Shown one piece after another: positions 1 to 64,000 of a stretch of 64,000 nucleotides of DNA (position 1 is its first letter; every line of letters starts with the position of its first letter). The stretch comes from Herbiconiux ginsengi (GTDB taxonomy: Bacteria; Actinomycetota; Actinomycetes; Actinomycetales; Microbacteriaceae), in NCBI RefSeq assembly GCF_900107435.1, contig NZ_FNPZ01000004.1, positions 124,001 to 188,000 of the forward strand. Direction: 5' to 3'. The position numbers and the translations under genes are program-made. The notes beneath the pieces are model-generated. The model made no database searches and was not told the DNA's origin. It was given only the letters and a program-made list of their open reading frames with translations.

Positions 1-218
1 AAGCGGATCGTCGCCACCCGCGACGAGGGCATCCCCGTGGTCGTGGTCTCGACCGAGCTCGACGAGGTGGTGGCGTTGGCCGATCGGATCGCGGTGATGT
101 ATCGCGGCGGGATCGTCGGGATCGTTCCCGGCACCACCCCGCGCGACATCCTCGGCCTCATGATGGCGGGGGAGATCCCCGCCGGGGTCGAACCCCTCGA
201 CCCGGAAGGAGCGGCCGC

Positions 219-222
<4 letters not shown>
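1..222 (+). CDS. Nucleoside ABC transporter ATP-binding protein, C-terminal end (partial)
   Basis: This is the last 73 codons of an ABC ATPase whose start lies before the window. It ends in the switch region of a nucleotide-binding domain (VVVSTELDEVVALADRI, then a short beta-hairpin VMYRGGIVG). The usual H-loop histidine is absent (STELDEV), as is common in the second ATPase domain of the duplicated ATPases of the BMP/nucleoside uptake family (YufO/NupA type). Its stop overlaps the start of the first permease by 4 nt (GTGA), so translation is probably coupled. With two following permeases, cdd and deoA, it most likely powers nucleoside import. The lipoprotein receptor gene would be upstream and is not visible. 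Confidence 0.85.
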
Positions 223-1537
<1,315 letters not shown>

Positions 1538-1541
<4 letters not shown>

Positions 1542-2878
1542 GCGACCGGCTTCCCGAGAACGTGACCACCAGCAACCTCGCCCCGACCGGCGGCCTGCCG
1601 CCCACCGAGCACAACAATCCCGACTCCACGCCCGCGCTCGCGACGGTGCTGGTCAAGAGCTGGAAGGCGCCGATCGCGTTCGGCATCTTCGCGCTCGGCG
1701 CCATCATCCTGTTCGTGGTGTTCGGCCGCGACGGCGAGTCGACGTTCAAGCTCTCCACCGACGTCGACCTGATCCAGCTGCCGGTCGTCGTGCTGCCCAC
1801 CCGCACCACGGGCATCGTCATCTCGATCGTGCTGGTGCTGCTCGCAGGCCTCAGCGTGTGGCTGGTCGCGACCGGCCGCAAGGTGCGGATCTGGCTGATG
1901 GCCGTGTTCGCGGTCCTGTTCCTCGTCGCGTTCCTCACCTGGGCGTCGGCCGGTCAGACCATCCCGGTGCCCGGACTCCTGGTCGGGGCGGTCTCGCTCA
2001 GCGTGCCCCTGATCTTCGGTGCGCTCGGCGGCGTGATCTCCGAGCGCGTCGGCGTCGTCAACGTCGCCATCGAAGGTCAGCTGCTCGCCGGTGCGTTCGT
2101 CTCCGCGGTCATCGCCTCCGTCACCAACAACCTGTTCGCGGGCGTGGTCGGAGCGATCATCGCCGGCGCCCTGGTGTCGTTCGTGCTCGCCGCGTTCTCG
2201 ATCAAGTACCTCGTCGACCAGGTGATCGTCGGCGTCGTGCTCAACGTGCTCGTGACGGGGCTGACCTCGTTCCTGTACTCCCAGGTGCTGACCGCCGACC
2301 CCGATCTGCTGAACTCGCCTCCACGGTTCGACCGCTTCCCGATCCCGCTGCTCAGCGAGATCCCGATCATCGGGCCCACGCTCTTCCGCCAGACGATCAT
2401 CGTGTACCTCATGTACATCGCCGTGGCCGTGGTGTTCTTCGGACTCTTCAAGACCCGCTGGGGACTCCGGGTGCGCGCCGTCGGCGAGCACCCGCAGGCC
2501 GCCGACACCGTGGGCATCAAGGTGAACCCGACGCGCTTCTGGAACGTGATGCTGGCCGGCGCCATCACCGGGCTGGGAGGCGCGTACTTCACCCTCGGCT
2601 CGGTCGGCGCCTTCAACAAGGAGATGACGGCGGGTGCCGGTTATATTGCTCTCGCCGCGGTGATCTTCGGGCGCTGGGACCCCATCCGGGCCACCCTGGC
2701 GGCGTTGCTGTTCGGGTTCGCCACCAACCTGCAATACGTGCTCGGCGTGATCGGGTCGCCCGTGCCATCCGAGTTCCTGCTGATGCTGCCGTATCTCATC
2801 ACGATCTTCGCGGTCGCCGGATTGGTGGGCCGCGTGCGCGGACCGGCGGCGGCCGGTCGACCCTACGTGAGCAGGTGA
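1538..2878 (+). CDS. Nucleoside ABC transporter permease 2 (BPD_transp_2 family)
   Basis: A 446-residue partner permease (YufQ/NupC-like). It has an N-terminal soluble tail, a first hydrophobic hairpin (about residues 45-135) not found in shorter homologues, then the conserved core beginning at VPLIFGALGGVISERVGVVN, where ISERxGVVNIxxEG is the typical family motif. The ATPase-contact loop is GLRVRAVGEHPQAADTVGIK. ATG overlaps the previous stop by 4 nt (ATGA), so ATPase, permease 1 and permease 2 form one coupled unit, and cdd starts 5 nt after its stop. The two permeases are expected to form a heterodimer. Confidence 0.9.
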
Positions 2879-2883
2879 GCGGG

Positions 2884-3315
2884 ATGACTGTTTCTTCGTC
2901 GGCCGAGATCGATTGGGACTCGCTGCGGGCGACCGCGCTCGAGGCGATGGAGAGGGCCTACGTGCCCTACTCCAAGTTCCCCGTGGGTGTCGCCGCGCTC
3001 GTCGACGACGGGCGGGTGATCGCCGGCTGCAACGTGGAGAACGCCTCGTACGGGCTGACGCTCTGCGCCGAATGCTCGCTCGTATCGGCCTTGCACATGA
3101 CCGGCGGCGGGCGGCTCGTGGCGTTCACCTGCGTCGACGGGCACGGCAACACCCTGATGCCCTGCGGTCGGTGCCGGCAGCTGCTGTTCGAGCACTCGGC
3201 CGAGGGGATGCTGCTCGAGACGGTCTCGGGCATCAAGACGATCGACGAGGTCATCCCCGATGCGTTCGGGCCCCGCACCCTCGTCGAGTACCGCGAGGAG
3301 TCCCTCGCGGAGTGA
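2884..3315 (+). CDS. cdd: Cytidine deaminase
   Basis: A 143-residue homotetramer-type cytidine deaminase that converts (deoxy)cytidine to (deoxy)uridine and ammonia. Visible motifs are the substrate loop FPVGVAAL, GCNVENASYG, the catalytic C-A-E (C61, E63) and the second zinc pair PCGRC (C94, C97), so all three zinc cysteines and the proton-shuttle glutamate are present. Length is normal for the family. The ATG at 2884 lies 5 nt after the permease stop, preceded by a GAGCGGG stretch. It sits between the nucleoside transporter and deoA, so imported cytidine can be deaminated at once. A long perfect palindrome follows its stop by 5 nt. Confidence 0.95.
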   Translation: MTVSSSAEIDWDSLRATALEAMERAYVPYSKFPVGVAALVDDGRVIAGCNVENASYGLTLCAECSLVSALHMTGGGRLVAFTCVDGHGNTLMPCGRCRQLLFEHSAEGMLLETVSGIKTIDEVIPDAFGPRTLVEYREESLAE

Positions 3316-3320
3316 AATCC

Positions 3321-3383
3321 TCGCGACCCGCCAAAAAACGCCCATTGTGAACGGATTTTGGGGCGTTTTTTGGCGGGTCGCGA
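3321..3383. repeat. Long perfect palindrome, family A copy 1 (cdd-deoA spacer)
   Basis: Arms 3321-3343 and 3361-3383 are perfect 23-bp inverted repeats around a 17-nt loop. Each arm starts TCGCGACCCGCC, then A6, then CGCCC. The stem begins 5 nt after the cdd stop and ends 17 nt before deoA. The T-run lies inside the right arm, so it is not a classical stem-then-U-tract terminator, although it could stop or stabilise transcripts from both directions. A second copy with nearly identical arms is at 30791-30852. Confidence 0.9.
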
Positions 3384-3400
3384 TGTAGTTAGGAGCACCC

Positions 3401-4693
3401 ATGGCCACCGAAGCGTTCGATGTCGTCGACCTCATCCGCACGAAGCGGGATCACGGCACCCTCTCGACCGCAGAGATCGATTGGCTGATCGACGCCTACA
3501 CCCGCGGGTTCGTGGGCGACGAGCAGATGGCGGCGCTCGCGATGGCGATCCTGCTGAACGGGATGTCGCGCGACGAGATCCGCGACCTCACGTTGGCGAT
3601 GATCGCGTCGGGCGAGCGGATGAGCTTCGCCGGCCTCGGCAAGCCCACGGTCGACAAGCACTCGACCGGAGGTGTGGGTGACAAGATCACGCTGCCCCTG
3701 ATGCCGCTCGTCGCATCCTTCGGCGTGGCCGTGCCGCAGCTCTCCGGTCGTGGACTGGGGCACACCGGCGGCACGCTCGACAAGCTGGAGTCGATTCCCG
3801 GATGGCGCGCCTCGCTCACGAACGAGGAGATGTTCGCGCAGTTGCGCGACGAGGGCGGAGTGATCTGCGCGGCCGGATCGGGGCTCGCTCCCGCCGACAA
3901 GAAGCTCTACGCGCTACGCGACATCACGGGAACCGTCGAAGCCATCCCGCTGATCGCCTCCTCGATCATGTCGAAGAAGATCGCCGAGGGCACCGACTCG
4001 CTCGTGCTCGACGTGAAGTTCGGCTCGGGTGCGTTCATGCAGGACATCGCGAAGTCGCGGGAGCTGGCCCGAACCATGGTCGACCTCGGCAACGACGCCG
4101 GGGTCGCCACCACGGCGCTGCTCACGAACATGAACGTGCCGCTCGGGCTCGCGATCGGCAACGCCAACGAGGTGCGCGAGTCGGTCGAGGTGCTGGCCGG
4201 GGGCGGGCCGGCGGATGTGGTCGAACTGACGCTCGCGCTCGCATCCGAGATGCTGCGGCTGGCCGGGCAACCGGATGCCGACGTCGAGGCCGCGCTCCGC
4301 GACGGGCGCGCGATGGACACCTGGAACCGGGTCATCCGGGCCCAGGGCGGGGACCCGACGGCTCCGTTGCCGGTGGCGCGGGAGACGCACACCGTGGTCG
4401 CGCCGTCGTCGGGGGTGCTGCTGCGGCAGGAGGCGTTGCCGTTCGGCATCGCGGCCTGGCGGCTCGGAGCCGGGCGGGCACGCGCATCCGATTCCGTGCA
4501 GCACGCGGCAGGCGTCGACCTGCACGCGAAGCCGGGCGACACGGTGGTGGCCGGGCAGCCCCTGTTCACCCTCTCGGCCGACGAGCCCGAGCGCTTCGCG
4601 CGCGCCCTCGAAGCCCTCGAGGGTGCCTACGAGATCGGCTCCGCGGCGGCCTACACGCCGCCCGCCCCCCTCGTCGCCGAGCGCCTCGAGTAG
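3401..4693 (+). CDS. deoA: Thymidine phosphorylase
   Basis: A 430-residue pyrimidine-nucleoside phosphorylase that splits thymidine or deoxyuridine to base plus deoxyribose-1-phosphate. The phosphate-binding glycine loop KHSTGGVGDK is at residues 86-95, with SGRGLGHTGGTLDKLE following, and both are diagnostic for this family. The C-terminal alpha/beta domain (about 340-430) is present, and the length matches bacterial DeoA/Pdp. It follows cdd and the nucleoside transporter, giving uptake, deamination and phosphorolysis in one stretch. The palindrome between cdd and deoA may change the relative expression of the two genes. Confidence 0.95.
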   Translation: MATEAFDVVDLIRTKRDHGTLSTAEIDWLIDAYTRGFVGDEQMAALAMAILLNGMSRDEIRDLTLAMIASGERMSFAGLGKPTVDKHSTGGVGDKITLPLMPLVASFGVAVPQLSGRGLGHTGGTLDKLESIPGWRASLTNEEMFAQLRDEGGVICAAGSGLAPADKKLYALRDITGTVEAIPLIASSIMSKKIAEGTDSLVLDVKFGSGAFMQDIAKSRELARTMVDLGNDAGVATTALLTNMNVPLGLAIGNANEVRESVEVLAGGGPADVVELTLALASEMLRLAGQPDADVEAALRDGRAMDTWNRVIRAQGGDPTAPLPVARETHTVVAPSSGVLLRQEALPFGIAAWRLGAGRARASDSVQHAAGVDLHAKPGDTVVAGQPLFTLSADEPERFARALEALEGAYEIGSAAAYTPPAPLVAERLE

Positions 4694-4739
4694 CCCGCGT
4701 CCGTCGGGTCGCCCACTCGCTCATCCGCGCGTCTTCGCG

Positions 4740-5510
4740 CTACGGCCGGCGGTCATTCTGCGAAAACGTGCGGGTGAGCGGCGTCGTGAGATGGTGACGG
4801 ATCGCGGCGAGGGCCTCCGCGGGCGCGACGAGGTCGGCAAGGGTGACGCGGATGACCGTCCAGCCGAGCGCTTGGAGTGCTCGTGCGCGTGCGATGTCAC
4901 GGCGCCACTGCCTCTGGTCGGTTCGGTGGTGGTCGCCCTCGTACTCGATGGCCACTTTCCACGCGGGATACGCCAGGTCGGCCGGGCGATCTGCTCTCCG
5001 GCGTGTGCGCAGTGCTCGGATTCCGCGGCGCCCCCGGTATCGGTCGACCGCGTCTGTCAGTGACTCCCGCGCCGCGAGCGGATCGTCGTGGAAGAGGATG
5101 CGATCGCCCGCCGCGAGCAGTCCGGTCCGATCGAGCATCGCGCCGAGGTCGCACCGGGTGCGCTCGACGGAGGTGATCGGCAGGCCCTGCCGGTGCACCA
5201 CATCCTTCGGCGGGAGTTGCATCTCGTGCCCGCGGACGCCGCGTGCCCCGACCGCACGTCGCGTGCCCGGCACGACGACGTGGAGCGCCGCATCGTGCTC
5301 GAACCGCTCCGGCACGGGGATGCCGTGCAGCAGGGCCGCCGTGATGTGGCTGAAGGCGCCACCCGGCGGCATCCGAGGTGCGAAGCTGCGACACCGGTCA
5401 GCGAGGGCGAGAGCGTGGCCGGCCGGAATGCGCACTCCCCTGAACGGCGCCGTCACGTCGCGCGCGCGGAGCCGACCGCGCCCGACCCCGTTCGCCAGGG
5501 CTTCGGCCAC
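4740..5510 (-). CDS. DUF559 / AbiEi-like protein with PD-(D/E)xK-type C-terminus
   Basis: A 256-residue protein typical of actinobacterial DUF559 proteins. The N-terminal half resembles the AbiEi antitoxin-like winged-helix region (RGVRIPAGHALALADRC, then ALLHGIPVP, LHVVVPGT and a TSVERTRCDLG motif). The C-terminal part has the Vsr/DUF559-like signature WKVAIEYEGDHHRTD, in which acidic and histidine residues could form a nuclease-type metal site, and ends ALGWTVIRVTLADL. No partner toxin is adjacent. The GTG start at 5510 is a guess: neither a clear ribosome-binding site nor a -10 box is near. It converges with deoA (46-nt gap). Function is unproven, with a phage-defence or DNA-repair role possible. 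Confidence 0.7.
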   Translation of the reverse strand: MAEALANGVGRGRLRARDVTAPFRGVRIPAGHALALADRCRSFAPRMPPGGAFSHITAALLHGIPVPERFEHDAALHVVVPGTRRAVGARGVRGHEMQLPPKDVVHRQGLPITSVERTRCDLGAMLDRTGLLAAGDRILFHDDPLAARESLTDAVDRYRGRRGIRALRTRRRADRPADLAYPAWKVAIEYEGDHHRTDQRQWRRDIARARALQALGWTVIRVTLADLVAPAEALAAIRHHLTTPLTRTFSQNDRRP

Positions 5511-5552
5511 GCTGAATGCGCGTTCGATGCATCGCGTTGTCCACAGATGCTC

Positions 5553-5622
5553 GTCGACTCGCCAAAATCTGACGGAATGGCGGGTGACGTTGCGGCGTGT
5601 TTTGGAGATTCGACGAGGGAGG
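5553..5622. repeat. Degenerate inverted repeat upstream of the DUF559 gene
   Basis: The left side (TCGTCGACTCGCCAAAAT, about 5551-5569) and the right side (GTTTTGGAGATTCGACGA, about 5598-5615) pair imperfectly. The outer TCGTCGA/TCGACGA arms are exact and the A/T run pairs partly. It resembles a decayed member of the long-palindrome class seen elsewhere in the window. The rest of the 190-nt spacer up to 5701 is G-rich with no gene. Confidence 0.4.
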
Positions 5623-5689
5623 GGCGGGGGTGGCAGGAAAGCGGGGGCGGGTGGCGGGAACGGGGTGGAGGAAGGGGGCGCGGCGGCCC

Positions 5690-5695
5690 TAGAGT
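5690..5695 (+). promoter_or_regulatory. Leaderless -10 box for the DinB-like gene
   Basis: TAGAGT lies exactly 6 nt before the ATG at 5702, so transcription would begin at or next to the start codon. No Shine-Dalgarno sequence is needed. Confidence 0.6.
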
Positions 5696-5701
5696 CGGAG
5701 C

Positions 5702-6220
5702 ATGGCGATTGTTCCCGACACCAAGAACTGGACCTGGGTGCTCGAACGCGAATGCCCCGAGTGCGGCTTCGACTCGAGCGCCACGCAGGCGCGCGATGTT
5801 CCGGGGCTGCTGCGCGCGAACGCCGCGGCGTGGCCCGCCGTGCTCGAGCGCGACGACGTCGCCGTGCGGCCCGACGAGTCGACCTGGTCTGATCTCGAGT
5901 ACGCCGCGCACGTGCGCGATGTGTTCCGCATCTTCCTCACGCGCCTCGAGCTGATGCTCGACGAAGACGACCCCGAGTTCCCCGACTGGGACCAAGACGT
6001 CACCGCCGTCGAGGAGCGCTACAACGAGCAGGACCCCGCGGTGGTGGCCGTCGAGCTCGCCGAGGCGGCCGAGGCGCTCGCGCTCGCCTTCGAGTCGGTT
6101 CCGGATGACGCGTGGGAGCGCAAGGGCTTCCGCGGCGACGGATCGGCGTTCACCGTCGACACCCTCGCCCGGTACATGGTGCACGATCCCGTGCACCACC
6201 TCCACGACGTGAGAGGCTAG
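5702..6220 (+). CDS. DinB-like superfamily protein
   Basis: A 172-residue protein of the DinB/YfiT-like four-helix-bundle superfamily. It begins IVPDTKNWTWVLER, then a CPECGF cysteine pair characteristic of this actinobacterial subgroup. Histidines that could bind metal in the DinB manner occur in EYAAHVRDVFR and near the end in YMVHDPVHHLHDVRG. The family includes metal-dependent thiol transferases and maleylpyruvate isomerase-like enzymes, but no specific reaction can be assigned. It has its own leaderless promoter and is followed by an imperfect palindrome, so it looks like a single-gene transcript. Confidence 0.8.
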   Translation: MAIVPDTKNWTWVLERECPECGFDSSATQARDVPGLLRANAAAWPAVLERDDVAVRPDESTWSDLEYAAHVRDVFRIFLTRLELMLDEDDPEFPDWDQDVTAVEERYNEQDPAVVAVELAEAAEALALAFESVPDDAWERKGFRGDGSAFTVDTLARYMVHDPVHHLHDVRG

Positions 6221-6228
6221 AGACCCGG

Positions 6229-6302
6229 CGGCGCATCCGATCCGTGCGCCGCGGTCCGAATGTGTGCAGTCATTCGGGCCGCGGCGGATGGATCGGGTGC
6301 CG
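6229..6302. repeat. Long imperfect palindrome between convergent genes
   Basis: Two arms of about 30 nt meet around a loop near 6261-6270: CGCCGCGGTCCGAATG on the left and CATTCGGGCCGCGGCG on the right, with GATCC/GGATC further out and a few mismatches and bulges. It fills the space between the DinB-like gene and the convergent nucleoside hydrolase, so a bidirectional terminator is the simplest reading. Confidence 0.75.
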
Positions 6303-6303
6303 G

Positions 6304-7236
6304 TCAGCCGATCCGCTCGAGCGCGTCGACGACGAGGTTCCAGAACTTCTCGTGGTCGAGGTCGACCGCCACCTGGGTGGTGCAGTCGGCGGGCGCGGGG
6401 GCGCGGAAGTCGGCCACGGTCATGCCGAGGGTGTGCGTTCCCGTGAGCTCCACGGTCAAGGGCGCGCGTCGCACCGTCATCACCGAGGGATCGATCACCC
6501 GGGCCACCGCGCACGGGTCGTGCACCGGCGGATGCGCGAAGCCCTGGGCCTCGAGGTAGGTGCCGCCGAAGAACTCGAGCAGTTCCACCACGAACTGCGC
6601 CGGCTCCGTGCCAATGGAGCGGATGCGCTCCACGACCGACGGCGTCGCCAGAGCCTGATGCGTGAGGTCGAGACCCACCATGGTGAGCGGCCACGGCTCC
6701 GAGAACACGATGTGGGCGGCCTCGGGGTCGATGATGATGTTGAACTCGCTCGTGGCGCTCCAGTTTCCGCCGTGGTAACCACCGCCCATCAGCACGACCT
6801 CCTTGACCCGCGGCACGATCCGCGGCTCCTTGCGCGCGGCGAGAGCGATGTTCGTGAGCCCGCCGGTGGGCACCAGGGTGACCGTGCCGGGCTCGTGGGC
6901 CATGACCGTGTCGATGATGAGGTCGACCGCGTGCCGTGGGTCGAGCGCGAGCGTGGGCTCCGGCAGCACCGGACCGTCGAGCCCCGATTCGCCGTGGATG
7001 TCGGGCGCGACCTCGATGTCGCGCACCAGTGGGCGCGCGCATCCGGCGGCGAACGGCACGCCGGTGATGCCCGCCACCCGTGCCACCGCGAGGGCGTTGC
7101 GGGTGACCTTCTCGAGCGTCTGGTTGCCCACCACGGTGGTGACTGCGAGCAGCTCGATCGACGGATTGCCGTGCGCGAGCAGCAGCGCGATGGCGTCGTC
7201 GTGGCCGGGGTCGCAGTCCAGGATGATCTTCTGCAC
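6304..7236 (-). CDS. Inosine-uridine type nucleoside hydrolase
   Basis: A 310-residue nucleoside N-ribohydrolase (IUNH family) that hydrolyses ribonucleosides to base and ribose. The calcium-binding N-terminal signature DCDPGHDDA is at residues 7-15, and the conserved TGGLTNIA and GGGYHGGNWS.TSEFN segments (substrate and metal binding) are present. Length is typical. The GTG at 7236 has GGAG 7 nt upstream and a TACGCT box further up. Divergent from the AhcY-like gene, it shares the spacer containing the TGAAA-N5-TTTCA palindrome, which would overlap its -35 region. With deoA, add and PNP it adds a phosphate-independent salvage route. Confidence 0.9.
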   Translation of the reverse strand: MQKIILDCDPGHDDAIALLLAHGNPSIELLAVTTVVGNQTLEKVTRNALAVARVAGITGVPFAAGCARPLVRDIEVAPDIHGESGLDGPVLPEPTLALDPRHAVDLIIDTVMAHEPGTVTLVPTGGLTNIALAARKEPRIVPRVKEVVLMGGGYHGGNWSATSEFNIIIDPEAAHIVFSEPWPLTMVGLDLTHQALATPSVVERIRSIGTEPAQFVVELLEFFGGTYLEAQGFAHPPVHDPCAVARVIDPSVMTVRRAPLTVELTGTHTLGMTVADFRAPAPADCTTQVAVDLDHEKFWNLVVDALERIG

Positions 7237-7275
7237 GGGGTCTCCGATCGTCGGCAGGAATCCGTCCAGCGTATA

Positions 7276-7290
7276 TGAAAACCAGTTTCA
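7276..7290. promoter_or_regulatory. Candidate IclR/KdgR-type operator between nucleoside hydrolase and ahcY-like genes
   Basis: TGAAAACCAGTTTCA is an inverted repeat with 5-bp arms TGAAA/TTTCA. It is close in form to the operators of IclR-family KdgR proteins (TGAAAC...GTTTCA). It lies just upstream of the AhcY -10 box and, on the other strand, just upstream of the nucleoside hydrolase -10. The gene directly after ahcY encodes an IclR regulator, the natural candidate ligand. Confidence 0.5.
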
Positions 7291-7297
7291 CCTATGT

Positions 7298-7303
7298 AAT
7301 ACT
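7298..7303 (+). promoter_or_regulatory. Leaderless -10 box for the AhcY-like gene
   Basis: AATACT (within TAATACT) ends 6 nt before the ATG at 7310, so the mRNA probably starts at the start codon. The palindrome at 7276-7290 would occupy the region just upstream. Confidence 0.5.
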
Positions 7304-7309
7304 CGTCGC

Positions 7310-8488
7310 ATGACGTCAGATCTCGCCGCACAAGGTGCCCGCCGGGTGGAGTGGATCCGCTCCCGGATGCCGCTGCTCGCCGCCATGCGCGAGGAGTTCG
7401 CCACCCGGCAGCCCTTCGCCGGCCACCGCATCGGGATGTCGCTGCACATCGAGCCGAAGACGGCGGTGCTGCTGGAGACCCTGCAGGCCGGCGGCGCCGA
7501 GATCGTGAGCACCGGCAACCACGGCTCGACGCAAGACGACGTGGTCGCCTTCCTGCGCGAGCAGGGCATGACCGTCTTCGGCGCGCGCGACGACACCCTC
7601 GAGCAGCACCACGTGAACATCGCGGGCGTGCTCGATGCCGCCGCCGACATGCTGCTCGACAACGGCGGCGACCTCGCGGCCGGCGTCGTCGAACGCGGCG
7701 TCACGGCGAGCATCCTGGGCGGCACCGAGGAGACCACCTCGGGTGGCGACCGGTTGCGCGGCGAGTTGGCCGGCGCCATCCCGTTCCCCGTCATCGTGAT
7801 CAACGACAGCCTGCTCAAGGCCATCGGCGAGAACAAGCACGCCGTGGGGCAGTCGGTGGTGGAGAGCTTCATGCGTATCACCAACCTGATGGTTCCGGGG
7901 CGGCGGTTCGTGGTGGTCGGCTACGGCTGGTGCGGGCGGGGCGTCGCCCACTACCTGCGGGCGCTCGGCGGCAAGGTCGCCGTGGTGGAGGTCGACGAGC
8001 TGAAGGCGTTCGAGGCCGCGCTCGACGGCTTCCGGGTCTCGACCGCCGTCGACCTGGCGCCCTGGGGCGACGTGTTCATCACCGCCACCGGGCACGCCGA
8101 CGTGCTCACCCTGGACGCGATCGAGCGGATGCACGACGGCGCCGTGCTCGCGAACTGCGGGCATTTCCCGTGGGAGATCGACGTGGCGGGCCTGCGAGAC
8201 GCCGCGGTCGCGTCGCGCGAGATCGACGACGCGATCGAGCGCCTCGACCTGGCCGACGGGCGGCACGTCATCCTGCTGGCCGGCGGGCGGATGTTCAACC
8301 TCGCCGGCCGCGAGCCGAAGGGCAACTCCCTCGAGTCGATGGACCTCGGCTTCCTGCTGCAGACGCTCTCGCTCGAGCGGGTGGCGACGAGCGCCGCCTC
8401 GCTCAGGGCGGGTGCCCAGCCGGTGCCCGACGACATCGACCGCACCATCGCGCGGCGCATGCTGGCGGCGATGCACGCGGCGGAGTGA
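7310..8488 (+). CDS. Adenosylhomocysteinase-like protein
   Basis: A 392-residue member of the S-adenosylhomocysteine hydrolase family. The N-terminal catalytic domain has HIEPKTAVLLETLQAGGAEI and STGNHGSTQDDV, and a Rossmann NAD motif is visible as VVVGYGWCGRGVAHYLRALG. The end retains GRMFNLAGREPKGNSLESMD. Bacterial AhcY is usually about 430-490 residues with a C-terminal KY motif, whereas this one is shorter and ends LAAMHAAE. The NHGST and GYGWCG segments differ from classical SNPLSTQD and GYGDVGKG. It may therefore be a divergent paralogue acting on a related nucleoside. An IclR gene follows after 5 nt, which points to regulated catabolic use rather than housekeeping. Confidence 0.8.
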   Translation: MTSDLAAQGARRVEWIRSRMPLLAAMREEFATRQPFAGHRIGMSLHIEPKTAVLLETLQAGGAEIVSTGNHGSTQDDVVAFLREQGMTVFGARDDTLEQHHVNIAGVLDAAADMLLDNGGDLAAGVVERGVTASILGGTEETTSGGDRLRGELAGAIPFPVIVINDSLLKAIGENKHAVGQSVVESFMRITNLMVPGRRFVVVGYGWCGRGVAHYLRALGGKVAVVEVDELKAFEAALDGFRVSTAVDLAPWGDVFITATGHADVLTLDAIERMHDGAVLANCGHFPWEIDVAGLRDAAVASREIDDAIERLDLADGRHVILLAGGRMFNLAGREPKGNSLESMDLGFLLQTLSLERVATSAASLRAGAQPVPDDIDRTIARRMLAAMHAAE

Positions 8489-8493
8489 CGCGG

Positions 8494-9276
8494 ATGCCGG
8501 CCGCAGCCCCCGATCCCGACGCTCCTGACGACGCCGCGCTCGACGGCGCCCCTGGTGCCGCCGCCAAGGCCGCACCCGACTACGCGGTGCCCGCCCTCGA
8601 CAAGGCGCTCGACATCCTCGAACTCCTCGCCGAGCAGCGCGGAGGTCTGGGGCAGCTCGAGATCGCCCGCGCGACCGATCGCTCGGCCAGCCAGATCTTC
8701 CGGGTGCTCACCACGCTGGAGCGTCGCGGTTACCTGCACCGCGACCGCCAATCGGGGCTCTACACGCTGTCGCTCCGCCTGTTCGACCTCGCCCACCGCC
8801 AAGAACCGCTTCGCTCGCTGGATGCCGCGGCCCTCGCGCCCATGCGCCGGCTCGCCGAGTCGACGCGGCAGTCCTGCAACCTCAGCGTCATCGACGCGGG
8901 CCGGGTGCGCGTCGTGGCGCAGGTGGAGAGCCCGGAGGACTTCGGGTTCCGGGTGCGCGTCGGCGCCGTGTTCCCGCTCGAGACCACGGCCACGGGCGCC
9001 GTCATCGCCGCCTACATGCCGGCGGACGCGGCGGTGCCGGGATCCGACGGGGACGCCGCCGAGCGCATCCGCCGTGACGGCCACCTGGTGCGCGCCGATC
9101 CGCTGCAGCCCTCGATCACGGATGTCGTGTTCCCGATCCTCGGGCGCGACGGGCGCGCGCTCGCGGCGCTCACCGTGCCCTACGTCGCCACGAGTCTCAG
9201 CGAGCTGCCGAGCGACCTCGTGCGTGAGGCGGCGGCCGAGACGGCGGCGGAGATCAGCGCGAACCTCGGTCTCTGA
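8494..9276 (+). CDS. IclR family transcriptional regulator
   Basis: A 260-residue regulator with an N-terminal winged helix (ALDKALDILELLAEQ, then helix-turn-helix IARATDRSASQIFRVLTTLE at about residues 55-85) and a C-terminal IclR effector domain (SVIDAGRVRVVAQVESPE through TATGAVIAAY). The first 30 residues are an Ala/Pro/Asp-rich tail. It starts 5 nt after the AhcY-like stop, so the two are co-transcribed. Autoregulation through the TGAAA-N5-TTTCA palindrome upstream of ahcY is likely but inferred. The ligand may be a nucleoside or a breakdown product. Confidence 0.9.
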   Translation: MPAAAPDPDAPDDAALDGAPGAAAKAAPDYAVPALDKALDILELLAEQRGGLGQLEIARATDRSASQIFRVLTTLERRGYLHRDRQSGLYTLSLRLFDLAHRQEPLRSLDAAALAPMRRLAESTRQSCNLSVIDAGRVRVVAQVESPEDFGFRVRVGAVFPLETTATGAVIAAYMPADAAVPGSDGDAAERIRRDGHLVRADPLQPSITDVVFPILGRDGRALAALTVPYVATSLSELPSDLVREAAAETAAEISANLGL

Positions 9277-9315
9277 ACCGGACGGTGAGGCCGAGCCGGG
9301 CGGTGAGGCCGCGCC

Positions 9316-10557
9316 TCAGCGGCATTGCCCGGCGACGGCGATCTGCTCGTCGCTCGGCCGGCCATAGGCCTCGATGCCGGAACCCGGAAGGTCGAAGCCG
9401 AGACTGATCGACCAGGCCGTGGCCCACATCTCGTCGTCGCTGCCGAAGACCGGCCCCGTGAACAGGGCCGAGCAGGCAGGGCGGTGGGCCTGCGCGTGCC
9501 CCACCTCGTGCGCCACGAGGGCGCGCGGATTCTCGTCGAGGCCCCAGTCCTCCTCCACGCCGTAGTTGAGCGTGATGACGGCCCAGCCGCCGTCGCTCTG
9601 GTAGGTCTCGGCGGTGCCCGAGAGCCAGCCCTCGCCCTTGCCGTTGACCTCCGGCGCCCAGACGAAGTCGAGGGTCATCTCGTTGCTCAGCGACCGGGCG
9701 TAGTCCTCGATCTCGCGCCGCACGGCGAGGGCCGGATCGGCGAGTTCGGCGGCTTCGGCCGCCTGCGAGGCGACCAGTGCGTTCTCGGCGGCCACGAAGG
9801 AGCTGAGGAAGGCGCCGTCGCGCGAGGTGCTCATAGCGGGATCGTCGGCCTGTTCGATCAACCGGGTGAGCGCGACCTGCGACTGCTTGGTGGCGAGGGT
9901 GTTGGCGGCGATGTCGCTCGTGCCGCGGGCCGCCACGGCCGAGAAGTAGGCGGCCTCGGTGTCGTCGACCCAGTCCTGGGCGTCCGTGGCCTCTTTCGCG
10001 GCGGCGATCAGGGCGTCGCGATCGTGCACGACGTCGTGGGTGAGGTCACGGTCGGCGGCCGCCTCGGTGAAGACCTCCCACGGAGGCCGGTAGCCCGCCG
10101 AGTCATCGTCGTCGGCGCGCGCGATGGCGGCGCCCGCGCCGTTGTCTTCCGGGGTCTCGTCGTCCAGGGCGGCGATCGTCTCGTAGGCCAGACGGAAATG
10201 GGCCGCATCGGGTGTCGTGTCGGCGTTGAACTCCGCCCTGGCGACGACGGAGCCCGCTCGCTCAGCGAGACTCGCGCCGTAGCGCGCCCGGGCGTCGTAG
10301 GTCTTCTGCGCCGCGGCCTGCTCGTCGACCGCCGTGCGGAGAACGGCCACCGCGAGATCCTTCTGCTGCACCGCGAGCACGCTGATGCCCCAGAACGCAC
10401 CGGCCACCAGCCCCAGCGAGGCGAGCACCACGCCGGTGACGACGATCGCTCGCCGTCGACGATGCCGGCGGGGCTGCGCGGCGAGGAGAGTCGATTCCAC
10501 CCACGGGAGGGGCTCTGCGGGCAGGGCCGGCGGTGAGAACGGACTCTCGGGGGGCAT
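9316..10557 (-). CDS. Membrane-anchored HExxH protein, putative zinc metallopeptidase
   Basis: A 413-residue protein of unknown family. Residues 1-35 are cytoplasmic and end in an Arg/His-rich stretch. One membrane segment follows (about 36-62), placing the rest outside. The middle is Ala-rich and helical, then a short domain near the C-terminus carries HEVGH (residues 350-354) with an acidic candidate third ligand at E376 (DDEMWATAWS). The sequence just before it (DGGWAVITLNYG...RALVAHEVGH) fits the strand-then-helix layout of zincins. Two cysteines near the end could pair. An SD-like AAGGA precedes the ATG at 10557. It is divergent from add with 94 nt between. Substrate unknown. Confidence 0.7.
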   Translation of the reverse strand: MPPESPFSPPALPAEPLPWVESTLLAAQPRRHRRRRAIVVTGVVLASLGLVAGAFWGISVLAVQQKDLAVAVLRTAVDEQAAAQKTYDARARYGASLAERAGSVVARAEFNADTTPDAAHFRLAYETIAALDDETPEDNGAGAAIARADDDDSAGYRPPWEVFTEAAADRDLTHDVVHDRDALIAAAKEATDAQDWVDDTEAAYFSAVAARGTSDIAANTLATKQSQVALTRLIEQADDPAMSTSRDGAFLSSFVAAENALVASQAAEAAELADPALAVRREIEDYARSLSNEMTLDFVWAPEVNGKGEGWLSGTAETYQSDGGWAVITLNYGVEEDWGLDENPRALVAHEVGHAQAHRPACSALFTGPVFGSDDEMWATAWSISLGFDLPGSGIEAYGRPSDEQIAVAGQCR

Positions 10558-10639
10558 CGGTGATCCTTCCTAGCCGCAGAACCCCCTGCGGCCCCGCCAT
10601 CGTATCCGTCGCCGACACCCGCGCGCCGGTCGCAGACCC

Positions 10640-10645
10640 TAGGCT
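10640..10645 (+). promoter_or_regulatory. Leaderless -10 box for add
   Basis: TAGGCT lies 6 nt before the ATG at 10652, matching the leaderless spacing seen at many genes here. Confidence 0.6.
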
Positions 10646-10651
10646 GGGGAC

Positions 10652-11773
10652 ATGACTGCAGCGCCTGAGGAATACCTCGTCCCCGGAACCGGGATCAGCT
10701 TCAACTCCCTCCCCAAAGTGTCCCTCCACGACCACCTCGACGGCGGGCTGCGCCCGGCCACCATCATCGAGCTGGCCGACGCGCTCTCGCTCGAACTGCC
10801 CGCCGGCGACGAGTTCGAGCTCGGCGAATGGTTCGAAGACAGCGCCGACTCCGGGTCGCTCACCAGCTACCTCGCCACCTTCGACGTCACCATCGCGGTC
10901 ATGCAGACCCGCGAGGGCCTCATCCGCGTCGCCCGCGAATTCGTGAACGACCTCACCGCCGACGGCGTCATCTACGGCGAGGTGCGCTGGGCGCCCGAGC
11001 AGCACCTCACGAAGGGCCTCACGCTCGACGAAGTGGTCGAGGCCGTGCAGGAGGGCATCGAGCTCGGCACCGACGACGCCCGCAACGACGGGCACAGCAT
11101 CCGGGTCGGCCAGCTGGTCACGGCGATGCGGCACGCGGATCGGGGTCTCGAGATCGCCGAACTGGCCGTGCGGCACCGCGACCGCGGCGTGGTGGGCTTC
11201 GACATCGCGGGCGCCGAACTCGGCTTCCCGGCGTCGCGCCAGCTCGAGGCGTTCGACTACCTCGCGCAGCACTATTTCCCGGTCACGGTGCACGCGGGCG
11301 AGGCCGACGGTCTCGAGAGCATCCGTGGCGCCCTGTTCCACGGCCGCGCTCTGCGGCTCGGGCACGGCGTTCGCATCGCCGAGGACATCGAGATCGAGCG
11401 GCAGGACGACGAGAACACCTACGTCACCCTCGGCCTCCTCTCACAGTGGGTGAAGGATCGCGAGATCGCCCTCGAGCTCTCGCCCTCGTCGAACCTGCAG
11501 ACCGGCGCCATCGCCGCCTGGGGCGACGAGCTGGCCGATCATCCGTTCGACCTGCTCTACCAGCTCGGGTTCCAGGTGACGGTGAACACCGACAACCGCT
11601 TGATGAGCAACACGACCATCAGTCGCGAACTCGCCCTGCTGACGGATGCGTTCGGCTACGACCTCTCCGACATCGAGGTCTTCCAGCTCAACGCCGCCGC
11701 GGCGACCTTCCTGCCCCTCGAAGACCGCGAAGACCTCGCCGACGCCATTGCGGAGGGCTTCGACGAGGCCTGA
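10652..11773 (+). CDS. add: Adenosine deaminase
   Basis: A 373-residue adenosine deaminase (adenosine to inosine plus ammonia) in the purine salvage pathway. The zinc ligands HDHLDGG (H26, H28) are near the N-terminus. VTVHAGEADG, LRLGHGVRI and the catalytic VNTDNRLMSNT segment are all present. The QMAP-like and LELSPSSNLQTGAI motifs match actinobacterial Add. It completes the salvage set with the nucleoside importer, cdd and deoA, which commonly neighbour each other in this group. It is expressed from its own leaderless promoter and ends before a convergent palindrome. Confidence 0.95.
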   Translation: MTAAPEEYLVPGTGISFNSLPKVSLHDHLDGGLRPATIIELADALSLELPAGDEFELGEWFEDSADSGSLTSYLATFDVTIAVMQTREGLIRVAREFVNDLTADGVIYGEVRWAPEQHLTKGLTLDEVVEAVQEGIELGTDDARNDGHSIRVGQLVTAMRHADRGLEIAELAVRHRDRGVVGFDIAGAELGFPASRQLEAFDYLAQHYFPVTVHAGEADGLESIRGALFHGRALRLGHGVRIAEDIEIERQDDENTYVTLGLLSQWVKDREIALELSPSSNLQTGAIAAWGDELADHPFDLLYQLGFQVTVNTDNRLMSNTTISRELALLTDAFGYDLSDIEVFQLNAAAATFLPLEDREDLADAIAEGFDEA

Positions 11774-11789
11774 TCGGGCATCGTCTCGC

Positions 11790-11845
11790 CGACTCGTCCC
11801 AAAACGGGGCAAAACTCGCGTTTTGGGCCGTTTCGGGACGAGTCG
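11790..11845. repeat. Long palindrome between convergent add and VOC genes
   Basis: Arms 11790-11814 and 11821-11845 (25 nt each, 3 mismatches) enclose a 6-nt loop. The arm starts CGACTCGTCCCAAAACGG. It fills the gap between two convergent genes and can act as a terminator from both sides. A-runs sit inside the stem as in the palindromes at 3321 and 30791, but the sequence is otherwise different. Confidence 0.85.
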
Positions 11846-11851
11846 CGAAGG

Positions 11852-12238
11852 CTACTGCTGGTTGGCGGGGGCCCAGGCGGGCAGCTCCTGCAGCGCCCAG
11901 GTGTTGCCGTCGGGGTCGCTGAAGTAGACGAAGCGTCCCCAGTCCTGCTCGTCGACCTCGCTGGCGGGCACGTTGTTCGCGACGAGCTGCGCTCGCGCGG
12001 CGTCGGCGTCGGCGACCACGATCTGCACGCCCTTCTGCGAGCCGGGCGGCATCTCGGTGACGCCCTTGCCGAGCACGATCGAGCAGGCGGAGCCCGGCGG
12101 CGTGAGCTGCACGAAGCGCAGTTCGTCGGAGACTTCGTGGTCGTGGTCGGCGACGAAGCCGACCTGATCGACGTAGAACGCCTTCGCGCGGTCGACGTCG
12201 CTCACGGGGATGGCGACGAGTTCGATCTTCCAGTCCAT
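11852..12238 (-). CDS. VOC family (glyoxalase/bleomycin-resistance-like) protein
   Basis: A 128-residue single-domain vicinal-oxygen-chelate protein with the ordinary betaalphabetabetabeta pattern: IPVSDVDRAKAFYVDQVGF at the start and FSDPDGNTWALQE near the end. Such proteins bind or isomerise small molecules or sequester antibiotics. The start at 12238 has GGAAAGG 7 nt upstream. It lies 59 nt after a DrrB-like permease on the same strand, so it may belong to that transporter operon and act on the same compound. The substrate is unknown. Confidence 0.85.
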   Translation of the reverse strand: MDWKIELVAIPVSDVDRAKAFYVDQVGFVADHDHEVSDELRFVQLTPPGSACSIVLGKGVTEMPPGSQKGVQIVVADADAARAQLVANNVPASEVDEQDWGRFVYFSDPDGNTWALQELPAWAPANQQ

Positions 12239-12297
12239 GACGGTGTTCCTTTCCGATGGTGGTGAGGATACTGCGGGTGGGGTGGCCGAGGCCAGGT

Positions 12298-13065
12298 TCA
12301 GCGGGACTTCTTCATCGAGCGGATGCCCACGGCCAGGCCGATCGCGGCCAGAACGATCGCGGCCACGAAGCCCCAGAGCACCGCGGGTGAGGAGAGGTCT
12401 CCCGCGAACAGCGCGCGCTCGGCGGTCACGACGTAGCTGAGCGGATTGAAGGCCGCCGCGACCTGCATCCAGGCCGGCCCGCCTTCGAGCGGCAGCAGCA
12501 TGCCGGAGAGGATCATCAGCGGGAAGACGGTGGCCTGCTGCACGGCCCAGAACATCCAGTCGCGATTGCGGCTGGCGAGGGCGAGTGCGTAGCTCAGCGA
12601 GCCGAAGCCGAGCCCGAACACGGCGAGCAGCACGAGGCCGATCAGCATCCCGGCCGGGTTCACGCTGAAGCCGAACGGGATGGTGACGAGCGCGATCACG
12701 CCCGCCTGCACGATGATCGGGGCCATCTCCTTCAGGGCCCGTCCGATCAGCAGCGAGGAGCGGGCGATCGGCGCGACCAGGGTGCGCTCGTGCGAGCCGG
12801 TCTGCATCTCGAAGAGCAGGTTCGAACCGGTCGTGCCGGTGCCGAACAAGGCGATCATCACGAGGATGCCCGGCACGAACCATTGCAGCGTCTCGCTCGC
12901 CGGCTGCCCCGAGCTGGCCACCAGCAGCGGGCCGAAGAGCCCGAGGAAGACGAGCGGTTGCAGCAGGCTGAAGATCAGCGAGAACGGGTCGCGCACCACG
13001 GGCCGGAGCTCCCGCACGAGCACGTTCGCGGTGTCGCGCACGGGGGAGGTGGGGGTGATGGTCAT
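12298..13065 (-). CDS. ABC-2 type transporter permease (DrrB-like)
   Basis: A 255-residue exporter permease with about six membrane helices and the family features RELRPVVRDPFSLIFSLLQPLVFLGLFGPLL near the N-terminus and NPAGMLIGLVLLAVFGLGFGSLSYALAL in the middle. Start ATG at 13065 is preceded by GAAAGG. The DrrA-like ATPase is 115 nt upstream on the same strand and the VOC gene is downstream. The pair probably exports a hydrophobic compound or lipid. The 115-nt spacer contains no gene. Confidence 0.9.
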   Translation of the reverse strand: MTITPTSPVRDTANVLVRELRPVVRDPFSLIFSLLQPLVFLGLFGPLLVASSGQPASETLQWFVPGILVMIALFGTGTTGSNLLFEMQTGSHERTLVAPIARSSLLIGRALKEMAPIIVQAGVIALVTIPFGFSVNPAGMLIGLVLLAVFGLGFGSLSYALALASRNRDWMFWAVQQATVFPLMILSGMLLPLEGGPAWMQVAAAFNPLSYVVTAERALFAGDLSSPAVLWGFVAAIVLAAIGLAVGIRSMKKSR

Positions 13066-13180
13066 GAGCAGGCCTTTCGTTCGTGGATGGTCATCGCGTG
13101 GTCGCATTTCGTCGTTCGGGTGGTGGCGGGGCGGCGATTCGTGCCCACTCGATGATGCGGAGGTGCGAGCAAGCGCGCGT

Positions 13181-14422
13181 TCATGCGGAGACCCGCTCGG
13201 GGGCGGAAGCGGTGGCGGTGGTGGGGGCGGTCGCGGTGGTGGGATCGGCGGGCGCGCCCGTGGAGGCGGCGGACGCGGTGGTCTCGCCCTCGTCACGGAG
13301 GCTGCGCCCCGTGAGGGCGAGGAAGACGTCGTCGAGGGTGGGCCGGCGCAGGGCGGCGCTGGTGACCGTGATCCCGGATGCGTCGAGTTCGCGCAGCAAG
13401 ACGGGGAGCACGCGGTCGCCGTGGTCGACGACCAGTTCGAGGCGCTGCGTGGCGGTGGCGCCCGCATCGCCGGTGCGCGACGCCGGGTTCGTGGCGCCGC
13501 CCGGTTGCCCGCCCATTGCCTCTCCGGAACGCGGGGCCCGATAGGACGCGCCGCCCGGCCGACCGCCCACTGCCCCTGCGGCAGCGGAGGTGACCTCGCC
13601 GGCGTTGCCCTCGAGCTGTCGTGCGGCCACCTCACGGGCGCGGGCGATCGCATCCGCCGCGCCCCGCGCATCCGGGCCGCCATCGAAGCCGAGGGTGATG
13701 ACGTCGCCCGCGAGCGTGGTCTTGAGCGACACGGCGGTGTCGTCGACGATGACGCGGCCGTGGTCCATCACGAGCACGCGCTCGGCGAACTGGTCGGCCT
13801 CTTCGAGGTAGTGGGTGGTGACGAAGATCGTGGTGCCGTGCTGTTCGCGGAGGTCGAGGATGTGCTGCCAGAGGTTCGCGCGGCTCTGCGGGTCGAGTCC
13901 GGTCGACGGCTCGTCGAGAAAGAGCAGGGAGGGGGAGTGGATGAGGCCGAGCGCGATGTCGAGCCGCCGCTTCTGTCCGCCCGACAGGCCCATCACGGTG
14001 CGCTTGGCGAGCGGCGCCAGGTCGAGCGACTCGAGCAGCTCGTCGGCCCGCCGTGCCGTGTCACGGCGAGACATTCCGTAGAACGCGCCCTGGCTCAGCA
14101 GTTCGTCGCGCACGCGCTGGTTGTTGCCGCCACTCGTGCCCTGGCCGATGTAGCCGATCCGCCGGCGCACGGCGGCCGGATCGCCGGCGATGTCGTGGCC
14201 GGCCACGACGGCGGTGCCGCGGGTCGGCGGAAGCAGGGTGGTGAGCATCCGGAGACTCGTCGACTTGCCGGCGCCGTTCGGGCCGAGGAAGGCGACGAGC
14301 TCGCCCCGGGCGACATCGAGGTCGAGGTCGGTGACGGCGTCGACCCGGGTGCGTTTGACGGTGAACTGCTTCGTCAGGCCGCGAGCGGTGATGATCGTGT
14401 CGGAGGTCGATTGTGAGGTCAT
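13181..14422 (-). CDS. ABC transporter ATP-binding protein (DrrA-like) with a repeat-containing insertion
   Basis: A 413-residue ATPase with Walker A GPNGAGKS (47-54), Q-loop GQGTSGG, signature LSGGQ (146-150), Walker B LLFLDEP and switch TTHYLEEAD. The DrrA C-terminal domain (LELVVDHGDRVLPVLLREL...PTLDDVFLALTGRSL) is present. Between residues about 268 and 326 there is a low-complexity insertion containing two 17-residue imperfect repeats, GGRPGGASYRAPRSGEA (286-302) and GGQPGGATNPASRTGDA (304-320). The tail after 380 is also Ala/Thr/Pro rich. Usual DrrA proteins are about 310-340 residues. ATG at 14422 lies 6 nt from a TACCGT box (14429-14434 on the minus strand), so it is probably leaderless. 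Confidence 0.9.
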   Translation of the reverse strand: MTSQSTSDTIITARGLTKQFTVKRTRVDAVTDLDLDVARGELVAFLGPNGAGKSTSLRMLTTLLPPTRGTAVVAGHDIAGDPAAVRRRIGYIGQGTSGGNNQRVRDELLSQGAFYGMSRRDTARRADELLESLDLAPLAKRTVMGLSGGQKRRLDIALGLIHSPSLLFLDEPSTGLDPQSRANLWQHILDLREQHGTTIFVTTHYLEEADQFAERVLVMDHGRVIVDDTAVSLKTTLAGDVITLGFDGGPDARGAADAIARAREVAARQLEGNAGEVTSAAAGAVGGRPGGASYRAPRSGEAMGGQPGGATNPASRTGDAGATATQRLELVVDHGDRVLPVLLRELDASGITVTSAALRRPTLDDVFLALTGRSLRDEGETTASAASTGAPADPTTATAPTTATASAPERVSA

Positions 14423-14438
14423 GGGTCCACGGTAGAAA

Positions 14439-14467
14439 GCAATCAGGTCAGTTTCTGTCCTGATTGC
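14439..14467. promoter_or_regulatory. 29-bp imperfect palindrome, candidate operator of the WYL regulator
   Basis: GCAATCAGG (14439-14447) and CCTGATTGC (14459-14467) are perfect 9-bp arms. With one T/T mismatch the pairing continues inwards (CAG/CTG), giving 13-nt arms around TTT. It sits in the 62-nt spacer between the divergent DrrA-like ATPase and the WYL-domain regulator, next to the -10 boxes of both. Confidence 0.75.
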
Positions 14468-14469
14468 GA

Positions 14470-14481
14470 GAGAATATTCTC
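14470..14481. promoter_or_regulatory. 12-bp perfect palindrome overlapping the WYL-regulator -10
   Basis: GAGAATATTCTC is a perfect palindrome ending 3 nt before the regulator ATG at 14485. GAATAT within it has leaderless -10 spacing (7 nt). A bound protein here would directly block the regulator promoter. Confidence 0.5.
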
Positions 14482-14484
14482 GAC

Positions 14485-15486
14485 ATGGCTGAAACGACCT
14501 CGCGCATCCTCGCGCTGCTGAATCTGCTGCAGACCCACCGGCAGTGGGGCGGCGGCGACCTCGCACTGCGACTCGGCGTCACCGAGCGCACGCTGCGGCG
14601 CGACATCGAGCGCCTGCGTGAACTCGGCTACCGCGTCGAGGCGACCCGTGGGGCCGCGGGCGGCTACCGTCTCGAGGCCGGCTCGCAGCTGCCGCCCCTC
14701 TTGCTCACCGACGACGAGGCCGTCATGATGGCCATCGGATTGCGCGTCGCCGCCACCCAGGGGCTCAGCGACGGCGAGCAGACCACGCTCAGTGCTCTCG
14801 CCAAGTTCGAGCAGGTGCTGCCGGCCGCGCTGCGGCAGCGGGTGAACGCCGTCGCCGGATTCGTGCAGCCGCAGCCGGCGTCGCCGCGCGCGGGCGACGC
14901 ACCCGTGTCGCAGGAGCTGCTCGGGCAGCTGGCGCTGGCCTGTCGCGATCGGGAGCGCATCCGATTCCACTACGAGGCCGCCGGCGGCGTCGAGAGCGAC
15001 CGGGTGGTGGAGCCGCACACGCTGGTGGCCGCCGCGCGCCGCTGGTTCTTCGTGTGCTGGGACCTCCAGCGCGGCGACTGGCGCACCTTCCGCGTCGACC
15101 GGATGAGCCGCTTCTTCCGCACCCGGGTGCACGGCGAGCCACGTAACCTGCCCGCGGAGGACGCCGCGGCGTTCGTGGCGGCGGCACTCGCCTCCCTGCG
15201 CCGTCGGCTCACCGCCGAGGCGCACCTGCGGATGCCGCTCGCCGCGATGCGCGAGCAGTTCGGCCCGTGGGCTGCCGGAGCCACTGCGATCGACGCGGAG
15301 TGGACCAGTTGGCCGATCAGCGGTGACGGTCTCGAGACGATGCTGGCGTCGCTGGTCTGGATTCCGGCCGGTGTCGAATACACGCTGCACGGCCCGCCGG
15401 AGTTCCTCGCCTTCGCCGCCGAGGCTGCGGAGCGGATGCGCAGCGCGGTTCCAGCGAACTCCCCGGTTGCTCCGGTGAGCGACTGA
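14485..15486 (+). CDS. WYL-domain helix-turn-helix regulator
   Basis: A 333-residue regulator. Residues about 5-60 form an HTH_11 winged helix (ILALLNLLQTHRQWGGGDLALRLGVTERTLRRDIERLRELGY), followed by the beta hairpin RGAAGGYRLEAG. The WYL domain spans about 145-225, with the ligand pocket segment RIRFHYEAAG and the key VVEPHTLVAAARRWFFVCWDLQRGDWRTFRVDRM. A WCX-type C-terminal domain follows. Divergent from the DrrAB-like exporter, with two palindromes in the shared spacer, it is the likely regulator of that exporter and of itself. The inducer is unknown. Confidence 0.9.
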   Translation: MAETTSRILALLNLLQTHRQWGGGDLALRLGVTERTLRRDIERLRELGYRVEATRGAAGGYRLEAGSQLPPLLLTDDEAVMMAIGLRVAATQGLSDGEQTTLSALAKFEQVLPAALRQRVNAVAGFVQPQPASPRAGDAPVSQELLGQLALACRDRERIRFHYEAAGGVESDRVVEPHTLVAAARRWFFVCWDLQRGDWRTFRVDRMSRFFRTRVHGEPRNLPAEDAAAFVAAALASLRRRLTAEAHLRMPLAAMREQFGPWAAGATAIDAEWTSWPISGDGLETMLASLVWIPAGVEYTLHGPPEFLAFAAEAAERMRSAVPANSPVAPVSD

Positions 15487-15500
15487 CATAATCCACAGAG

Positions 15501-15977
15501 ATGTCGCTCCCGCTGCCCTCGCTCGACCACCTGCCCGATCCGGCCATCGCACTGAAGGCGACGGCGACGGACTGGCGATCGGCTGTGCGCGCCGCCGCCT
15601 CGGCCCTCTCGGCCGCGGGGTATGCGGAGGAATCGTACGGCGACCGGATGATCGCCCTCGTCGAGGAGTACGGACCCTACATCGTGATCGCGCCGGGTCT
15701 CGCCATGGCTCACGCGCGACCCGGTGCGGATGTACACGCCCCGGGCCTCGCCCTCGTGACCCTGGCGTCGCCGGTGAGCTTCGGGCACGCGCACAACGAC
15801 CCGGTGTCGGTGGTGATCGGACTGGCGGCCACCGAGGCCGACCAGCACGTCGCATCCATCGCCGCTCTGGCGAACGTGTTCAACGACGAGTCGATCGTGC
15901 CGGCGCTCGCCGCGGCGGCGTCGCGCGACGAGATCCGGCGGCTCCTCGGCGCGGCCTCCCGAGCTGACCTATCCTGA
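15501..15977 (+). CDS. PTS EIIA component (mannitol/fructose/ascorbate type)
   Basis: A 158-residue EIIA_2-domain protein closest in form to ascorbate-type UlaC. The phospho-acceptor histidine is H71 in IAPGLAMAHARPGADV, and the conserved PVSFGHAHNDPVSVVIGLAA block follows. It would take phosphate from HPr and pass it to the EIIB encoded next. CATAAT/TAATCC lies just upstream of the ATG. It starts 14 nt after the WYL regulator. There is no EIIC permease gene in the window, so the pair is either a scattered transporter part or regulatory. Confidence 0.85.
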   Translation: MSLPLPSLDHLPDPAIALKATATDWRSAVRAAASALSAAGYAEESYGDRMIALVEEYGPYIVIAPGLAMAHARPGADVHAPGLALVTLASPVSFGHAHNDPVSVVIGLAATEADQHVASIAALANVFNDESIVPALAAAASRDEIRRLLGAASRADLS

Positions 15978-15981
15978 AGCC

Positions 15982-16254
15982 ATGAAGATCGTCGCCATCT
16001 GCGGTGCGGGCATCGGCACCTCCGAGATCCTGCGTGTCAATGCCGTGCGGGCCCTCGAGCGGCTCGACATCGAGGCCGAGGTCACCGCCACCGACGTGGC
16101 GAGCGTAGGTTCGGCGGCCGCCGACGCGCAGGTCATCCTCACCTCGCCGGAGCTGGTGGGCGCGATCGGGCGCACCAACGCCGACATCGTGGTGATCCAG
16201 AACTACTTCGACCTCGACGAGATCACGGCCAAACTCGAGGTCGCCGTCGGCTGA
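15982..16254 (+). CDS. PTS EIIB component (lactose/ascorbate type)
   Basis: A 90-residue EIIB domain of the lactose/ascorbate fold. The phospho-cysteine is C7 in the P-loop IVAICGAGIGTSEILR. Full length for a free-standing EIIB. A TATCCT box inside the EIIA 3' end lies exactly 6 nt before this ATG, so EIIB may also be made from a separate leaderless transcript. Its normal partner EIIC is absent here. Confidence 0.85.
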   Translation: MKIVAICGAGIGTSEILRVNAVRALERLDIEAEVTATDVASVGSAAADAQVILTSPELVGAIGRTNADIVVIQNYFDLDEITAKLEVAVG

Positions 16255-16279
16255 CCCTTCACGCTCTTCTCACCTCGGA

Positions 16280-16335
16280 GATTTGCCCCTGAGGGCCCTG
16301 TTTCGCGGATTTTCGGACCTTTGGCGGCAAATTGT
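16280..16335. repeat. Imperfect inverted repeat downstream of the PTS genes
   Basis: ATTTGCCCCTGAGGGCC (from about 16281) pairs imperfectly with GGACCTTTGGCGGCAAAT (to about 16332), with several mismatches. It lies between the convergent EIIB gene and the IclR/HutR-like gene and is probably a terminator of the same class as the other convergent palindromes. Confidence 0.5.
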
Positions 16336-16354
16336 CCGGGGCCAGGGGGCGGGG

Positions 16355-17143
16355 TCAGAGGGTGCCGCGGATGCGGCGGGAGAGTTCCGCGGCAGCGCGA
16401 CGGATGTCGTCGGCGAGCGCGGGCCAGGACGCCGGAGCGAGCTCGGCGCGGGCGAAGGTGACGGCGATGCCCGCGGCGGGCCAGCCGGAGTGGTCGCGCA
16501 CCGCCACCGCGACCGAGGCGAGCTCGGCGGTGACGTCGCCGTCTTCGGCGGCGTAGCCCTGACGGCGCACCTGGTCGAGCAGACGCTTCAGCTCGCCGTA
16601 CGACTTCACGGCGCCCAGGTCGTGCTCAGCGTCACCGGTGCTGCGGGCGGCGAATGCGGCGCGATCGGGGAAGAGCGCGCGCAGCTGATTGGGCGGAAGG
16701 GTCGCGAGCAGCGCCCGTCCGCTCGCCGTGAGGTGGCTCGGCAGGCGGACTCCGACATCCGTCACCAGAGCGGGACGGCCGGGCGCCCGCTCCTCCACCA
16801 GATACAGCACGTCGCGCCCCTGCAGCACGGCGAGGTGCCCGCTCTGGCCGAGCTCGTCGACGAGAGCGGCGAGGATCGGCCGGGCCAGTCGGGTGAGAGG
16901 TTCCTGCCGCACGAAGCCGGAGCTGAGCTCGAACGCGGCGACGCCGATGCCGTAGCGCCGCGACTCCGGGAAGTGCAGCACGAAGCCCTCCTGCTGCAGC
17001 ACGCCGAGGAGGCGGTAGACCGTGGAGCGCGGGAGCTCGAGGGCGGCGGCGATGGCACTCGCGGGCACCGGGCCGCGCTGACGGGCCAGATGCTGCAGGA
17101 TGCGGAGAGTGCTGCGCGCGGCGGGCACGTCGCTGGTGGCCAT
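16355..17143 (-). CDS. IclR family regulator, probable histidine-utilisation repressor (HutR-like)
   Basis: A 262-residue IclR protein. Winged helix at residues 1-70 (STLRILQHLARQRGPV, then AIAAALELPRSTVYRLLGVLQ), effector domain with YGIGVAAFELSSGF, VLQGRDVLYLVEERAPGRP and LTASGRALLATL. ATG at 17143 has GGAGGA 10 nt upstream. It is divergent from hutH, and a perfect palindrome in the spacer is the obvious operator. An IclR-type HutR is known to control hut genes in corynebacteria, which supports the assignment. Urocanate or histidine would be the expected effector, by inference. Confidence 0.85.
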   Translation of the reverse strand: MATSDVPAARSTLRILQHLARQRGPVPASAIAAALELPRSTVYRLLGVLQQEGFVLHFPESRRYGIGVAAFELSSGFVRQEPLTRLARPILAALVDELGQSGHLAVLQGRDVLYLVEERAPGRPALVTDVGVRLPSHLTASGRALLATLPPNQLRALFPDRAAFAARSTGDAEHDLGAVKSYGELKRLLDQVRRQGYAAEDGDVTAELASVAVAVRDHSGWPAAGIAVTFARAELAPASWPALADDIRRAAAELSRRIRGTL

Positions 17144-17231
17144 GTCAGACGACTCCTCCGGTGATCGGTCGGCGGTGATCCGTGCTCCGCCTCGCAGGGC
17201 ACCTGCACGGCTGCCGGTGAGCATTCGGCCA

Positions 17232-17247
17232 GTCTCGTATACGAGAC
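17232..17247. promoter_or_regulatory. Perfect 16-bp palindrome, candidate HutR operator
   Basis: GTCTCGTATACGAGAC is a perfect palindrome 56 nt before hutH and 89 nt before the divergent IclR gene. The inner TCTCGTATACGAGA has the same 14-bp layout as the HutR site I recall from Corynebacterium (TCTG..AT..CAGA). Confidence 0.75.
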
Positions 17248-17302
17248 ACCAGTCAGCATAAACCGGATGCCCCGGGATGCCCCTGGCGCGGACGATAGGG
17301 AC

Positions 17303-18859
17303 ATGAACAGTGCAGCACCCGTCCGCGTTGGTATCGGCCCCCTGAGCGTCGCCGACGTGGTCGCCGTGGCGCGCCGCGGCGCACCCCTCGAGATCGAGCC
17401 CGAAGCCCTCGCCGCGGTGGCCGAGAGCCGCGACCGCATCGACCGGCTGGCCGGCGACGAACGCCCCCACTACGGCATATCGACAGGCTTCGGCGCACTC
17501 GCCACCACCTACATCGCCGCCTCCCGCCGCACGACGCTGCAGCAGAGCCTGGTGCGTTCGCACGCGGCCGGATCGGGTGCCGAGGTCGAGCGCGAGGTGG
17601 TGCGGGCGCTGATGCTCCTGCGCCTGTCGACGCTCCTCACCGGGCGTACGGGTATCCGGCCCGCCACGGCGGAGGCGTACGCCGGACTGCTGAACGCGGG
17701 CATCACGCCGATCGTGCGGGAGTACGGTTCGCTCGGCTGTTCGGGCGACCTCGCGCCGTTGGCCCACTGCGCGCTCGCCCTGATGGGCGAGGGCGACGTG
17801 CGCGATGCGAGCGGTGAGGCGATGCCCGCAGGCGAGGCGCTCGCCGCGGCCGGCCTGGCGCCGGTGGTGCTGGCCGAGAAGGAGGGTCTCGCCCTCATCA
17901 ACGGCACCGACGGGATGCTCGGCCAGCTCTGCCTCGCGCTCGACGACCTCGAGGGTCTCCTGCGCACCGCCGACGTCAGCGCCGCGCTCTCGGTCGACGC
18001 CCTGATGGGCACCGACACCGCCTACGCCGCCGATCTGCAGGCGCTCCGTCCGCAGCTCGGGCAGGCCGACTCCGCGGCGAACCTGCGCGCCCTGTTGCAC
18101 GGCTCCGAGATCATGGCCAGCCACCGCGGCCCCGAGGACACCCGGGTGCAGGACGCCTATTCGCTGCGCTGCGCCCCGCAGGTGCACGGCGGCGCCCGGG
18201 ACACCATGGCGCACGCGCGCCTCGTGGCCGAGCGCGAGCTGGCCTCGGCGGTCGACAACCCCGTGGTGACGCTCGACGGCCGGGTGGAGTCGAACGGCAA
18301 CTTCCACGGAGCGCCCGTCGCCTACGTGCTCGACTTCCTCGCCATCGTGGTGGCGGATGTCGCGAGCATGAGCGAGCGGCGGGTCGACCGGATGCTCGAC
18401 CCCCACCGCAACCACGGGCTCCCCGCCTTCCTCGCGCACGACGCCGGGGTCGACTCGGGGCTCATGATCGCGCAGTACACGGCCGCGGGGATCGTCTCCG
18501 ATCTGAAGAGGCTGGCGGTGCCGGCATCCGTCGACTCCATTCCGTCGTCGGCCATGCAGGAAGACCACGTGTCGATGGGCTGGCACGCCGCCCGCAAGCT
18601 GCGCAGCGCCGTCGACGGGCTGAGCCGGGTGCTGGCGATCGAGGTGCTCACCGCGGCCCGCGCCATCGATCTTCGTGCACCGCTCGAGACGGCGCCCCCG
18701 TTGCGGAGCGTCGTCGCCACCGTGCGGCGCAGCGTCGAGGGGCCGGGCCCCGACCGCTACCTCTCGCCCGAGATCGAAGCCGTGGTGGAGCTCGTGCGGA
18801 GCCGTGCGGTGCTCGACGCGGCCGCATCCGGGCTCGAACCCGTGAACCGGCTGGCCTGA
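17303..18859 (+). CDS. hutH: Histidine ammonia-lyase
   Basis: A 518-residue aromatic-amino-acid lyase that converts L-histidine to trans-urocanate and ammonia, first step of the Hut pathway. The catalytic tyrosine loop [11 protein letters not shown] is at 58-68. The tripeptide that cyclises to the MIO cofactor lies in [14 protein letters not shown] and is Cys-Ser-Gly (146-148) instead of the usual Ala-Ser-Gly. Other active-site parts ([22 protein letters not shown]) are conserved. First gene of a five-gene plus-strand run and likely controlled by the IclR gene across the spacer. The window between hutH and hutU is 52 nt. Confidence 0.95.
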
Positions 18860-18911
18860 CCGACGGCGAACCGAACCGACCGACCTGAACCGACGACCTG
18901 GGAGCGAAGCG

Positions 18912-20576
18912 ATGTCCACTCACGAAGCCCGACCCGTGCGAGCCCCGCGCGGAAGCACCCTCACCGCCAAGAGCTGGCAGACCGAAGGCCCCCTGCGGAT
19001 GCTCATGAACAACCTCGACGCCGAGGTGGCCGAGCGTCCCGACGACCTCGTGGTCTACGGCGGCACCGGGCGCGCGGCCCGCAGCTGGGAGGCCTACGAC
19101 GCGATCGTGCACGCGCTCACCGGCCTCGAGAGCGACGAGACGCTGCTGGTGCAGTCCGGTAAGCCGGTCGGCATCTTCCGCACCCACGAATGGGCGCCGC
19201 GGGTGCTCATCGCGAACTCGAACCTCGTGGGCGACTGGGCGACCTGGCCGGAGTTCCGGCGGCTGGAGAGCCTCGGGCTCACGATGTACGGACAGATGAC
19301 GGCCGGGTCGTGGATCTACATCGGCACCCAGGGCATCCTGCAGGGCACCTACGAGACCTTCGCCGCCGTTGCGGACAAGCGCTTCGGCGGATCGCTCGCC
19401 GGCACGCTCACGCTCACCGGCGGCGCGGGCGGCATGGGCGGTGCGCAGCCGCTCGCGGTCACCATGAACGGCGGGGTGGTGCTCATCGTCGACGTCGACC
19501 CGGCGCGACTCGAGCGCCGGGTGCAGCACGGCTACCTCGACGAGATCGCGTCCGACCTGCCGTCTGCGGTGGCTCGGGTGCTCGAGGCGAAGGCGGCGCG
19601 CATCCCGCTTTCCGTCGGGCTCACCGGCAACGCCGCGACGGTGTTCGCGCAGCTGCAGCGCGAGGGGGTCGCGATCGACATCGTGACCGACCAGACCTCC
19701 GCGCACGACCCGCTCAGCTACCTGCCCGAGGGGGTCTCCGTCGCCGAATGGGCGTCGTACGCCGCGCGTGACCCCGAGGAATTCACGACGCGTGCCCGGG
19801 CGTCGATGGCCAAGCAGGTGGCGGCGATGGTGGCGTTCCAGGATGCCGGAGCCGAGGTGTTCGATTACGGCAACTCCATCCGGGCCGAGGCCCAGCTCGG
19901 CGGGTTCGAGCGGGCGTTCGACTTTCCCGGGTTCGTGCCCGCCTACATCCGGCCGCTCTTCGCGGAGGGCAAGGGGCCGTTCCGCTGGGCCGCGCTCTCG
20001 GGCGATCCGGCCGACATCGCCGCGACCGACCGCGCCGTGCTCGAGCTCTTTCCGCACGACGAGAAGCTGCGCCGCTGGATCACCGCGGCCGGCGAGAAGG
20101 TGCACTTCGAGGGCCTTCCGGCCCGCATCTGCTGGCTGGGGCTCCGCGAGCGGCACCTCGCCGGGCTGAGGTTCAACGAGATGGTGGCGTCGGGCGAGCT
20201 GTCGGCCCCCGTGGTGATCGGCCGCGACCATCTCGACTCGGGGTCGGTGGCCTCGCCCTACCGCGAGACCGAGGGCATGGCCGACGGGTCCGACGCGATC
20301 GCCGACTGGCCGCTGCTGAACGCCCTGCTCAACACGGCCTCGGGGGCCACCTGGGTGTCGATCCACCACGGCGGTGGGGTGGGCATCGGGCGGTCGATCC
20401 ACGCCGGTCAGGTGGTGGTGGCCGACGGCACGGCGCTGGCCGCCGAGAAGATCGAGCGGGTGCTCACGAACGACCCGGGCAGTGGAGTGATGCGGCACGT
20501 CGACGCGGGGTACCCGCGCGCAGCCGAGGTCGCGCGCGAACGCGGGCTGCGGGTGCCGATGTGGGAGTCGCCGTGA
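18912..20576 (+). CDS. hutU: Urocanate hydratase (urocanase)
   Basis: A 554-residue NAD+-dependent urocanase that hydrates urocanate to 4-imidazolone-5-propanoate. The N-terminal [20 protein letters not shown] and [13 protein letters not shown], the NAD-binding [20 protein letters not shown] and the conserved [13 protein letters not shown] and [14 protein letters not shown] segments are in order. GGGAG lies 7 nt before the ATG. Length matches HutU. The stop overlaps the next start by 4 nt, showing translational coupling with the amidohydrolase. Confidence 0.97.
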
Positions 20577-22015
20577 GCGACACGGATGCGGGCTCCGGCT
20601 CCGGCGCCGGTCAGCCGGCCGGAGGTGCGGGCGGCGTGCCGGGCGGACCGGATACGCGGGGTGACATGGGTCGACTTGGCGCGCGCGGTGTCGGCGGCCG
20701 GCCGGCCGGTGGCGCAGGTGCCCCGGGCGGGACGGACAGGGGCGGGCTGGCCGACGGTCGCGCGCACGCGGGCGAGACCGCGCACGGGCGGCTCGCCGGG
20801 CTCGACGCGATCGCCGGCGTCGGGGCGGATGTCGCGCGCGGCGGTTTCAGCCGCCACCTCTGGAACGGCGCCGACCTCGAGCTCCGCGCGTGGTTCACCG
20901 AGCGAGCCGGGGCCGTCGGACTCGACGTCGAGGCCGACCGCAACGGTAACCTCTGGGCCTGGTGGGGCGCGCCCGGGCCGGGAGCCGTGGTCACCGGCAG
21001 TCATCTCGATTCGGTGCCCGGCGGGGGCGCCTACGACGGCCCGCTGGGTGTCGTGAGCGCTCTGGATGCGGTGGGCCGGCTGCGCGCATCCGGATTCCAG
21101 CCGTCGAAGCCCTTCGCCGTGGTGGTGTTCGCCGAGGAGGAGGGCTCGCGATTCGGCGTGGCGTGCCTCGGGTCGCGGTTGATGACCGGGGTGCTCGACC
21201 CCGCCCGGGCGCGGAGCCTGCGCGACGCAGACGGCGTGACGCTGGCCGAGGCGGGCGCGGCGGTCGGGTTCGACGTCAAAGGGCTCGGCGCCGATCCGGT
21301 CGCGCTCGATCGGATCGGCCTGTTCGTCGAGCTGCATGTCGAGCAGGGCCGTGGACTGATCGACCTGCAGGCACCGGTCGCGCTGGCCTCGTCGGTGCTG
21401 GCCCACGGGCGGTGGCGACTGGAGTTCCGCGGGCAGGGCAATCACGCGGGGACGACGTTGATGGGCGACCGGCACGATCCGATGATCGCGGCCGCGCGGG
21501 CCGTCGAGGCCGTGCGGGCGGCGGCGCTGGCCGTGCCGGGCGCGCGGGCCACGGTCGGACGCATCGAGGCGGTGCCGGGCGGCACGAACGTGATCGCCTC
21601 CGCCGTGCGCCTGTGGCTGGACGCTCGGGCCGACAGCGACGACGACACCCGGATGCTCGTGACCGAGATCGAGCGGCGAGCGGAGGCGGCATCGTTCGTG
21701 GAGGAGTCGTGGTCGGGGCGGGTCGAGTTCGACACCGACCTCCGGGAGCGGCTGCGTGCCGTGCTCACGAGGCCGGCTGCGGGTGACGCGACAGGAGGGG
21801 CGGGTGACGCATCTGTCGCCGGTCCCGTCTCGATCCCCGTTCTGGCCACCGGCGCGGGGCACGACGCAGGGGTGCTGGCGGGCGTGGTGCCCACCGCGAT
21901 GCTCTTCGTGCGCAACCCGACGGGGGTCTCGCACGCGCCCGAGGAATTCGCCGAGCTCGCCGACTGCCTCGCCGGAACGGATGCGCTCGAGTCGGTGCTG
22001 CGGGGGCTGCTGTGA
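20573..22015 (+). CDS. M20-family amidohydrolase (AllC/N-carbamoyl-amino-acid hydrolase type) in the hut operon
   Basis: A 480-residue zinc amidohydrolase. Family metal ligands are visible: [15 protein letters not shown] (H144, D155), [11 protein letters not shown] (catalytic and metal Glu), [10 protein letters not shown] (His), and GAGHDAG near the C-terminus. Residues 3-75 are an unusual Gly/Ala/Arg-rich extension before the enzyme begins ([13 protein letters not shown]). The GTG start at 20573 overlaps hutU, and the stop overlaps hutF. Annotated relatives are allantoate or carbamoyl-amino-acid hydrolases, but hut context and the absence of hutG suggest it hydrolyses N-formyl-L-glutamate to glutamate and formate. 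That reaction is inferred. Confidence 0.88.
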
Positions 22016-23517
22016 GCGGGCCGGAGAACGCGTTCGCCGGCGTGTGGTGTGCGACCGTGGTGGGCGAGGACGGCGTCGAGCACGACGTGCGCTTCGAGGC
22101 CGACGGCGCGGGGCGCATCCGCCACCGGGCAGCGCAGCAGCAGGCACAGCGCGGCGATCTGCGGCTCGGAACCGTTCTGGCGGGGGCCGGCAACGCGCAT
22201 TCCCACGCCTTTCACCGAGCACTGCGCGGACGCACCCACGATGGCGGCGGCGACTTCTGGCAGTGGCGCGACTCGATGTACGCCGTGGCCGCCGCCCTCG
22301 AACCCGAGAGCTCCTTCACGCTGGCGCGGGCCGTCTTCGCCGAGATGCTGGTGGCCGGCTACACGGCCGTCGGGGAGTTCCACTACCTGCACCACCGCCC
22401 CGACGGCAGCGCCTACCCGCACGCGTTCGAACAGGCGCTCGTGGCGGCGGCAACCGAAGTGGGCATCCGTCTCACCCTCCTCGACACCGCCTACCTGCAG
22501 GCGGGGCCCGGTCGCGCCCTCGAGCCCGCGCAGCGTCGCTTCGGCGACCGGGATGCCGCGGCCTACCTCTCTCGGTGGCACGCGTTGCGGGAGCTCGTGC
22601 CCGCACTCGGGGCCGCCCTGCACTCGGTGCGGGCGGTGCCGCCGGCGGCCGTCGCGGAGATCGTGGCGGGGCTCCCGTCCGACGTGCCCCTGCACATCCA
22701 CCTCTCGGAGCAGCCGCGCGAGAACACGGAGGTGCTCGCAGCCTACGGGGTGAGCCCGACGCGGCTGCTGGCCGATGCGGGCGCGCTCTCGGCGCGCACC
22801 TCGGTGGTGCACGCGACCCATCTCGACGAGGCCGACATCGCCCTGATCGGCGCGGCCGGCGCGACCGTGGTGATGTGCCCGACCACCGAGGCCGACCTCG
22901 GCGACGGCATCGGGCCCGCCCGGGCACTGCACGACGCCGGTGCGGTGCTCGCGCTGGGCTCCGATCAGCATGCCGTGATCGATCCCTTCCTCGAGGTGCG
23001 CGGCCTCGAGATGCACGAGCGGCTGGCCTCCGGGCGCCGCGGGGTCTTCTCGCCCGCCGAGCTCGTGGCCGCGTCGGCGTCGGGCTCCTATCGCGCCCTC
23101 GGCCTGAACCGGCCGTCGCACCCGTCTGCTGAGCGGCCGTTCGGCGCCGACGAATCGTCGCCCGGCCCGGCTGTGTCCCCACCGGGGCTGGATCCGGCGT
23201 CGGCCAGCGCAGGGAGGTCATCGCTGCAGGTGGGCGACCCGCTCGACCTCGTCGAACTCGCGACCGACACGGTCCGCACCGTCGGGGCGCGGCCGGCCCA
23301 GCTTCTCTTGGTCGCGACCTCGGCCGATGTGCGGCGCGTGCTGGTGGGCGGGCGCGTCGTGGCCGACACCGGCGTGCTGGTCGGCGGGGCGCATCCGGCC
23401 GACCTCCTGCGCGAGGCGCTCGCCGTGATCGATAGCGCGCATCCGCCGGCCACCCGCCTCGACGCCCGCGAACGCGACCGGCCGGGCATCCGCACCGAAC
23501 CAGGAGGCACCGCATGA
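22012..23517 (+). CDS. hutF: Formimidoylglutamate deiminase
   Basis: A 501-residue amidohydrolase-superfamily enzyme that converts N-formimino-L-glutamate to N-formyl-L-glutamate and ammonia. HutF hallmarks are present: GAGNAHSHAFHRALRGR (metal His 63 and 65), FWQWRDSMY, VGEFHYLHH, PLHIHLSEQP, HATHLD and LGSDQHAVIDP. A Pro/Ser/Ala-rich stretch of about 37 residues (367-403) is inserted before the C-terminal beta domain, longer than needed for the fold. ATG overlaps the previous stop (ATGTGA-type overlap of 4 nt) and its own stop overlaps hutI. Confidence 0.93.
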   Translation: MSGPENAFAGVWCATVVGEDGVEHDVRFEADGAGRIRHRAAQQQAQRGDLRLGTVLAGAGNAHSHAFHRALRGRTHDGGGDFWQWRDSMYAVAAALEPESSFTLARAVFAEMLVAGYTAVGEFHYLHHRPDGSAYPHAFEQALVAAATEVGIRLTLLDTAYLQAGPGRALEPAQRRFGDRDAAAYLSRWHALRELVPALGAALHSVRAVPPAAVAEIVAGLPSDVPLHIHLSEQPRENTEVLAAYGVSPTRLLADAGALSARTSVVHATHLDEADIALIGAAGATVVMCPTTEADLGDGIGPARALHDAGAVLALGSDQHAVIDPFLEVRGLEMHERLASGRRGVFSPAELVAASASGSYRALGLNRPSHPSAERPFGADESSPGPAVSPPGLDPASASAGRSSLQVGDPLDLVELATDTVRTVGARPAQLLLVATSADVRRVLVGGRVVADTGVLVGGAHPADLLREALAVIDSAHPPATRLDARERDRPGIRTEPGGTA

Positions 23518-24677
23518 CCGCACAGCTGCTCACCGGCATCGGCGAGCTCACCACCAACGACGACGAGCTGGGCCGCCTGCACGACGCCGCGCTCGTGCTC
23601 GACGACGGCGTCATCGCCTGGGTCGGGCCGGCCGCAGCGGCACCGGTCGCCGATACGCGCACGGATCTCGGCGGCCGCGCGGTGCTGCCGGGCTGGGTCG
23701 ACACCCACACGCATCCGGTGTTCGCGGGGGAGCGCAGCGCGGAGTTCGAGGCGCGGATGGCGGGCGCCCGCTATGCGGCCGGTGGCATCGCCTCGACCGT
23801 GGCGGCGACCCGGGCCGCCACGCCCGCGCAGCTCGGCGCGAACGCCGCACGGCTGCGGCGGGAGGCCGAGCGGCAGGGCACCACCTTCGTCGAAGCGAAG
23901 ACGGGGTACGGCCTCGACGTCGCGTCGGAGCGCGCCTCGGCGCTGGCCGCGGCCGAGGTCGCCGATGTCGTCACCTTCCTCGGCGCTCACCTCGTGCCGC
24001 CCGGGATCGATCGTCGCGACTACCTCGACCTCGTCACGGGGCCCATGCTCGCCGCGGTGGCGCCGTTCGCCCAGTACGTCGACGTGTTCTGCGAGGAGGG
24101 GGCGTTCGACGTCGAGGAGTCGCGCGAGGTGCTGCTCGCCGGCCGCCGCGCCGGGCTCGGCCTGCGTGTGCACGGCAACCAGCTCGGGCATTCCGGCGGT
24201 GTGCGGCTCGCGGTCGACCTCGCCGCCGCCAGCGTCGACCACTGCAACCACCTCGACGCCGCCGACATCGCAGCCCTCGCCGATTCGTCGACCGTCGCGA
24301 CCTTCCTGCCGGCCTGCGACCTCTCCACGCGCGAGCCGTTCGGGCCCGCGCGCGAGCTCCTCGATGCCGGCGGCCGGATCGCCATCGCCACGAACTGCAA
24401 TCCCGGCACGTCGTACACCACCTCGATGGCGTTCTGCGTGGCCACCGCGGTGCTGCAGATGCATCTCACGGTCGAGGAGGCCGTCTTCGCCGCCACGCGC
24501 GGTGCGGCACGCTCCGTGGGCCGCGACGATCTCGGGGTCGTGCGGGTGGGCGCCCCCGCCGACCTGCAGGCGCTGGAGGCGCCATCCGTGGTGCACCTGG
24601 CCTACCGCCCCGGCGTGCCCCTCACGGCAGCCGTCTGGCGCGCGGGAGCCCTCGTCGCCGGAGGCCGCTTCCCCTGA
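23514..24677 (+). CDS. hutI: Imidazolonepropionase
   Basis: A 387-residue amidohydrolase that opens 4-imidazolone-5-propanoate to N-formimino-L-glutamate. Metal motif HTHPVFAGERSAEFEARMAG, then KTGYGL, FLGAHLVP, VHGNQLGHSGG, DHCNHLD and ATNCNPGTSYT, all typical of HutI. The length is slightly shorter than usual (about 400). ATG overlaps hutF by 4 nt, so hutU to hutI form one translationally coupled block. A nested palindrome follows the stop. Confidence 0.95.
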   Translation: MTAQLLTGIGELTTNDDELGRLHDAALVLDDGVIAWVGPAAAAPVADTRTDLGGRAVLPGWVDTHTHPVFAGERSAEFEARMAGARYAAGGIASTVAATRAATPAQLGANAARLRREAERQGTTFVEAKTGYGLDVASERASALAAAEVADVVTFLGAHLVPPGIDRRDYLDLVTGPMLAAVAPFAQYVDVFCEEGAFDVEESREVLLAGRRAGLGLRVHGNQLGHSGGVRLAVDLAAASVDHCNHLDAADIAALADSSTVATFLPACDLSTREPFGPARELLDAGGRIAIATNCNPGTSYTTSMAFCVATAVLQMHLTVEEAVFAATRGAARSVGRDDLGVVRVGAPADLQALEAPSVVHLAYRPGVPLTAAVWRAGALVAGGRFP

Positions 24678-24770
24678 GCGCCGACTTCGTGCCCCTACCC
24701 GCCCGAAAACGCCCGTCTTCGGGCGGGTAGGGGCAAATTCTCCGAGGGCACGAAGCGCCTAGCCGGCGCT
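24678..24770. repeat. Nested palindrome between convergent hutI and poxB-like genes
   Basis: Inner arms 24691-24706 and 24719-24734 are perfect over 16 bp (GCCCCTACCCGCCCGA and its complement). Outside them CTTCGTGC (24685-24692) pairs with GCACGAAG (24748-24755), and AGCGCCG with CGGCGCT next to the two stop codons. It likely ends transcription from both sides. Confidence 0.8.
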
Positions 24771-26503
24771 CAGTCGAAGAGGCGGCGGAAGACGTTCGTG
24801 TCGGCCAGGTCGACCAGCTCGTCGCCGCGCCCCGACAGGATGGTGCGCATCGCGTAGAGCGTGAACCCCTTCACCTGCCCGGCCGTGATCGCGGGTGGGA
24901 TGGAGAGCTCCTGCCGCGCGGTCACCACGTCGACGAGCGCCGGCCCGTCGTGCGCGAACGCCGCCTGCAGAGCACCCCGCAGGTCGTCGGGTTTCTCCAC
25001 CCGCTGACCGTGGATGCCCATCGCGTTCGCGACATCGGCGAAGTTCGGATTGTCGAGCCCGGTTCCGTAGTTCACGAAGCCGGCCGCCTTCATCTCCACC
25101 TCCACGAAGTTGAGCGAGGAGTTGTTGAATACCACGATCTTCACCGGCAGCTTGTTCTGCCGCACGGTGAGCAACTCGCCGAAGAGCATCCCGAGCCCGC
25201 CGTCGCCCGAGAGCGCGATCACCTGCCGGCCCGGGAACGCCGTCTGCGCCCCGATCGCGTGAGGCAGCGCGTTGGCCATGGTGCCGTGACTGAACGATCC
25301 GAGCAGCCGTCGCGATCCGTTCATCTCGAGATAGCGGGCGGCCCACACGACGGGAGACCCGACATCCGGGATGAACACCGCATCCTCGGTGGCCAGCTCG
25401 CTCACCAACCGCGCCAGGTACTGCGGATGGATCGGCTCGCGATTGCGGTCGTTGTCGGCCAGTCCGTCGAGCTCCTTGCGCGTCTTGGCGTAGTGCGCGC
25501 GCGCCGAGTCGAGATGCCGCGAGCTCTTCTTCTGCGTCAGCAAGGGCAGCAGCGCGTCGATGGTGTCGCCCACGTCGCCCACGAGTCCCAAGTCGAGCGG
25601 CGCACGCCGCCCCAGCTGTTCGCCGCGGATGTCGACCTGCACGATCTTCGCCTTCGACGGATAGAACTGCTGGTACGGGAAGTCGGTGCCGAGCATCAGC
25701 AGGGCGTCGCAGCTCTCCATCGCGCGGTATCCGGATGCGAACCCCAGCAGCCCCGTCATGCCCACGTCGTAGGGGTTGTCATACTCCAGGAACTCCTTGC
25801 CCCGGAGCGCGTGCACGATCGGAGCCTCCAACCGCCCGGCGATCTCGAGCACCTTCGCGTGCGCGCCCTCGGTGCCCGCGCCGCCGAGGATCGTGACCTT
25901 CTTCGCCGAGTTCAGGATGTCGGCTGCCGCAGCGAGCGACGCGTCGTCCGGTCGCACCACACTCCGTGTCGCCACGATCGGCGCCGACTTCGCGCGGCCC
26001 GCACTCGCGGTGAGGAAGATCTCGCCCGGCACCACCACCACGGCGACCCCGCGCTTCTCGACCGCCGTGCGCATCGCGATCTCCAGCACCCGGGGCAGCT
26101 GCTCGGGCACGCTCACCAGCTCGACGTAGACGCTGCACTCGCGGAACAGCTCCTGCGGATGCGTCTCCTGGAAGTACCCGCTGCCGATCTCGGCGGCCGG
26201 GATGTGCGCCGCGATCGCGAGCACGGGAACCCGGCTGCGGTTCGCGTCGAAGAGTCCGTTGACGAGGTGCAGGTTGCCCGGGCCGCAGCTGCCCGCGCAG
26301 ACGGCGAGGTCGCCCGTGAGCGCCGCGTCGGCGGCCGCCGCGAACGCTGCCGCCTCCTCGTGCCGCACGTGCTCCCAGGCCACGGCGCCGTTGCGGCGGA
26401 TGGCATCGGTGAACCCGTTCAGCGAGTCGCCCGGCAACCCGTAGACCCGCCGCACCCCCGCATCCGCGATGATCTCGACGATGGTGTCGGCGACTGTCGG
26501 CAT
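24770..26503 (-). CDS. poxB: Thiamine-diphosphate-dependent pyruvate dehydrogenase (quinone) / pyruvate oxidase
   Basis: A 577-residue ThDP enzyme of the PoxB group. The N-terminal pyrimidine-binding domain has YGLPGDSLNGFTDA and WEHVRHEEAAAFAA (activating Glu). A central FAD-type domain follows, then the PP domain with ALSGDGGLGMLFGELLTVRQ and the closing NN of the GDG-NN motif. It would decarboxylate pyruvate to acetate while feeding electrons to quinone. A TAGCGT box near 26546 and a 40-nt leader lie upstream. It stands alone and converges with hutI. Confidence 0.9.
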   Translation of the reverse strand: MPTVADTIVEIIADAGVRRVYGLPGDSLNGFTDAIRRNGAVAWEHVRHEEAAAFAAAADAALTGDLAVCAGSCGPGNLHLVNGLFDANRSRVPVLAIAAHIPAAEIGSGYFQETHPQELFRECSVYVELVSVPEQLPRVLEIAMRTAVEKRGVAVVVVPGEIFLTASAGRAKSAPIVATRSVVRPDDASLAAAADILNSAKKVTILGGAGTEGAHAKVLEIAGRLEAPIVHALRGKEFLEYDNPYDVGMTGLLGFASGYRAMESCDALLMLGTDFPYQQFYPSKAKIVQVDIRGEQLGRRAPLDLGLVGDVGDTIDALLPLLTQKKSSRHLDSARAHYAKTRKELDGLADNDRNREPIHPQYLARLVSELATEDAVFIPDVGSPVVWAARYLEMNGSRRLLGSFSHGTMANALPHAIGAQTAFPGRQVIALSGDGGLGMLFGELLTVRQNKLPVKIVVFNNSSLNFVEVEMKAAGFVNYGTGLDNPNFADVANAMGIHGQRVEKPDDLRGALQAAFAHDGPALVDVVTARQELSIPPAITAGQVKGFTLYAMRTILSGRGDELVDLADTNVFRRLFD

Positions 26504-26559
26504 GGTGGACCCCGTTCCGTGACTCTGGCGTCGGACGCCTCCACGCTACCCGGGCGGAG

Positions 26560-26616
26560 CCCCTGGCGGGTGGCCCTCGCGGGGACAGTCCCCGGTCGGG
26601 CGCTGCGGCCCAGGGG
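26560..26616. terminator. GC-rich hairpins downstream of the phosphosugar mutase
   Basis: CCCCTGG (26560-26566) pairs with CCAGGGG (26610-26616), and inside it GGGGAC/GTCCCC (26581-26593) forms a short tight hairpin. There is no U tract. The rest of the 118-nt spacer carries the poxB promoter and leader. Confidence 0.35.
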
Positions 26617-26621
26617 CCGCC

Positions 26622-28391
26622 TCAGGAGATGCGGTCGCGCATCCCGCCCTCGAGCTTCTGCAGCACCTCGACCACGGCGTCGTGCCGCTCGCCGAGTCCG
26701 CCCCGGGTGCTCCAGGCGTCGAGGTAGATCTTGAGTTTCGGCTCCGTGCCGCTCGGGCGCACCATCACGCGGGCGCCGGGCAACACGATCCGCAGCACGT
26801 CGCTCGCGGGAACCGCTCCGTCGGCGCGGTTCAGGTCGTCGATCCGCTCCACGGGCAGGCCGCCGATGTCACTCGGCGGGGAGCTTCGCAGTCGCGTCAT
26901 CACCCGGTCGATCTCGGAGAGATCGGTGACCCGCAGCGAGATCTGCGCCGAACCGTAGTGACCGAACCGCTCGCTGAACTCGTCGAGGCGGTCGGCGATC
27001 GTGCGACCGGATGCCGCGAGCTCCCGCGCGAGGGAGAGAAAGGCGATCGCGGCCGAGATGCCGTCTTTGTCGCGCACGGTCTCGGGGTTCACAAGGTAGC
27101 CGAGTGCTTCCTCGTAGCCGAACACGAGGCCGGGGGCGCGGGAGACCCACTTGAAGCCGGTGAGGGTCTCCACCCAGCCGAGTCCGTAGGCCGCCGCCAC
27201 CACGCCGAGCGCGGGCGAGGAGACGATCGAGCACGCCAGCGTCGCGCCGGCCGCGCCACCCGGTCGCGCGGCCGCGGCCACGGCGGCCTGCCAGCCGAGC
27301 AGCTGCCCCACCTCGTTGCCGGTGAGCCGGCGATAGCCCTCGGCCTCGCGCTCGTCGGGGATGGCGACGGCCAGCCGGTCGGCGTCGGGGTCGTTCGCCA
27401 CGATGAGGTCGGCGTGCGCGGCGCGGGCGGCCTCATAGGAGAGGTCGAGGGCGCCCGGCTCCTCGGGGTTCGGGAACGAGACGGTCGGAAAGGCGGCGTC
27501 GGGCGCGATCTGCTGCGCCACGAGTGCGGGGCGCGGGAAGCCGGCCGCGTCGAGCACCCGCGCGAAGGTCTCCCAGCCGACGCCGTGCATGGCGGTGTAG
27601 ACGACGGAGAGGGGAGCGCCGATGCCGTCGCCGCCGTCCGTGCCGGTGCCGCTCGGCGCGGACGCGAGGCCTGCGGTGGCGGTCACGTAGCGCTCCACCA
27701 CGCTCTCGTCGGCGATCTCGTAGTCCGGCGACCGCGGCACGTCGGGCAGAGCCACCGTCTCGGCCACGCGGAGGATGTGCGCGGCGATCTCCGCATCGGC
27801 CGGCGGCACGATCTGCGAGCCCTCGTCGGCATCGCCGAGGTAGACCTTGTAGCCGTTGTCGCGCGGCGGGTTGTGCGAGGCGGTCACCATCACGCCGGCG
27901 CTCACACCGAGGTCGCGCACGGCGAAGGCCACGAGCGGCGTGGGCAAGAGGCGCGGCAGCAGCACGGCGCGCACGCCCGCGCCGGCCAGGATCTCCGCCG
28001 TGTCGGTGGCGAACACCCGGGAGTTCTTGCGGCCGTCGTAGCCGATGACGATCGAGGGGCGGGTTCCCGGATGCGCACGCTCCACGAGGAAGGCCGCGAG
28101 ACCGGCGGCCGCCTGCCCCACGAGCACCCGGTTCATGCGGTTGGGCCCGGCGGCCAGCTCGCCCCGGAGGCCGGCCGTGCCGAAGGCGAGGCGCTCGCCG
28201 AATCGGGAGCGCAGCTCGGCGACCGCATCCGGATCGCTCGACCCGACCGACTCGAGGAGGGAACCGAGCTCGGCGCGGGTCTCCGCATCCGGATCCTGGG
28301 ACATCCAGGCCACCGCGGCTTCAGCCAGGCGCTCGACGTCGTTGGGCAGGTCGTCGTTGCCGCCGACCGGTGCCTCGGGGTATCCGCTCAC
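26622..28391 (-). CDS. Phospho-sugar mutase (phosphoglucomutase/phosphomannomutase, possibly phosphopentomutase)
   Basis: A 589-residue alpha-D-phosphohexomutase. The active serine loop VMVTASHNPPRDNGYKVY, the metal loop ANDPDADRLAV, the sugar-binding GYEEALGYL and the phosphate-binding RPSGTEPKLKIY appear in order. The GTG start at 28391 has GGGAG 7 nt upstream. It lies 22 nt after the purine nucleoside phosphorylase on the same strand. That coupling suggests it may interconvert (deoxy)ribose-1- and -5-phosphate, a role known for some PGM2-type mutases, but glucose/mannose phosphate activity is equally possible. Confidence 0.9.
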   Translation of the reverse strand: MSGYPEAPVGGNDDLPNDVERLAEAAVAWMSQDPDAETRAELGSLLESVGSSDPDAVAELRSRFGERLAFGTAGLRGELAAGPNRMNRVLVGQAAAGLAAFLVERAHPGTRPSIVIGYDGRKNSRVFATDTAEILAGAGVRAVLLPRLLPTPLVAFAVRDLGVSAGVMVTASHNPPRDNGYKVYLGDADEGSQIVPPADAEIAAHILRVAETVALPDVPRSPDYEIADESVVERYVTATAGLASAPSGTGTDGGDGIGAPLSVVYTAMHGVGWETFARVLDAAGFPRPALVAQQIAPDAAFPTVSFPNPEEPGALDLSYEAARAAHADLIVANDPDADRLAVAIPDEREAEGYRRLTGNEVGQLLGWQAAVAAAARPGGAAGATLACSIVSSPALGVVAAAYGLGWVETLTGFKWVSRAPGLVFGYEEALGYLVNPETVRDKDGISAAIAFLSLARELAASGRTIADRLDEFSERFGHYGSAQISLRVTDLSEIDRVMTRLRSSPPSDIGGLPVERIDDLNRADGAVPASDVLRIVLPGARVMVRPSGTEPKLKIYLDAWSTRGGLGERHDAVVEVLQKLEGGMRDRIS

Positions 28392-28413
28392 GGGCGCACT
28401 CCCGTCGCCGTCG

Positions 28414-29247
28414 TCACAGGGCCGTCACGACGCGGGCGAGCAGGTCGCCGATCACGCCCTCGGCGTTCCGGCCGGCCTCGATCACCTCCGCGTGGGAGAG
28501 CGGGGTCTTCTGGATGCCGGCGGCGAGGTTCGTGATCAGAGAGAAGCCGATGATCTCCATGCCGGCCTCGCGGGCGGCGATGGCCTCGAGTGCCGTCGAC
28601 ATGCCCACGATGTGGCCACCGATGGTCTTGGCCATCTGCACCTCGGCGGGAGTCTCGTAGTGCGGGCCGCGGAACTGCACGTACACGCCCTCGTCGAGCG
28701 AGGGATCGACGCCGCGGGCCACGTCGCGCAGGCGGCTCGAGTAGAGGTCGGTGAGGTCGATGAAGGTGGCGCCCTCGAGCGGTGAGTCGGCGGTGAGGTT
28801 GATGTGGTCGCTGATCAGCACCGGGGTGCCCGGGGTCCAGGTCTCCTTGATGCCGCCCGCGCCGTTGGTGAGAACCATGACCGAGGCGCCCGTGGCAGCC
28901 GCGGTGCGCACGCTGTGCACGACCCGGCGCACGCCATGGCCCTCGTAGTAGTGCGTGCGGGCGCCGATGACGAGCGCGTGCTTGCCGGTGGGAAGGCGGA
29001 TGGATCGCAGCGATCCGACGTGGCCGGGAACGGCGGGTTCACCGAACCCCACCACCTCGGTGGCGGGGACGGTGGCGATGGTCTCGCCGAGCAGGTCGGC
29101 GGCCTTGCCCCAGCCGCTGCCGAGGGTGAGGGCGACGTCGTGACGCGCGACGCCGGTGAGCTCGGCGATCTGCGCGGCGGCCTCGCGGGCCACCTCGAAG
29201 GGATCGGTTGCGGGAAGGTCGAGGGGGTTCTGTGCCGGTGTCGCCAT
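28414..29247 (-). CDS. punA: Purine-nucleoside phosphorylase (trimeric type)
   Basis: A 277-residue PNP that splits inosine or guanosine with phosphate. Motifs are VALTLGSGWGKAADLL (phosphate loop), RTHYYEGHGVRRVVHSVR, VLTNGAGGI and MVGMSTALEAIAAREAGMEIIGFSLITNLAAGI. ATG at 29247 lies 6 nt from TAGAGT on the minus strand, a leaderless start. First gene of a two-gene unit with the phosphosugar mutase, which could channel the pentose-1-phosphate product. Confidence 0.93.
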   Translation of the reverse strand: MATPAQNPLDLPATDPFEVAREAAAQIAELTGVARHDVALTLGSGWGKAADLLGETIATVPATEVVGFGEPAVPGHVGSLRSIRLPTGKHALVIGARTHYYEGHGVRRVVHSVRTAAATGASVMVLTNGAGGIKETWTPGTPVLISDHINLTADSPLEGATFIDLTDLYSSRLRDVARGVDPSLDEGVYVQFRGPHYETPAEVQMAKTIGGHIVGMSTALEAIAAREAGMEIIGFSLITNLAAGIQKTPLSHAEVIEAGRNAEGVIGDLLARVVTAL

Positions 29248-29253
29248 CCACCC

Positions 29254-29259
29254 ACTCTA
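29254..29259 (-). promoter_or_regulatory. Leaderless -10 box for punA
   Basis: TAGAGT on the minus strand, 6 nt before the ATG at 29247. Confidence 0.6.
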
Positions 29260-29347
29260 TTCAATGCCGGAGCCTTCGCGCCGAGTCGGCCGGGCGTTCA
29301 CGTGCCATTGGTTTGGCGGGGGTGCGTGGCTACGGGAGAATGACGTC

Positions 29348-30787
29348 ATGGGCAATGAGTTCGAGCGCAAGCAGAGGATCGCCGTCGTCGGCGGTGGGCC
29401 CGGCGGATACGACGCCGCGATCGCCGGAGCGCAGCTCGGGGGTGACGTGACGCTCGTGGAGCAGGTCGGGGTGGGCGGCTCGGCCGTGCTCACCGACGTG
29501 GTGCCCTCGAAGACCCTGATCGCGGTCGCGGAGGCCACGAACGCCATCGGCGAGGCCGCCGACCTCGGTGTGCAGTTCTTCAGCCGCTCCGAGACCACCG
29601 GGCGCCCGGTGCGGCCCGAGGTCGCGGTGAACCTCACCGCCGTGAACAAGCGACTGCTGGGGCTGGCGCGCCAGCAGTCCGAAGACATGCGGGCCAGTCT
29701 CATCCGCGCCGGGGTCAAGATCGTGCAGGGCCACGGCCGGCTCGACGGGCCGGACTCGGTGATCGTCTCCACCGCCGCGGGCCCCGACGGCACCGACTTC
29801 GACCAGATCGACGCCGACACCATCGTCGTCTCCGTGGGGGCCAGCCCGCGCATCCTCTCCTCCGCCGTTCCCGACGGCGAGCGCATCTTCACCTGGACGC
29901 AGCTGTACAGCCTCACCGCCATCCCCGAGCACCTCATCGTGGTGGGGTCGGGTGTCACCGGCGCCGAGTTCGCCTCGGCCTACACGGCGCTCGGGTCGAA
30001 GGTGACCCTGATCTCCTCGCGCGACCAGGTGCTGCCGGGCGAGGACGCGGATGCAGCGGCCGTCATCGAGAACGTGTTCAAGCGCAACGGCATGACGGTG
30101 CTCTCGAAGTCGCGGGCCGACTCGGTCGAGCGCACGGCCGACGGCGTCGTCGCCACGTTGTCCGACGGCACCACGGTGGAGGGCTCGCACTGCTTGATGG
30201 CGGTCGGCTCGATCCCGAACACGAAGGGCATCGGGCTCGAGTCCGCGGGCGTCCAGCTGAGTGAGTCGGGGCACATCCGGGTGAACCGCGTGGCCCGCAC
30301 GAGCGCGCCGAACATCTACGCGGCCGGTGACTGCACGACCTTCCTGCCGCTGGCATCCGTCGCCTCGATGCAGGGTCGCACGGCGATGTTCCACGCGATG
30401 GGCGACGCCGTGAACCCCACGGAGCTCCGCAACGTGGCCTCGAACATCTTCACTCAGCCGCAGATCGCCACCGTGGGCTGGACCCAGCGGCAGATCGAAG
30501 AGGGTATCGCCCAGGGCGACATCTACAAGCTGCCGCTCTCGTCGAACCCGCGGGCGAAGATGATGGGCATCAAGGACGGCTTCGTGAAGCTGTTCGCGCG
30601 CACCGGATCGGGCACGGTCATCGGCGGCGTCGTCGTGGCTCCCAACGCCTCGGAGCTCATCTTCCCGATCGCTCTCGCCGTCGAACACCGCCTCACGGTC
30701 GACCAGGTCTCCCGCGCCTTCACGGTCTACCCGAGCCTTTCCGGCAGCATCTCCGACGCCGCCCGCGCCATGCACATCGTGCTGTAA
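29348..30787 (+). CDS. NAD(P)H-quinone dehydrogenase, LpdA-like flavoprotein
   Basis: A 479-residue pyridine-nucleotide-disulphide-oxidoreductase-fold flavoprotein. FAD motif VVGGGPGGYDAAIA (14-27), NAD motif VVGSGVTGAEFASAY, the AAGDCT motif and a full dimerisation domain are present. The redox-active CxxxxC is missing: the site reads GGSAVLTDVVPSKTL, so it cannot be a dihydrolipoamide dehydrogenase. That loss is typical of the mycobacterial LpdA (Rv3303c) quinone-reductase group. Start ATG at 29348 (GAGAAT 6 nt upstream). It is divergent from punA and is followed by a long palindrome. Confidence 0.88.
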   Translation: MGNEFERKQRIAVVGGGPGGYDAAIAGAQLGGDVTLVEQVGVGGSAVLTDVVPSKTLIAVAEATNAIGEAADLGVQFFSRSETTGRPVRPEVAVNLTAVNKRLLGLARQQSEDMRASLIRAGVKIVQGHGRLDGPDSVIVSTAAGPDGTDFDQIDADTIVVSVGASPRILSSAVPDGERIFTWTQLYSLTAIPEHLIVVGSGVTGAEFASAYTALGSKVTLISSRDQVLPGEDADAAAVIENVFKRNGMTVLSKSRADSVERTADGVVATLSDGTTVEGSHCLMAVGSIPNTKGIGLESAGVQLSESGHIRVNRVARTSAPNIYAAGDCTTFLPLASVASMQGRTAMFHAMGDAVNPTELRNVASNIFTQPQIATVGWTQRQIEEGIAQGDIYKLPLSSNPRAKMMGIKDGFVKLFARTGSGTVIGGVVVAPNASELIFPIALAVEHRLTVDQVSRAFTVYPSLSGSISDAARAMHIVL

Positions 30788-30790
30788 TCA

Positions 30791-30852
30791 TCGCGACCCG
30801 TCAAAAAAGGCCCCAAATCCTCAGGTTTAGGGCGTTTTTTGACGGGTCGCGA
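30791..30852. repeat. Long palindrome, family A copy 2 (between convergent lpdA-like and accA genes)
   Basis: Arms 30791-30813 and 30830-30852 (23 nt, one mismatch) around a 16-nt loop. The arm TCGCGACCCGTCAAAAAA differs by one base from that at 3321, and the loops differ. It separates two convergent genes. Copy 1 lies inside a co-directional gene pair, so the element is not tied to one context. Confidence 0.9.
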
Positions 30853-30858
30853 GGAGGG

Positions 30859-32652
30859 TCAGGCGGAGATGTCCAGGAGGATGTGGCCCGACGAGACCGT
30901 CGAACCGACCGTCGCCGAGATGTTGCCGATGGTGCCGTCTTTGTGCGCCGTGATGGGCTGCTCCATCTTCATGGCCTCCAGCACCAGCACGAGGTCGCCC
31001 TTGACGACCTTGTCGCCGGCCTCGACCGCGATCTTCACCACGGTCGCCTGCATCGGCGCCTTCACCGAGTCGCCCGTGGCGGTCGCGAGACCGGCGACGG
31101 ATGCGCCGCGCCGCTTCGGCGGAGCCCCGATCGTGCGCGAGCCACCGGCTCCGTGCCCGGCAACGCGCGCTCCGGCGGCGACGAGCCGTGAGGGCAGCGC
31201 CACCTCCACGCGCTTGCCGTCGACCTCCACGATCACGGTGCGGCGTTCGGCCGACGGTGCGGGGTCTTCGAGCGATCCGCTCCACGGCTCGGCCGGGTTC
31301 TCGTAGTCGGTCTCGATCCAGCGCGTGTAGATGCCGAAGGGCTCGCCGTCGGCGGGGGCGAACGCCGCGTTGCGCACGACGTCGCGGTGGAACGGCAGCA
31401 CGGTCGGCAGACCCGCCACCTCGAACTCGTCGAGGGCCCGGCGGGCGCGATCGAGCGCCTCCTCGCGGGTCGCGCCGGTGACGATGAGCTTGGCGAGCAG
31501 GGAGTCGAAGGCGCCCGAGATCACGTCGCCCGCCTGCACGCCCGAGTCGACGCGCACGCCGGGACCGCCGGCGGGCTTGAACACGTGGATGGGGCCGGGG
31601 GAGGGCAGGAACGACCGGCCCGGGTCCTCGCCGTTGATGCGGAACTCGAAGGAGTGACCGTGCGGCACCGGGTCGGCGTAGTCGAGCGTGCCGCCCTCGG
31701 CGAGCCGGAACTGCTCCCGCACCAGGTCGATGCCGGTGATCTCCTCGGAGACCGGATGCTCGACCTGCAGCCGGGTGTTCACCTCGAGGAACGAGATGGT
31801 GCCGTCTTTGCCCACGAGGAACTCGCAGGTGCCGGCGCCGAGGTAGCCGACCTCGCGCAGGATCGCCTTCGAGGCCGAGTAGAGGAGGTCGTTCTGCTCC
31901 TTCGAGAGGTAGGGCGCGGGAGCCTCCTCGACGAGCTTCTGATGCCGGCGCTGCAGCGAGCAATCGCGGGTGGAGACGACGACCACGTTTCCGTAGGCAT
32001 CCGCGAGGCACTGCGTCTCGACGTGGCGCGGACGGTCGAGGTACTTCTCGACGAAGCACTCGCCGCGGCCGAACGCCGCGATCGCCTCGCGGGTGGCCGA
32101 CTCGAACATCTCGGGCACCTCGTCGATGGTGCGCGCGACCTTGAGGCCGCGTCCGCCTCCACCGAAGGCCGCTTTGATGGCCACCGGCAGTCCGTGCTCG
32201 GCCACGAACTCGAGCACCTCGTCGGCCCCGGAGACCGGGTCGATCGTGCCGGGCGCGAGCGGTGCGCCGACCTTCTCGGCCACGTGGCGGGCAGAGACCT
32301 TGTCGCCGAGCTTCTCGATGGCCTCGGGTGAGGGGCCGATCCAGGTGAGTCCGGCCTCGATCACGGCGCGCGCGAAGTCGGCGTTCTCGGCCAGGAAGCC
32401 GTAGCCCGGGTGCACCGCGTCGGCGCCGGAGCGGCGGGCGACGGAGAGGATCTTGTCGATCACCAGATAGGTCTCGGCGCTCGTGGTGCCGTCGAGGGCG
32501 TACGACTCGTCGGCCAGCTGAGCGTGCAGCGCGTCCCGATCCTGGTCGGCGTAGACCGCCACCGACGCGATGCCGCTGTCGCGGGCTGCCCGGATGACTC
32601 GAACGGCGATTTCGCCACGGTTGGCGATGAGGACCTTGGTGATACGCGGCAT
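30859..32652 (-). CDS. accA: Acyl-CoA carboxylase alpha subunit (biotin carboxylase plus biotin carrier)
   Basis: A 597-residue AccA3/PccA-type subunit: biotin carboxylase ([18 protein letters not shown]-grasp [39 protein letters not shown]), then a linker and a C-terminal biotinyl domain with EAMKMEQ, biotin lysine K562. It carboxylates biotin for acetyl- or propionyl-CoA carboxylation by AccD, supplying malonyl- and methylmalonyl-CoA. ATG at 32652, with TAGGCT 8 nt upstream on the minus strand. maf is 358 nt upstream, with the carboxyltransferase and epsilon genes further on the same strand. Confidence 0.95.
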
Positions 32653-32799
32653 AATGACCCAGCCTATTGCCGCATCCCATCGCTGATTTGGCATATGCGC
32701 ACAAAAATGGCGCGCGAAGCAGTCGCAGTGTCTACAACGTGGGTGAACTTTGGGTACCCACCGCGACTTCCCGCGATGCGTCGGCCTGCGGCTGACGCG

Positions 32800-32970
32800 T
32801 CGCTCGTTGCCGGCGCCGCCGCTTCTGCGGCGCCGGGCGACATGTTCGCGTGCGGTCGCAAAGCGGCCGCGCGCTCACCCTGGGTCGTCGAGCGCGGCCC
32901 GCGGCTTTCAATCGCGGCGCGCGCTCACTCTGGGTCGTTGAGCGCGGCCCGCGGCTCGCAATCGCGGTGG
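32800..32970. repeat. Intergenic element B copy 1: hairpin plus two tandem 50-bp units
   Basis: Within the gene-free 32653-33010 region. A perfect 10-bp hairpin (32810-32819 with 32827-32836) has loop CGCTTCT. It is followed by GGGCGACATGTTCG and two tandem 50-bp units (32871-32920, 32921-32970) about 90% identical. A homologue lies at 47830-47942. The rest of the spacer (32653-32790) carries the accA promoter and nothing else recognisable. Confidence 0.8.
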
Positions 32971-33010
32971 GACCTCCGGGGACGGGTCAGTGTTCTCCCC
33001 CAGCGCGACC

Positions 33011-33652
33011 TCAGTGCCAGAGGTCGGTCCACTCCACCCCGAAGTCGCGGAGCAGGTCTCGCACGACGGGAAGGGACATGCCGATGACCGCCGAGGGAGC
33101 ACCCGTGATGGTGCGGATGAAGGGCGCGGCCAGGCCGTCGATGGTGAAGGCGCCGGCCACCAGGAGGGGCTCGCCCGAGGCGACGTAGGCGTCGATCTCG
33201 CTCTCGGTGATGTCGTCGGCGAAGGTGAGTTCGGCATGATCCGTTCGCCCGGCCGCACCGCGCGGCGCGCCGCCGCGGTGGTCGATCAGCCAGTGGCCCG
33301 AGTGCAGCACGCCCGTGCGGCCGCGCTGGGCGAGCCACCGCTCCCGGGCCACCGCGGGCTGGTGCGGCTTGCCGTAGGCCACACCCCCGAGTTCGAATGC
33401 CGAGTCGCCGCCGAGCACGAACCCGTCGATCGGCGACCCGTCGGACAGAGTGCCCGCCGCGGCCACCGCCTCCGCCTTCGCCCGCGCGAGGAGCTGCACC
33501 ATCGCATCCGTGGTCAGCGGCCCGTTCGCGGCGACCGCGTCGTCGACCACGGCGTCTTCGTCGACCTCGGAGGGCACGACGACCGGTTCGATGCCGATCT
33601 GACGCAGCAGCGCCAGCCGGGCCGGGGAGGTGGAGGCGAGGTAGAGACGCAC
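33011..33652 (-). CDS. maf: Maf-family nucleotide pyrophosphatase
   Basis: A 213-residue Maf/YhdE-like protein. It starts LYLASTSPARLALLRQIGI, the Maf N-terminal signature, with GGDSAFELGG (catalytic acidic site region), and GAFTIDGLAAPFIRTITG near the end. It hydrolyses non-canonical nucleoside triphosphates and is linked to septum control in Bacillus. The GTG at 33652 is the only good start. maf between acc genes is a known actinobacterial arrangement, here separated from accE by 5 kb of plus-strand genes. Confidence 0.9.
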   Translation of the reverse strand: MRLYLASTSPARLALLRQIGIEPVVVPSEVDEDAVVDDAVAANGPLTTDAMVQLLARAKAEAVAAAGTLSDGSPIDGFVLGGDSAFELGGVAYGKPHQPAVARERWLAQRGRTGVLHSGHWLIDHRGGAPRGAAGRTDHAELTFADDITESEIDAYVASGEPLLVAGAFTIDGLAAPFIRTITGAPSAVIGMSLPVVRDLLRDFGVEWTDLWH

Positions 33653-33683
33653 GGGTCCGCCTTTGCTGTGAAATGCTCGGGGG

Positions 33684-35243
33684 ATGGAAGACCAGAACGA
33701 GCTCGTCGAGCTGGACATCGACAATGTAGCCCACGGCGGGGTCATGGTGGCGCGACTCGACGGCCGCGTGGTCTTCGTCGCCGACGCGATCCCGGGCGAG
33801 CGGGTGCTCGCCCGCATCGCCGACGACAGCAAGTCGTCGTTCTGGCGGGCCGACACCGTCGAGGTGCTGACCGCCTCGCCCGACCGCCGCCCCCATGTCT
33901 GGGCCGCGGCCGCGCTGGAGCGTGCGCCCGAACTGCGGGCCGGTGGGGCGGAGTTCGGCCACATCGCGCTCGAGCGGCAGCGCTCCCTGAAAAGCGAGGT
34001 GCTGACGGATGCGCTCCGCCGCTTCGGCGGCATCACCCGCGCCGTCGAGGTCGAGCCGATCGGAGCCGATGCGGCTCACGATTCGGGACGAGTCGATTCC
34101 GGTGCGGCAGGCGGCACGCGCTGGCGCACGCGGGTGCGGCTGCACGTCGGCCCGGGCGGACGTGTCGGCCCCTACGCCGCGCGCTCGCACACGGTGATCG
34201 CGGTCGACGACCTGCCGCTTGCGACCGAGGCCATCGAGGCCGAGGCGCGGGAGGTCGCGAAGACGCTGCGCGGCGACGCCCAGGGCGCTGCGGCGGTGGA
34301 ATTCGTCGAGACCGCCGACGGCGAGCTGCGCGTCTCGCTCGTGCCGGCCGAGCGCTCGAAGACGGGCGGCCGCGGCCGAGACGGTGCACGAGGAGCCGGC
34401 CGCAACTCCGGGCGCGGTGCTGCCGGCCGAGATCGCCGCGGCGGTGGAGGGGGGAGTTCGGCGGCCTCGGGAGGCCAGGCGCGTCCGGGCGACGGCCGTG
34501 GCCGATCCGGATGGGCTGACGACGGCCTGGCCGACGACGTGCCGTCCGCGACGCGGGCGCGCAATGACCGGGCGGACTCCCGCGCGACCGGGGGCGCCAC
34601 CGCACCGCGCGCATCCGGCGCCCCACGTGCCGATGCCCCCGCCACGATCGTCGAACGCGTCGGCGAGCGCGAGTTCCGTCTGGCGGAGAACGGGTTCTGG
34701 CAGGTTCACCGCGACGCCGCGCGCACCCTCTCCCGAGCGGTGGGCGAACTCACCCGCGAAGACCTCTTCGACCCGCGGGCAGCCAACCACGACCTCTACG
34801 GCGGCGTGGGCCTGCTCGCCGCCGCCATCGGCGACCGCTTCGGCCCCGCCACCCGCATCACGAGCGTCGAGAGCGACGCGACCGCCACCGACCACGCCTC
34901 CGAGAACCTCGCCGAGTGGATCGGCGCCCGCGCCGTGACCGGCCGGGTCGACCGCTATCTCGCCGAACTCGAGAAGGTGGCGAGTTCCGACGACCGCCGA
35001 AGGCTCCAGGCCGCGACCATGGTGATCGACCCGCCGCGCTCCGGCGCGGGCAAAGAGGTGGTCGCCTCCCTCATCCGGCTCGACGTCGCTCAGGTGGTCT
35101 ACGTGGCCTGCGACCCGGTGGCGTTCGCGCGCGACGTCGCCCTCTTCCGCGAGGGCGGCTACGAGCTCGACGCGGTGCGCGCCTACGACCTCTTCCCGCA
35201 CACGCACCACCTCGAGACGATCGGGGTGCTGGTCAAGCCCTGA
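33684..35243 (+). CDS. TRAM-domain RNA (uracil-5-)methyltransferase-like protein with a large Gly/Arg insertion
   Basis: A 519-residue class I SAM methyltransferase of the TrmA/RlmD type. TRAM domain at 1-65 (LDIDNVAHGGVMVARLDGRVVFV), SAM-binding DLYGGVGLLAAAIG, catalytic VVYVACDPVAFARD (Cys) and a C-terminal DLFPHTHHLETIGVL. The Fe-S cysteines found before the core in RlmD are absent: the region reads WAAAALERAPELRAGGAEFGHI. Residues about 222-320 are a Gly/Arg/Ala-rich insertion splitting the methyltransferase domain. It starts 31 nt from the divergent maf. Target RNA unknown. Confidence 0.88.
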   Translation: MEDQNELVELDIDNVAHGGVMVARLDGRVVFVADAIPGERVLARIADDSKSSFWRADTVEVLTASPDRRPHVWAAAALERAPELRAGGAEFGHIALERQRSLKSEVLTDALRRFGGITRAVEVEPIGADAAHDSGRVDSGAAGGTRWRTRVRLHVGPGGRVGPYAARSHTVIAVDDLPLATEAIEAEAREVAKTLRGDAQGAAAVEFVETADGELRVSLVPAERSKTGGRGRDGARGAGRNSGRGAAGRDRRGGGGGSSAASGGQARPGDGRGRSGWADDGLADDVPSATRARNDRADSRATGGATAPRASGAPRADAPATIVERVGEREFRLAENGFWQVHRDAARTLSRAVGELTREDLFDPRAANHDLYGGVGLLAAAIGDRFGPATRITSVESDATATDHASENLAEWIGARAVTGRVDRYLAELEKVASSDDRRRLQAATMVIDPPRSGAGKEVVASLIRLDVAQVVYVACDPVAFARDVALFREGGYELDAVRAYDLFPHTHHLETIGVLVKP

Positions 35244-35308
35244 CGCATCCGTGCGGTGCGGAAAGCCGCCGCCGTAGACTGATGGCCAGTCTTCGCGAGG
35301 GGTGAACG

Positions 35309-36019
35309 GTGCACGACGAGAGCGACGGGGCGGCAGCGGAAGCGGATGCGACGGTGCAGCGCGAGCGTGCCGTGCAGGTCGCGATCGTCGACGACCACGA
35401 ATCGGTGCGCCTCGGCATCCGTGCCGCCTGCCGGGAGGCCGGCTACGAGGTGGTGGCCGCCTGCCCCTCGGTGAGCGAGCTCTGGGTGGCGCTCGCGGGT
35501 CGCAGCTGCGACGTCATCGTGCTCGACCTCAGCCTCGGCGACGACTTCACCGTGACCGAGAACGTGCAGCACGCCCGCTCCATGGGGGCGGCGGTGCTCG
35601 TGCACAGCATCGCCGACCGGGTCGGGCTGGTGCGCGAGGCCCTCGCCGCGGGCGCGGCCGGCGTCATCCCGAAATCAGCGGCCACCAGCACCGTGATGGC
35701 CGCCATCGCCGCGGTCGCGCGCGGCGACGTGCTCAACAATCTCGAGTGGGCGAGCGCCATCGACGCCGACCGCGAGTTCGGCAAGGCGCAGCTGGCCCAG
35801 CGCGAACGCGACGTGCTGCACCTCTACGCCAGCGGGCTCCCGCTCTCGCAGGTGGCGCTGAAGCTCAACATCAAGGTGTCGACCGCGAAGGAGTACCTCG
35901 ACCGCATCCGCGCGAAGTACGTGGAGGTGGGCCGGCCCGCCCGCTCGAAGGTGGAGCTGCTGCGCCGGGCGGTGGAGGACGGCATCCTCGCCCTCGACGA
36001 ACACGGGCATGTCGAATAG
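35309..36019 (+). CDS. LuxR-type two-component response regulator
   Basis: A 236-residue response regulator. Receiver domain with acidic pocket VDDHESVRLGIR, phospho-acceptor D73 (VIVLDLSLGDD) and PKSA lysine. The C-terminal helix-turn-helix is a divergent LuxR type (LAQRERDVLHLYASGLPLSQVALKLNIKVSTAKEYLDRIRAKY). A TAGACT box at about 35275 and GAGGGG before the GTG support the start. The stop overlaps the kinase start by 11 nt. Part of a three-gene plus-strand unit inserted between maf and accE. Confidence 0.9.
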   Translation: MHDESDGAAAEADATVQRERAVQVAIVDDHESVRLGIRAACREAGYEVVAACPSVSELWVALAGRSCDVIVLDLSLGDDFTVTENVQHARSMGAAVLVHSIADRVGLVREALAAGAAGVIPKSAATSTVMAAIAAVARGDVLNNLEWASAIDADREFGKAQLAQRERDVLHLYASGLPLSQVALKLNIKVSTAKEYLDRIRAKYVEVGRPARSKVELLRRAVEDGILALDEHGHVE

Positions 36020-37283
36020 CCCGAGCCCCACGACGCGCGAGGCGCAGGGCTCGCGCGGCGGGCAGTGGCGCGGTGCGGTGCCGGGCCCCCGCCCCCCGCT
36101 CAGCCGGGCGCAGATCGATTCGACCCTGGCGCGCCTCGAGGGACTGTTCGGGTTCATCTTCGCTCTGCTCTCCATCCCGGTGCTCGACGAGTCCGCCGCG
36201 ACTCTCCGACCCGAGTGGGCGTGGGCCGTCACCATCGCTCTGTTCGGATCGATCGGGGTCGCCTTCATCTGTTCGCTCGCCGGCCGCGGGGTGCGGATCA
36301 GCATGGGCGTGGTCGCCTGCGTCTTCGTGGTGACGCTCGTGCTCTGGCCGCTGGCGGTGCGCAGCCCCACCGCGGCCATCGGCACCCAGCCGTGGCTCTG
36401 GTACATCGTGATCGTGGCCATCGGGGCCGCCGGCATCTCCTTCTCCACCTTCTGGGCCGCCGCGTACACCATCGCGGTTCCGGCGATCTTCGCGGTGCTG
36501 CGCGTGCTGCCCGCGGGCGGAGGGGCGTCATGGCAGCTCGCGCTGCTCGACGCGTTCTACGCCCTGCTGCTCGGCTCCTTCGTCGTGATGGTCATCACGA
36601 CCCTGCGCAGCACCGCCAGCCAGGTCGACGAGGCGCAGGGCACCGCCGTGCGCCGATACGCGGATGCGGCCAAGCGGCACGCCGCCGAACAGGAGCGCAC
36701 CCGGGTCGACACCGTGATCCACGACCGCGTGCTCTCCACCCTCCTCGCCGCCTCGCGCAGCCGCACGTCCGACGACCGGAGGCTGGCGGTGCAGATGGCC
36801 CGGCGGGCGCTCGTGGCACTGCAGAGCGCCGACGCGGAATCCGAGGGCTCAGCCGATCTGCCGCTCTCGGTGCTGGTCGAGCGGTCGCGCTCGCTCGCCG
36901 AGACGCTCACCGGTGAGATCGGCTTCTCGGTCGACGGCGACCTCGACGGGGTCGTGCCGGCCCGGGTGATCGAGGGCCTCTACTCGGCGACGGTGCAGGC
37001 GATCGTGAACAGCATCCAGCACGCGGGCGACGGCGCCGCACGCACCATCTCGGTGCACGGGCGCGGTGCGGCGGGCGGACCCGCGGTCACGGTGGTGGTC
37101 GCCGACACGGGCGCCGGCTTCGACGTCGACGCGGTGCCGCCCGATCGCCTCGGCGTGCGCATCTCCATCCGCGAGCGCGTGGATGCGGTGGGCGGCGCCG
37201 CCGACATCCGCTCCGTCGTCGGCGCGGGCACCTCGATCGTGATCAGCTGGCCCGCCGCTCACCAGGGCGAGGAGACCGAATGA
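36009..37283 (+). CDS. Membrane sensor histidine kinase
   Basis: A 424-residue kinase. A cytoplasmic N-terminus (1-45) precedes about six membrane helices (to about 200). The dimerisation region contains H238 in the HisKA_3-like motif VDTVIHDRVLSTLLAAS. A HATPase domain is at the end (ATVQAIVNSIQHAG as N-box, ADTGAGFDVDAVPPDRLGVRISI as G1/G2). It partners the overlapping response regulator and is coupled to the next gene by a 4-nt overlap. The signal is unknown, with cell-envelope stress likely for such small multi-pass sensors. Confidence 0.88.
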   Translation: MSNSPSPTTREAQGSRGGQWRGAVPGPRPPLSRAQIDSTLARLEGLFGFIFALLSIPVLDESAATLRPEWAWAVTIALFGSIGVAFICSLAGRGVRISMGVVACVFVVTLVLWPLAVRSPTAAIGTQPWLWYIVIVAIGAAGISFSTFWAAAYTIAVPAIFAVLRVLPAGGGASWQLALLDAFYALLLGSFVVMVITTLRSTASQVDEAQGTAVRRYADAAKRHAAEQERTRVDTVIHDRVLSTLLAASRSRTSDDRRLAVQMARRALVALQSADAESEGSADLPLSVLVERSRSLAETLTGEIGFSVDGDLDGVVPARVIEGLYSATVQAIVNSIQHAGDGAARTISVHGRGAAGGPAVTVVVADTGAGFDVDAVPPDRLGVRISIRERVDAVGGAADIRSVVGAGTSIVISWPAAHQGEETE

Positions 37284-38305
37284 TCTCGATGCCCCGCTTC
37301 CTGTTGGTCGGACTCGCCGCCATCTTCTCCGGGTATCACCTCGTGCTCGGGGTGTACTCGCTCGACGTGCCGCCCACGCCGTGGCCGTCGGTCGTGGCGA
37401 TGGCACTCTACGGGGCGGCGACGGCTTTGAGCCTCGCGCCCTCGCGCTCGACCCGGATGCCCCTCCCATTGGCGGCGGTCAACCTCGCCGTCTGCACGGT
37501 CGGCCTCATCCTCGTGCTCACGCAGCTCGATCCGCGCGTCGACAACGGCTACGCCACCTGGATCATCGGCGCCGTCGGCACCCTGATGACCATCACCGTC
37601 GTGCGCCAACGGCCGTGGTTCGCGTGGGCCGGCATCGCGATCATGATCCTCACCGTGCTGCTCTGGTCGAGTGACATCTTCGAGCTGCCCTCCCTCGGGG
37701 TGATCGGCGGCCCGATCTGGGTGGGTGTTGCGCACGCCACGACGGTCGCGATCGTGCGGGCGTCGCGCGACGCCCGGCTGTTCGAGCAGGCCGAGCAGCG
37801 CGCAGCCGAGTGGCACGCCCAGGAAGAGGCCGAGTTCTTCGAGCGCCGGGTGCGGCTCGGGCAGATGAACCGGATGGTGGCGCCGATGCTGCGCCGCATC
37901 GTGACGAGCGACGGGCTGCTGAGCGAGGAGGATCGGCAGGAGTGCCTGCACCTCGAGGCGGCGATGCGCGACGAGATCCGGGGCCGCCGCCTGCTCGACG
38001 ACGCCGTGCGCCGGGAGGCGCTGGCGGCACGGCGGCGCGGCGTCGAGGTGACCCTGCTCGACGACGGCGGGATCGACGACCTCGACCGGGCGGAGCACGC
38101 CCGGGTGACCGCCGTGATCGCGAAGGAGATCGGGGAGACCACGGCCGACCGCGTCGTGGTGCGCACCGCGCATCACGACGAGGAGGTGGCGGTGACCATC
38201 GTGGGGCTCCGCGCGGCGGCACCCGCCGAGGAGGCCGAGCTCGACCTGTGGCTCGAGGTGCCACGGAGCGGCATCCCGGCAGAAGAAGAACCGGGGGCCG
38301 AATGA
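37280..38305 (+). CDS. Membrane protein resembling a histidine kinase that lacks catalytic boxes
   Basis: A 341-residue protein with about five or six membrane helices (to residue 160), then a coiled stretch (RDARLFEQAEQRAAEWHAQEE) and a cytoplasmic domain whose pattern recalls a DHp helix pair (RLGQMNRMVAPMLRRIV) followed by a HATPase-like beta sheet (RVVVRTAHHDEEVAVTIVGL). The usual phospho-His, N-box and G-box residues cannot be found. ATG overlaps the true kinase by 4 nt. Likely an accessory or pseudo-kinase of the same signalling unit. Its stop codon lies inside a hairpin. Confidence 0.75.
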   Translation: MISMPRFLLVGLAAIFSGYHLVLGVYSLDVPPTPWPSVVAMALYGAATALSLAPSRSTRMPLPLAAVNLAVCTVGLILVLTQLDPRVDNGYATWIIGAVGTLMTITVVRQRPWFAWAGIAIMILTVLLWSSDIFELPSLGVIGGPIWVGVAHATTVAIVRASRDARLFEQAEQRAAEWHAQEEAEFFERRVRLGQMNRMVAPMLRRIVTSDGLLSEEDRQECLHLEAAMRDEIRGRRLLDDAVRREALAARRRGVEVTLLDDGGIDDLDRAEHARVTAVIAKEIGETTADRVVVRTAHHDEEVAVTIVGLRAAAPAEEAELDLWLEVPRSGIPAEEEPGAE

Positions 38306-38362
38306 ATTCGACCCCCGGAAGGCTTTCGAGTCAGGACGACAACCCGAATATCGCCCTGACTC
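38291..38362. terminator. Two hairpins at the end of the two-component unit
   Basis: CCGGGGG (38291-38297) pairs with CCCCCGG (38312-38318) across the stop codon, and GAGTCAGG (38328-38335) with CCTGACTC (38355-38362). The following stretch to 38526 has no gene except for a TATCGT box (38442-38447) placed 6 nt before a GTG that opens only a six-codon frame ending at 38474. Confidence 0.5.
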
Positions 38363-38526
38363 GCCCCCGGAATGCAAGCCCGCTTACCCTAGTCGACCTG
38401 CATCCGGCGATGTAACTCAAAGAGAGACACCTAGCACTGTCTATCGTGGTCGCGTGAGCGCCATCGCGCAGTAGGCCGTTCGGTGGACATTTTTCCGGAT
38501 GCGTTCAGCGAGCATCCAGGAATCGG

Positions 38527-38772
38527 TCAGCGGGGGTTGCCGCTGAACCCGCGCCACGCCGAGGGCCCGGGCTGCAGGGGACCGCGCATCGACCGCTGGC
38601 TGCGCTCCCAGGCCGACGGCCCGATCTGCACGTCGTCGTGCAACTGGGCCAGCTCCTCCGCCACGGCCGAATCCACGACAGCTGTCACGGCCGCCAGCTC
38701 CTCGGGGGCGAGACGCGTCGTGAGAACCTGGAGCGCCGGTTCGCCGGTGGATGTCGTAGCCTCGTCGTTCAC
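38527..38772 (-). CDS. accE: Acyl-CoA carboxylase epsilon subunit
   Basis: An 81-residue AccE-type small subunit. Such proteins stabilise the alpha-beta acyl-CoA carboxylase complexes of actinobacteria. The N-terminal half LQVLTTRLAPEELAAVTAVV matches the family EELAAL pattern, and the end carries two Trp motifs, SAWERSQRSM and the typical final SAWRGFSGNPR. The GTG start lies exactly 7 nt from TAGCCT on the minus strand. It is detached from accD (about 5.6 kb upstream) and from maf (about 4.9 kb downstream). Short and easily overlooked. Confidence 0.88.
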   Translation of the reverse strand: MNDEATTSTGEPALQVLTTRLAPEELAAVTAVVDSAVAEELAQLHDDVQIGPSAWERSQRSMRGPLQPGPSAWRGFSGNPR

Positions 38773-38779
38773 ACGGACG

Positions 38780-38785
38780 AGGCTA
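38780..38785 (-). promoter_or_regulatory. Leaderless -10 box for accE
   Basis: TAGCCT on the minus strand, 7 nt before the GTG at 38772. TACATT on the plus strand, 3 nt further on, could be the -10 of the divergent MprF-like gene, so the two promoters nearly overlap in the 48-nt spacer. Confidence 0.55.
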
Positions 38786-38820
38786 CATTAGAACCCTGGC
38801 ATCAGAGGGGAATCGTCGGC

Positions 38821-41331
38821 ATGAGGAAGACCATCACGTTCGCGGGGAGATACCTCGCCACCATCCCTCTCAGTATCAGCTTCGCCGCGCTGATCCTGGT
38901 GACCGCACTCGTCACCGGCACCTTCTTCGGGCCGGCATCGGCCGACACCCAAGCCGCCTGGGCCGCCGGCGTCACCACCGTGGTCGACATGGGCAGCTGG
39001 TGGACGATCTTCACGGCCCTGTTCATCCCGTGGGACCCGTTCCAGCTGGTGGGCGACATCCTGGCCGCCCTCATCCTGCTCGGGGTCGCCGAACGCCTCC
39101 TCGGCCGCCGGCGCCTGGTGCCGGTGTTCCTCGCCACCGGCCTCATCGGCGTCGGCCTCGGCGTGCTGGTGCAGTGGGTCGGATCACTCGCCGGCGAATG
39201 GTGGGCCGACGGCACGAGCTTCGACCTCACGGTCGACCCGCTCACCCCGATCGTGGGCTCGCTGCTGGCGGCGAGCGCGTTCATGGGGCCGCTCTGGCGC
39301 CGTCGGGTGAGGCTCGTCGCCTTCGGCTTCCTCATCATGTTCGCCCTCTACGACGGCGACACCTCCACCGTCTACCGGTTGATCGCCGCCATCGCGGGCC
39401 TTGTGATCGGGCACTTCCTGAGCGTGCGGCGGCGGCGCGGCATGGTGTTCCTCCGCAGCTCCTTCGGCGAGGTGCGGGTGCTCATCGCGGCCGTGGTGCT
39501 GATCACGGCGGTGGGCCCGCTGGTGAGTCTGCTGAACCCGAATGGAACCGGCGCGTTCGGGCTCGCCGGCAGCCTCTACGGCGACATCTTCCCGAGCGCG
39601 GCCGACATCAAGACCTTCTGCGCGACCGCGACCACGGGGGTCTGCGACGACTTCCGCCGGCTCGGAGCGCTCGGCGGCGTCGGCCCCGTGGTGCAGACCT
39701 TCGTGCCGCTGGCCCTGTTGCTGGTCTCGGCCTGGGGCCTGCGTCGCGGGCGCCGGTTCGCGCTGTGGCTCGGCATCGTCACGAACCTCGCGATGATCGC
39801 GCTGGCCCTGGTTTTCCTCGGGCTCGTCTCCTCGCTGACCTCGATCGTCGACGACACCACGCCGCTCGAGCCGATCGACGTCGGCGAGTACGTCGTCTGG
39901 GGCGGGTCGACGGTCGCCGTGCCCCTCGCGGTCGTCATCCTGCTCTTCGTCACGCGCAAACGGTTCGCGCTGCGGGCGCCGCGGGAGGCTTTCATCCGCT
40001 TCCTCGTGATCGTGGTCGGCGCCTTCCTCGCCCTCGCGCTGATCAACGTGGTTGTGGGTGCGTTCACGCTCGACGACTTCACGCCGCCGGGCACGAGCAT
40101 CGTCGAACTCGTGCTCGACCTGCCGCGGCGCTTCCTGCCGGTGACGCTGGTCGGCATCACGGGCGACGTGCTGATTCCCGCGGCCGGGGTCACGCTGTTC
40201 CTCTTCCAATGGATCGGGCCGGTCTTCTGGCTGATCTTCACGATCGCGTCATTCCAGCTGCTCACCGCCACGGAGCACTCGGTGACGGTGGGCGACCACC
40301 AGCGCATCCGGGCCCTGCTCCGCCGAGGTGGAGGCGGCACGCTCGGCTGGATGACGACGTGGCCCGGCAACCTCTACTGGTTCACCGACGACATGGATGC
40401 CTTCGTCGCCTACCGCGTGATCAACGGCGTCGCCATCACCATGTCCGATCCGGTCTGCCGTGAGGGAGCCGAGAAGGAGACCATCGAAGGATTCGCCGCG
40501 TTCTGCGACGCGAACAGCTGGATGCCGGTGTTCTACAGCGTGCACGACCAGTACCTGCCGGTCTTCGAGGGGATGGGCTGGCAGTACATGTCGGTCGGGG
40601 AGGAGACGCTGATGCATCCGCAGTCGCTCGAGATGACGGGCAAGGCGTGGCAGAACGTGCGCTCCTCGCTCAACAAGGGCGTTCGCGAAGGCATGACGAC
40701 GGTCTGGACCACCTACGACGAACTCTCGCGCACCAAGGTGGCGCAGATCAACGCGATCTCCGAGGCATGGGTCTCGGAGAAGGAGCTGCCCGAGATGGGC
40801 TTCACCCTCGGAGCCCTCGAGGAGATCAAAGACCCGGATGTCGCGCTCATGCTGGCGGTCGACGCCGAGGGGCGCATCGCCGCGGTCACGAGCTGGCTGC
40901 CGATGTGCCGCGACGGCGTCGCCGTGGGCTACACGCTCGACTTCATGCGCAGGGCCGACGGTTCGATGCCGGGCGTGATGGAGTACCTGATCGCCTCGTC
41001 GGCGCTGCACATGAAGGAGTTGGGCGTGGAAGTGCTGAGCCTCTCCGGCGCCCCGCTGGCCCAGCCGCCTGTGCCGAAGGGCGAGGAGCCGCCCGCGCCG
41101 ACGGTGATGACCGAGCTCTCCGACTTCCTCGCGCGCACCCTCGAGCCGGCCTACGGCTTCTCGTCGCTGTTCAAGTTCAAGGCGAAGTTCAACCCCAGCT
41201 ACTCCACGATCTACATGGCCTATCCCGACCCGCTCGCGTTGCCGACGATCGGCGGGGCGATCGGGCGGGCCTACTTGCCGTCGATGTCGCCGAAGGAGGC
41301 CGTGTCGTTGGTGCGCACCCTGGTGCGCTGA
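38821..41331 (+). CDS. MprF-like membrane protein with DUF2156 aminoacyl-transferase domain
   Basis: An 836-residue protein. The first about 520 residues hold many membrane helices. The first five or so resemble a rhomboid-like bundle (WWTIFTALFIPWDPFQLVGDILAALILLG). The C-terminal DUF2156/GNAT-fold domain (about 540-830) has WFTDDMDAFVAYRV, MSDPVCREGAEKETIEGFAAFC, KAWQNVRSSLNKGVREGM and LSLSGAPLA, all found in phosphatidylglycerol lysyltransferases. It probably adds an amino acid to phosphatidylglycerol and flips the product, altering surface charge. GAGGGGA precedes the ATG. Amino-acid specificity cannot be read. Confidence 0.85.
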   Translation: MRKTITFAGRYLATIPLSISFAALILVTALVTGTFFGPASADTQAAWAAGVTTVVDMGSWWTIFTALFIPWDPFQLVGDILAALILLGVAERLLGRRRLVPVFLATGLIGVGLGVLVQWVGSLAGEWWADGTSFDLTVDPLTPIVGSLLAASAFMGPLWRRRVRLVAFGFLIMFALYDGDTSTVYRLIAAIAGLVIGHFLSVRRRRGMVFLRSSFGEVRVLIAAVVLITAVGPLVSLLNPNGTGAFGLAGSLYGDIFPSAADIKTFCATATTGVCDDFRRLGALGGVGPVVQTFVPLALLLVSAWGLRRGRRFALWLGIVTNLAMIALALVFLGLVSSLTSIVDDTTPLEPIDVGEYVVWGGSTVAVPLAVVILLFVTRKRFALRAPREAFIRFLVIVVGAFLALALINVVVGAFTLDDFTPPGTSIVELVLDLPRRFLPVTLVGITGDVLIPAAGVTLFLFQWIGPVFWLIFTIASFQLLTATEHSVTVGDHQRIRALLRRGGGGTLGWMTTWPGNLYWFTDDMDAFVAYRVINGVAITMSDPVCREGAEKETIEGFAAFCDANSWMPVFYSVHDQYLPVFEGMGWQYMSVGEETLMHPQSLEMTGKAWQNVRSSLNKGVREGMTTVWTTYDELSRTKVAQINAISEAWVSEKELPEMGFTLGALEEIKDPDVALMLAVDAEGRIAAVTSWLPMCRDGVAVGYTLDFMRRADGSMPGVMEYLIASSALHMKELGVEVLSLSGAPLAQPPVPKGEEPPAPTVMTELSDFLARTLEPAYGFSSLFKFKAKFNPSYSTIYMAYPDPLALPTIGGAIGRAYLPSMSPKEAVSLVRTLVR

Positions 41332-41375
41332 GCCCCCGGTAGGGTTTTCTCTTGGGCATCGATCGAGAGGAACCC

Positions 41376-42341
41376 ATGACCTGGCTAGTCACCGGCGGAG
41401 CAGGCTACATCGGATCGCACGTCGTCGCGGCGCTGCGCGAGGCGGACATGAGCTGCGTCGTGCTCGACGATCTCTCGAGCGGCCACGCCGAGTTCGTGCC
41501 GGCCGACGTGCCCTTCGTGCGCGGCAGCATCCTCGACGCCGAGCTGGTGCGCAGCGCGCTGGCCGAGCACCAGGTGACGGGGGTCATCCACATCGCCGGG
41601 TTCAAGTACGCGGGCGTCTCGGTGCAGCAGCCCCTGCACACCTACGAGCAGAACGTGACGGGCATGGCCGTGCTGCTGAAGGAGATGCAGGATGCGGGCA
41701 TCGACCGCGTGGTCTTCTCCTCCAGCGCCGCGGTCTACGGCACGCCGCCCACCGACATCGTCACCGAGGACACCCCGAAGAATCCGGAGAGCCCCTACGG
41801 CGAGTCGAAGCTGATCGGCGAATGGCTGCTACGCGACCAGGGCGTCGCCGCGGGCCTCCGCCACACCTCTCTCCGCTACTTCAACGTCGTCGGCTCCGGC
41901 AGCATCACCCTGTACGACACCAGCCCGCACAACCTCTTCCCCCTGGTCTTCGAGGCGCTGCTCGCGGGTCGCACCCCGAAGATCAACGGCACTGACTACC
42001 CCACGCCCGACGGCACCTGCGTGCGCGACTACATCCACGTCGCCGACCTCGCCCTGGCGCACGTCGAGGCCGCCCGAAAGCTCGACGAGGGTGCCCTCCT
42101 TCTTCCTGCTTACAACCTCGGCTCAGGCGACGGCGTCTCGGTGCGTCAGATCATGACGGCGGTAGCGGCTGCAACGGGCATCCCCTTCGAGCCGGAGTCG
42201 GCCCCGCGCCGCCCCGGTGACCCCGCCCGTATCGTCGCCTCGGGCGAACTCGCCGCCCGCGATCTCGGCTGGGCGATGCGCCACACCCTCGACCAGATGG
42301 TGACGTCGGCATGGCAAGCTCGCGAGGCTGCCGCGGCCTGA
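41376..42341 (+). CDS. galE: UDP-glucose 4-epimerase
   Basis: A 321-residue short-chain dehydrogenase of the extended type. NAD motif VTGGAGYIGSHV at the start, catalytic YGESK (Tyr-Lys) in SPYGESKLIGEW, LRYFNVVGSG, and VRDYIHVADLALAHV. It interconverts UDP-glucose and UDP-galactose for envelope glycans. ATG at 41376 with GAGAGGA 6 nt upstream and TAGGGT further up. It ends near the first of the two palindromes that bracket the M1 peptidase. Confidence 0.93.
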   Translation: MTWLVTGGAGYIGSHVVAALREADMSCVVLDDLSSGHAEFVPADVPFVRGSILDAELVRSALAEHQVTGVIHIAGFKYAGVSVQQPLHTYEQNVTGMAVLLKEMQDAGIDRVVFSSSAAVYGTPPTDIVTEDTPKNPESPYGESKLIGEWLLRDQGVAAGLRHTSLRYFNVVGSGSITLYDTSPHNLFPLVFEALLAGRTPKINGTDYPTPDGTCVRDYIHVADLALAHVEAARKLDEGALLLPAYNLGSGDGVSVRQIMTAVAAATGIPFEPESAPRRPGDPARIVASGELAARDLGWAMRHTLDQMVTSAWQAREAAAA

Positions 42342-42357
42342 TCGTGCGCTGACGGTT

Positions 42358-42442
42358 GAACGAGGGGTGGGTATTCGCACTCCCGCCTAGGGGTTGAGCG
42401 AAGCTCAAAGGCGGCGGGAGCACGAATACCCACCCCTCGTTC
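42358..42442. repeat. 85-bp palindromic element C, copy 1
   Basis: Outer arms 42358-42377 and 42423-42442 pair perfectly over 20 bp (starting GAACGAGGGGTGGG). After two mismatches, CTCCCGCC/GGCGGGAG pair, and TTGAGC/GCTCAA close on a GAA loop. It sits between galE and the convergent M1 peptidase gene. Copy 2 at 44272-44358 has the same core in the opposite direction. Confidence 0.92.
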
Positions 42443-42451
42443 GCCCTCGCC

Positions 42452-44176
42452 CTAGGGGGCTTCGGTGGGCTTGCCCGTCGAGTAGATCCAGGTGTCGAAG
42501 AGGGCCGTCAGGTCTTGGCCGGAGACCTGCTGCGCGTAGGCGACGAACTGGTCGGTGCTGACGTTGCCGCCCGCGTTCTCGGCGGCCCAGCCCTGGATGA
42601 TCGCGAAAAACGCGTCGTCTCCGACCGTGTTGCGGAGGGCCTGAAGGGTCATGGCACCTCGGTAGTAGGTGGCGTCGGCGAAGATGTTCGCCGAACCCGG
42701 ATCGGCGACCTCGACGGTCCAGAACTCGTTGCCGGCCGGGATGCCGTCGTAAATGGTCTGGGCCTGCACCGCCGGGGTGTCCCCACCGTCGTGCTCAGCC
42801 CACAACCACTCGGCGTAGGTGGCGAAGCCCTCGTTCAGCCAGATGTCGCTCCAGCGATGCATGGCCAGGCTGTCGCCGTACCACTGGTGGGCCAGCTCGT
42901 GCACGACGACACTGGGGTCGTCGACGCTCGTGAAGGCCCAGGCGCCGTAGATCGGGCGGGTCTGGTTCTCCAGGGCGAACTGCAAGTCGGGCTGGTCGGC
43001 GGCGATGCCGCCGGCCTCGGTGAAGGGGTAGGGGCCGAAGACGTTGCTGAGGAAGGCGATGACCTCCGGCTCCGACCCGAAGATCGCTGCAGCCGCTTCT
43101 CCGGCGCTGGGGCCGGTGGGGTCGGTGTCATCGGCGGGGATGTCGTAGAGGTCCTCGTCGATCGCGTTCCAGTAGTCGATGCCGTCCTGGCTGAAGGAGG
43201 TGAGTTCGTAGTCGCCGATCGAGGCGGTGGCGAGGTAGGGCGCCATCGGCTGGTCGGAGCGCCAGGTCCATTCGGTGTTCGCGCCGACCGGGGTCTGTGA
43301 CACCAGGCGGCCGTTGCCGACGACGGTGAGGCCGGACGGCGCCGACATCGTGACGGTGAGGGTGGCCTTGTCGGCCGGATGATCGCTGGCCGGGAACCAC
43401 GTGGCTGCGACTCGGGGCTGGCCGACGATGAGGGCACCCCCGTCTGCCTGATGGAAGACGCCTGAGATGCCGTACGCGTCGTCGATGGTGGTCGGCACAC
43501 CGCCGTATTCCACCACCGTGGTGAACGGCAGACCGCTCGGGATGCCGGAGGGCGGGGTCACCGTGACCTCGGTGCGCGGCGGAGTCGCCTCGCCGTCGCC
43601 GCTGCCGGGCTCCAAGGGCTGGCCGGTGACGATGCTGATCGGGGTGCTCGCCGACGTCCAGGTGGCGGGCGCGCCGTCGACCGCGACCGACGAGACGGCG
43701 AGGCCGTCGAGGTCGAGGTTGAAGGCCGAGAGGTTCTGGGTGGCGGTCGCCGTGATGGTGGCGGTGCCGGTGATCGAGCCCGTCAAGGGATCGTAGGCGA
43801 GATCGAGGTCGTAGTCGGCCACGTCGTAGCCGCCGTTGCCGTCGAGCGGGAAGTAGGGGTCGCCGATGCCCACGGCGCCGGCCGTGTAGAGCGTCGCGGG
43901 CGGCACGACGGAATCGGTCCCACCACCTCCGCCGCCATTCTCGGGAGCTGAGGCCACGCATCCGGAGCCCGCGTTCGCGAACGACGGAGCGGGCGCACCC
44001 GTCACCACGAGACCCGCCACGAGCACCGGCACCACCCCGAGCAACGCGGCGCGCCGCTTGCCCTTGCGCGTGAGCACGGCGGCGGTACCCGCTCCGATTC
44101 CGATGAGGGCGATGGCAGCGGCCGGCAGCAGAATCCCGACCTCCATTCCGGTGGCGGCGAGCTCGCAGGTCGGCAC
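42452..44176 (-). CDS. M1-family metallopeptidase with an N-terminal sorting-signal-like segment
   Basis: A 574-residue extracellular M1 (aminopeptidase N-like) peptidase. The zinc motif HELAHQWYG with downstream NEGFATYAE, and ALENQT as the GAMEN-like substrate loop, are complete. The N-terminus is odd: residues 5-42 read ELAATG, a hydrophobic stretch, then RKGKRR, the layout of a C-terminal sortase sorting signal, followed by a second hydrophobic segment (44-60) and a likely cleavage site near SFANAG. AAGGAG lies 8 nt before the GTG at 44176, so this start is well supported. The gene is bracketed by inverted copies of palindrome C. Confidence 0.9.
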   Translation of the reverse strand: MPTCELAATGMEVGILLPAAAIALIGIGAGTAAVLTRKGKRRAALLGVVPVLVAGLVVTGAPAPSFANAGSGCVASAPENGGGGGGTDSVVPPATLYTAGAVGIGDPYFPLDGNGGYDVADYDLDLAYDPLTGSITGTATITATATQNLSAFNLDLDGLAVSSVAVDGAPATWTSASTPISIVTGQPLEPGSGDGEATPPRTEVTVTPPSGIPSGLPFTTVVEYGGVPTTIDDAYGISGVFHQADGGALIVGQPRVAATWFPASDHPADKATLTVTMSAPSGLTVVGNGRLVSQTPVGANTEWTWRSDQPMAPYLATASIGDYELTSFSQDGIDYWNAIDEDLYDIPADDTDPTGPSAGEAAAAIFGSEPEVIAFLSNVFGPYPFTEAGGIAADQPDLQFALENQTRPIYGAWAFTSVDDPSVVVHELAHQWYGDSLAMHRWSDIWLNEGFATYAEWLWAEHDGGDTPAVQAQTIYDGIPAGNEFWTVEVADPGSANIFADATYYRGAMTLQALRNTVGDDAFFAIIQGWAAENAGGNVSTDQFVAYAQQVSGQDLTALFDTWIYSTGKPTEAP

Positions 44177-44271
44177 AGTGGTCTCCTTGGGCTTTGGGGC
44201 GGTGGGGAGACTCTATCGGCGCATCCGACAGCACCGCTACGCCAGGCGAGCGCCGACATGCCCGAAACGAC

Positions 44272-44358
44272 GAATGAGGGGGTGGATATTCGTGCTCCCG
44301 CCGCCTTTGAGCTCCGCTCAACCCTTAGGCGGGAGTGCGAATATCCACCCCCTCATTC
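44272..44358. repeat. 87-bp palindromic element C, copy 2 (inverted)
   Basis: Outer arms (44272-44292 with 44338-44358, starting GAATGAGGGGGTGG) pair perfectly over 21 bp, then CTCCCGCC and TTGAGC pair as in copy 1. Relative to copy 1 the asymmetric core (GCC TTT on one side, TAAGGG on the other) is reversed. It separates the M1 peptidase promoter region from the accD 3' end. The remaining spacer 44177-44271 holds the M1 promoter (TAGAGT) and nothing else. Confidence 0.92.
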
Positions 44359-44367
44359 ACCCCCAGA

Positions 44368-45969
44368 TCAGAGCGGAATGTTCCCATGCTTCTTGGGCGG
44401 CAGCGAGGCCCGCTTGGTCTTCAGGGCCCGCAGCGCCTTCGTGACCGCGACCCGGGTGGCCGCCGGCTCGATCACCCCGTCGAGCTCGCCGCGCTCCGCC
44501 GCGAGGAAGGGCGACGCGACGTTGTAGGTGTACTCGTTCGCGAGTTTCGTGCGCACGGCCGCGACGTCCTCGCCCGCTTCCTCGGCCCGCTTGATCTCGC
44601 CCCGGTACAGGATGTTCACCGCGCCTTGCCCGCCCATCACGGCGATCTCCGCGGTCGGCCAGGCCAGGTTCATGTCGGCGCCCAGCTGCTTCGAGCCCAT
44701 CACGATGTACGCCCCGCCGTAGGCCTTGCGCAGGATGACGGTGACGAGCGGCACGGTGGCCTCGGCGTAGGCGTAGAGCAACTTCGCGCCGCGGCGGATG
44801 ACACCGGTCCACTCCTGGTCGGTGCCCGGCAGGTATCCGGGCACGTCGACGAGGGTGAGGATCGGGATGGAGAACGCGTCGCAGAACCGCACGAACCGGG
44901 CGGCCTTCTCACCGGCCTCGATGTTGAGGGTGCCGGCCATGGCGCTCGGCTGGTTGGCCACGATGCCGATCGAGCGGCCTTCGATGCGCGCGAAGCCCAC
45001 CACGATGTTGGGGGCGTAGAGCGGCTGGGTCTCGAGGAACTCGCCGTCGTCGACCAGGTGCTCGATCACGGTGTGCACGTCGTAGGGCTGGTTCGGGCTG
45101 TCGGGCACGATCGTGTTCAACTTGCGGTCGGCATCCGTGATCTCGAGCTCGACGTTCGAGTCGTAGACCGGCAGCTCGGCCAGGTTGTTGTCGGGCAGGT
45201 AGCTGAGCAGGGCGCGGGCGTAGTCGAGCGCGTCGTCCTCATCGCTGGCGAGGAAGTGCGAGACGCCCGAGACCTTGTTGTGCGTGAGCGCGCCGCCGAG
45301 CTCCTCCATACCGACGTCTTCGCCGGTGACGGTCTTGATGACATCCGGTCCGGTGACGAACATCTGGCTGGTCTTGTCGACCATGATGACGAAGTCGGTG
45401 AGGGCGGGGGAGTAGACCGCACCACCGGCTGCCGGCCCCATGATGATCGAGATCTGCGGGATGACGCCCGAGGCGGCCGTGTTGCGACGGAAGATCTCGC
45501 CGTACTTGCCGAGCGCCACGACACCCTCCTGGATGCGCGCACCGCCCGAGTCGAGCATGCCGATGATTGGCACGCCGGTCTTGAGCGCGAGATCCATCAC
45601 CTTGATGATCTTCTCGCCGGCCACCTCGCCGAGCGAGCCGCCGAAGATGGTGAAGTCCTGCGCATAGACGGCGACCTGGCGGCCGTGGATGGTGCCGGTT
45701 CCGGTGACCACCGCGTCGCCGTAGGGCCGCGACTTCTCCATGCCGAAGGCGTGGGTGCGGTGCCGCACGAACTCGTCGATCTCCACGAAGGAGCCGTGGT
45801 CGAGCAACTGCTCGATGCGCTCGCGGGCGGTCTTCTTGCCGCGCTTGTGCTGCTTCTCGATGGCAGCTTCGCCCGATGCCGTCACGGCCTCGTGATAGCG
45901 GTTCTTGAGGTCGGCCAGCTTGCCCGCCGTGGTGTACATGTCGGGCTCGGTCGTCAGATCGTCGGTCAC
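44368..45969 (-). CDS. accD: Acyl-CoA carboxylase beta subunit (carboxyltransferase)
   Basis: A 533-residue propionyl/acetyl-CoA carboxyltransferase of the PccB/AccD5 type. [17 protein letters not shown] near the start, [25 protein letters not shown] (first oxyanion hole), [12 protein letters not shown], and the second half with [13 protein letters not shown] and [19 protein letters not shown], ending in the conserved KHGNIPL. It transfers CO2 from biotin on AccA to acyl-CoA. GTG at 45969 lies 7 nt from TAGAGT on the minus strand, which decides this start over the GTG at 45978. Divergent from birA, whose product biotinylates AccA. Confidence 0.95.
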
Positions 45970-45976
45970 GCCGTTC

Positions 45977-45982
45977 ACTCTA
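45977..45982 (-). promoter_or_regulatory. Leaderless -10 box for accD
   Basis: TAGAGT on the minus strand, 7 nt before the GTG at 45969. The 139-nt spacer to birA holds promoters for both directions. Confidence 0.6.
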
Positions 45983-46096
45983 CCGGCCAGCCCTCGGCGC
46001 TTCCCGTTGACGAATGCGACAAATGCGGGCAGGGCTCTTGTGCGTGCCTGACCCGCCGCAGGTGCGCCGTCCAGGCCACGGCCGCCCGTCGTCCGG

Positions 46097-46102
46097 TAGC
46101 TT
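46097..46102 (+). promoter_or_regulatory. Leaderless -10 box for birA
   Basis: TAGCTT, 6 nt before the ATG at 46109. Confidence 0.6.
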
Positions 46103-46108
46103 GGCCGC

Positions 46109-46990
46109 ATGGAAAAGCCCGCGCCGCCGCCTGCTCTGCCGCTCTCCCGCGCCGTCGCCCCGCGGCTGGAATGGATGTCGCAGGCCGGGTCCACGAACGA
46201 CGTGCTGGTGATGGCGGCCACCGGGCCCTCGGCGGCGGACTGGCCGGATCTCGCGGTGATCGCGACCGACAACCAGGTGCACGGGCGTGGGCGCCTCGGC
46301 CGGGTCTGGACAGCGCCCCCCGGCCGCACTCTCGCGGTCTCGGTGCTGTTGCGGCCGCGGGGCGCATCCGGCGATCCGGTGCCGCTCGAGCGCTACGGGA
46401 TGCTGCCGCTGCTGGCCGGGGTGGCGATGGCCAGGGTGGTCGGAGGACTGGTCGAGACGGCGCGCATCCACTCGGCCCATCGGTTGGCCAAGGTGGGAGT
46501 GAGCCTGAAGTGGCCCAACGACGTGCTGATCGGCGAGCGGAAAGTCTGCGGCATCCTCGGCGAGATGCTGCCGGGAGGGCAGGGGCTCGTGATCGGAGCG
46601 GGCGTGAACCTCACCCTCAGCGCGGAGGAGCTGCCGACGCCCACCTCGACGTCTCTGCTGGTGGCGGGGGTGGAGCATCCGTCGCCCGACGCCGTGCTCG
46701 CCGGCTACCTCCGCGACCTCGGTACGCTCTACGAACGGTGGTGCGCCGCCGACGGCGACGGCGTGGCGAGCGGGTTGCTCGACGAGGTGGCGCGGGTCAC
46801 CGGCACGCTCGGCCGGGCCGTGCGGGTGGAACTGCCGGGCGGGGAGTTCCGCACAGGGGTCGCCCGGGGCGTCGACGAGACCGGGCGACTGATCGTCGAC
46901 GACTCCGACGGGGGCGCGCCGTTGGTGGTCTCGGCGGGCGATGTGACGCATCTCCGGCACGACGACCAAGGAAACGGGGAAACCCGGTAA
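46109..46990 (+). CDS. birA: Biotin-[acetyl-CoA-carboxylase] ligase
   Basis: A 293-residue biotin protein ligase without an N-terminal DNA-binding domain. Motifs are [28 protein letters not shown] (the GRGRxGR biotinyl-AMP loop), [18 protein letters not shown] and VIGAGVNL, with a C-terminal SH3-like domain ([11 protein letters not shown]...[10 protein letters not shown]). It activates biotin and attaches it to K562 of AccA. Its place beside accD makes functional sense. The stop lies 12 nt before the PH-domain gene. Confidence 0.93.
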
Positions 46991-47002
46991 AGAATGGGGC
47001 GT

Positions 47003-47740
47003 ATGGCCAGGCGCACCGACGAGACGGACTCCTTCACCTCCGTCGTGCGCGGGCCGAGCCCGGTTTCGGCGCCGGGCTCGGCGCCGGGCGCGTCGCAGCC
47101 GCCACGGGCCGGGAGGCGCGGCGCCAAGCCGGGACAAGGTGACGGCACCTACCCGCCCGGGGCGGGCTCTTCGCGCAGCGATCCCTCCGCGACCGAGCGT
47201 TTCGGCTGGGGCGCGGCGAACGCCGGCCTGGATGCCGCCGGATACACCACCTCGGTCGAACCACTGCGCCCCACGGCCCCCGAGACCATACTGCTGCGCA
47301 CCCGTCCGCACGCGCGCCGGCTCACCATCCCGGTTCTCGTGCTCTTCGCCACCGTCACCGCCTTCGGCTACTTCGGCGGCCGTTTCGCTGAGGAGTGGCA
47401 GAACTGGGGTGCTCTCGGCTTGGCCTCCGCCCTCGTCTTCTTCGTGACCCTGCTGCCCTTCCTGGCCTGGCTCGGCCACCGCTACACGGTCACCTCGCGT
47501 CGCATCATCGCGCGTCGCGGCATCCTCGTGCGCCAGCGACAGGATGTCTACCTCGCCCGGGTGACGGATGTGCGCCTCCGCCGCACCCCCCTCCAGGCCG
47601 CATTCGCGTCGGGCGACGTGCGGGTCATCGCCGGCCCCGACCTCACCCTCGTGCTCCACGACGTGCCCTCGGCCCGTCTCGTGGCCGACCTCCTCGGCGA
47701 TCTCACGGAGCACCCCACCCCGGCGTCGCACCTCCCCTGA
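47003..47740 (+). CDS. Bacterial PH-domain (bPH2) membrane protein
   Basis: A 245-residue protein. A polar tail (1-85, Ala/Pro/Gly-rich) precedes two membrane helices (about 105-155) and a bPH2 domain (YTVTSRRIIARRGILVRQRQDVYLARVTDVRLRRTPLQ). Function in this family is unknown, with a scaffold or membrane-stress role suspected. Two starts are possible: ATG at 46994 or at 47003. The box AAGAAT/TAAAGAAT ends 7 nt before 47003, so 47003 is preferred. birA-PH-purK-purE is a recurrent order in this bacterial group. Confidence 0.85.
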   Translation: MARRTDETDSFTSVVRGPSPVSAPGSAPGASQPPRAGRRGAKPGQGDGTYPPGAGSSRSDPSATERFGWGAANAGLDAAGYTTSVEPLRPTAPETILLRTRPHARRLTIPVLVLFATVTAFGYFGGRFAEEWQNWGALGLASALVFFVTLLPFLAWLGHRYTVTSRRIIARRGILVRQRQDVYLARVTDVRLRRTPLQAAFASGDVRVIAGPDLTLVLHDVPSARLVADLLGDLTEHPTPASHLP

Positions 47741-47829
47741 CTCCGGGTTCCGTCTGCGTTGGGCTGCGAAACGGGGGTACCGATCCGCCCCTTCCGGGCT
47801 CGCCCGGCCTTCGGCTGGGCGGGCCCTTA

Positions 47830-47942
47830 TTGCTCGCGCCGCCGCTTCTGCGGCGCGAGGCGACATGTTCGGGTGAGGTCGCTGACGCGGCCTCGCCCTC
47901 ACCCTGGGTTGGCTGAGCGCGGCCTGCAGCCTGCGATCTCGA
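47830..47942. repeat. Intergenic element B copy 2: conserved hairpin
   Basis: Within the gene-free 47741-47956 spacer. A perfect 10-bp hairpin (47833-47842 with 47850-47859) has the same CGCTTCT loop as copy 1, but two stem pairs are changed in a compensatory way. It is followed by GGCGACATGTTCGGGTG and one copy of the 50-bp unit (CTCACCCTGGGT...GAGCGCGGCC). A further G/C hairpin (GGGCTCGCCC/GGCTGGGCGGGCCC, 47797-47825) precedes it. Confidence 0.8.
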
Positions 47943-47956
47943 TAAGGAGCCATGGG

Positions 47957-47962
47957 TAAGCT
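47957..47962 (+). promoter_or_regulatory. Leaderless -10 box for purK
   Basis: TAAGCT, 6 nt before the GTG at 47969. No Shine-Dalgarno sequence precedes that GTG; an AAGGAG at 47944 lies before a different ATG that opens a six-codon frame. Confidence 0.55.
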
Positions 47963-47968
47963 GAAATC

Positions 47969-49111
47969 GTGACTTTCGTAGTGGGCGTGGTGGGCGGCGG
48001 ACAACTGGCGCGGATGATGATTCCGCCCGCGGTGGAGCTCGGGGTCGAGATCCGGGTGCTGGCCGAAGCCGAGGGGATGTCGGCCGCTCTCGCGGCGACA
48101 GCCGTGGGCGACTACACCGACCTCGAGACGGTGCGGGCGTTCGCGCGCGATGTCGACGTGCTCACGTTCGATCATGAGCACGTGCCCCAGGCGGTGCTGC
48201 GTGCCCTGGTGGCCGACGGCGTGCAGGTGCACCCCGGCCCGGATGCGCTGCAGTACGCCCAAGACAAGCTGCGGATGCGCGAACGGCTCGGCAAGCTCGG
48301 CATCCCGATGCCCGACTGGGCGCGCGTCGAGAATGCCGAGCAGCTCGACGACTTCATCGCCGAGCACGGCGGCCGGGCGGTCGTGAAGACGGCCCGCGGC
48401 GGCTACGACGGCAAGGGCGTGCGCGTCGTCACGGCTGCTGCCCAGGTGGAGGAGTGGTTCCTCGCCCTCGATCAAGACGGCGGTCCGGATGCCGGAGCAC
48501 TGCTCGCCGAGGAACTCGTCGACTTCCGGCGCGAACTCTCGCAGCTCGTCGCCCGCCGCCCGAGCGGCGACGTCACGCTCTGGCCGGTCGTCGAGTCGAT
48601 CCAGAAAGACGGTGTCTGCGCCGAGGTGATCGCACCGGCCCTTGGATCCGCCGGCAAAGTGGCCGAGATGGCCGCGCAGATCGGCACCACCATCGCCGCC
48701 GAGCTCGGCGTCACCGGCGTGCTCGCGGTCGAGCTCTTCGAGACGACGGATGAGCGCATCCTGGTGAACGAGCTGGCCATGCGCCCGCACAACACCGGTC
48801 ACTGGACCATCGACGGCTCCACCACGAGCCAGTTCGAGCAGCACCTGCGGGCGGTGCTCGATCTGCCGTTCGGTGCGACCGGCCACCGCGACCCCTGGTC
48901 GGTGATGGTGAACATCCTGGGCGGACCCGTCGAGAAGTCGCTCGACGAAGCGACCACCCTGGCGATGGCCGATCACCCGGCCGCGAAGATCCACCTCTAC
49001 GGCAAGGAGCCCCGCCCGGGCCGCAAGATCGGTCACGTCACGACCGGCGGCGAGGAGCTCGACGAGGTTGTGTTCCAGGCGCGCGCCGCTGCGGCCTTCT
49101 TCCAGGACTGA
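47969..49111 (+). CDS. purK: 5-(carboxyamino)imidazole ribonucleotide synthase
   Basis: A 380-residue ATP-grasp enzyme of de novo purine synthesis that makes N5-CAIR from AIR, bicarbonate and ATP. N-terminal [60 protein letters not shown] and [26 protein letters not shown] are all family motifs. A GTG start with leaderless spacing. purE follows 17 nt later and carries out the next step. Confidence 0.96.
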
Positions 49112-49128
49112 CATTTACCATTGGGCCT

Positions 49129-49629
49129 ATGCCCGAACTGAACCCCGTCGTGGGCGTCGTCATGGGGTCGGATTCCGACTTCACCGTCATGAGCGATGCC
49201 GTGCAGGTGCTCGCCGACTTCGGCGTGCCCTACGAGGTGCAGGTCGTCTCGGCACATCGCACTCCCGAGAAGATGATCGCCTACGGGAAGTCCGCTCGCG
49301 AGCGCGGTCTGAAGGTGATCATCGCCGGAGCGGGCGGGGCGGCGCACCTGCCGGGCATGCTGGCATCCGTCACCACGCTCCCCGTCGTCGGTGTCCCCGT
49401 TCCGCTGTCGAGGCTCGACGGCCTCGACTCGCTTCTCTCGATCGTGCAGATGCCCGCCGGCATCCCGGTCGCCACCGTCTCGATCGGCGGCGCGAAGAAC
49501 GCCGCGCTCATCGCTGTCAGCATCTTGTCGACTTCGGATGATGGGCTTGCCGTCAAGCTCTCCACCTACCGCACCGAGCTCAGCGAGCTCGTCGAACGCA
49601 AGAACACGGACCTCCAAGCCCGCCTATGA
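49129..49629 (+). CDS. purE: N5-carboxyaminoimidazole ribonucleotide mutase
   Basis: A 166-residue class I PurE that rearranges N5-CAIR to [17 protein letters not shown] (phosphate loop), [11 protein letters not shown] (catalytic His) and [16 protein letters not shown] are diagnostic. TACCAT (49116-49121) lies 7 nt before the ATG, so it can also be made from its own leaderless transcript. The stop overlaps the LCP gene start (ATGA). Confidence 0.96.
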
Positions 49630-50999
49630 CCGCCTCCACCGCGAATTCCACCGCCAGCCCCATCCGCTACCCGGACGTCTCCTCACAGAAGGCGATGACC
49701 GTGCGGGGCTGGTGGCTCGTGGTGCTCAATTTCCTCATCCCGGGCTCCGCCCAGGTGCTCGCCGGCAGCCGCAAGCTCGGCCGGTTCGGGCTGTACTTCA
49801 CGTTCGCGATGTGGATCATGGCGATCATCGGCATCGTCATCTACTTCATCTGGCCGCAGGTCATCTTCTCCATCGCCACGAATCCGCTGCCGCTCGGCGC
49901 GGTGCAGGTGGTGCTGCTGGCGTATGCGGTCCTCTGGATCATCCTGACGCTCGACACCCTGCGGCTCGTGCGACTGGTGCGCGTCGGAACCCGGGCGCGA
50001 CCGGCGCTCGCGCTGTTCTCGGTGCTTCTGCTCGTCGTGGCCTCGGGAGGTGCGGCCGCGGGTGCCTATTACGCGAATGTCGCACAGGGCGGCCTGAACG
50101 CCGTGTTCTCGGCCCAGGCCGCAGCCGAGCCACCGATCGACGGGCGCTACAACATCCTGCTGCTCGGTGGCGACGCCGGTCCCGACCGCGACGGCATGCG
50201 CCCCGACAGCATGACGGTGGTGTCGATCGAGGCCGACACCGGGCGCGCCACGATGATCGGCGTGCCGCGCGACCTGCAGAACGTGCCGCTGGTGGCCGAT
50301 TCGCCTCTGATCGGCAGCGATTACGCGCCCGACGGCAGCTACGACTGCGGCAGCGACTGCCAGATCAGCTTCCTCTACCCGCGCGTGATGGCCTTCGACC
50401 CCGACATGTATCCGAACGCCGAGGCCGAGGGCTCGAACTCCGGTGTCGAGGCCACGAAGGATGCGATCGAGGGCGCGCTCGGCATCACCATCCAGTACTA
50501 CGTGATGATCGACATGCAGGGCTTCTCCGACCTCATCGACGCGCTCGGCGGAGTGGACATCAACGTCACCGAAGCGCTGCCCATGGGCGGCGACGAAGAC
50601 GGCAACGAGATCGAGGGCTGGATCTGGCCCGGCGAGCAGCACATGAACGGCTACACGGCCCTCTGGTATGCCCGCTCCCGCCACACCACCAGTGACTACG
50701 ACCGGATGGAGCGTCAGGGCGAACTGCAGAAAGCCATCCTGCAGCAGTTCCAGCCGGTGAACGTGCTGACGAAGTTCCAGGGCATCGTGCAGGCGGGCAC
50801 GCAGGTCGTGCAGACCGACATCCCGCAGTCGACTCTCTCCTACTTCATCGACCTGGCCCTCAAGACCAAAGACCTCCCGATCGACCGCATCGACCTGACG
50901 CCGCCGCTGATCGACCCGGAAGACCCGGACTGGGACACCGTGCGCTCCACGGTCGCGAACGCCCTGGTTCTCTCGACGGCGACCGACACCGCCGGCTGA
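49626..50999 (+). CDS. LytR-CpsA-Psr (LCP) family phosphotransferase
   Basis: A 457-residue LCP protein that attaches glycopolymers to peptidoglycan. Three or four membrane helices (about 25-150) are more than the single anchor of classical LCPs. The extracellular domain starts [25 protein letters not shown], with arginine/aspartate ligands for pyrophosphate lipid ([27 protein letters not shown]). Translation is coupled to purE by a 4-nt overlap. Together with the rhamnose and glycosyltransferase genes downstream it points to assembly of a wall polysaccharide. Confidence 0.92.
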
Positions 51000-51005
51000 C
51001 CTTCG

Positions 51006-51076
51006 CCAGCTCTCCTAGATCCGTCACTTTCGGCCCATGGCGCGCTGGGAAGGGCCAAAAGTGACGGATCTGGCGA
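51006..51076. repeat. Palindrome between convergent LCP and CWB2 genes
   Basis: Inner arms 51018-51037 and 51053-51072 (20 nt, one mismatch, AGATCCGTCACTTTCGGCCC), with outer CGCCAG (51006-51011) and CTGGCG (51071-51076). Likely a bidirectional terminator of the same class as the other convergent palindromes. Confidence 0.85.
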
Positions 51077-51098
51077 GGCGGGCCGAGACCGCGTGTTC

Positions 51099-52145
51099 TT
51101 AGCCCAGACCTCGCAGGTAGGCGTGGAGGGCATCCATCACACCCTGGGAGATGGTGTTGGGGCCGCCCAACACTTCGATGCGCATCGGATCGAGGCGCTT
51201 CAGCTCCGTCGCGACGGTGGCGGGGATGCTGTCGCGAGTCACGAGGAGCACCGGACTTCCCGCGGCGATCGCAGCCGCCGATCCGGACAATGCGTCAGGG
51301 AAGACCTCTCCGGATGCGACGTACACGGTGGGGAGGGACGCACAGAACGCGTGCTCCGATGTCGCGGCGGAAACCCCGTAGCGATCCGCGCCATCAAATC
51401 TCGTCACGGCTGCGAAGGCGCTGAGCTCGTTCACCACGGAGTCGCTGACTGTGGCGGGGCCACCGACCACGACGATGTCCTCCAGGGCGGTGTCTTCGCG
51501 GATCACGTCGAGCGTCGCGTCGGGAACCCCGTCCTTGGTGGTCAGCAGCACCGGAACCCCCCAGTCGCCGGCAGCTGCCCCAGCCGAGAGAGCATCGGGG
51601 AACTTCTCTCCGGAGGCGACGTAGATGACGTCGCTCGCGGTGAACGCCCACCGAGCCACCTGTGCAGCCACCTCGTAACGGTCGGCGCCACCGAATCGGG
51701 AGACCGTGCCGGGCAAGAACTGCAGGGACCGCTCGAGCGCTGCCGAAATCGAGGCGGTGCCGCCCAGGATGATGATCTCGCTCGGAGCGAGCCGCACGAT
51801 CTCATCGAGAACGACCTTCGGCACGGTGTCCTTCGGAACGAGCAGGACGGGGGCGTCTTTGACGCCGGCAGCTGCAGACGCTGAGAGGGCGTCCGCAAAG
51901 CCCGTGCCCGAAGCGAGGAAGACCAAGTTCGACCCGGCGGGATGACTCTTCTGGGACGCGTGAACCGCGACCTCGTAGCGGTCGGCACCCCCGATGCGCT
52001 CCACGGTCGGCGGGGTGGTTTCGGTATCGCGGCAAATCTTCACGCGCACTTCTTCAGTCGGTGCCGCTGCGGCCGCGGTTGGCGCGATCAACAGGGCCAT
52101 CACCATGAAGGCGGCACCTGTCATTGCAGTTCGAGCAAGTCTCAT
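51099..52145 (-). CDS. Secreted cell-wall-binding protein with three CWB2 repeats
   Basis: A 348-residue secreted protein. A signal peptide (1-about 27, MVMALLIAPTAAAAAP) is followed by three cell-wall-binding repeat 2 units, each starting GGADRYEVA or DGADRYGVS and containing VYVASGEVFPDALS and ILGGTASIS type segments, ending at the C-terminus. There is no extra catalytic domain. It likely sits on secondary wall polymers. TACGAT lies 6 nt before the ATG, giving a leaderless start. The local spacer is AT-rich compared with the rest of the window. Confidence 0.9.
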   Translation of the reverse strand: MRLARTAMTGAAFMVMALLIAPTAAAAAPTEEVRVKICRDTETTPPTVERIGGADRYEVAVHASQKSHPAGSNLVFLASGTGFADALSASAAAGVKDAPVLLVPKDTVPKVVLDEIVRLAPSEIIILGGTASISAALERSLQFLPGTVSRFGGADRYEVAAQVARWAFTASDVIYVASGEKFPDALSAGAAAGDWGVPVLLTTKDGVPDATLDVIREDTALEDIVVVGGPATVSDSVVNELSAFAAVTRFDGADRYGVSAATSEHAFCASLPTVYVASGEVFPDALSGSAAAIAAGSPVLLVTRDSIPATVATELKRLDPMRIEVLGGPNTISQGVMDALHAYLRGLG

Positions 52146-52230
52146 ATACGCATCGTATACGAATAATCCTCAGATAACTCTAATCTCGTCCGGCGACGCG
52201 ACCCTGTGCTGCCTTCGACTCGTGCGTCGG

Positions 52231-52282
52231 ATCGCCAAGACACGCCGCAACCCGTTCGGCCGTTACGGCGTGTCTTGGCGAT
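52231..52282. repeat. Palindrome upstream of the CWB2 gene and downstream of the rhamnose genes
   Basis: Perfect 17-bp arms 52231-52247 and 52266-52282 (ATCGCCAAGACACGCCG) around an 18-nt loop. It lies 20 nt past the stop of the minus-strand glycosyltransferase gene... that is, between the 5' end of the CWB2 gene and the 3' end of the glycosyltransferase, so it would end the rml transcript before it reaches the CWB2 gene. The rest of the 156-nt spacer is the CWB2 promoter. Confidence 0.85.
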
Positions 52283-52301
52283 TCGATGCGGTGGTAGCCA
52301 G

Positions 52302-53441
52302 CTAGAGGTCGGCGTGCAGCTGCCAGACCTTGTCGGCCGAGTCGCGCCAGGAGAAGGCGCGGGCGCGGTCGAGGCCCGAGATGGAGAGGCGGTTGCGGAG
52401 GGCGGCATCCGTGGTGACGGTGTGGATCGCATCCGCCAGCTGGCCCGGGAACTCGGCGGGGGTGGTGCGTTCGACGACGAAGCTCGACCCTGCCGCCACC
52501 TCGAGGAGGGCCGGCACGTCGGCGTGGATGACGGGAGTGCCGAACTTGAATGCTTCGACGAGCGGCAGGCCGAACCCCTCGGCCTGGCTCGGGTAGACGA
52601 AGACGGTGGCGCGCTCGATGGTCAGCGCGAGATCGCTGTCGCTGAGGAACCCGAGCACGTGGATACGTGACGCGTCGACCCCGGCGGCGGCGGCGACGGA
52701 GGCGACATCCACCTCACCCCAGCCCTCGGGCCCTGCGATGACCAGCGGCAGGTCGGCGACCGACGGCTCGGCCATGGCCTGGATCAGCGCCGCCAGTCCC
52801 TTGCGCGGCTCGAGCGTACCGACGGCGAGCACGTAGCGCTCGGGCAGGCCCAGGGTGGCCGCCCGTTCCCGCGGCACCAGGGGCAGCCGCAGCTCGTCGC
52901 TCACGGCGCCGCCGATCACGCGGATGCGGTCGCCGAAGTTGAAGTACTGCGAGAGCTCCTCCGCCACCGCGTGCGTCGGCACCACGATGGCATCCGCGTA
53001 GCGAGCGGCCCGCTTCGCCATCGCCTTGTGCCAGGTGACGCCGCGCGGGGTGAGCGTCTCCGGATGCGTCCACGGCACGACGTCGTGGATGGTCACCGCG
53101 GTCTGCGTGCCGAGTTCTTCGCGCCGGTCGTGTTTGCGCAGCGGGGCGAGCATGCTCGTGGCGTGCACCATTCCGCCGCCAGAGGAACCGATGATGCCGT
53201 GCTGCCAGGCCGCCGACAGCTCGCGCCGCGGCAGGGTGGCGCGATGCAGCGACGCGAGCCCCGGCAGCTTGTCGCGCACCTCGTCGGCGGTCTCCGACGG
53301 GACGGCCGAGATGATGCCCTCGACGTCGCAGTTACGCGGCGCGGTGGCGATCAACTGCCTGGTCAGTTCGAGCGTGTAACGACCGATACCGCCCGGTACG
53401 GGGGCGACCAGTTGGTCGATGATCACCCGCAGCGTGGCCAT
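52302..53441 (-). CDS. Family 1 (GT4-type) glycosyltransferase
   Basis: A 379-residue GT-B glycosyltransferase. N-terminal domain QLVAPVPGGIGRYTLEL (glycine loop), C-terminal domain with VGTLEPRKGLAALIQAM, VIAGPEGWGEV, FVYPSQAEGFGLPLVEAF (the E-x7-E motif) and TPVIHADVPALLEVAAGSS. The start codon overlaps the rmlD stop by 1 nt (TAATG), so it ends an rmlB-rmlD-GT operon. It may be a rhamnosyltransferase by context, though that is not visible in the sequence. Confidence 0.9.
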   Translation of the reverse strand: MATLRVIIDQLVAPVPGGIGRYTLELTRQLIATAPRNCDVEGIISAVPSETADEVRDKLPGLASLHRATLPRRELSAAWQHGIIGSSGGGMVHATSMLAPLRKHDRREELGTQTAVTIHDVVPWTHPETLTPRGVTWHKAMAKRAARYADAIVVPTHAVAEELSQYFNFGDRIRVIGGAVSDELRLPLVPRERAATLGLPERYVLAVGTLEPRKGLAALIQAMAEPSVADLPLVIAGPEGWGEVDVASVAAAAGVDASRIHVLGFLSDSDLALTIERATVFVYPSQAEGFGLPLVEAFKFGTPVIHADVPALLEVAAGSSFVVERTTPAEFPGQLADAIHTVTTDAALRNRLSISGLDRARAFSWRDSADKVWQLHADL

Positions 53442-54298
53442 TACTCTCCAAATACTCCCGAGGTCGCCGCAGCATGAAGCGCGGCGCGCCAGTCTCGCAT
53501 GGGCTCTAATCCCGCTCGGGACCACGCGTCGTGTCCGAGCACGGAGTACGCGGGACGCGGGGCAGGACGAACAAACTGCGAACTGTCTGTCGGCTTGACT
53601 TTAGCAGGGTCGAGTCCGGCTTCCTGAAAGGTTGCCTGGGCGAAATCGAACCACGAGCCCTGGCCGGAATTCGTGCCGTGGTAGACGCCGGCGGGCGCGT
53701 CGGAGTCGGCGAGCAGCACCAGCTGACGGGCGAGATCGGCGGTCCAGGTGGGTTGGCCGACCTGGTCCTCGACCACCGATACGCTCTCGCGCTCGGGGTC
53801 GCGCCCGAGCCGGAGCATCGTGGCCGGGAAGTTCGCGCCATGCTGCCCGTAGAGCCATGCTGTGCGCACGACGTAGCCGCCCGCGGGGTTGAGCCCGAGC
53901 ACGGCCTCCTCCCCGGCGGCCTTGGTGCGCCCGTAGGCGTTCAGCGGATCGCGCGGCTCGTCTTCGGGGTAAGGGCTGGTGGCCGAACCCTGGAAGACGT
54001 AGTCGGTGGAGATCTGGACGAGCTTCGCCCCGGTCGCGGCCGTCGCCTCGGCGAGGGTCGCAGGGCCGAGCGCGTTCACCGCGTAGGCGGCGGATTCGTC
54101 GGTCTCCGCGGCATCCACGGCGGTGTAAGCGGCGCAGTTGAACACCACGTCGATGCCAGCGACGGCGGATGCGACGGCCGCCGCATCCGTGATGTCGAGT
54201 TCGGCGCGGGAGAGAGCGACGACGTCGCGACCTTCCAAAGCCGAGACGAGGTCGTGGCCGAGCATCCCGGCTGCGCCGGTGATGAGATAACGCGTCAT
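53441..54298 (-). CDS. rmlD: dTDP-4-dehydrorhamnose reductase
   Basis: A 285-residue SDR-fold reductase, last step to dTDP-L-rhamnose. NAD(P) motif YLITGAAGMLGHDLV, FNCAAYTAVDAAE, VQISTDYVFQG, catalytic YGRTKAAGE, and WLYGQHGANFPATML are typical of RmlD. It follows rmlB by 14 nt and overlaps the glycosyltransferase. The middle gene of the minus-strand unit. Confidence 0.95.
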   Translation of the reverse strand: MTRYLITGAAGMLGHDLVSALEGRDVVALSRAELDITDAAAVASAVAGIDVVFNCAAYTAVDAAETDESAAYAVNALGPATLAEATAATGAKLVQISTDYVFQGSATSPYPEDEPRDPLNAYGRTKAAGEEAVLGLNPAGGYVVRTAWLYGQHGANFPATMLRLGRDPERESVSVVEDQVGQPTWTADLARQLVLLADSDAPAGVYHGTNSGQGSWFDFAQATFQEAGLDPAKVKPTDSSQFVRPAPRPAYSVLGHDAWSRAGLEPMRDWRAALHAAATSGVFGE

Positions 54299-54312
54299 GA
54301 GGCGGAACCCGC

Positions 54313-55299
54313 TCAGACCAGCGCGGCGCGAGCCTTGAGGGGCTCCCACCACTGCCGGTTGTCGCGGTACCACTGCACCACGTCGGCCAGGCCCTGCTCG
54401 AACGGCACGAGCGGCTCGTAGCCGAGCTCGTTCTGGATCTTCGAGATGTCGACCGAGTAGCGCAGGTCGTGACCGAGGCGATCGGCGACGCGGTCGACGT
54501 ACGACCAGTCCTTGCCCGTGGCATCCAGCAGCAGCTGGGTGAGCTCCTTGTTGGTGAGCTCGGTGCCGCCGCCGATGTTGTAGATCTCGCCCGCACGCCC
54601 GCGAGTGAGCACCATGGCGATGCCGCGGGTGTGGTCGTCGACGTGCAGCCAGTCGCGGATGTTGTTGCCCTCGCCGTAGAGCGGCACGTGCTTGTCGTCG
54701 ATGAGGTTGGTGACGAAGAGGGGAATGACCTTCTCGGGGAAGTGGTAGGGCCCGTAGTTGTTCGAGCAGCGCGTGATGGAGATGTTCATCCCGTGCGTGC
54801 GGTGGTAGCTGCGGGCGAGCAGGTCGCTGCCGGCCTTCGAGGCCGAGTAGGGCGAGTTCGGCTCGAGCGGCCGGTCTTCGGCCCACGATCCCTCGGCGAT
54901 GGAGCCGTAGACCTCGTCGGTCGAGACGTGCACGAAACGGGGGAGGTCGTTGCGGAGCGCGGCGTCGAGCAGCTGCTGAGTGCCGAGCACGTTGGTCTCG
55001 ACGAAGATCGAGGCGTCGCGCACGGAGCGGTCGACATGGGATTCGGCGGCGAAGTGCACCACCGCATCCAGACCCGGGAACAGATCGTCGAGCAGCTGGC
55101 CGTTGCGGATGTCGCCGTGCACGAAGGTGAGGCGCGGGTTGTCTTTCACCGGAAGCAGGTTGTCGAGGTTGCCCGAGTAGGTCAATGCGTCGAGCACGAC
55201 GACCTCAGCGCCTTCGAGACCGGGGTAGGCGTCTTCGAGAGTGCGTCGAACGAAGTTCGAGCCGATGAACCCGGCGCCGCCGGTCACAAGAATCTTCAT
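54313..55299 (-). CDS. rmlB: dTDP-glucose 4,6-dehydratase
   Basis: A 328-residue extended SDR enzyme that makes dTDP-4-keto-6-deoxyglucose. VTGGAGFIGSNFVRRTL, HFAAESHVDRS, HVSTDEVYGS, catalytic YSASKAGSDLL and RCSNNYGPYHFPEKVIPL are present. ATG at 55299 has GAGGAGA 10 nt upstream and TAGAAT in the leader region. Its product is the branch point for RmlC/RmlD (rhamnose) and the RffA-like aminotransferase encoded 5 kb away. Confidence 0.96.
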   Translation of the reverse strand: MKILVTGGAGFIGSNFVRRTLEDAYPGLEGAEVVVLDALTYSGNLDNLLPVKDNPRLTFVHGDIRNGQLLDDLFPGLDAVVHFAAESHVDRSVRDASIFVETNVLGTQQLLDAALRNDLPRFVHVSTDEVYGSIAEGSWAEDRPLEPNSPYSASKAGSDLLARSYHRTHGMNISITRCSNNYGPYHFPEKVIPLFVTNLIDDKHVPLYGEGNNIRDWLHVDDHTRGIAMVLTRGRAGEIYNIGGGTELTNKELTQLLLDATGKDWSYVDRVADRLGHDLRYSVDISKIQNELGYEPLVPFEQGLADVVQWYRDNRQWWEPLKARAALV

Positions 55300-55374
55300 G
55301 GTGTGGGGGGTCTCCTCGCATCAGTGTCGCCCCCGATTCTAACCGGAGGGCCTGGCCCGCCCGATTCGGCGGCT

Positions 55375-56103
55375 TCAGCCCTCGGTGCGGTTGCGCGGGT
55401 TGCGAGACGCGAGGATCTCCCGCAGTGTCGGCAGCACCCGCTGATCGAGGGGCCCATTGGCGATCTGTTTCATTCGTATGACGTCGGCGAGGGCAGCGAC
55501 GCTCACCGTCAGGCCGGCGATTTCCATCATCTGGGCGTCCTGTCGACATTCGGGGAAAGCATCCGGACGCAGGTGCACGCGGTCGCACCAAGACCGCTCC
55601 GCGAGGGTTTCGGTCAGTGATCCTGCGATGCGGGAGTCGCTGGGAACGGCCAGGTCGAGGCCGAGGCTCATGAACGGAGACCCGTGCAGAACCGACGCAT
55701 ATCCGTCGATGAGGATGAACGGGGCGCCGCTCGCGGCGAGCGCGGTCAGAAGGTCCTGAGTCGGTAGCGGCTGCAGAGGTTCGGCGAGGCTGGCCGCGTT
55801 CTGTATCCGTAGCACCGAGGCGACCCATCGCTCGTGGCGCTCGAATCGTTGGCCCGGGGTGAGTGACAACAAGGGGAGCGTCTGGGCCCAGTCTTGTTCA
55901 TCGCGGTCGACGAGCATGAGGTCGAGGTCGAGGTGCATCAGCCGGAGGTATCGGATGACGCCGTCGAAGCTCGGAGAATCGCGGCCCGCTTCCAGCTCGG
56001 CGATCGCTCCGACCGTCGTGCCCGCGAATGCAGCGAGGTCTTCTCGCGTCAGGCCGGCGCGACGGCGGGCTTCACGGACGAGATCATTGCCGATACCCCT
56101 CAT
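55375..56103 (-). CDS. XRE helix-turn-helix protein fused to a nucleotidyltransferase-like domain
   Basis: A 242-residue two-domain protein. Residues 1-70 are an XRE/HTH_3 domain (VREARRRAGLTREDLAAFAGTTVGAIAELEAGRDSPSF). After a linker, residues about 120-235 resemble minimal nucleotidyltransferases of the AbiEii/MenA type (FILIDGYASVLHGSPFMSLGLDLAVP), but the usual GS and DxD residues are poor (HGS is kept, DLD reads LDL). No separate antitoxin or toxin is next to it. GATAAT 6 nt before the ATG suggests a leaderless transcript. It interrupts the polysaccharide region. Confidence 0.7.
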   Translation of the reverse strand: MRGIGNDLVREARRRAGLTREDLAAFAGTTVGAIAELEAGRDSPSFDGVIRYLRLMHLDLDLMLVDRDEQDWAQTLPLLSLTPGQRFERHERWVASVLRIQNAASLAEPLQPLPTQDLLTALAASGAPFILIDGYASVLHGSPFMSLGLDLAVPSDSRIAGSLTETLAERSWCDRVHLRPDAFPECRQDAQMMEIAGLTVSVAALADVIRMKQIANGPLDQRVLPTLREILASRNPRNRTEG

Positions 56104-56186
56104 GCTGATATTATCTCAGTAAATGCGACTGGCGGTGGCGGGTGTCGTGAGGGTTTCTCGCAGGGAGCGGGGCCTAGAGTGACAGC

Positions 56187-56690
56187 GTGAACCAGCCGGA
56201 CGAGGACGCGGCCGAACGCCCCGGCCTCATCCTCCGCCTCATCAAGGATCAGCGCGTCGCCTTCCTCCTGGTGGGTGCCACGAACACCGGCGTCGGGTTC
56301 CTCTTCTTCATCTTCTTCGACCTCACCGTCGGCAACTGGCTCGACAGCGCCGTCAACGAGACCGTCGGCTCGCTCGGCACCCTGTTCTGCGCCCACGTGC
56401 TCGGGGTGCTCTTCGCCTTCGTGATGTACCGCCGCTTCGTGTTCCGGGTGAAGGGGCACGTCTGGCGCGACCTAGCTCGGTTCGAGAGCGTCTACCTCGT
56501 GGCCATCGCCATCAACGCCGTCATCCTGCCGATCCTCGTGGGGTTCGGGTGGAACCGCATCCTCGCGCAGTTCTCGATCCTCGTCATCACCACCCTGATC
56601 AGCTGGTTCGGCCACAAGGGGTTCTCCTTCCGCCGCGAAGCGGAGGCCGCCACCGAGATCGAACCGGATGAGACGGAGCGGAAACCCTGA
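56187..56690 (+). CDS. GtrA-family membrane protein
   Basis: A 167-residue GtrA-like protein with four membrane helices (FLLVGATNTGVGFLFFIFFD, then three more) and a typical WFGHKGFSFRR ending. GtrA proteins are thought to help move lipid-linked sugars across the membrane for envelope glycosylation. The GTG at 56187 is exactly 6 nt after TAGAGT. TGATG joins it to the next glycosyltransferase. First gene of the plus-strand polysaccharide run. Confidence 0.88.
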   Translation: MNQPDEDAAERPGLILRLIKDQRVAFLLVGATNTGVGFLFFIFFDLTVGNWLDSAVNETVGSLGTLFCAHVLGVLFAFVMYRRFVFRVKGHVWRDLARFESVYLVAIAINAVILPILVGFGWNRILAQFSILVITTLISWFGHKGFSFRREAEAATEIEPDETERKP

Positions 56691-57529
56691 TGCCCCGCCT
56701 CTCCGTCGTCATCCCCGCCTTCAACAACGCCGACTTCATCGCCGACGCCGTGCGCTCCGTGCTCGACCAGGATCACCCCGACTTCGAGCTCGTGGTCGCC
56801 GACCACTCGTCGACCGACGACACCCGCGCCGTGCTCGAGACCTTCGCCGACGACCCGCGGGTCACGCTGCTGAACACCCCCGCCGGCGGCGGCGCGGAGG
56901 CCAACTGGCGCCGCGTCTCCGAGGCGGCGACGGGTGAGTACCTCAAGCTCCTCCCCGGCGACGACCTGCTCTACCCGGGAGCGCTGCGGGCGCACTCCGA
57001 TGCCCTCGACGTGCATCCGGGCGTGGTGCTCGTGTCGAGCCCTCGCGACATCCTCGACGCCCGCGGCCGGGTGACCATCAAGAAGCGCGGCCTCCAGGGC
57101 GTCGCGCGCAGACAGCAGCCCGGAGTCGAGGTCATCCGCCAGACCGTGCGCCGCGGCACCAACGTGTTCGGAGAGCCCGGATGCGTCACGATGCGCCGCG
57201 AGACCCTCGAGCAGGCAGGCGGCTGGGATGCGCGCTTCCCCTATCTCATCGACCAGACCAGCTACTCGAAGGTGCTGCTGCGCGGCGACTACCTGCCCAT
57301 CGACCAGGCGTTCGCCGGGTTCCGCGTGAACCAGGGCCAGTGGAGCGTGGCCCTGGTGAACGAACAGGCCGCCCAGGCCAAGGCCTACCACGCGTGGTGC
57401 CGTGAGCAAGCGCCGGAGACCATCAGCGCCTCCGACGTCTGGCTCGGCAACCGCCGCGCCGAGTTCATGGCGCTCGCCCGCCGCGCGTACTACACGCTCA
57501 ACCGACCCAGGATGTCCGCCGCCGCATGA
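56690..57529 (+). CDS. Family 2 glycosyltransferase
   Basis: A 279-residue GT-A enzyme. LSVVIPAFNNADFIADAVRSVLDQDH at the start, VVADHSSTDDTRAVL, and a metal motif in LKLLPGDDLLYPGA (a GDD variant of DxD). The C-terminal half has GWDARFPYLIDQTSY. No membrane segment, so cytoplasmic or peripheral. It starts on the stop of gtrA and its own stop overlaps the next gene (ATGA). The acceptor is unknown. Confidence 0.9.
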   Translation: MPRLSVVIPAFNNADFIADAVRSVLDQDHPDFELVVADHSSTDDTRAVLETFADDPRVTLLNTPAGGGAEANWRRVSEAATGEYLKLLPGDDLLYPGALRAHSDALDVHPGVVLVSSPRDILDARGRVTIKKRGLQGVARRQQPGVEVIRQTVRRGTNVFGEPGCVTMRRETLEQAGGWDARFPYLIDQTSYSKVLLRGDYLPIDQAFAGFRVNQGQWSVALVNEQAAQAKAYHAWCREQAPETISASDVWLGNRRAEFMALARRAYYTLNRPRMSAAA

Positions 57530-59349
57530 ACCGCCTCGACCACCTCGCCCTCCGGCTCGCCACCTGGCGCTGGCTTCCGTACGCCGTCGCCGCCCTGCTC
57601 TCGCTGGTGGCGGTGTGGTTCGGGCTCGACCTGTGGAACCTCGACTGGAAGGTGCCGCTCTACTACACGGGCGACGCGCTCGCCGTGGGCTCGCACTTCA
57701 AGACGATCATCGAATACGGCTGGTTCACTCACCAGCCCGACCTCGGCGCGCCGTACGGGCAGTTCTACAACGACTACCCGCAGGCCGACAACCTGCACTT
57801 CATCGTCGCCAGCGTGCTGCGGGTGTTCACCCATGACTTCGGTGCCCTGATGAACATCTACTTCGTGATCGGCTTCCCGCTCGCGGCCGTCACGGCGGTG
57901 TGGTTCCTGCGACTGGTCGGTGTGAGCCGCACCCTCTCGGTCGCGCTCGGGGTGGTGTTCTCGATCGCGCCGTACCACTTCATCAAGGGCGAGGGGCACC
58001 TCTTCCTCGCGGCGTACTTCGTGGTCCCGTTGGCACTCGGCATCCTCTACCTCGTGGCCACGGGGCAACCGCTCTGGTCGCGCCGCATCCTGAGCCGGCG
58101 CAATCTCGCGACCGTGGGCATCCTCGTGCTCCTCGGCACGGCGTCGAGCTACTACTCCGTGTTCGTGGCGCTGATCCTCGCCGTGGTGGGCCTCGCGAAA
58201 CTCTGGCAGACGCGCGCCTGGCGCCGCTTCTGGGGCGCCGCCGCGGCGGGCGGCGTGATCGCCCTCACGATGGTGATCAACCTGCTGCCCGATCTGCTCT
58301 ACCGGCTCGCGAACGGCGCCAACGAGGCCGTGCTGGTGCGGAGCCCGCCCGAGGCCGAGCTCTACTCCTTCAAGATCGCCTCGCTGCTGCTTCCCGTGCC
58401 CGGTCACCGTTTCGGGCCGTTCGCCACGCTGCGTCAGCTCTACGACACCTACTACCCGTTGCCCTCCGAGGCACCTGCCCTCGGCCTGATCGGGGCCGCC
58501 GGATTCGTCGCCCTCATCGTGTTCGCCGTCTACTTCCTGCTCTCGGCCGGCAAGACCCGCTGGCGCGCACCGAAGCAGTACGTGCGCACCCTCGCCATCC
58601 TGGCCGGTATGACGCTCGTCGCCTTCCTGTTCGGCACGGTCGGCGGACTCTCGACCCTGCTCTCCTTCGTCGACTTCCCGATCCGCTCCTGGAACCGCAT
58701 CGCCATCCTCATCGCGATGCTCGCGCTCGCGGCGGTGGGGCTCATCCTCGACCGCTTCGTTCGGTGGACCCTCCGGAGGGTGAGATCGCGGCGAGCGGAT
58801 GCGACGCCGACGGTCGCCGGGCCGCCCTCCGCCCGTCGCTGGGTCGTGGCCCTGCCGCTCGCCGTGCTGCTGATGCTGCTCGCGGTCTGGGACCAGATCC
58901 CCCCGATCGACCCCGCCGCCCGCGCGGCGACCGTGGCGAGCTACGGCTCCGACGACGCCTTCGTGAAGCAGGTGGAGAGCACCGTGGCCCCCGATTGCCT
59001 CATCTACCAATTGCCCTACATCCCGTTCCCCGAGTCGCCGCCGGTCAACGGGGTCACCGATTCCGACGAACTGCGCCCGTTCCTGCACTCCGACGATCTG
59101 CGCTGGTCGGCCGGCGGGATCAAGGGCCGGGCGCCGATCGACGACGTCGGCGCGTACGCCTCTCTGGCCGTGCCCGCGATGCTCATGGCGCTGCAGGGGA
59201 TCGACGCCTGCGGCATCGTCGTCGACCGCGCGGCGTACACCGACCACGGCGACGACATCGTGGCGCAGCTCGAGCGCGCGACCGGCACCGGCGCCTCCGC
59301 ATTCGACTCGGCAGACGGCCGGTTCAGCTTCATCGGCACCGCACCGTGA
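57526..59349 (+). CDS. Large polytopic membrane protein, possible GT-C type glycosyltransferase
   Basis: A 607-residue protein with about ten to twelve membrane helices and an extracellular C-terminal domain of about 130 residues. The first outer loop has paired acidic and Tyr residues (YGQFYNDYPQADNLHF), as in GT-C enzymes that use polyprenyl-phosphate sugars, and similar to YfhO-like proteins. Specificity cannot be assigned. It is flanked by a GtrA/GT2 pair and a dolichyl-phosphate-mannose-synthase-like GT2, the usual partners in lipid-linked sugar transfer. Confidence 0.8.
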   Translation: MNRLDHLALRLATWRWLPYAVAALLSLVAVWFGLDLWNLDWKVPLYYTGDALAVGSHFKTIIEYGWFTHQPDLGAPYGQFYNDYPQADNLHFIVASVLRVFTHDFGALMNIYFVIGFPLAAVTAVWFLRLVGVSRTLSVALGVVFSIAPYHFIKGEGHLFLAAYFVVPLALGILYLVATGQPLWSRRILSRRNLATVGILVLLGTASSYYSVFVALILAVVGLAKLWQTRAWRRFWGAAAAGGVIALTMVINLLPDLLYRLANGANEAVLVRSPPEAELYSFKIASLLLPVPGHRFGPFATLRQLYDTYYPLPSEAPALGLIGAAGFVALIVFAVYFLLSAGKTRWRAPKQYVRTLAILAGMTLVAFLFGTVGGLSTLLSFVDFPIRSWNRIAILIAMLALAAVGLILDRFVRWTLRRVRSRRADATPTVAGPPSARRWVVALPLAVLLMLLAVWDQIPPIDPAARAATVASYGSDDAFVKQVESTVAPDCLIYQLPYIPFPESPPVNGVTDSDELRPFLHSDDLRWSAGGIKGRAPIDDVGAYASLAVPAMLMALQGIDACGIVVDRAAYTDHGDDIVAQLERATGTGASAFDSADGRFSFIGTAP

Positions 59350-60473
59350 TAGCTTCTGGTCTCGTGGACAGTGCCGACCCGGAGGCGACCACGGAGTACA
59401 CCATCTCCGTCGTCGTTCCCGTGTATCAAGGGGAACGCACTCTCGCCGCAGTGGTGGCGGAGCTCGAGCCCTACACGCGGGGTGCCCGCACGCCCGACGG
59501 CGTCTCGTACCGCATCACCGAGGTCATCCTCGTGCACGACAACGGGCCCGATCACTCCGACACCGTGATGCGGTCGCTGGAGATCCAGTACCCCTTCGTG
59601 CGCATCCTCTGGCTCAGCCGCAACTTCGGTCAGCACGCCGCCACCATCGCCGGGATGGCCACCTCGAAGGGCCGCTGGATCCTCACGATGGACGAAGACG
59701 GCCAGCACGACCCGGCCTCGATCGGCGCCTTCCTCGACACGGCCATCCGCGAGCGCGCCGGCGTGGTCTACGCCCGGTTCACCAACGAGCGGCCGCACGG
59801 CCTGTTCCGCGCCGCCGCCTCGAAGTCGTCGAAGCGGATGATGCGCACCGCTTTCAACCTGCCCGATGCGAGCCAGTTCCAGAGCTACCGCCTGGTGCGC
59901 GGCGACATGGGCCGCAAGGTGGCCGAGTTCGCGGCCACCGGCGTGTACCTCGATGTCGCGCTGTCGTGGGTCACGAACCGCGTGGCCACCAGTCCCACCG
60001 TGCTGCGCACCGCCGACGGCCGGGTTTCGGGCTATTCCGTGCCCGCCCTGTTCGCGTACTTCTGGCGCATGGTGCTCACGAGCGGCACCACGGGTCTGCG
60101 TGCGGTGAGCGTGCTGGGCGGCATCATCGCGCTGATCGGCCTCGCGATCGCCGTGTACGTCGTCGTCTCGCTCAGCATCGGCACGAGCGCGGGCACCGAG
60201 GGCTGGGCCTCGCTCATCGTCGTGGTGCTGCTGTGCTCGGGCGCCATCCTGGTGGCGCTCGGTGTGATCGCCGAGTACATCGGCGTCTCGCTCAACGTCT
60301 CGATGGGCCGCCCGCTCTACCTGGTCGTCGACAACCCCGAGACGATCATGCCCGAGGAGGAGTCGGCCGACCCCGAGCACGTGCTCACCTCCGAGATCCC
60401 CACCCTCCCAGCCAGTCGGCCCGAACCGACCGTCGCACCTCACGGAACGGAACCCACCCCCGGTGCTCGATGA
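59346..60473 (+). CDS. Family 2 glycosyltransferase with C-terminal membrane helices (polyprenyl-phosphate sugar synthase-like)
   Basis: A 375-residue GT2 of the dolichyl-phosphate mannose synthase/GtrB type. ISVVVPVYQGERTLAAVV, LVHDNGPDHS, metal motif MDEDGQHDP, and FQSYRLVRGDM, followed by two membrane helices (about 255-320). It probably makes a lipid-linked sugar for the membrane protein upstream. Two starts are possible: GTG 59346 (GTGA overlap with the upstream stop) or GTG 59364 (TAGCTT 8 nt upstream). The overlap start is listed. Confidence 0.88.
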   Translation: MIASGLVDSADPEATTEYTISVVVPVYQGERTLAAVVAELEPYTRGARTPDGVSYRITEVILVHDNGPDHSDTVMRSLEIQYPFVRILWLSRNFGQHAATIAGMATSKGRWILTMDEDGQHDPASIGAFLDTAIRERAGVVYARFTNERPHGLFRAAASKSSKRMMRTAFNLPDASQFQSYRLVRGDMGRKVAEFAATGVYLDVALSWVTNRVATSPTVLRTADGRVSGYSVPALFAYFWRMVLTSGTTGLRAVSVLGGIIALIGLAIAVYVVVSLSIGTSAGTEGWASLIVVVLLCSGAILVALGVIAEYIGVSLNVSMGRPLYLVVDNPETIMPEEESADPEHVLTSEIPTLPASRPEPTVAPHGTEPTPGAR

Positions 60474-61596
60474 GATCGTGTTCAGCCGCCCTTACCGCTC
60501 GGCCGACGAGCTGGCCAACCTCGACGCGGTGCTGCGCTCCGACCACTCGCACGGCGACGGCGCCTTCACGGCATCCGCGACCGCGCGCCTGAGCGAGCTG
60601 ACGGGCGCCCCGCACGCCCTGCTCACCACGTCCTGCACCCACGCGCTCGACATGGCGTCGATCCTGCTCGACATCGGCCCGGGCGACGAGGTCATCCTGC
60701 CGAGCTTCACCTTCTCCTCGGCTGCGACGGCGGTCGTGCTGCGCGGCGCCACCCCGGTCTTCGTCGACATCGACGAGTCGACCGGCAACATCGACCCGGA
60801 ACAGGTCGCCGAGGCGATCACGCCGCGCACCCGAGCGGTGACGGTGATGCACTACGGGGGAGTGCCCGTCGATCTCGACTCGATGCTCAAGATCACGACG
60901 GATGCGGGCATCGCGCTGGTCGAGGACAACGCGCACGGGCTCGGCGGCCGCGACGGTTTCCGGATGCTCGGCACCGCGGGCGTGCTCGCCACGCAGAGCT
61001 TCCACGACACCAAGAACGTGCACTGCGGGGAGGGTGGTGCGCTGCTCATCAACGACGACTCCTTGCTCGAGCGTGCCGAGATCGTGCGCGAGAAGGGCAC
61101 CAACCGCGCCCGCTTCCTGCGCGGAGCGGTCGACAAGTACACCTGGCAGGACGTCGGATCGAGCTACCTGCTGAGCGAGCTCAACGCAGCGGTGCTCGAC
61201 TCGCAGCTGGCCGAATTCGAGACCATCCAGGCCGCGCGGCACCGGGTGTGGGACGCCTACGCCGACGGGCTTGCCGACTGGGCCGACGACCTCGACCTGC
61301 GCCTGATGTCCGACGACCCGACGCTGCAGCACACCGCGCACCTCTTCTACGTGGTGATGCAGGACCACGCGGGTCAGACCGCTCTGATCGACCACCTGCG
61401 CGGCCTCGGCATCCGCGCCGCCTTCCACTACGTGCCGCTGGACTCGAGCCCGGCCGGGCTCCGCTTCGGCCGCACGCTCCGGCCGCTCGACCGCAGCGCC
61501 GCGTTCTCGTCGCGGCTCGTGCGCCTGCCGCTCTGGGCGGGGTTGACGGATGCGCAGGTGGAGCGCGTGATCGCCGGAGTGCGCTCGTTCAGCTGA
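60463..61596 (+). CDS. dTDP-4-amino-4,6-dideoxygalactose transaminase (RffA/WecE-like)
   Basis: A 377-residue PLP-dependent sugar aminotransferase of the DegT/DnrJ/EryC1 group. ALLTTSCTHALDMASILLDI, VILPSFTFSSAATAVVL, LVEDNAHGLGG and the PLP lysine in SFHDTKNVHCGEGGAL, where HxTKN is typical of RffA. It would convert dTDP-4-keto-6-deoxyglucose to an amino sugar, competing with RmlC/RmlD. GTG start overlaps the GT2 by 11 nt. A following acetyltransferase or fucosamine-type enzyme is not visible. Confidence 0.9.
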   Translation: MLDEIVFSRPYRSADELANLDAVLRSDHSHGDGAFTASATARLSELTGAPHALLTTSCTHALDMASILLDIGPGDEVILPSFTFSSAATAVVLRGATPVFVDIDESTGNIDPEQVAEAITPRTRAVTVMHYGGVPVDLDSMLKITTDAGIALVEDNAHGLGGRDGFRMLGTAGVLATQSFHDTKNVHCGEGGALLINDDSLLERAEIVREKGTNRARFLRGAVDKYTWQDVGSSYLLSELNAAVLDSQLAEFETIQAARHRVWDAYADGLADWADDLDLRLMSDDPTLQHTAHLFYVVMQDHAGQTALIDHLRGLGIRAAFHYVPLDSSPAGLRFGRTLRPLDRSAAFSSRLVRLPLWAGLTDAQVERVIAGVRSFS

Positions 61597-61615
61597 CCCT
61601 GGCTAGACTCGGTGC

Positions 61616-62227
61616 GTGCAAATCCGCGAACTGAGCATCCCAGACAGCTACGAGATCACCCCGAAGCAGTTCGGCGACGACCGGGGCGTGTTCCTCGAGT
61701 GGTACCGCTTCGACAAGCTCGCCGAGGAGATCGGGCACTCGATCGATCTCGCGCAGGCGAACACCTCGGTGTCGAAGAAGGGCGTCGTGCGCGGCATCCA
61801 CTTCGCCGACATCCCGCCGAGCCAGGCGAAGTACGTCACCGCCACGCACGGCGCGGTGCTCGACTTCGTGATCGACATCCGCGTGGGCTCGCCGACGTTC
61901 GGCACGTGGGACTCGGTCTTGCTCGACGACGTCGACCGCAGGGGCATCTACCTCGCCGAGGGGCTCGGGCACGCTTTCGTGGCCCTCACTGACGACGCGA
62001 CCGTGAGCTACCTCGTCACCTCCACCTTCGACGCGGACCGCGAGCACGGCATCAACCCGCTCGATCCCGAGATCGAACTGGTCTTCCCCGAGGCGGCGGG
62101 CAACCTGCTGCTCTCGCCGAAGGACACGGATGCGCCGAGCCTCGCCGAGGCCGCGGCATCCGGTCTGCTGCCCACCTGGGACGAAGCGCGTGCGTTCTAC
62201 GCGTCGCTGAACGAGAAGGGTCGCTGA
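61616..62227 (+). CDS. rmlC: dTDP-4-dehydrorhamnose 3,5-epimerase
   Basis: A 203-residue cupin epimerase. The [15 protein letters not shown] region, active-site [19 protein letters not shown] and [15 protein letters not shown] match RmlC, the third enzyme of dTDP-rhamnose synthesis. GTG at 61616 lies exactly 6 nt after TAGACT, a leaderless start that separates it from the upstream aminotransferase. rmlA follows 2 nt after its stop. Confidence 0.93.
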
Positions 62228-62229
62228 GC

Positions 62230-63099
62230 ATGCGCGGAATCATCCTGGCCGGCGGATCCGGCACACGTCTCTGGCCGATCACCAAGGGCATCTCGAAGCA
62301 GTTGATGCCCATCTACGACAAGCCCATGGTCTACTACCCCTTGTCGACGCTGATGATGGCCGACATCAACGAGGTGCTCATCATCACCACGCCCGAGTAC
62401 AACGAGCAGTTCCGGGCCCTGCTCGGCGACGGCAGCGAGCTCGGCATGCGCATCGAGTACGCGGTGCAGCCCTCGCCCGACGGCCTGGCGCAGGCTTTCA
62501 TCATCGGCGAGGAGTTCATCGGCGACGAGAGCGTCGCGCTGGTGCTCGGCGACAACATCTTCCACGGCGTGGGGCTCGGCTCGTCGCTCCGCACGAACGG
62601 CGAGATCGAGGGGGCGCGCATCTTCGCCTACCACGTGGCCGAACCCCGTGCCTACGGCGTGGTGGAGTTCGACGAGAACAACGTGGCGGTCTCGATCGAG
62701 GAGAAGCCGGCCGAGCCGAAGTCGAACTACGCGGTTCCCGGGCTGTACTTCTACGACAACTCGGTGGTCGAGATCGCGAAGTCGATCGAGCCCAGCGCCC
62801 GTGGCGAGCTGGAGATCTCGACGGTCAACGAGCGTTACCTCGAGCGCGGCGACCTGCACGTACAGGTGCTCGACCGGGGCACGGCCTGGCTCGACACCGG
62901 AACCTTCGAGTCGATGATGCAGGCCTCCGAGTACGTGCGGGTGATCGAAGACCGCCAGGGTTACAAGATCGGCTGCATCGAAGAGATCGCCTGGCGCGCC
63001 GGCTGGATCGACACCGAGCAGCTCGCGAAACTCGCGAAGCCGCTGGTGAAGAGCGGGTATGGCGCCTACATCGAGACGCTCATCGCTTCGGCCGACTGA
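62230..63099 (+). CDS. rmlA: Glucose-1-phosphate thymidylyltransferase
   Basis: A 289-residue nucleotidyltransferase. N-terminal loop [42 protein letters not shown], and [19 protein letters not shown]. It makes dTDP-glucose, the substrate of RmlB. AGAAGGG lies 10 nt before the ATG. It pairs with rmlC on the plus strand, while rmlB and rmlD are on the minus strand 7 kb away, so the pathway is split in two operons. Confidence 0.95.
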
Positions 63100-63139
63100 G
63101 TCGGCCGGGGGGTGTGACCGAGCGGGGAGCGCCGTGCGG

Positions 63140-63946
63140 TCAGACCCGGGCGAGGATCTCCAGGTGCGGGAAGACGAAGACGCCCGCCGGCTCGCCGGCC
63201 CAGTGCTGCCAGGCCTCGGCCATCTCGACCAGGTCGGCCTGGGTGGCGGCTCCGATCTCGATGGAGCGCGGTGCGAAATCCGACTCGAGTGATCGATCGG
63301 CCCAGAGTCCGCCCCACCAGGCGCGGTCTTCGCCGGTGGCGAAGCACCAGCTGGCAGCAGAGGTCGTGACGTCGTCGAACCCGGCGTCGCGCGCCCAGCG
63401 GGGGAGGGCGCGGCCGGCGTGCGGATCGCCGCCGTTGGCCCTGTGGACGGTGTCGTAGACGCTCTGCCAGTTGGCGAGGCCCGGAGACAGCGGTTCGATG
63501 ATGACGCCGCCGTAGTCGACGTCACGCGCCGCCACGACGCCGCCGGGCTTCGTCACCCGGCGGAACTCGCGGAGTGCCGCCACCGGGTCGGCGAGATGCT
63601 GCAGCACCTGGTGGGCGTGCACGATGTCGAAGGTGTCGTCGTCGAAGTCGAGCCGGTAGGCGTCGCCCGTGCGGAAATCGACGTTCAGCACCCCGACGTC
63701 GACAGCACGCGCCGTGGCCTGCTCCACGATCTCGGCGGAGGCGTCGACACCGGTGACCCGCCCGGGGGCGAGCCGGCGGGCGAGATCGATCGTGATCGTG
63801 CCCGGCCCGCTGCCGACGTCGAGCAGTCTCTGCCCCGGCGCGAGGGAGGGGATGAGGTAGGCGGCGGAGTTCTCCACCGTGCGCCAGGTGTGCGAACGCA
63901 ACACGCTTTCGTGGTGACCGTGCGTGTAGCTTTCGTGACGCTGCAT
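63140..63946 (-). CDS. Class I SAM-dependent methyltransferase
   Basis: A 268-residue methyltransferase. SAM motifs LLDVGSGPGTITIDLARRL, TGVDASAEIV, FDIVHAHQVLQHLADPVAAL and REFRRVTKPGGVV resemble UbiE/Coq5-like enzymes. There is no target-specific domain. TATTCT (minus strand 63953-63958) lies 6 nt before the ATG, a leaderless start. It converges with rmlA in a 40-nt gap. Confidence 0.88.
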   Translation of the reverse strand: MQRHESYTHGHHESVLRSHTWRTVENSAAYLIPSLAPGQRLLDVGSGPGTITIDLARRLAPGRVTGVDASAEIVEQATARAVDVGVLNVDFRTGDAYRLDFDDDTFDIVHAHQVLQHLADPVAALREFRRVTKPGGVVAARDVDYGGVIIEPLSPGLANWQSVYDTVHRANGGDPHAGRALPRWARDAGFDDVTTSAASWCFATGEDRAWWGGLWADRSLESDFAPRSIEIGAATQADLVEMAEAWQHWAGEPAGVFVFPHLEILARV

Positions 63947-63967
63947 GCCTCAAGAATAGCGCCCGGT

Positions 63968-64000
63968 TCAGGGGTAGAGGTACTCGAAGAACTCCTGCTT
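63968..64000 (-). CDS. C-terminal end of a protein cut by the window edge
   Basis: Reading the minus strand from 64000, ten codons give KQEFFEYLYP followed by TGA at 63968. It lies 22 nt upstream of the methyltransferase start. Nothing more can be said of its identity, and being a real frame is a guess based on position and codon make-up. Confidence 0.35.
   Translation of the reverse strand, partial: KQEFFEYLYP

Follow-up and report, generated by a model that had tools for sequence, protein, structure and literature searches.

Covarying hairpins in a dispersed intergenic repeat family of Herbiconiux, a candidate RNA structure of gene 3' ends

Two intergenic sequences near 32.8 and 47.8 kb of a 64,000-nucleotide stretch of the Herbiconiux ginsengi genome (contig NZ_FNPZ01000004.1; hereafter, the window) carry hairpins whose letters differ between the copies while the stems stay intact, which raises the question of whether they represent a selected RNA, mobile DNA or a by-product of mutation. 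The reading we favour, at a probability of roughly 0.55, is a genus-specific, non-autonomous repeat of the BOX/ERIC/CIR type that folds as RNA in the 3' ends of genes and probably acts in mRNA stability or termination.

Layout of the repeat and its copies in the window

From 5' to 3' the repeat consists of HP1, HP2, the linker GCGACATGT, HP3 and the tail CACCCTGGGTCGTCGAG. A core of about 95 nt, running from HP2 through the linker and HP3 to the tail, is usually preceded by the hypervariable HP1, giving two to three hairpins per unit. HP1 is less conserved than HP2, the linker, HP3 and the tail, and is absent from some copies (L030, L057 and L172), in which HP2 is the first hairpin. The HP2 loops are 7 nt long and read CGCNYCT or TCCCTGC (alignment A2). 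The features of the two window copies are as follows.

32773-32803, + strand: copy 1 HP1, 14 bp with a 3-nt loop (fold of 32771-32899; HP1 column pairs covary)
32810-32836, + strand: copy 1 HP2, 10 bp, loop CGCTTCT (covariation tests, 28 and 134 copies)
32837-32845, + strand: copy 1 linker GCGACATGT (columns with 90% or higher conservation in alignment A2)
32848-32874, + strand: copy 1 HP3 (covariation tests and fold)
32876-32917, + strand: copy 1 conserved tail, beginning CACCCTGGGTCGTCGAG (alignments A1 and A2)
32918-32967, + strand: copy 1 second tail unit of the tandem (92% identity with 32868-32917)
32807-32899, + strand: copy 1 match to the R2 model (99.1 bits, E 8.2e-18)
47796-47826, + strand: copy 2 HP1, 14 bp, loop TTC (fold; intrinsic-terminator pattern match)
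47833-47859, + strand: copy 2 HP2 (covariation tests, 28 and 134 copies)
47860-47868, + strand: copy 2 linker GCGACATGT (alignment A2)
47871-47898, + strand: copy 2 HP3 (134-copy covariation test and fold)
47900-47942, + strand: copy 2 conserved tail (alignment A1)
47830-47923, + strand: copy 2 match to the R2 model (98.1 bits, E 1.3e-17)

An earlier note on this DNA had described 10-bp stems with the loop CGCTTCT in both copies (here HP2), two stem pairs that differ between the copies and are compensated, the common string GGCGACATGTTCG and a 50-bp unit in tandem in copy 1 (32868-32917 and 32918-32967), and all of these parts are present in the sequence. Its limit for the element, the hairpin plus its right side, proved too narrow: the copies are alike over 108 nt (32752-32859 and 47775-47882, 73% identity), so that similarity reaches further left and takes in HP1, an additional hairpin in which every change between the window copies is compensated. 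Exact matches to the 14-mer GCCGCTTCTGCGGC occur in the window only at copies 1 and 2, and when up to two mismatches are allowed there are nine hits against 2.67 expected, a number reached by none of 100 shuffles. Copy 1 lies antisense to both of its neighbours, the Maf and biotin carboxylase genes (- strand), and copy 2 is flanked by a bPH_2 gene and purK, on the same strand as both, with its HP1 downstream of the bPH_2 gene.

Pairing, covariation and strand of the fold

Stem maintenance was assessed in two sets of copies. The own-genome set comprised 28 of 31 copies; L019, L028 and L030 were excluded, one for an insertion and two as partial. Across its 34 pairs, 99.7% of 952 pair cells are paired, against 34.5-51.8% in slid controls, and both sides have changed in 108 cells compared with 41.8 after shuffling; the count of further pair types (19 versus 17.4) is within the range of the shuffles (81/500). 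The genus-wide set began with 162 distinct good units, reduced to 139 by removing extended-apex HP3 forms and duplicates, to 136 by thinning and to 134 by leaving out L019 and L102. Over 26 pairs, 90.8% of its 3469 pair cells are paired (slid controls at most 49.4%) and both-side changes number 401 against 141.2 shuffled, with 0/500 shuffles equalling the data on all five measures; units with the same core letters were counted once, and the units are not mutually independent. The stems were thus maintained in the additional copies, and the view of a dispersed, non-coding element that keeps its structure as its letters change is borne out by this covariation and by the copies in related genomes.

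Several features point to RNA as the folded molecule. Two U.G wobble pairs are conserved, in 134/134 and 107/134 copies. The + strand of the window copies folds more stably than the complement, at -86.9 versus -71.9 kcal/mol (z scores -4.07 and -1.68) and -85.2 versus -72.0 kcal/mol (z scores -5.30 and -3.99). In alignment A1, G.U pairs outnumber A.C mismatches by 109 to 1. In alignment A2, with the two conserved wobble columns set aside, A.C mismatches (46) exceed G.U pairs (15), and for this reason the modelled RNA-level structure, while probably right in direction, makes a good but not a proven case. The note's step from compensated stem changes to a selected RNA agrees in direction with the folds and the kept U.G pairs but is too strong: both arms can also be altered by template switching or gene conversion, and compensatory change alone is no proof of RNA selection.

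Copies, placement and turnover in the genus

A blastn search of the own genome with copy 2 gave 55 matches at E<=0.022 (copy 2 itself and copy 1 included), and the covariance model, which scored 150 out of 12600 candidates, gave 70 at E<=1e-3, a number that includes partial tandem units. Further copies in related genomes, which had been set in advance as the test of the note's claim, are present: the model matches 14 of the 15 other genomes of the genus and none of 44 genomes outside it. Since members of the genus with none, one and two matches exist (one genome each), the element is dispensable. Beyond the genus, the R2 model produced weak hits in 2 of 387 genomes (36.2 and 39.8 bits), where HP2 is visible and the linker, HP3 and tail are not clear on reading. 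Among 387 genomes of the family from outside the genus, 16 contain the HP2 core 19-mer in 1-6 copies, and the reversed control pattern turned up once each in 3 of 398 genomes; HP2 may therefore predate the full element.

Rfam returned no match for the window and, for six related loci, four matches with E values of at most 5, the best at 1.3, each below its gathering threshold. No plasmid or phage matched the element, so these reservoirs were rejected, and 14 pattern hits in viral contigs included none that was convincing with the R2 model (best E 0.0084, 24.8 bits). Within the open-access literature, three motif strings of the element gave no match and no description of it was found, the latter judged by titles and abstract openings.

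Placement was determined for the 157 of 162 units with neighbours called (by a simple codon-usage caller): 95 are convergent, 37 tandem sense, 21 tandem antisense and 4 divergent. Most copies accordingly sit at the 3' ends of genes. The 27 window gaps of at least 60 nt comprise 7 convergent, 13 tandem and 7 divergent ones (Fisher p 0.0013 and 0.00015). The own genome shows a similar distribution over 61 sites (35, 15, 8 and 3, in the same order), using 70 of 71 hits on the working list, the 71st being at E 0.00116. Among tandem settings the excess of sense over antisense is weak (37 versus 21, p 0.048), and the 21 antisense units, like window copy 1, are antisense to both neighbours. Of the 60 type II copies that follow a gene of their own orientation, 10 have exactly 33 nt between its stop codon and HP2. 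TAGCTGC precedes HP1 in 34 of 71 type II units, its TAG in several being the stop codon of the gene, and GGTACC/GGTGCC recurs as the left end of 36 of 91 type I units; no matched right end was found for either.

Sites can be compared between species. Neighbour-gene clusters common to species number 46; merging left and right genes reduces them to 30 groups, of which 21 extend beyond the pairs G000/G002 and G005/G014. The clustering allowed up to three mismatches and took in two units, from L164 and L043, that match coding sequence by chance; under a stricter cut 46 of 47 clusters stand. On reading, shared sites often bear different, homogenized, species-specific subfamilies; mobility or conversion fits them as well as function does. 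Comparison with the sister species G002 shows gain or loss: of 24 orthologous sites, 9 are without the element there, and at another it is inverted in place, matching the reverse complement at 107 of 113 letters. No terminal repeats with clean target duplications were seen at the empty sites that were read by eye. The site upstream of accA is filled in G000 and G002 and lacks the element in 13 of the 14 other genomes (420 nt upstream read), the 14th being cut by a contig end. HP1 stems have changed wholesale between copies, and in L186, a G002 copy, HP1 is built around the end of the neighbouring gene.

The search for a mover covered the Y1 (RAYT), TnpB and reverse transcriptase families. Y1 has no match in the own genome or in any element-bearing genome of the genus, its one match among 16 genomes being in G001, which has no element; TnpB is found in 0/16; and RVT_1 has no match in 13 of 15 element-bearing genomes (G000 and G002 included), with hits in G007 and G009, which carry the element, and in G001. 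All three were rejected as movers; none of these genes tracks the element. A transposase encoded between distant inverted copies was likewise set aside: three intervals hold ordinary genes (MFS, DUF58, epimerase), and for the intervals L065 and L067 the ORFs were listed only. The idea that the mobile unit is a composite A-centre-B' palindrome was discarded: only in 9 of 68 own hits does a linker in opposed orientation lie 210 nt or less from the tail. Such opposed pairs can also represent two convergent genes that each carry a 3' copy.

Competing explanations and known systems

In the favoured reading, the element would form the 3' untranslated end of the mRNA of the upstream gene, where it would fold as an array of hairpins that shields the transcript against 3'-to-5' decay and/or aids the ending of transcription between convergent genes. 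Its stems would stay perfect through selection plus template switching and gene conversion, and putative machinery acting in trans would account for its spread. Two papers describe how a single event can alter both arms, by template switching from one hairpin arm to the other or by copy-to-copy conversion (PMC8794818; PMC8604942); the first concerns RNA hairpins, and the second arm homogenization and the inversion of short spacers in yeast. The in-place inversion and the homogenized, species-specific subfamilies at shared sites are signs compatible with such events.

The strongest competitor, although we consider it rather unlikely, is purely selfish, non-autonomous mobile DNA of the MITE or REP kind, its hairpins being recognized by a transposase that acts on DNA in single-stranded or cruciform form. 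On that reading, copies would sit at 3' ends only because insertion is least harmful there. Empty orthologous sites in G002, an accA-upstream site filled only in G000 and G002 among the genomes readable there, the scarcity of divergent (promoter) sites and subfamilies that differ between species all agree with it, but no terminal repeats with clean target duplications were seen at the empty sites that were read, no Y1 or TnpB match accompanies the element among the transposase families searched, the three long intervals between inverted copies hold ordinary genes, plasmids and phages are without a match, and conserved U.G pairs and linkers would be superfluous.

Doubtful too is a new class of functional RNA in one actinobacterial genus: a three-hairpin 3'-UTR module read by a dedicated protein, placed behind dozens of genes by a mover specific for the folded strand, and rewritten in place by template switching that would flip whole stems, and even orientation, while the fold persists. 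The fixed single-stranded motifs in that reading are GCGACATGT and CCTGGGTCGTCGAG, alongside two alternative HP2 loops.

A mutational by-product, in which GC-rich intergenic hairpins are kept perfect by template switching and copy-to-copy conversion with no structural selection, seems improbable. It has a published mechanism (PMC8794818 and PMC8604942), and the in-place inversion and wholesale HP1 changes, L186 among them, suit it; yet it leaves unexplained the conserved unpaired linker and tail, the dispersal and the two kept U.G pairs, which count against it because template correction would make them Watson-Crick. Plain intrinsic terminators, with HP1 ending transcription and the remainder as decoration, are more improbable still. 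The HP1 of copy 2 fits the terminator pattern and L200, a copy in G015, has a T-run after HP1, but a scan found 0/162 units with at least five T in the 10 nt after HP1 (an unreliable scan that misses some, L200 having such a run by eye), HP1 is lacking in the three copies named above, and it is the less conserved part. Chance hairpins or a coding remnant are already refuted: high GC does make hairpins common (+ strand shuffles average -65 to -71 kcal/mol), but the blastn and covariance-model copy numbers, the genus-wide matches, the shuffled 14-mer counts and covariation in 28 and 134 copies rule them out.

What is gained is an intergenic repeat family restricted to one genus, with dense covariation and well over 100 natural variants (162 distinct units). 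With it comes a natural test of the extent to which covariation in bacterial hairpins arises from RNA selection as against template switching and copy conversion, made practical because several species have copies at shared sites, one of which is inverted in place. Should the 3'-end role be true, dozens of genes per genome would have one common post-transcriptional 3' module.

The repeat is a real structured element of a general kind already known: like BOX and ERIC, it is dispersed and intergenic with conserved secondary structure. ERIC is a palindromic element and BOX a modular one, and both, with IRU, are dispersed intergenic repeats with RNA structure; the present element differs from the palindromic ERIC in having separate hairpins in series, sequence comparison having been made with Rfam only. 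ANTAR-target RNAs are tandem hairpins in actinobacterial mRNAs, with hexanucleotide loops that have a fixed A and G. The tandem, actinobacterial hairpins resemble them, and identity was set aside on loop length, the HP2 loops having 7 nt. Guide RNAs of TnpB/IS605 differ in that the TnpB gene is found in none of the 16 genomes, and group II intron or retron RNAs in that most bearing genomes (13/15) have no RVT_1 match.

REP/BIME elements are high-copy extragenic palindromes, often alternating in orientation (PMC2817692), and the present family shares copy number and extragenic palindromes with them and with REPINs, but a REP unit is a short single palindrome, in contrast to two to three hairpins here, and no Y1/RAYT match occurs in bearing genomes of the genus. 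RUP and other MITEs are likewise intergenic repeats of about 100 bp, thought to be moved in trans. The remaining comparisons draw on PMC2229807. RUP has terminal repeats and TA targets tied to IS630, and no such pair was seen for the present element. ERIC (127 bp) is co-transcribed, with an effect on mRNA stability that depends on orientation. CIR, of about 110 bp, is intergenic and absent inside genes in Caulobacter and associated with the GANTC methyltransferase, and its RNA model has two stem-loop arms and a linker. The present element is similar in length, intergenic location and stem-loop arms with a linker, whereas CIR belongs to alpha-proteobacteria and carries GANTC in the loop, a motif found in 0/134 rows of alignment A2, where the unit usually has three hairpins and a conserved tail.

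Structure of the element and maintenance of its stems

The hairpin reported in the earlier note (HP2) is present in both places, as are the two compensated stem pairs by which the copies differ, the common sequence GGCGACATGTTCG and the tandem 50-bp unit. The shared stretch is real and proved longer than claimed, as a further hairpin (HP1) lies to the left, while on the right a third (HP3) is followed by a conserved tail. Conservation is found outside the stems too, in the unpaired linker between HP2 and HP3 (GCGACATGT) and in the tail (CCTGGGTCGTCGAG). The two copies are placed as follows:

Copy 1, ~32.8 kb, + strand: flanked by Maf and a biotin carboxylase gene, each on the other strand
Copy 2, ~47.8 kb, + strand: flanked by a bPH_2 gene and purK, which share its strand

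In the 28 aligned copies from the same genome, the three helices comprise 34 pairs, and 99.7% of 952 cells are paired; sliding the partner by 1-3 columns lowers pairing to 34.5-51.8%. Both-sided changes occur in 12 pairs, compared with 9.5 in shuffles (3/500 reach 12), 108 cells are changed on both sides (41.8 shuffled), and the covariation score is 0.319 (0.100 shuffled). Further pair types (19 vs 17.4) do not exceed chance, as 81/500 shuffles reach this number. The stem is also maintained in additional copies, since across a genus-wide alignment of 134 copies the 26 pairs of HP2 and HP3 are formed in 90.8% of 3469 cells. Here, both-sided changes are found in 16 pairs and 401 cells (141.2 cells shuffled), and on each of the five measures none of 500 shuffles reached the observed value. 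Most unpaired cells belong either to two inner HP3 pairs, formed in just 30/134 copies, or to outer HP2 pairs, which are shifted by one position where the stem is shorter. The two loop types of HP2 differ in closing pair, which flips from C-G to G-C (69 vs 64 copies).

Copy number and range

A blastn search of the genome gave 55 matches to copy 2, counting itself and copy 1. A covariance model built from the 28 copies gave at least 94 matches at E<=10 and at least 70 at E<=1e-3 among the best 150 of 12,600 first-look candidates, the latter 70 including some partial tandem units. With this model, scoring no more than 56 candidates in each genome under stricter filters, further copies were found in 14/15 other genus members, compared with 0/44 genomes of other genera; G001 had no match, G013 one and G009 two. 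A genus-wide model, run over 398 genomes of the family with the best 10 candidates scored in each, matched 9 of 11 sampled genus members (own genome included) and gave weak matches in 2/387 genomes outside the genus, both resembling HP2. The plasmids and phages searched gave no match to the element, nor did Rfam, and no description was found in the literature searched. The element family is real, structured and restricted to one genus.

HP2 alone, in both loop types, was seen at low copy in other genera, at loci L239 and L240 and in 16/387 family genomes outside the genus. In L239 it appears, by eye, in tandem after an apparent tRNA gene.

Candidate movers were also sought. No element-bearing genome of the genus matched a Y1 transposase, and TnpB was absent from the genus genomes searched; reverse transcriptase (RT) matches occur only in G001, G007 and G009. 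The sole Y1 match among the 16 genus genomes (G001:C11:24558-24878, L163) lies in the one element-free genome.

Turnover and neighbouring palindromes

Counterparts of 24 of the 28 flanks were located in the sister species (G002). An automatic motif test scored 13/24 as occupied and reading added two (indices 19 and 24), giving 15 occupied sites and 9 without the element. Five occupied sites (5, 11, 13, 21 and 24) have the opposite orientation in G002, the G002 copy at site 21 being a remnant. At site 24 G002 holds the same copy, inverted, with 107/113 letters matching the reverse complement and a score of 196, the highest score among 23 other own copies being 144; the counterpart in G008 (L057) is oriented as in H. 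ginsengi. Within 330 nt upstream of purK, different copies occur in H. ginsengi, G002, G004, G008 and G012, and reading recognised none in the remaining 11 genomes. The 420 nt read upstream of the biotin carboxylase gene contain a copy in H. ginsengi and G002 only; 13 other genomes have none there, and in G007 a contig end truncates the region. Clustering of neighbour genes gives 46 clusters whose element sites come from at least two genomes, or 30 groups when left and right genes are merged, of which 21 extend past the pairs H. ginsengi/G002 and G005/G014. By reading, shared sites in distant species often hold different subfamilies.

The earlier note took compensatory change as the mark of selection. 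The stems are indeed kept paired, but perfect stems alone are no proof of selection, because template switching is able to create and mend stems (PMC8794818) and to invert spacers (PMC8604942). The in-place inversion and whole-stem replacement seen here agree with template switching.

Other palindromes and repeats were noted:

Window 42358-42442 and 44272-44358: second palindromic family, inverted 73-nt arms, 95% complementary
L007, L008, L010, L011, L022, L062, L072, L165 and L242 (loci): third palindrome family, with GGCGTGTYTTGGCGA
Window 3357-3385, 30789-30817 and 30826-30855: repeated terminator-like sequence TTTGGGGCGTTTTTTGGCGGGTCGCGA

Each 73-nt arm of the second family holds its own 30-31-nt hairpin arms, and the inverted arms flank an M1-peptidase gene (42452-44176). 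One exact pattern for this family was found in 0 of 269 loci; a hairpin resembling it adjoins the element at G000:C4:323499 (H. ginsengi) and at the G002 counterpart. The third family occurs in 9/269 loci, some overlapping, and adjoins the element in several. At L105 (G010) the position before purK that holds the element in H. ginsengi is taken by a different palindrome.

Placement, folding strand and possible function

Gene neighbours were called by our own simple codon-usage gene caller. The 61 sites of the genome comprise 35 convergent, 15 tandem sense, 8 tandem antisense and 3 divergent, and genus-wide (157/162 units) the corresponding numbers are 95, 37, 21 and 4. Compared with window gaps of at least 60 nt (7 convergent, 13 tandem, 7 divergent), units show a convergent excess (p 0.0013) and a divergent deficit (p 0.00015), values that are rough as units are non-independent and unevenly sampled. 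Among type II units, one of two classes, HP2 lies exactly 33 nt from the stop codon in 10/60 copies that follow a co-directional gene, TAGCTGC precedes HP1 in 34/71, and in several its TAG is the gene's stop codon. About 15 nt separate the end of copy 2 from TAAGCT (window 47955-47971), a possible -10 element of a leaderless purK; in G002 and G012 another arm of the element family lies at this spot.

Copies 1 and 2 fold at -86.9 and -85.2 kcal/mol on the + strand (z -4.07, -5.30) and at -71.9 and -72.0 kcal/mol on the complement (z -1.68, -3.99). The own-copy alignment has 109 G.U pairs vs 1 A.C, and the genus-wide alignment 256 vs 46. In the latter, 241/256 G.U pairs sit in two conserved U.G columns, outside which A.C (46) exceeds G.U (15); of the U.G pairs kept in HP3, one is found in 134/134 copies and another in 107/134. 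The folds and wobble counts favour the sense strand without settling it.

Placement, folding strand and the fixed unpaired motifs agree with a role in the 3' ends of messages, and we infer that the element would work there. ERIC sequences, which are co-transcribed and whose effect on mRNA stability depends on orientation (PMC2229807), offer a precedent. The element is of the same general kind as CIR, ERIC and BOX.
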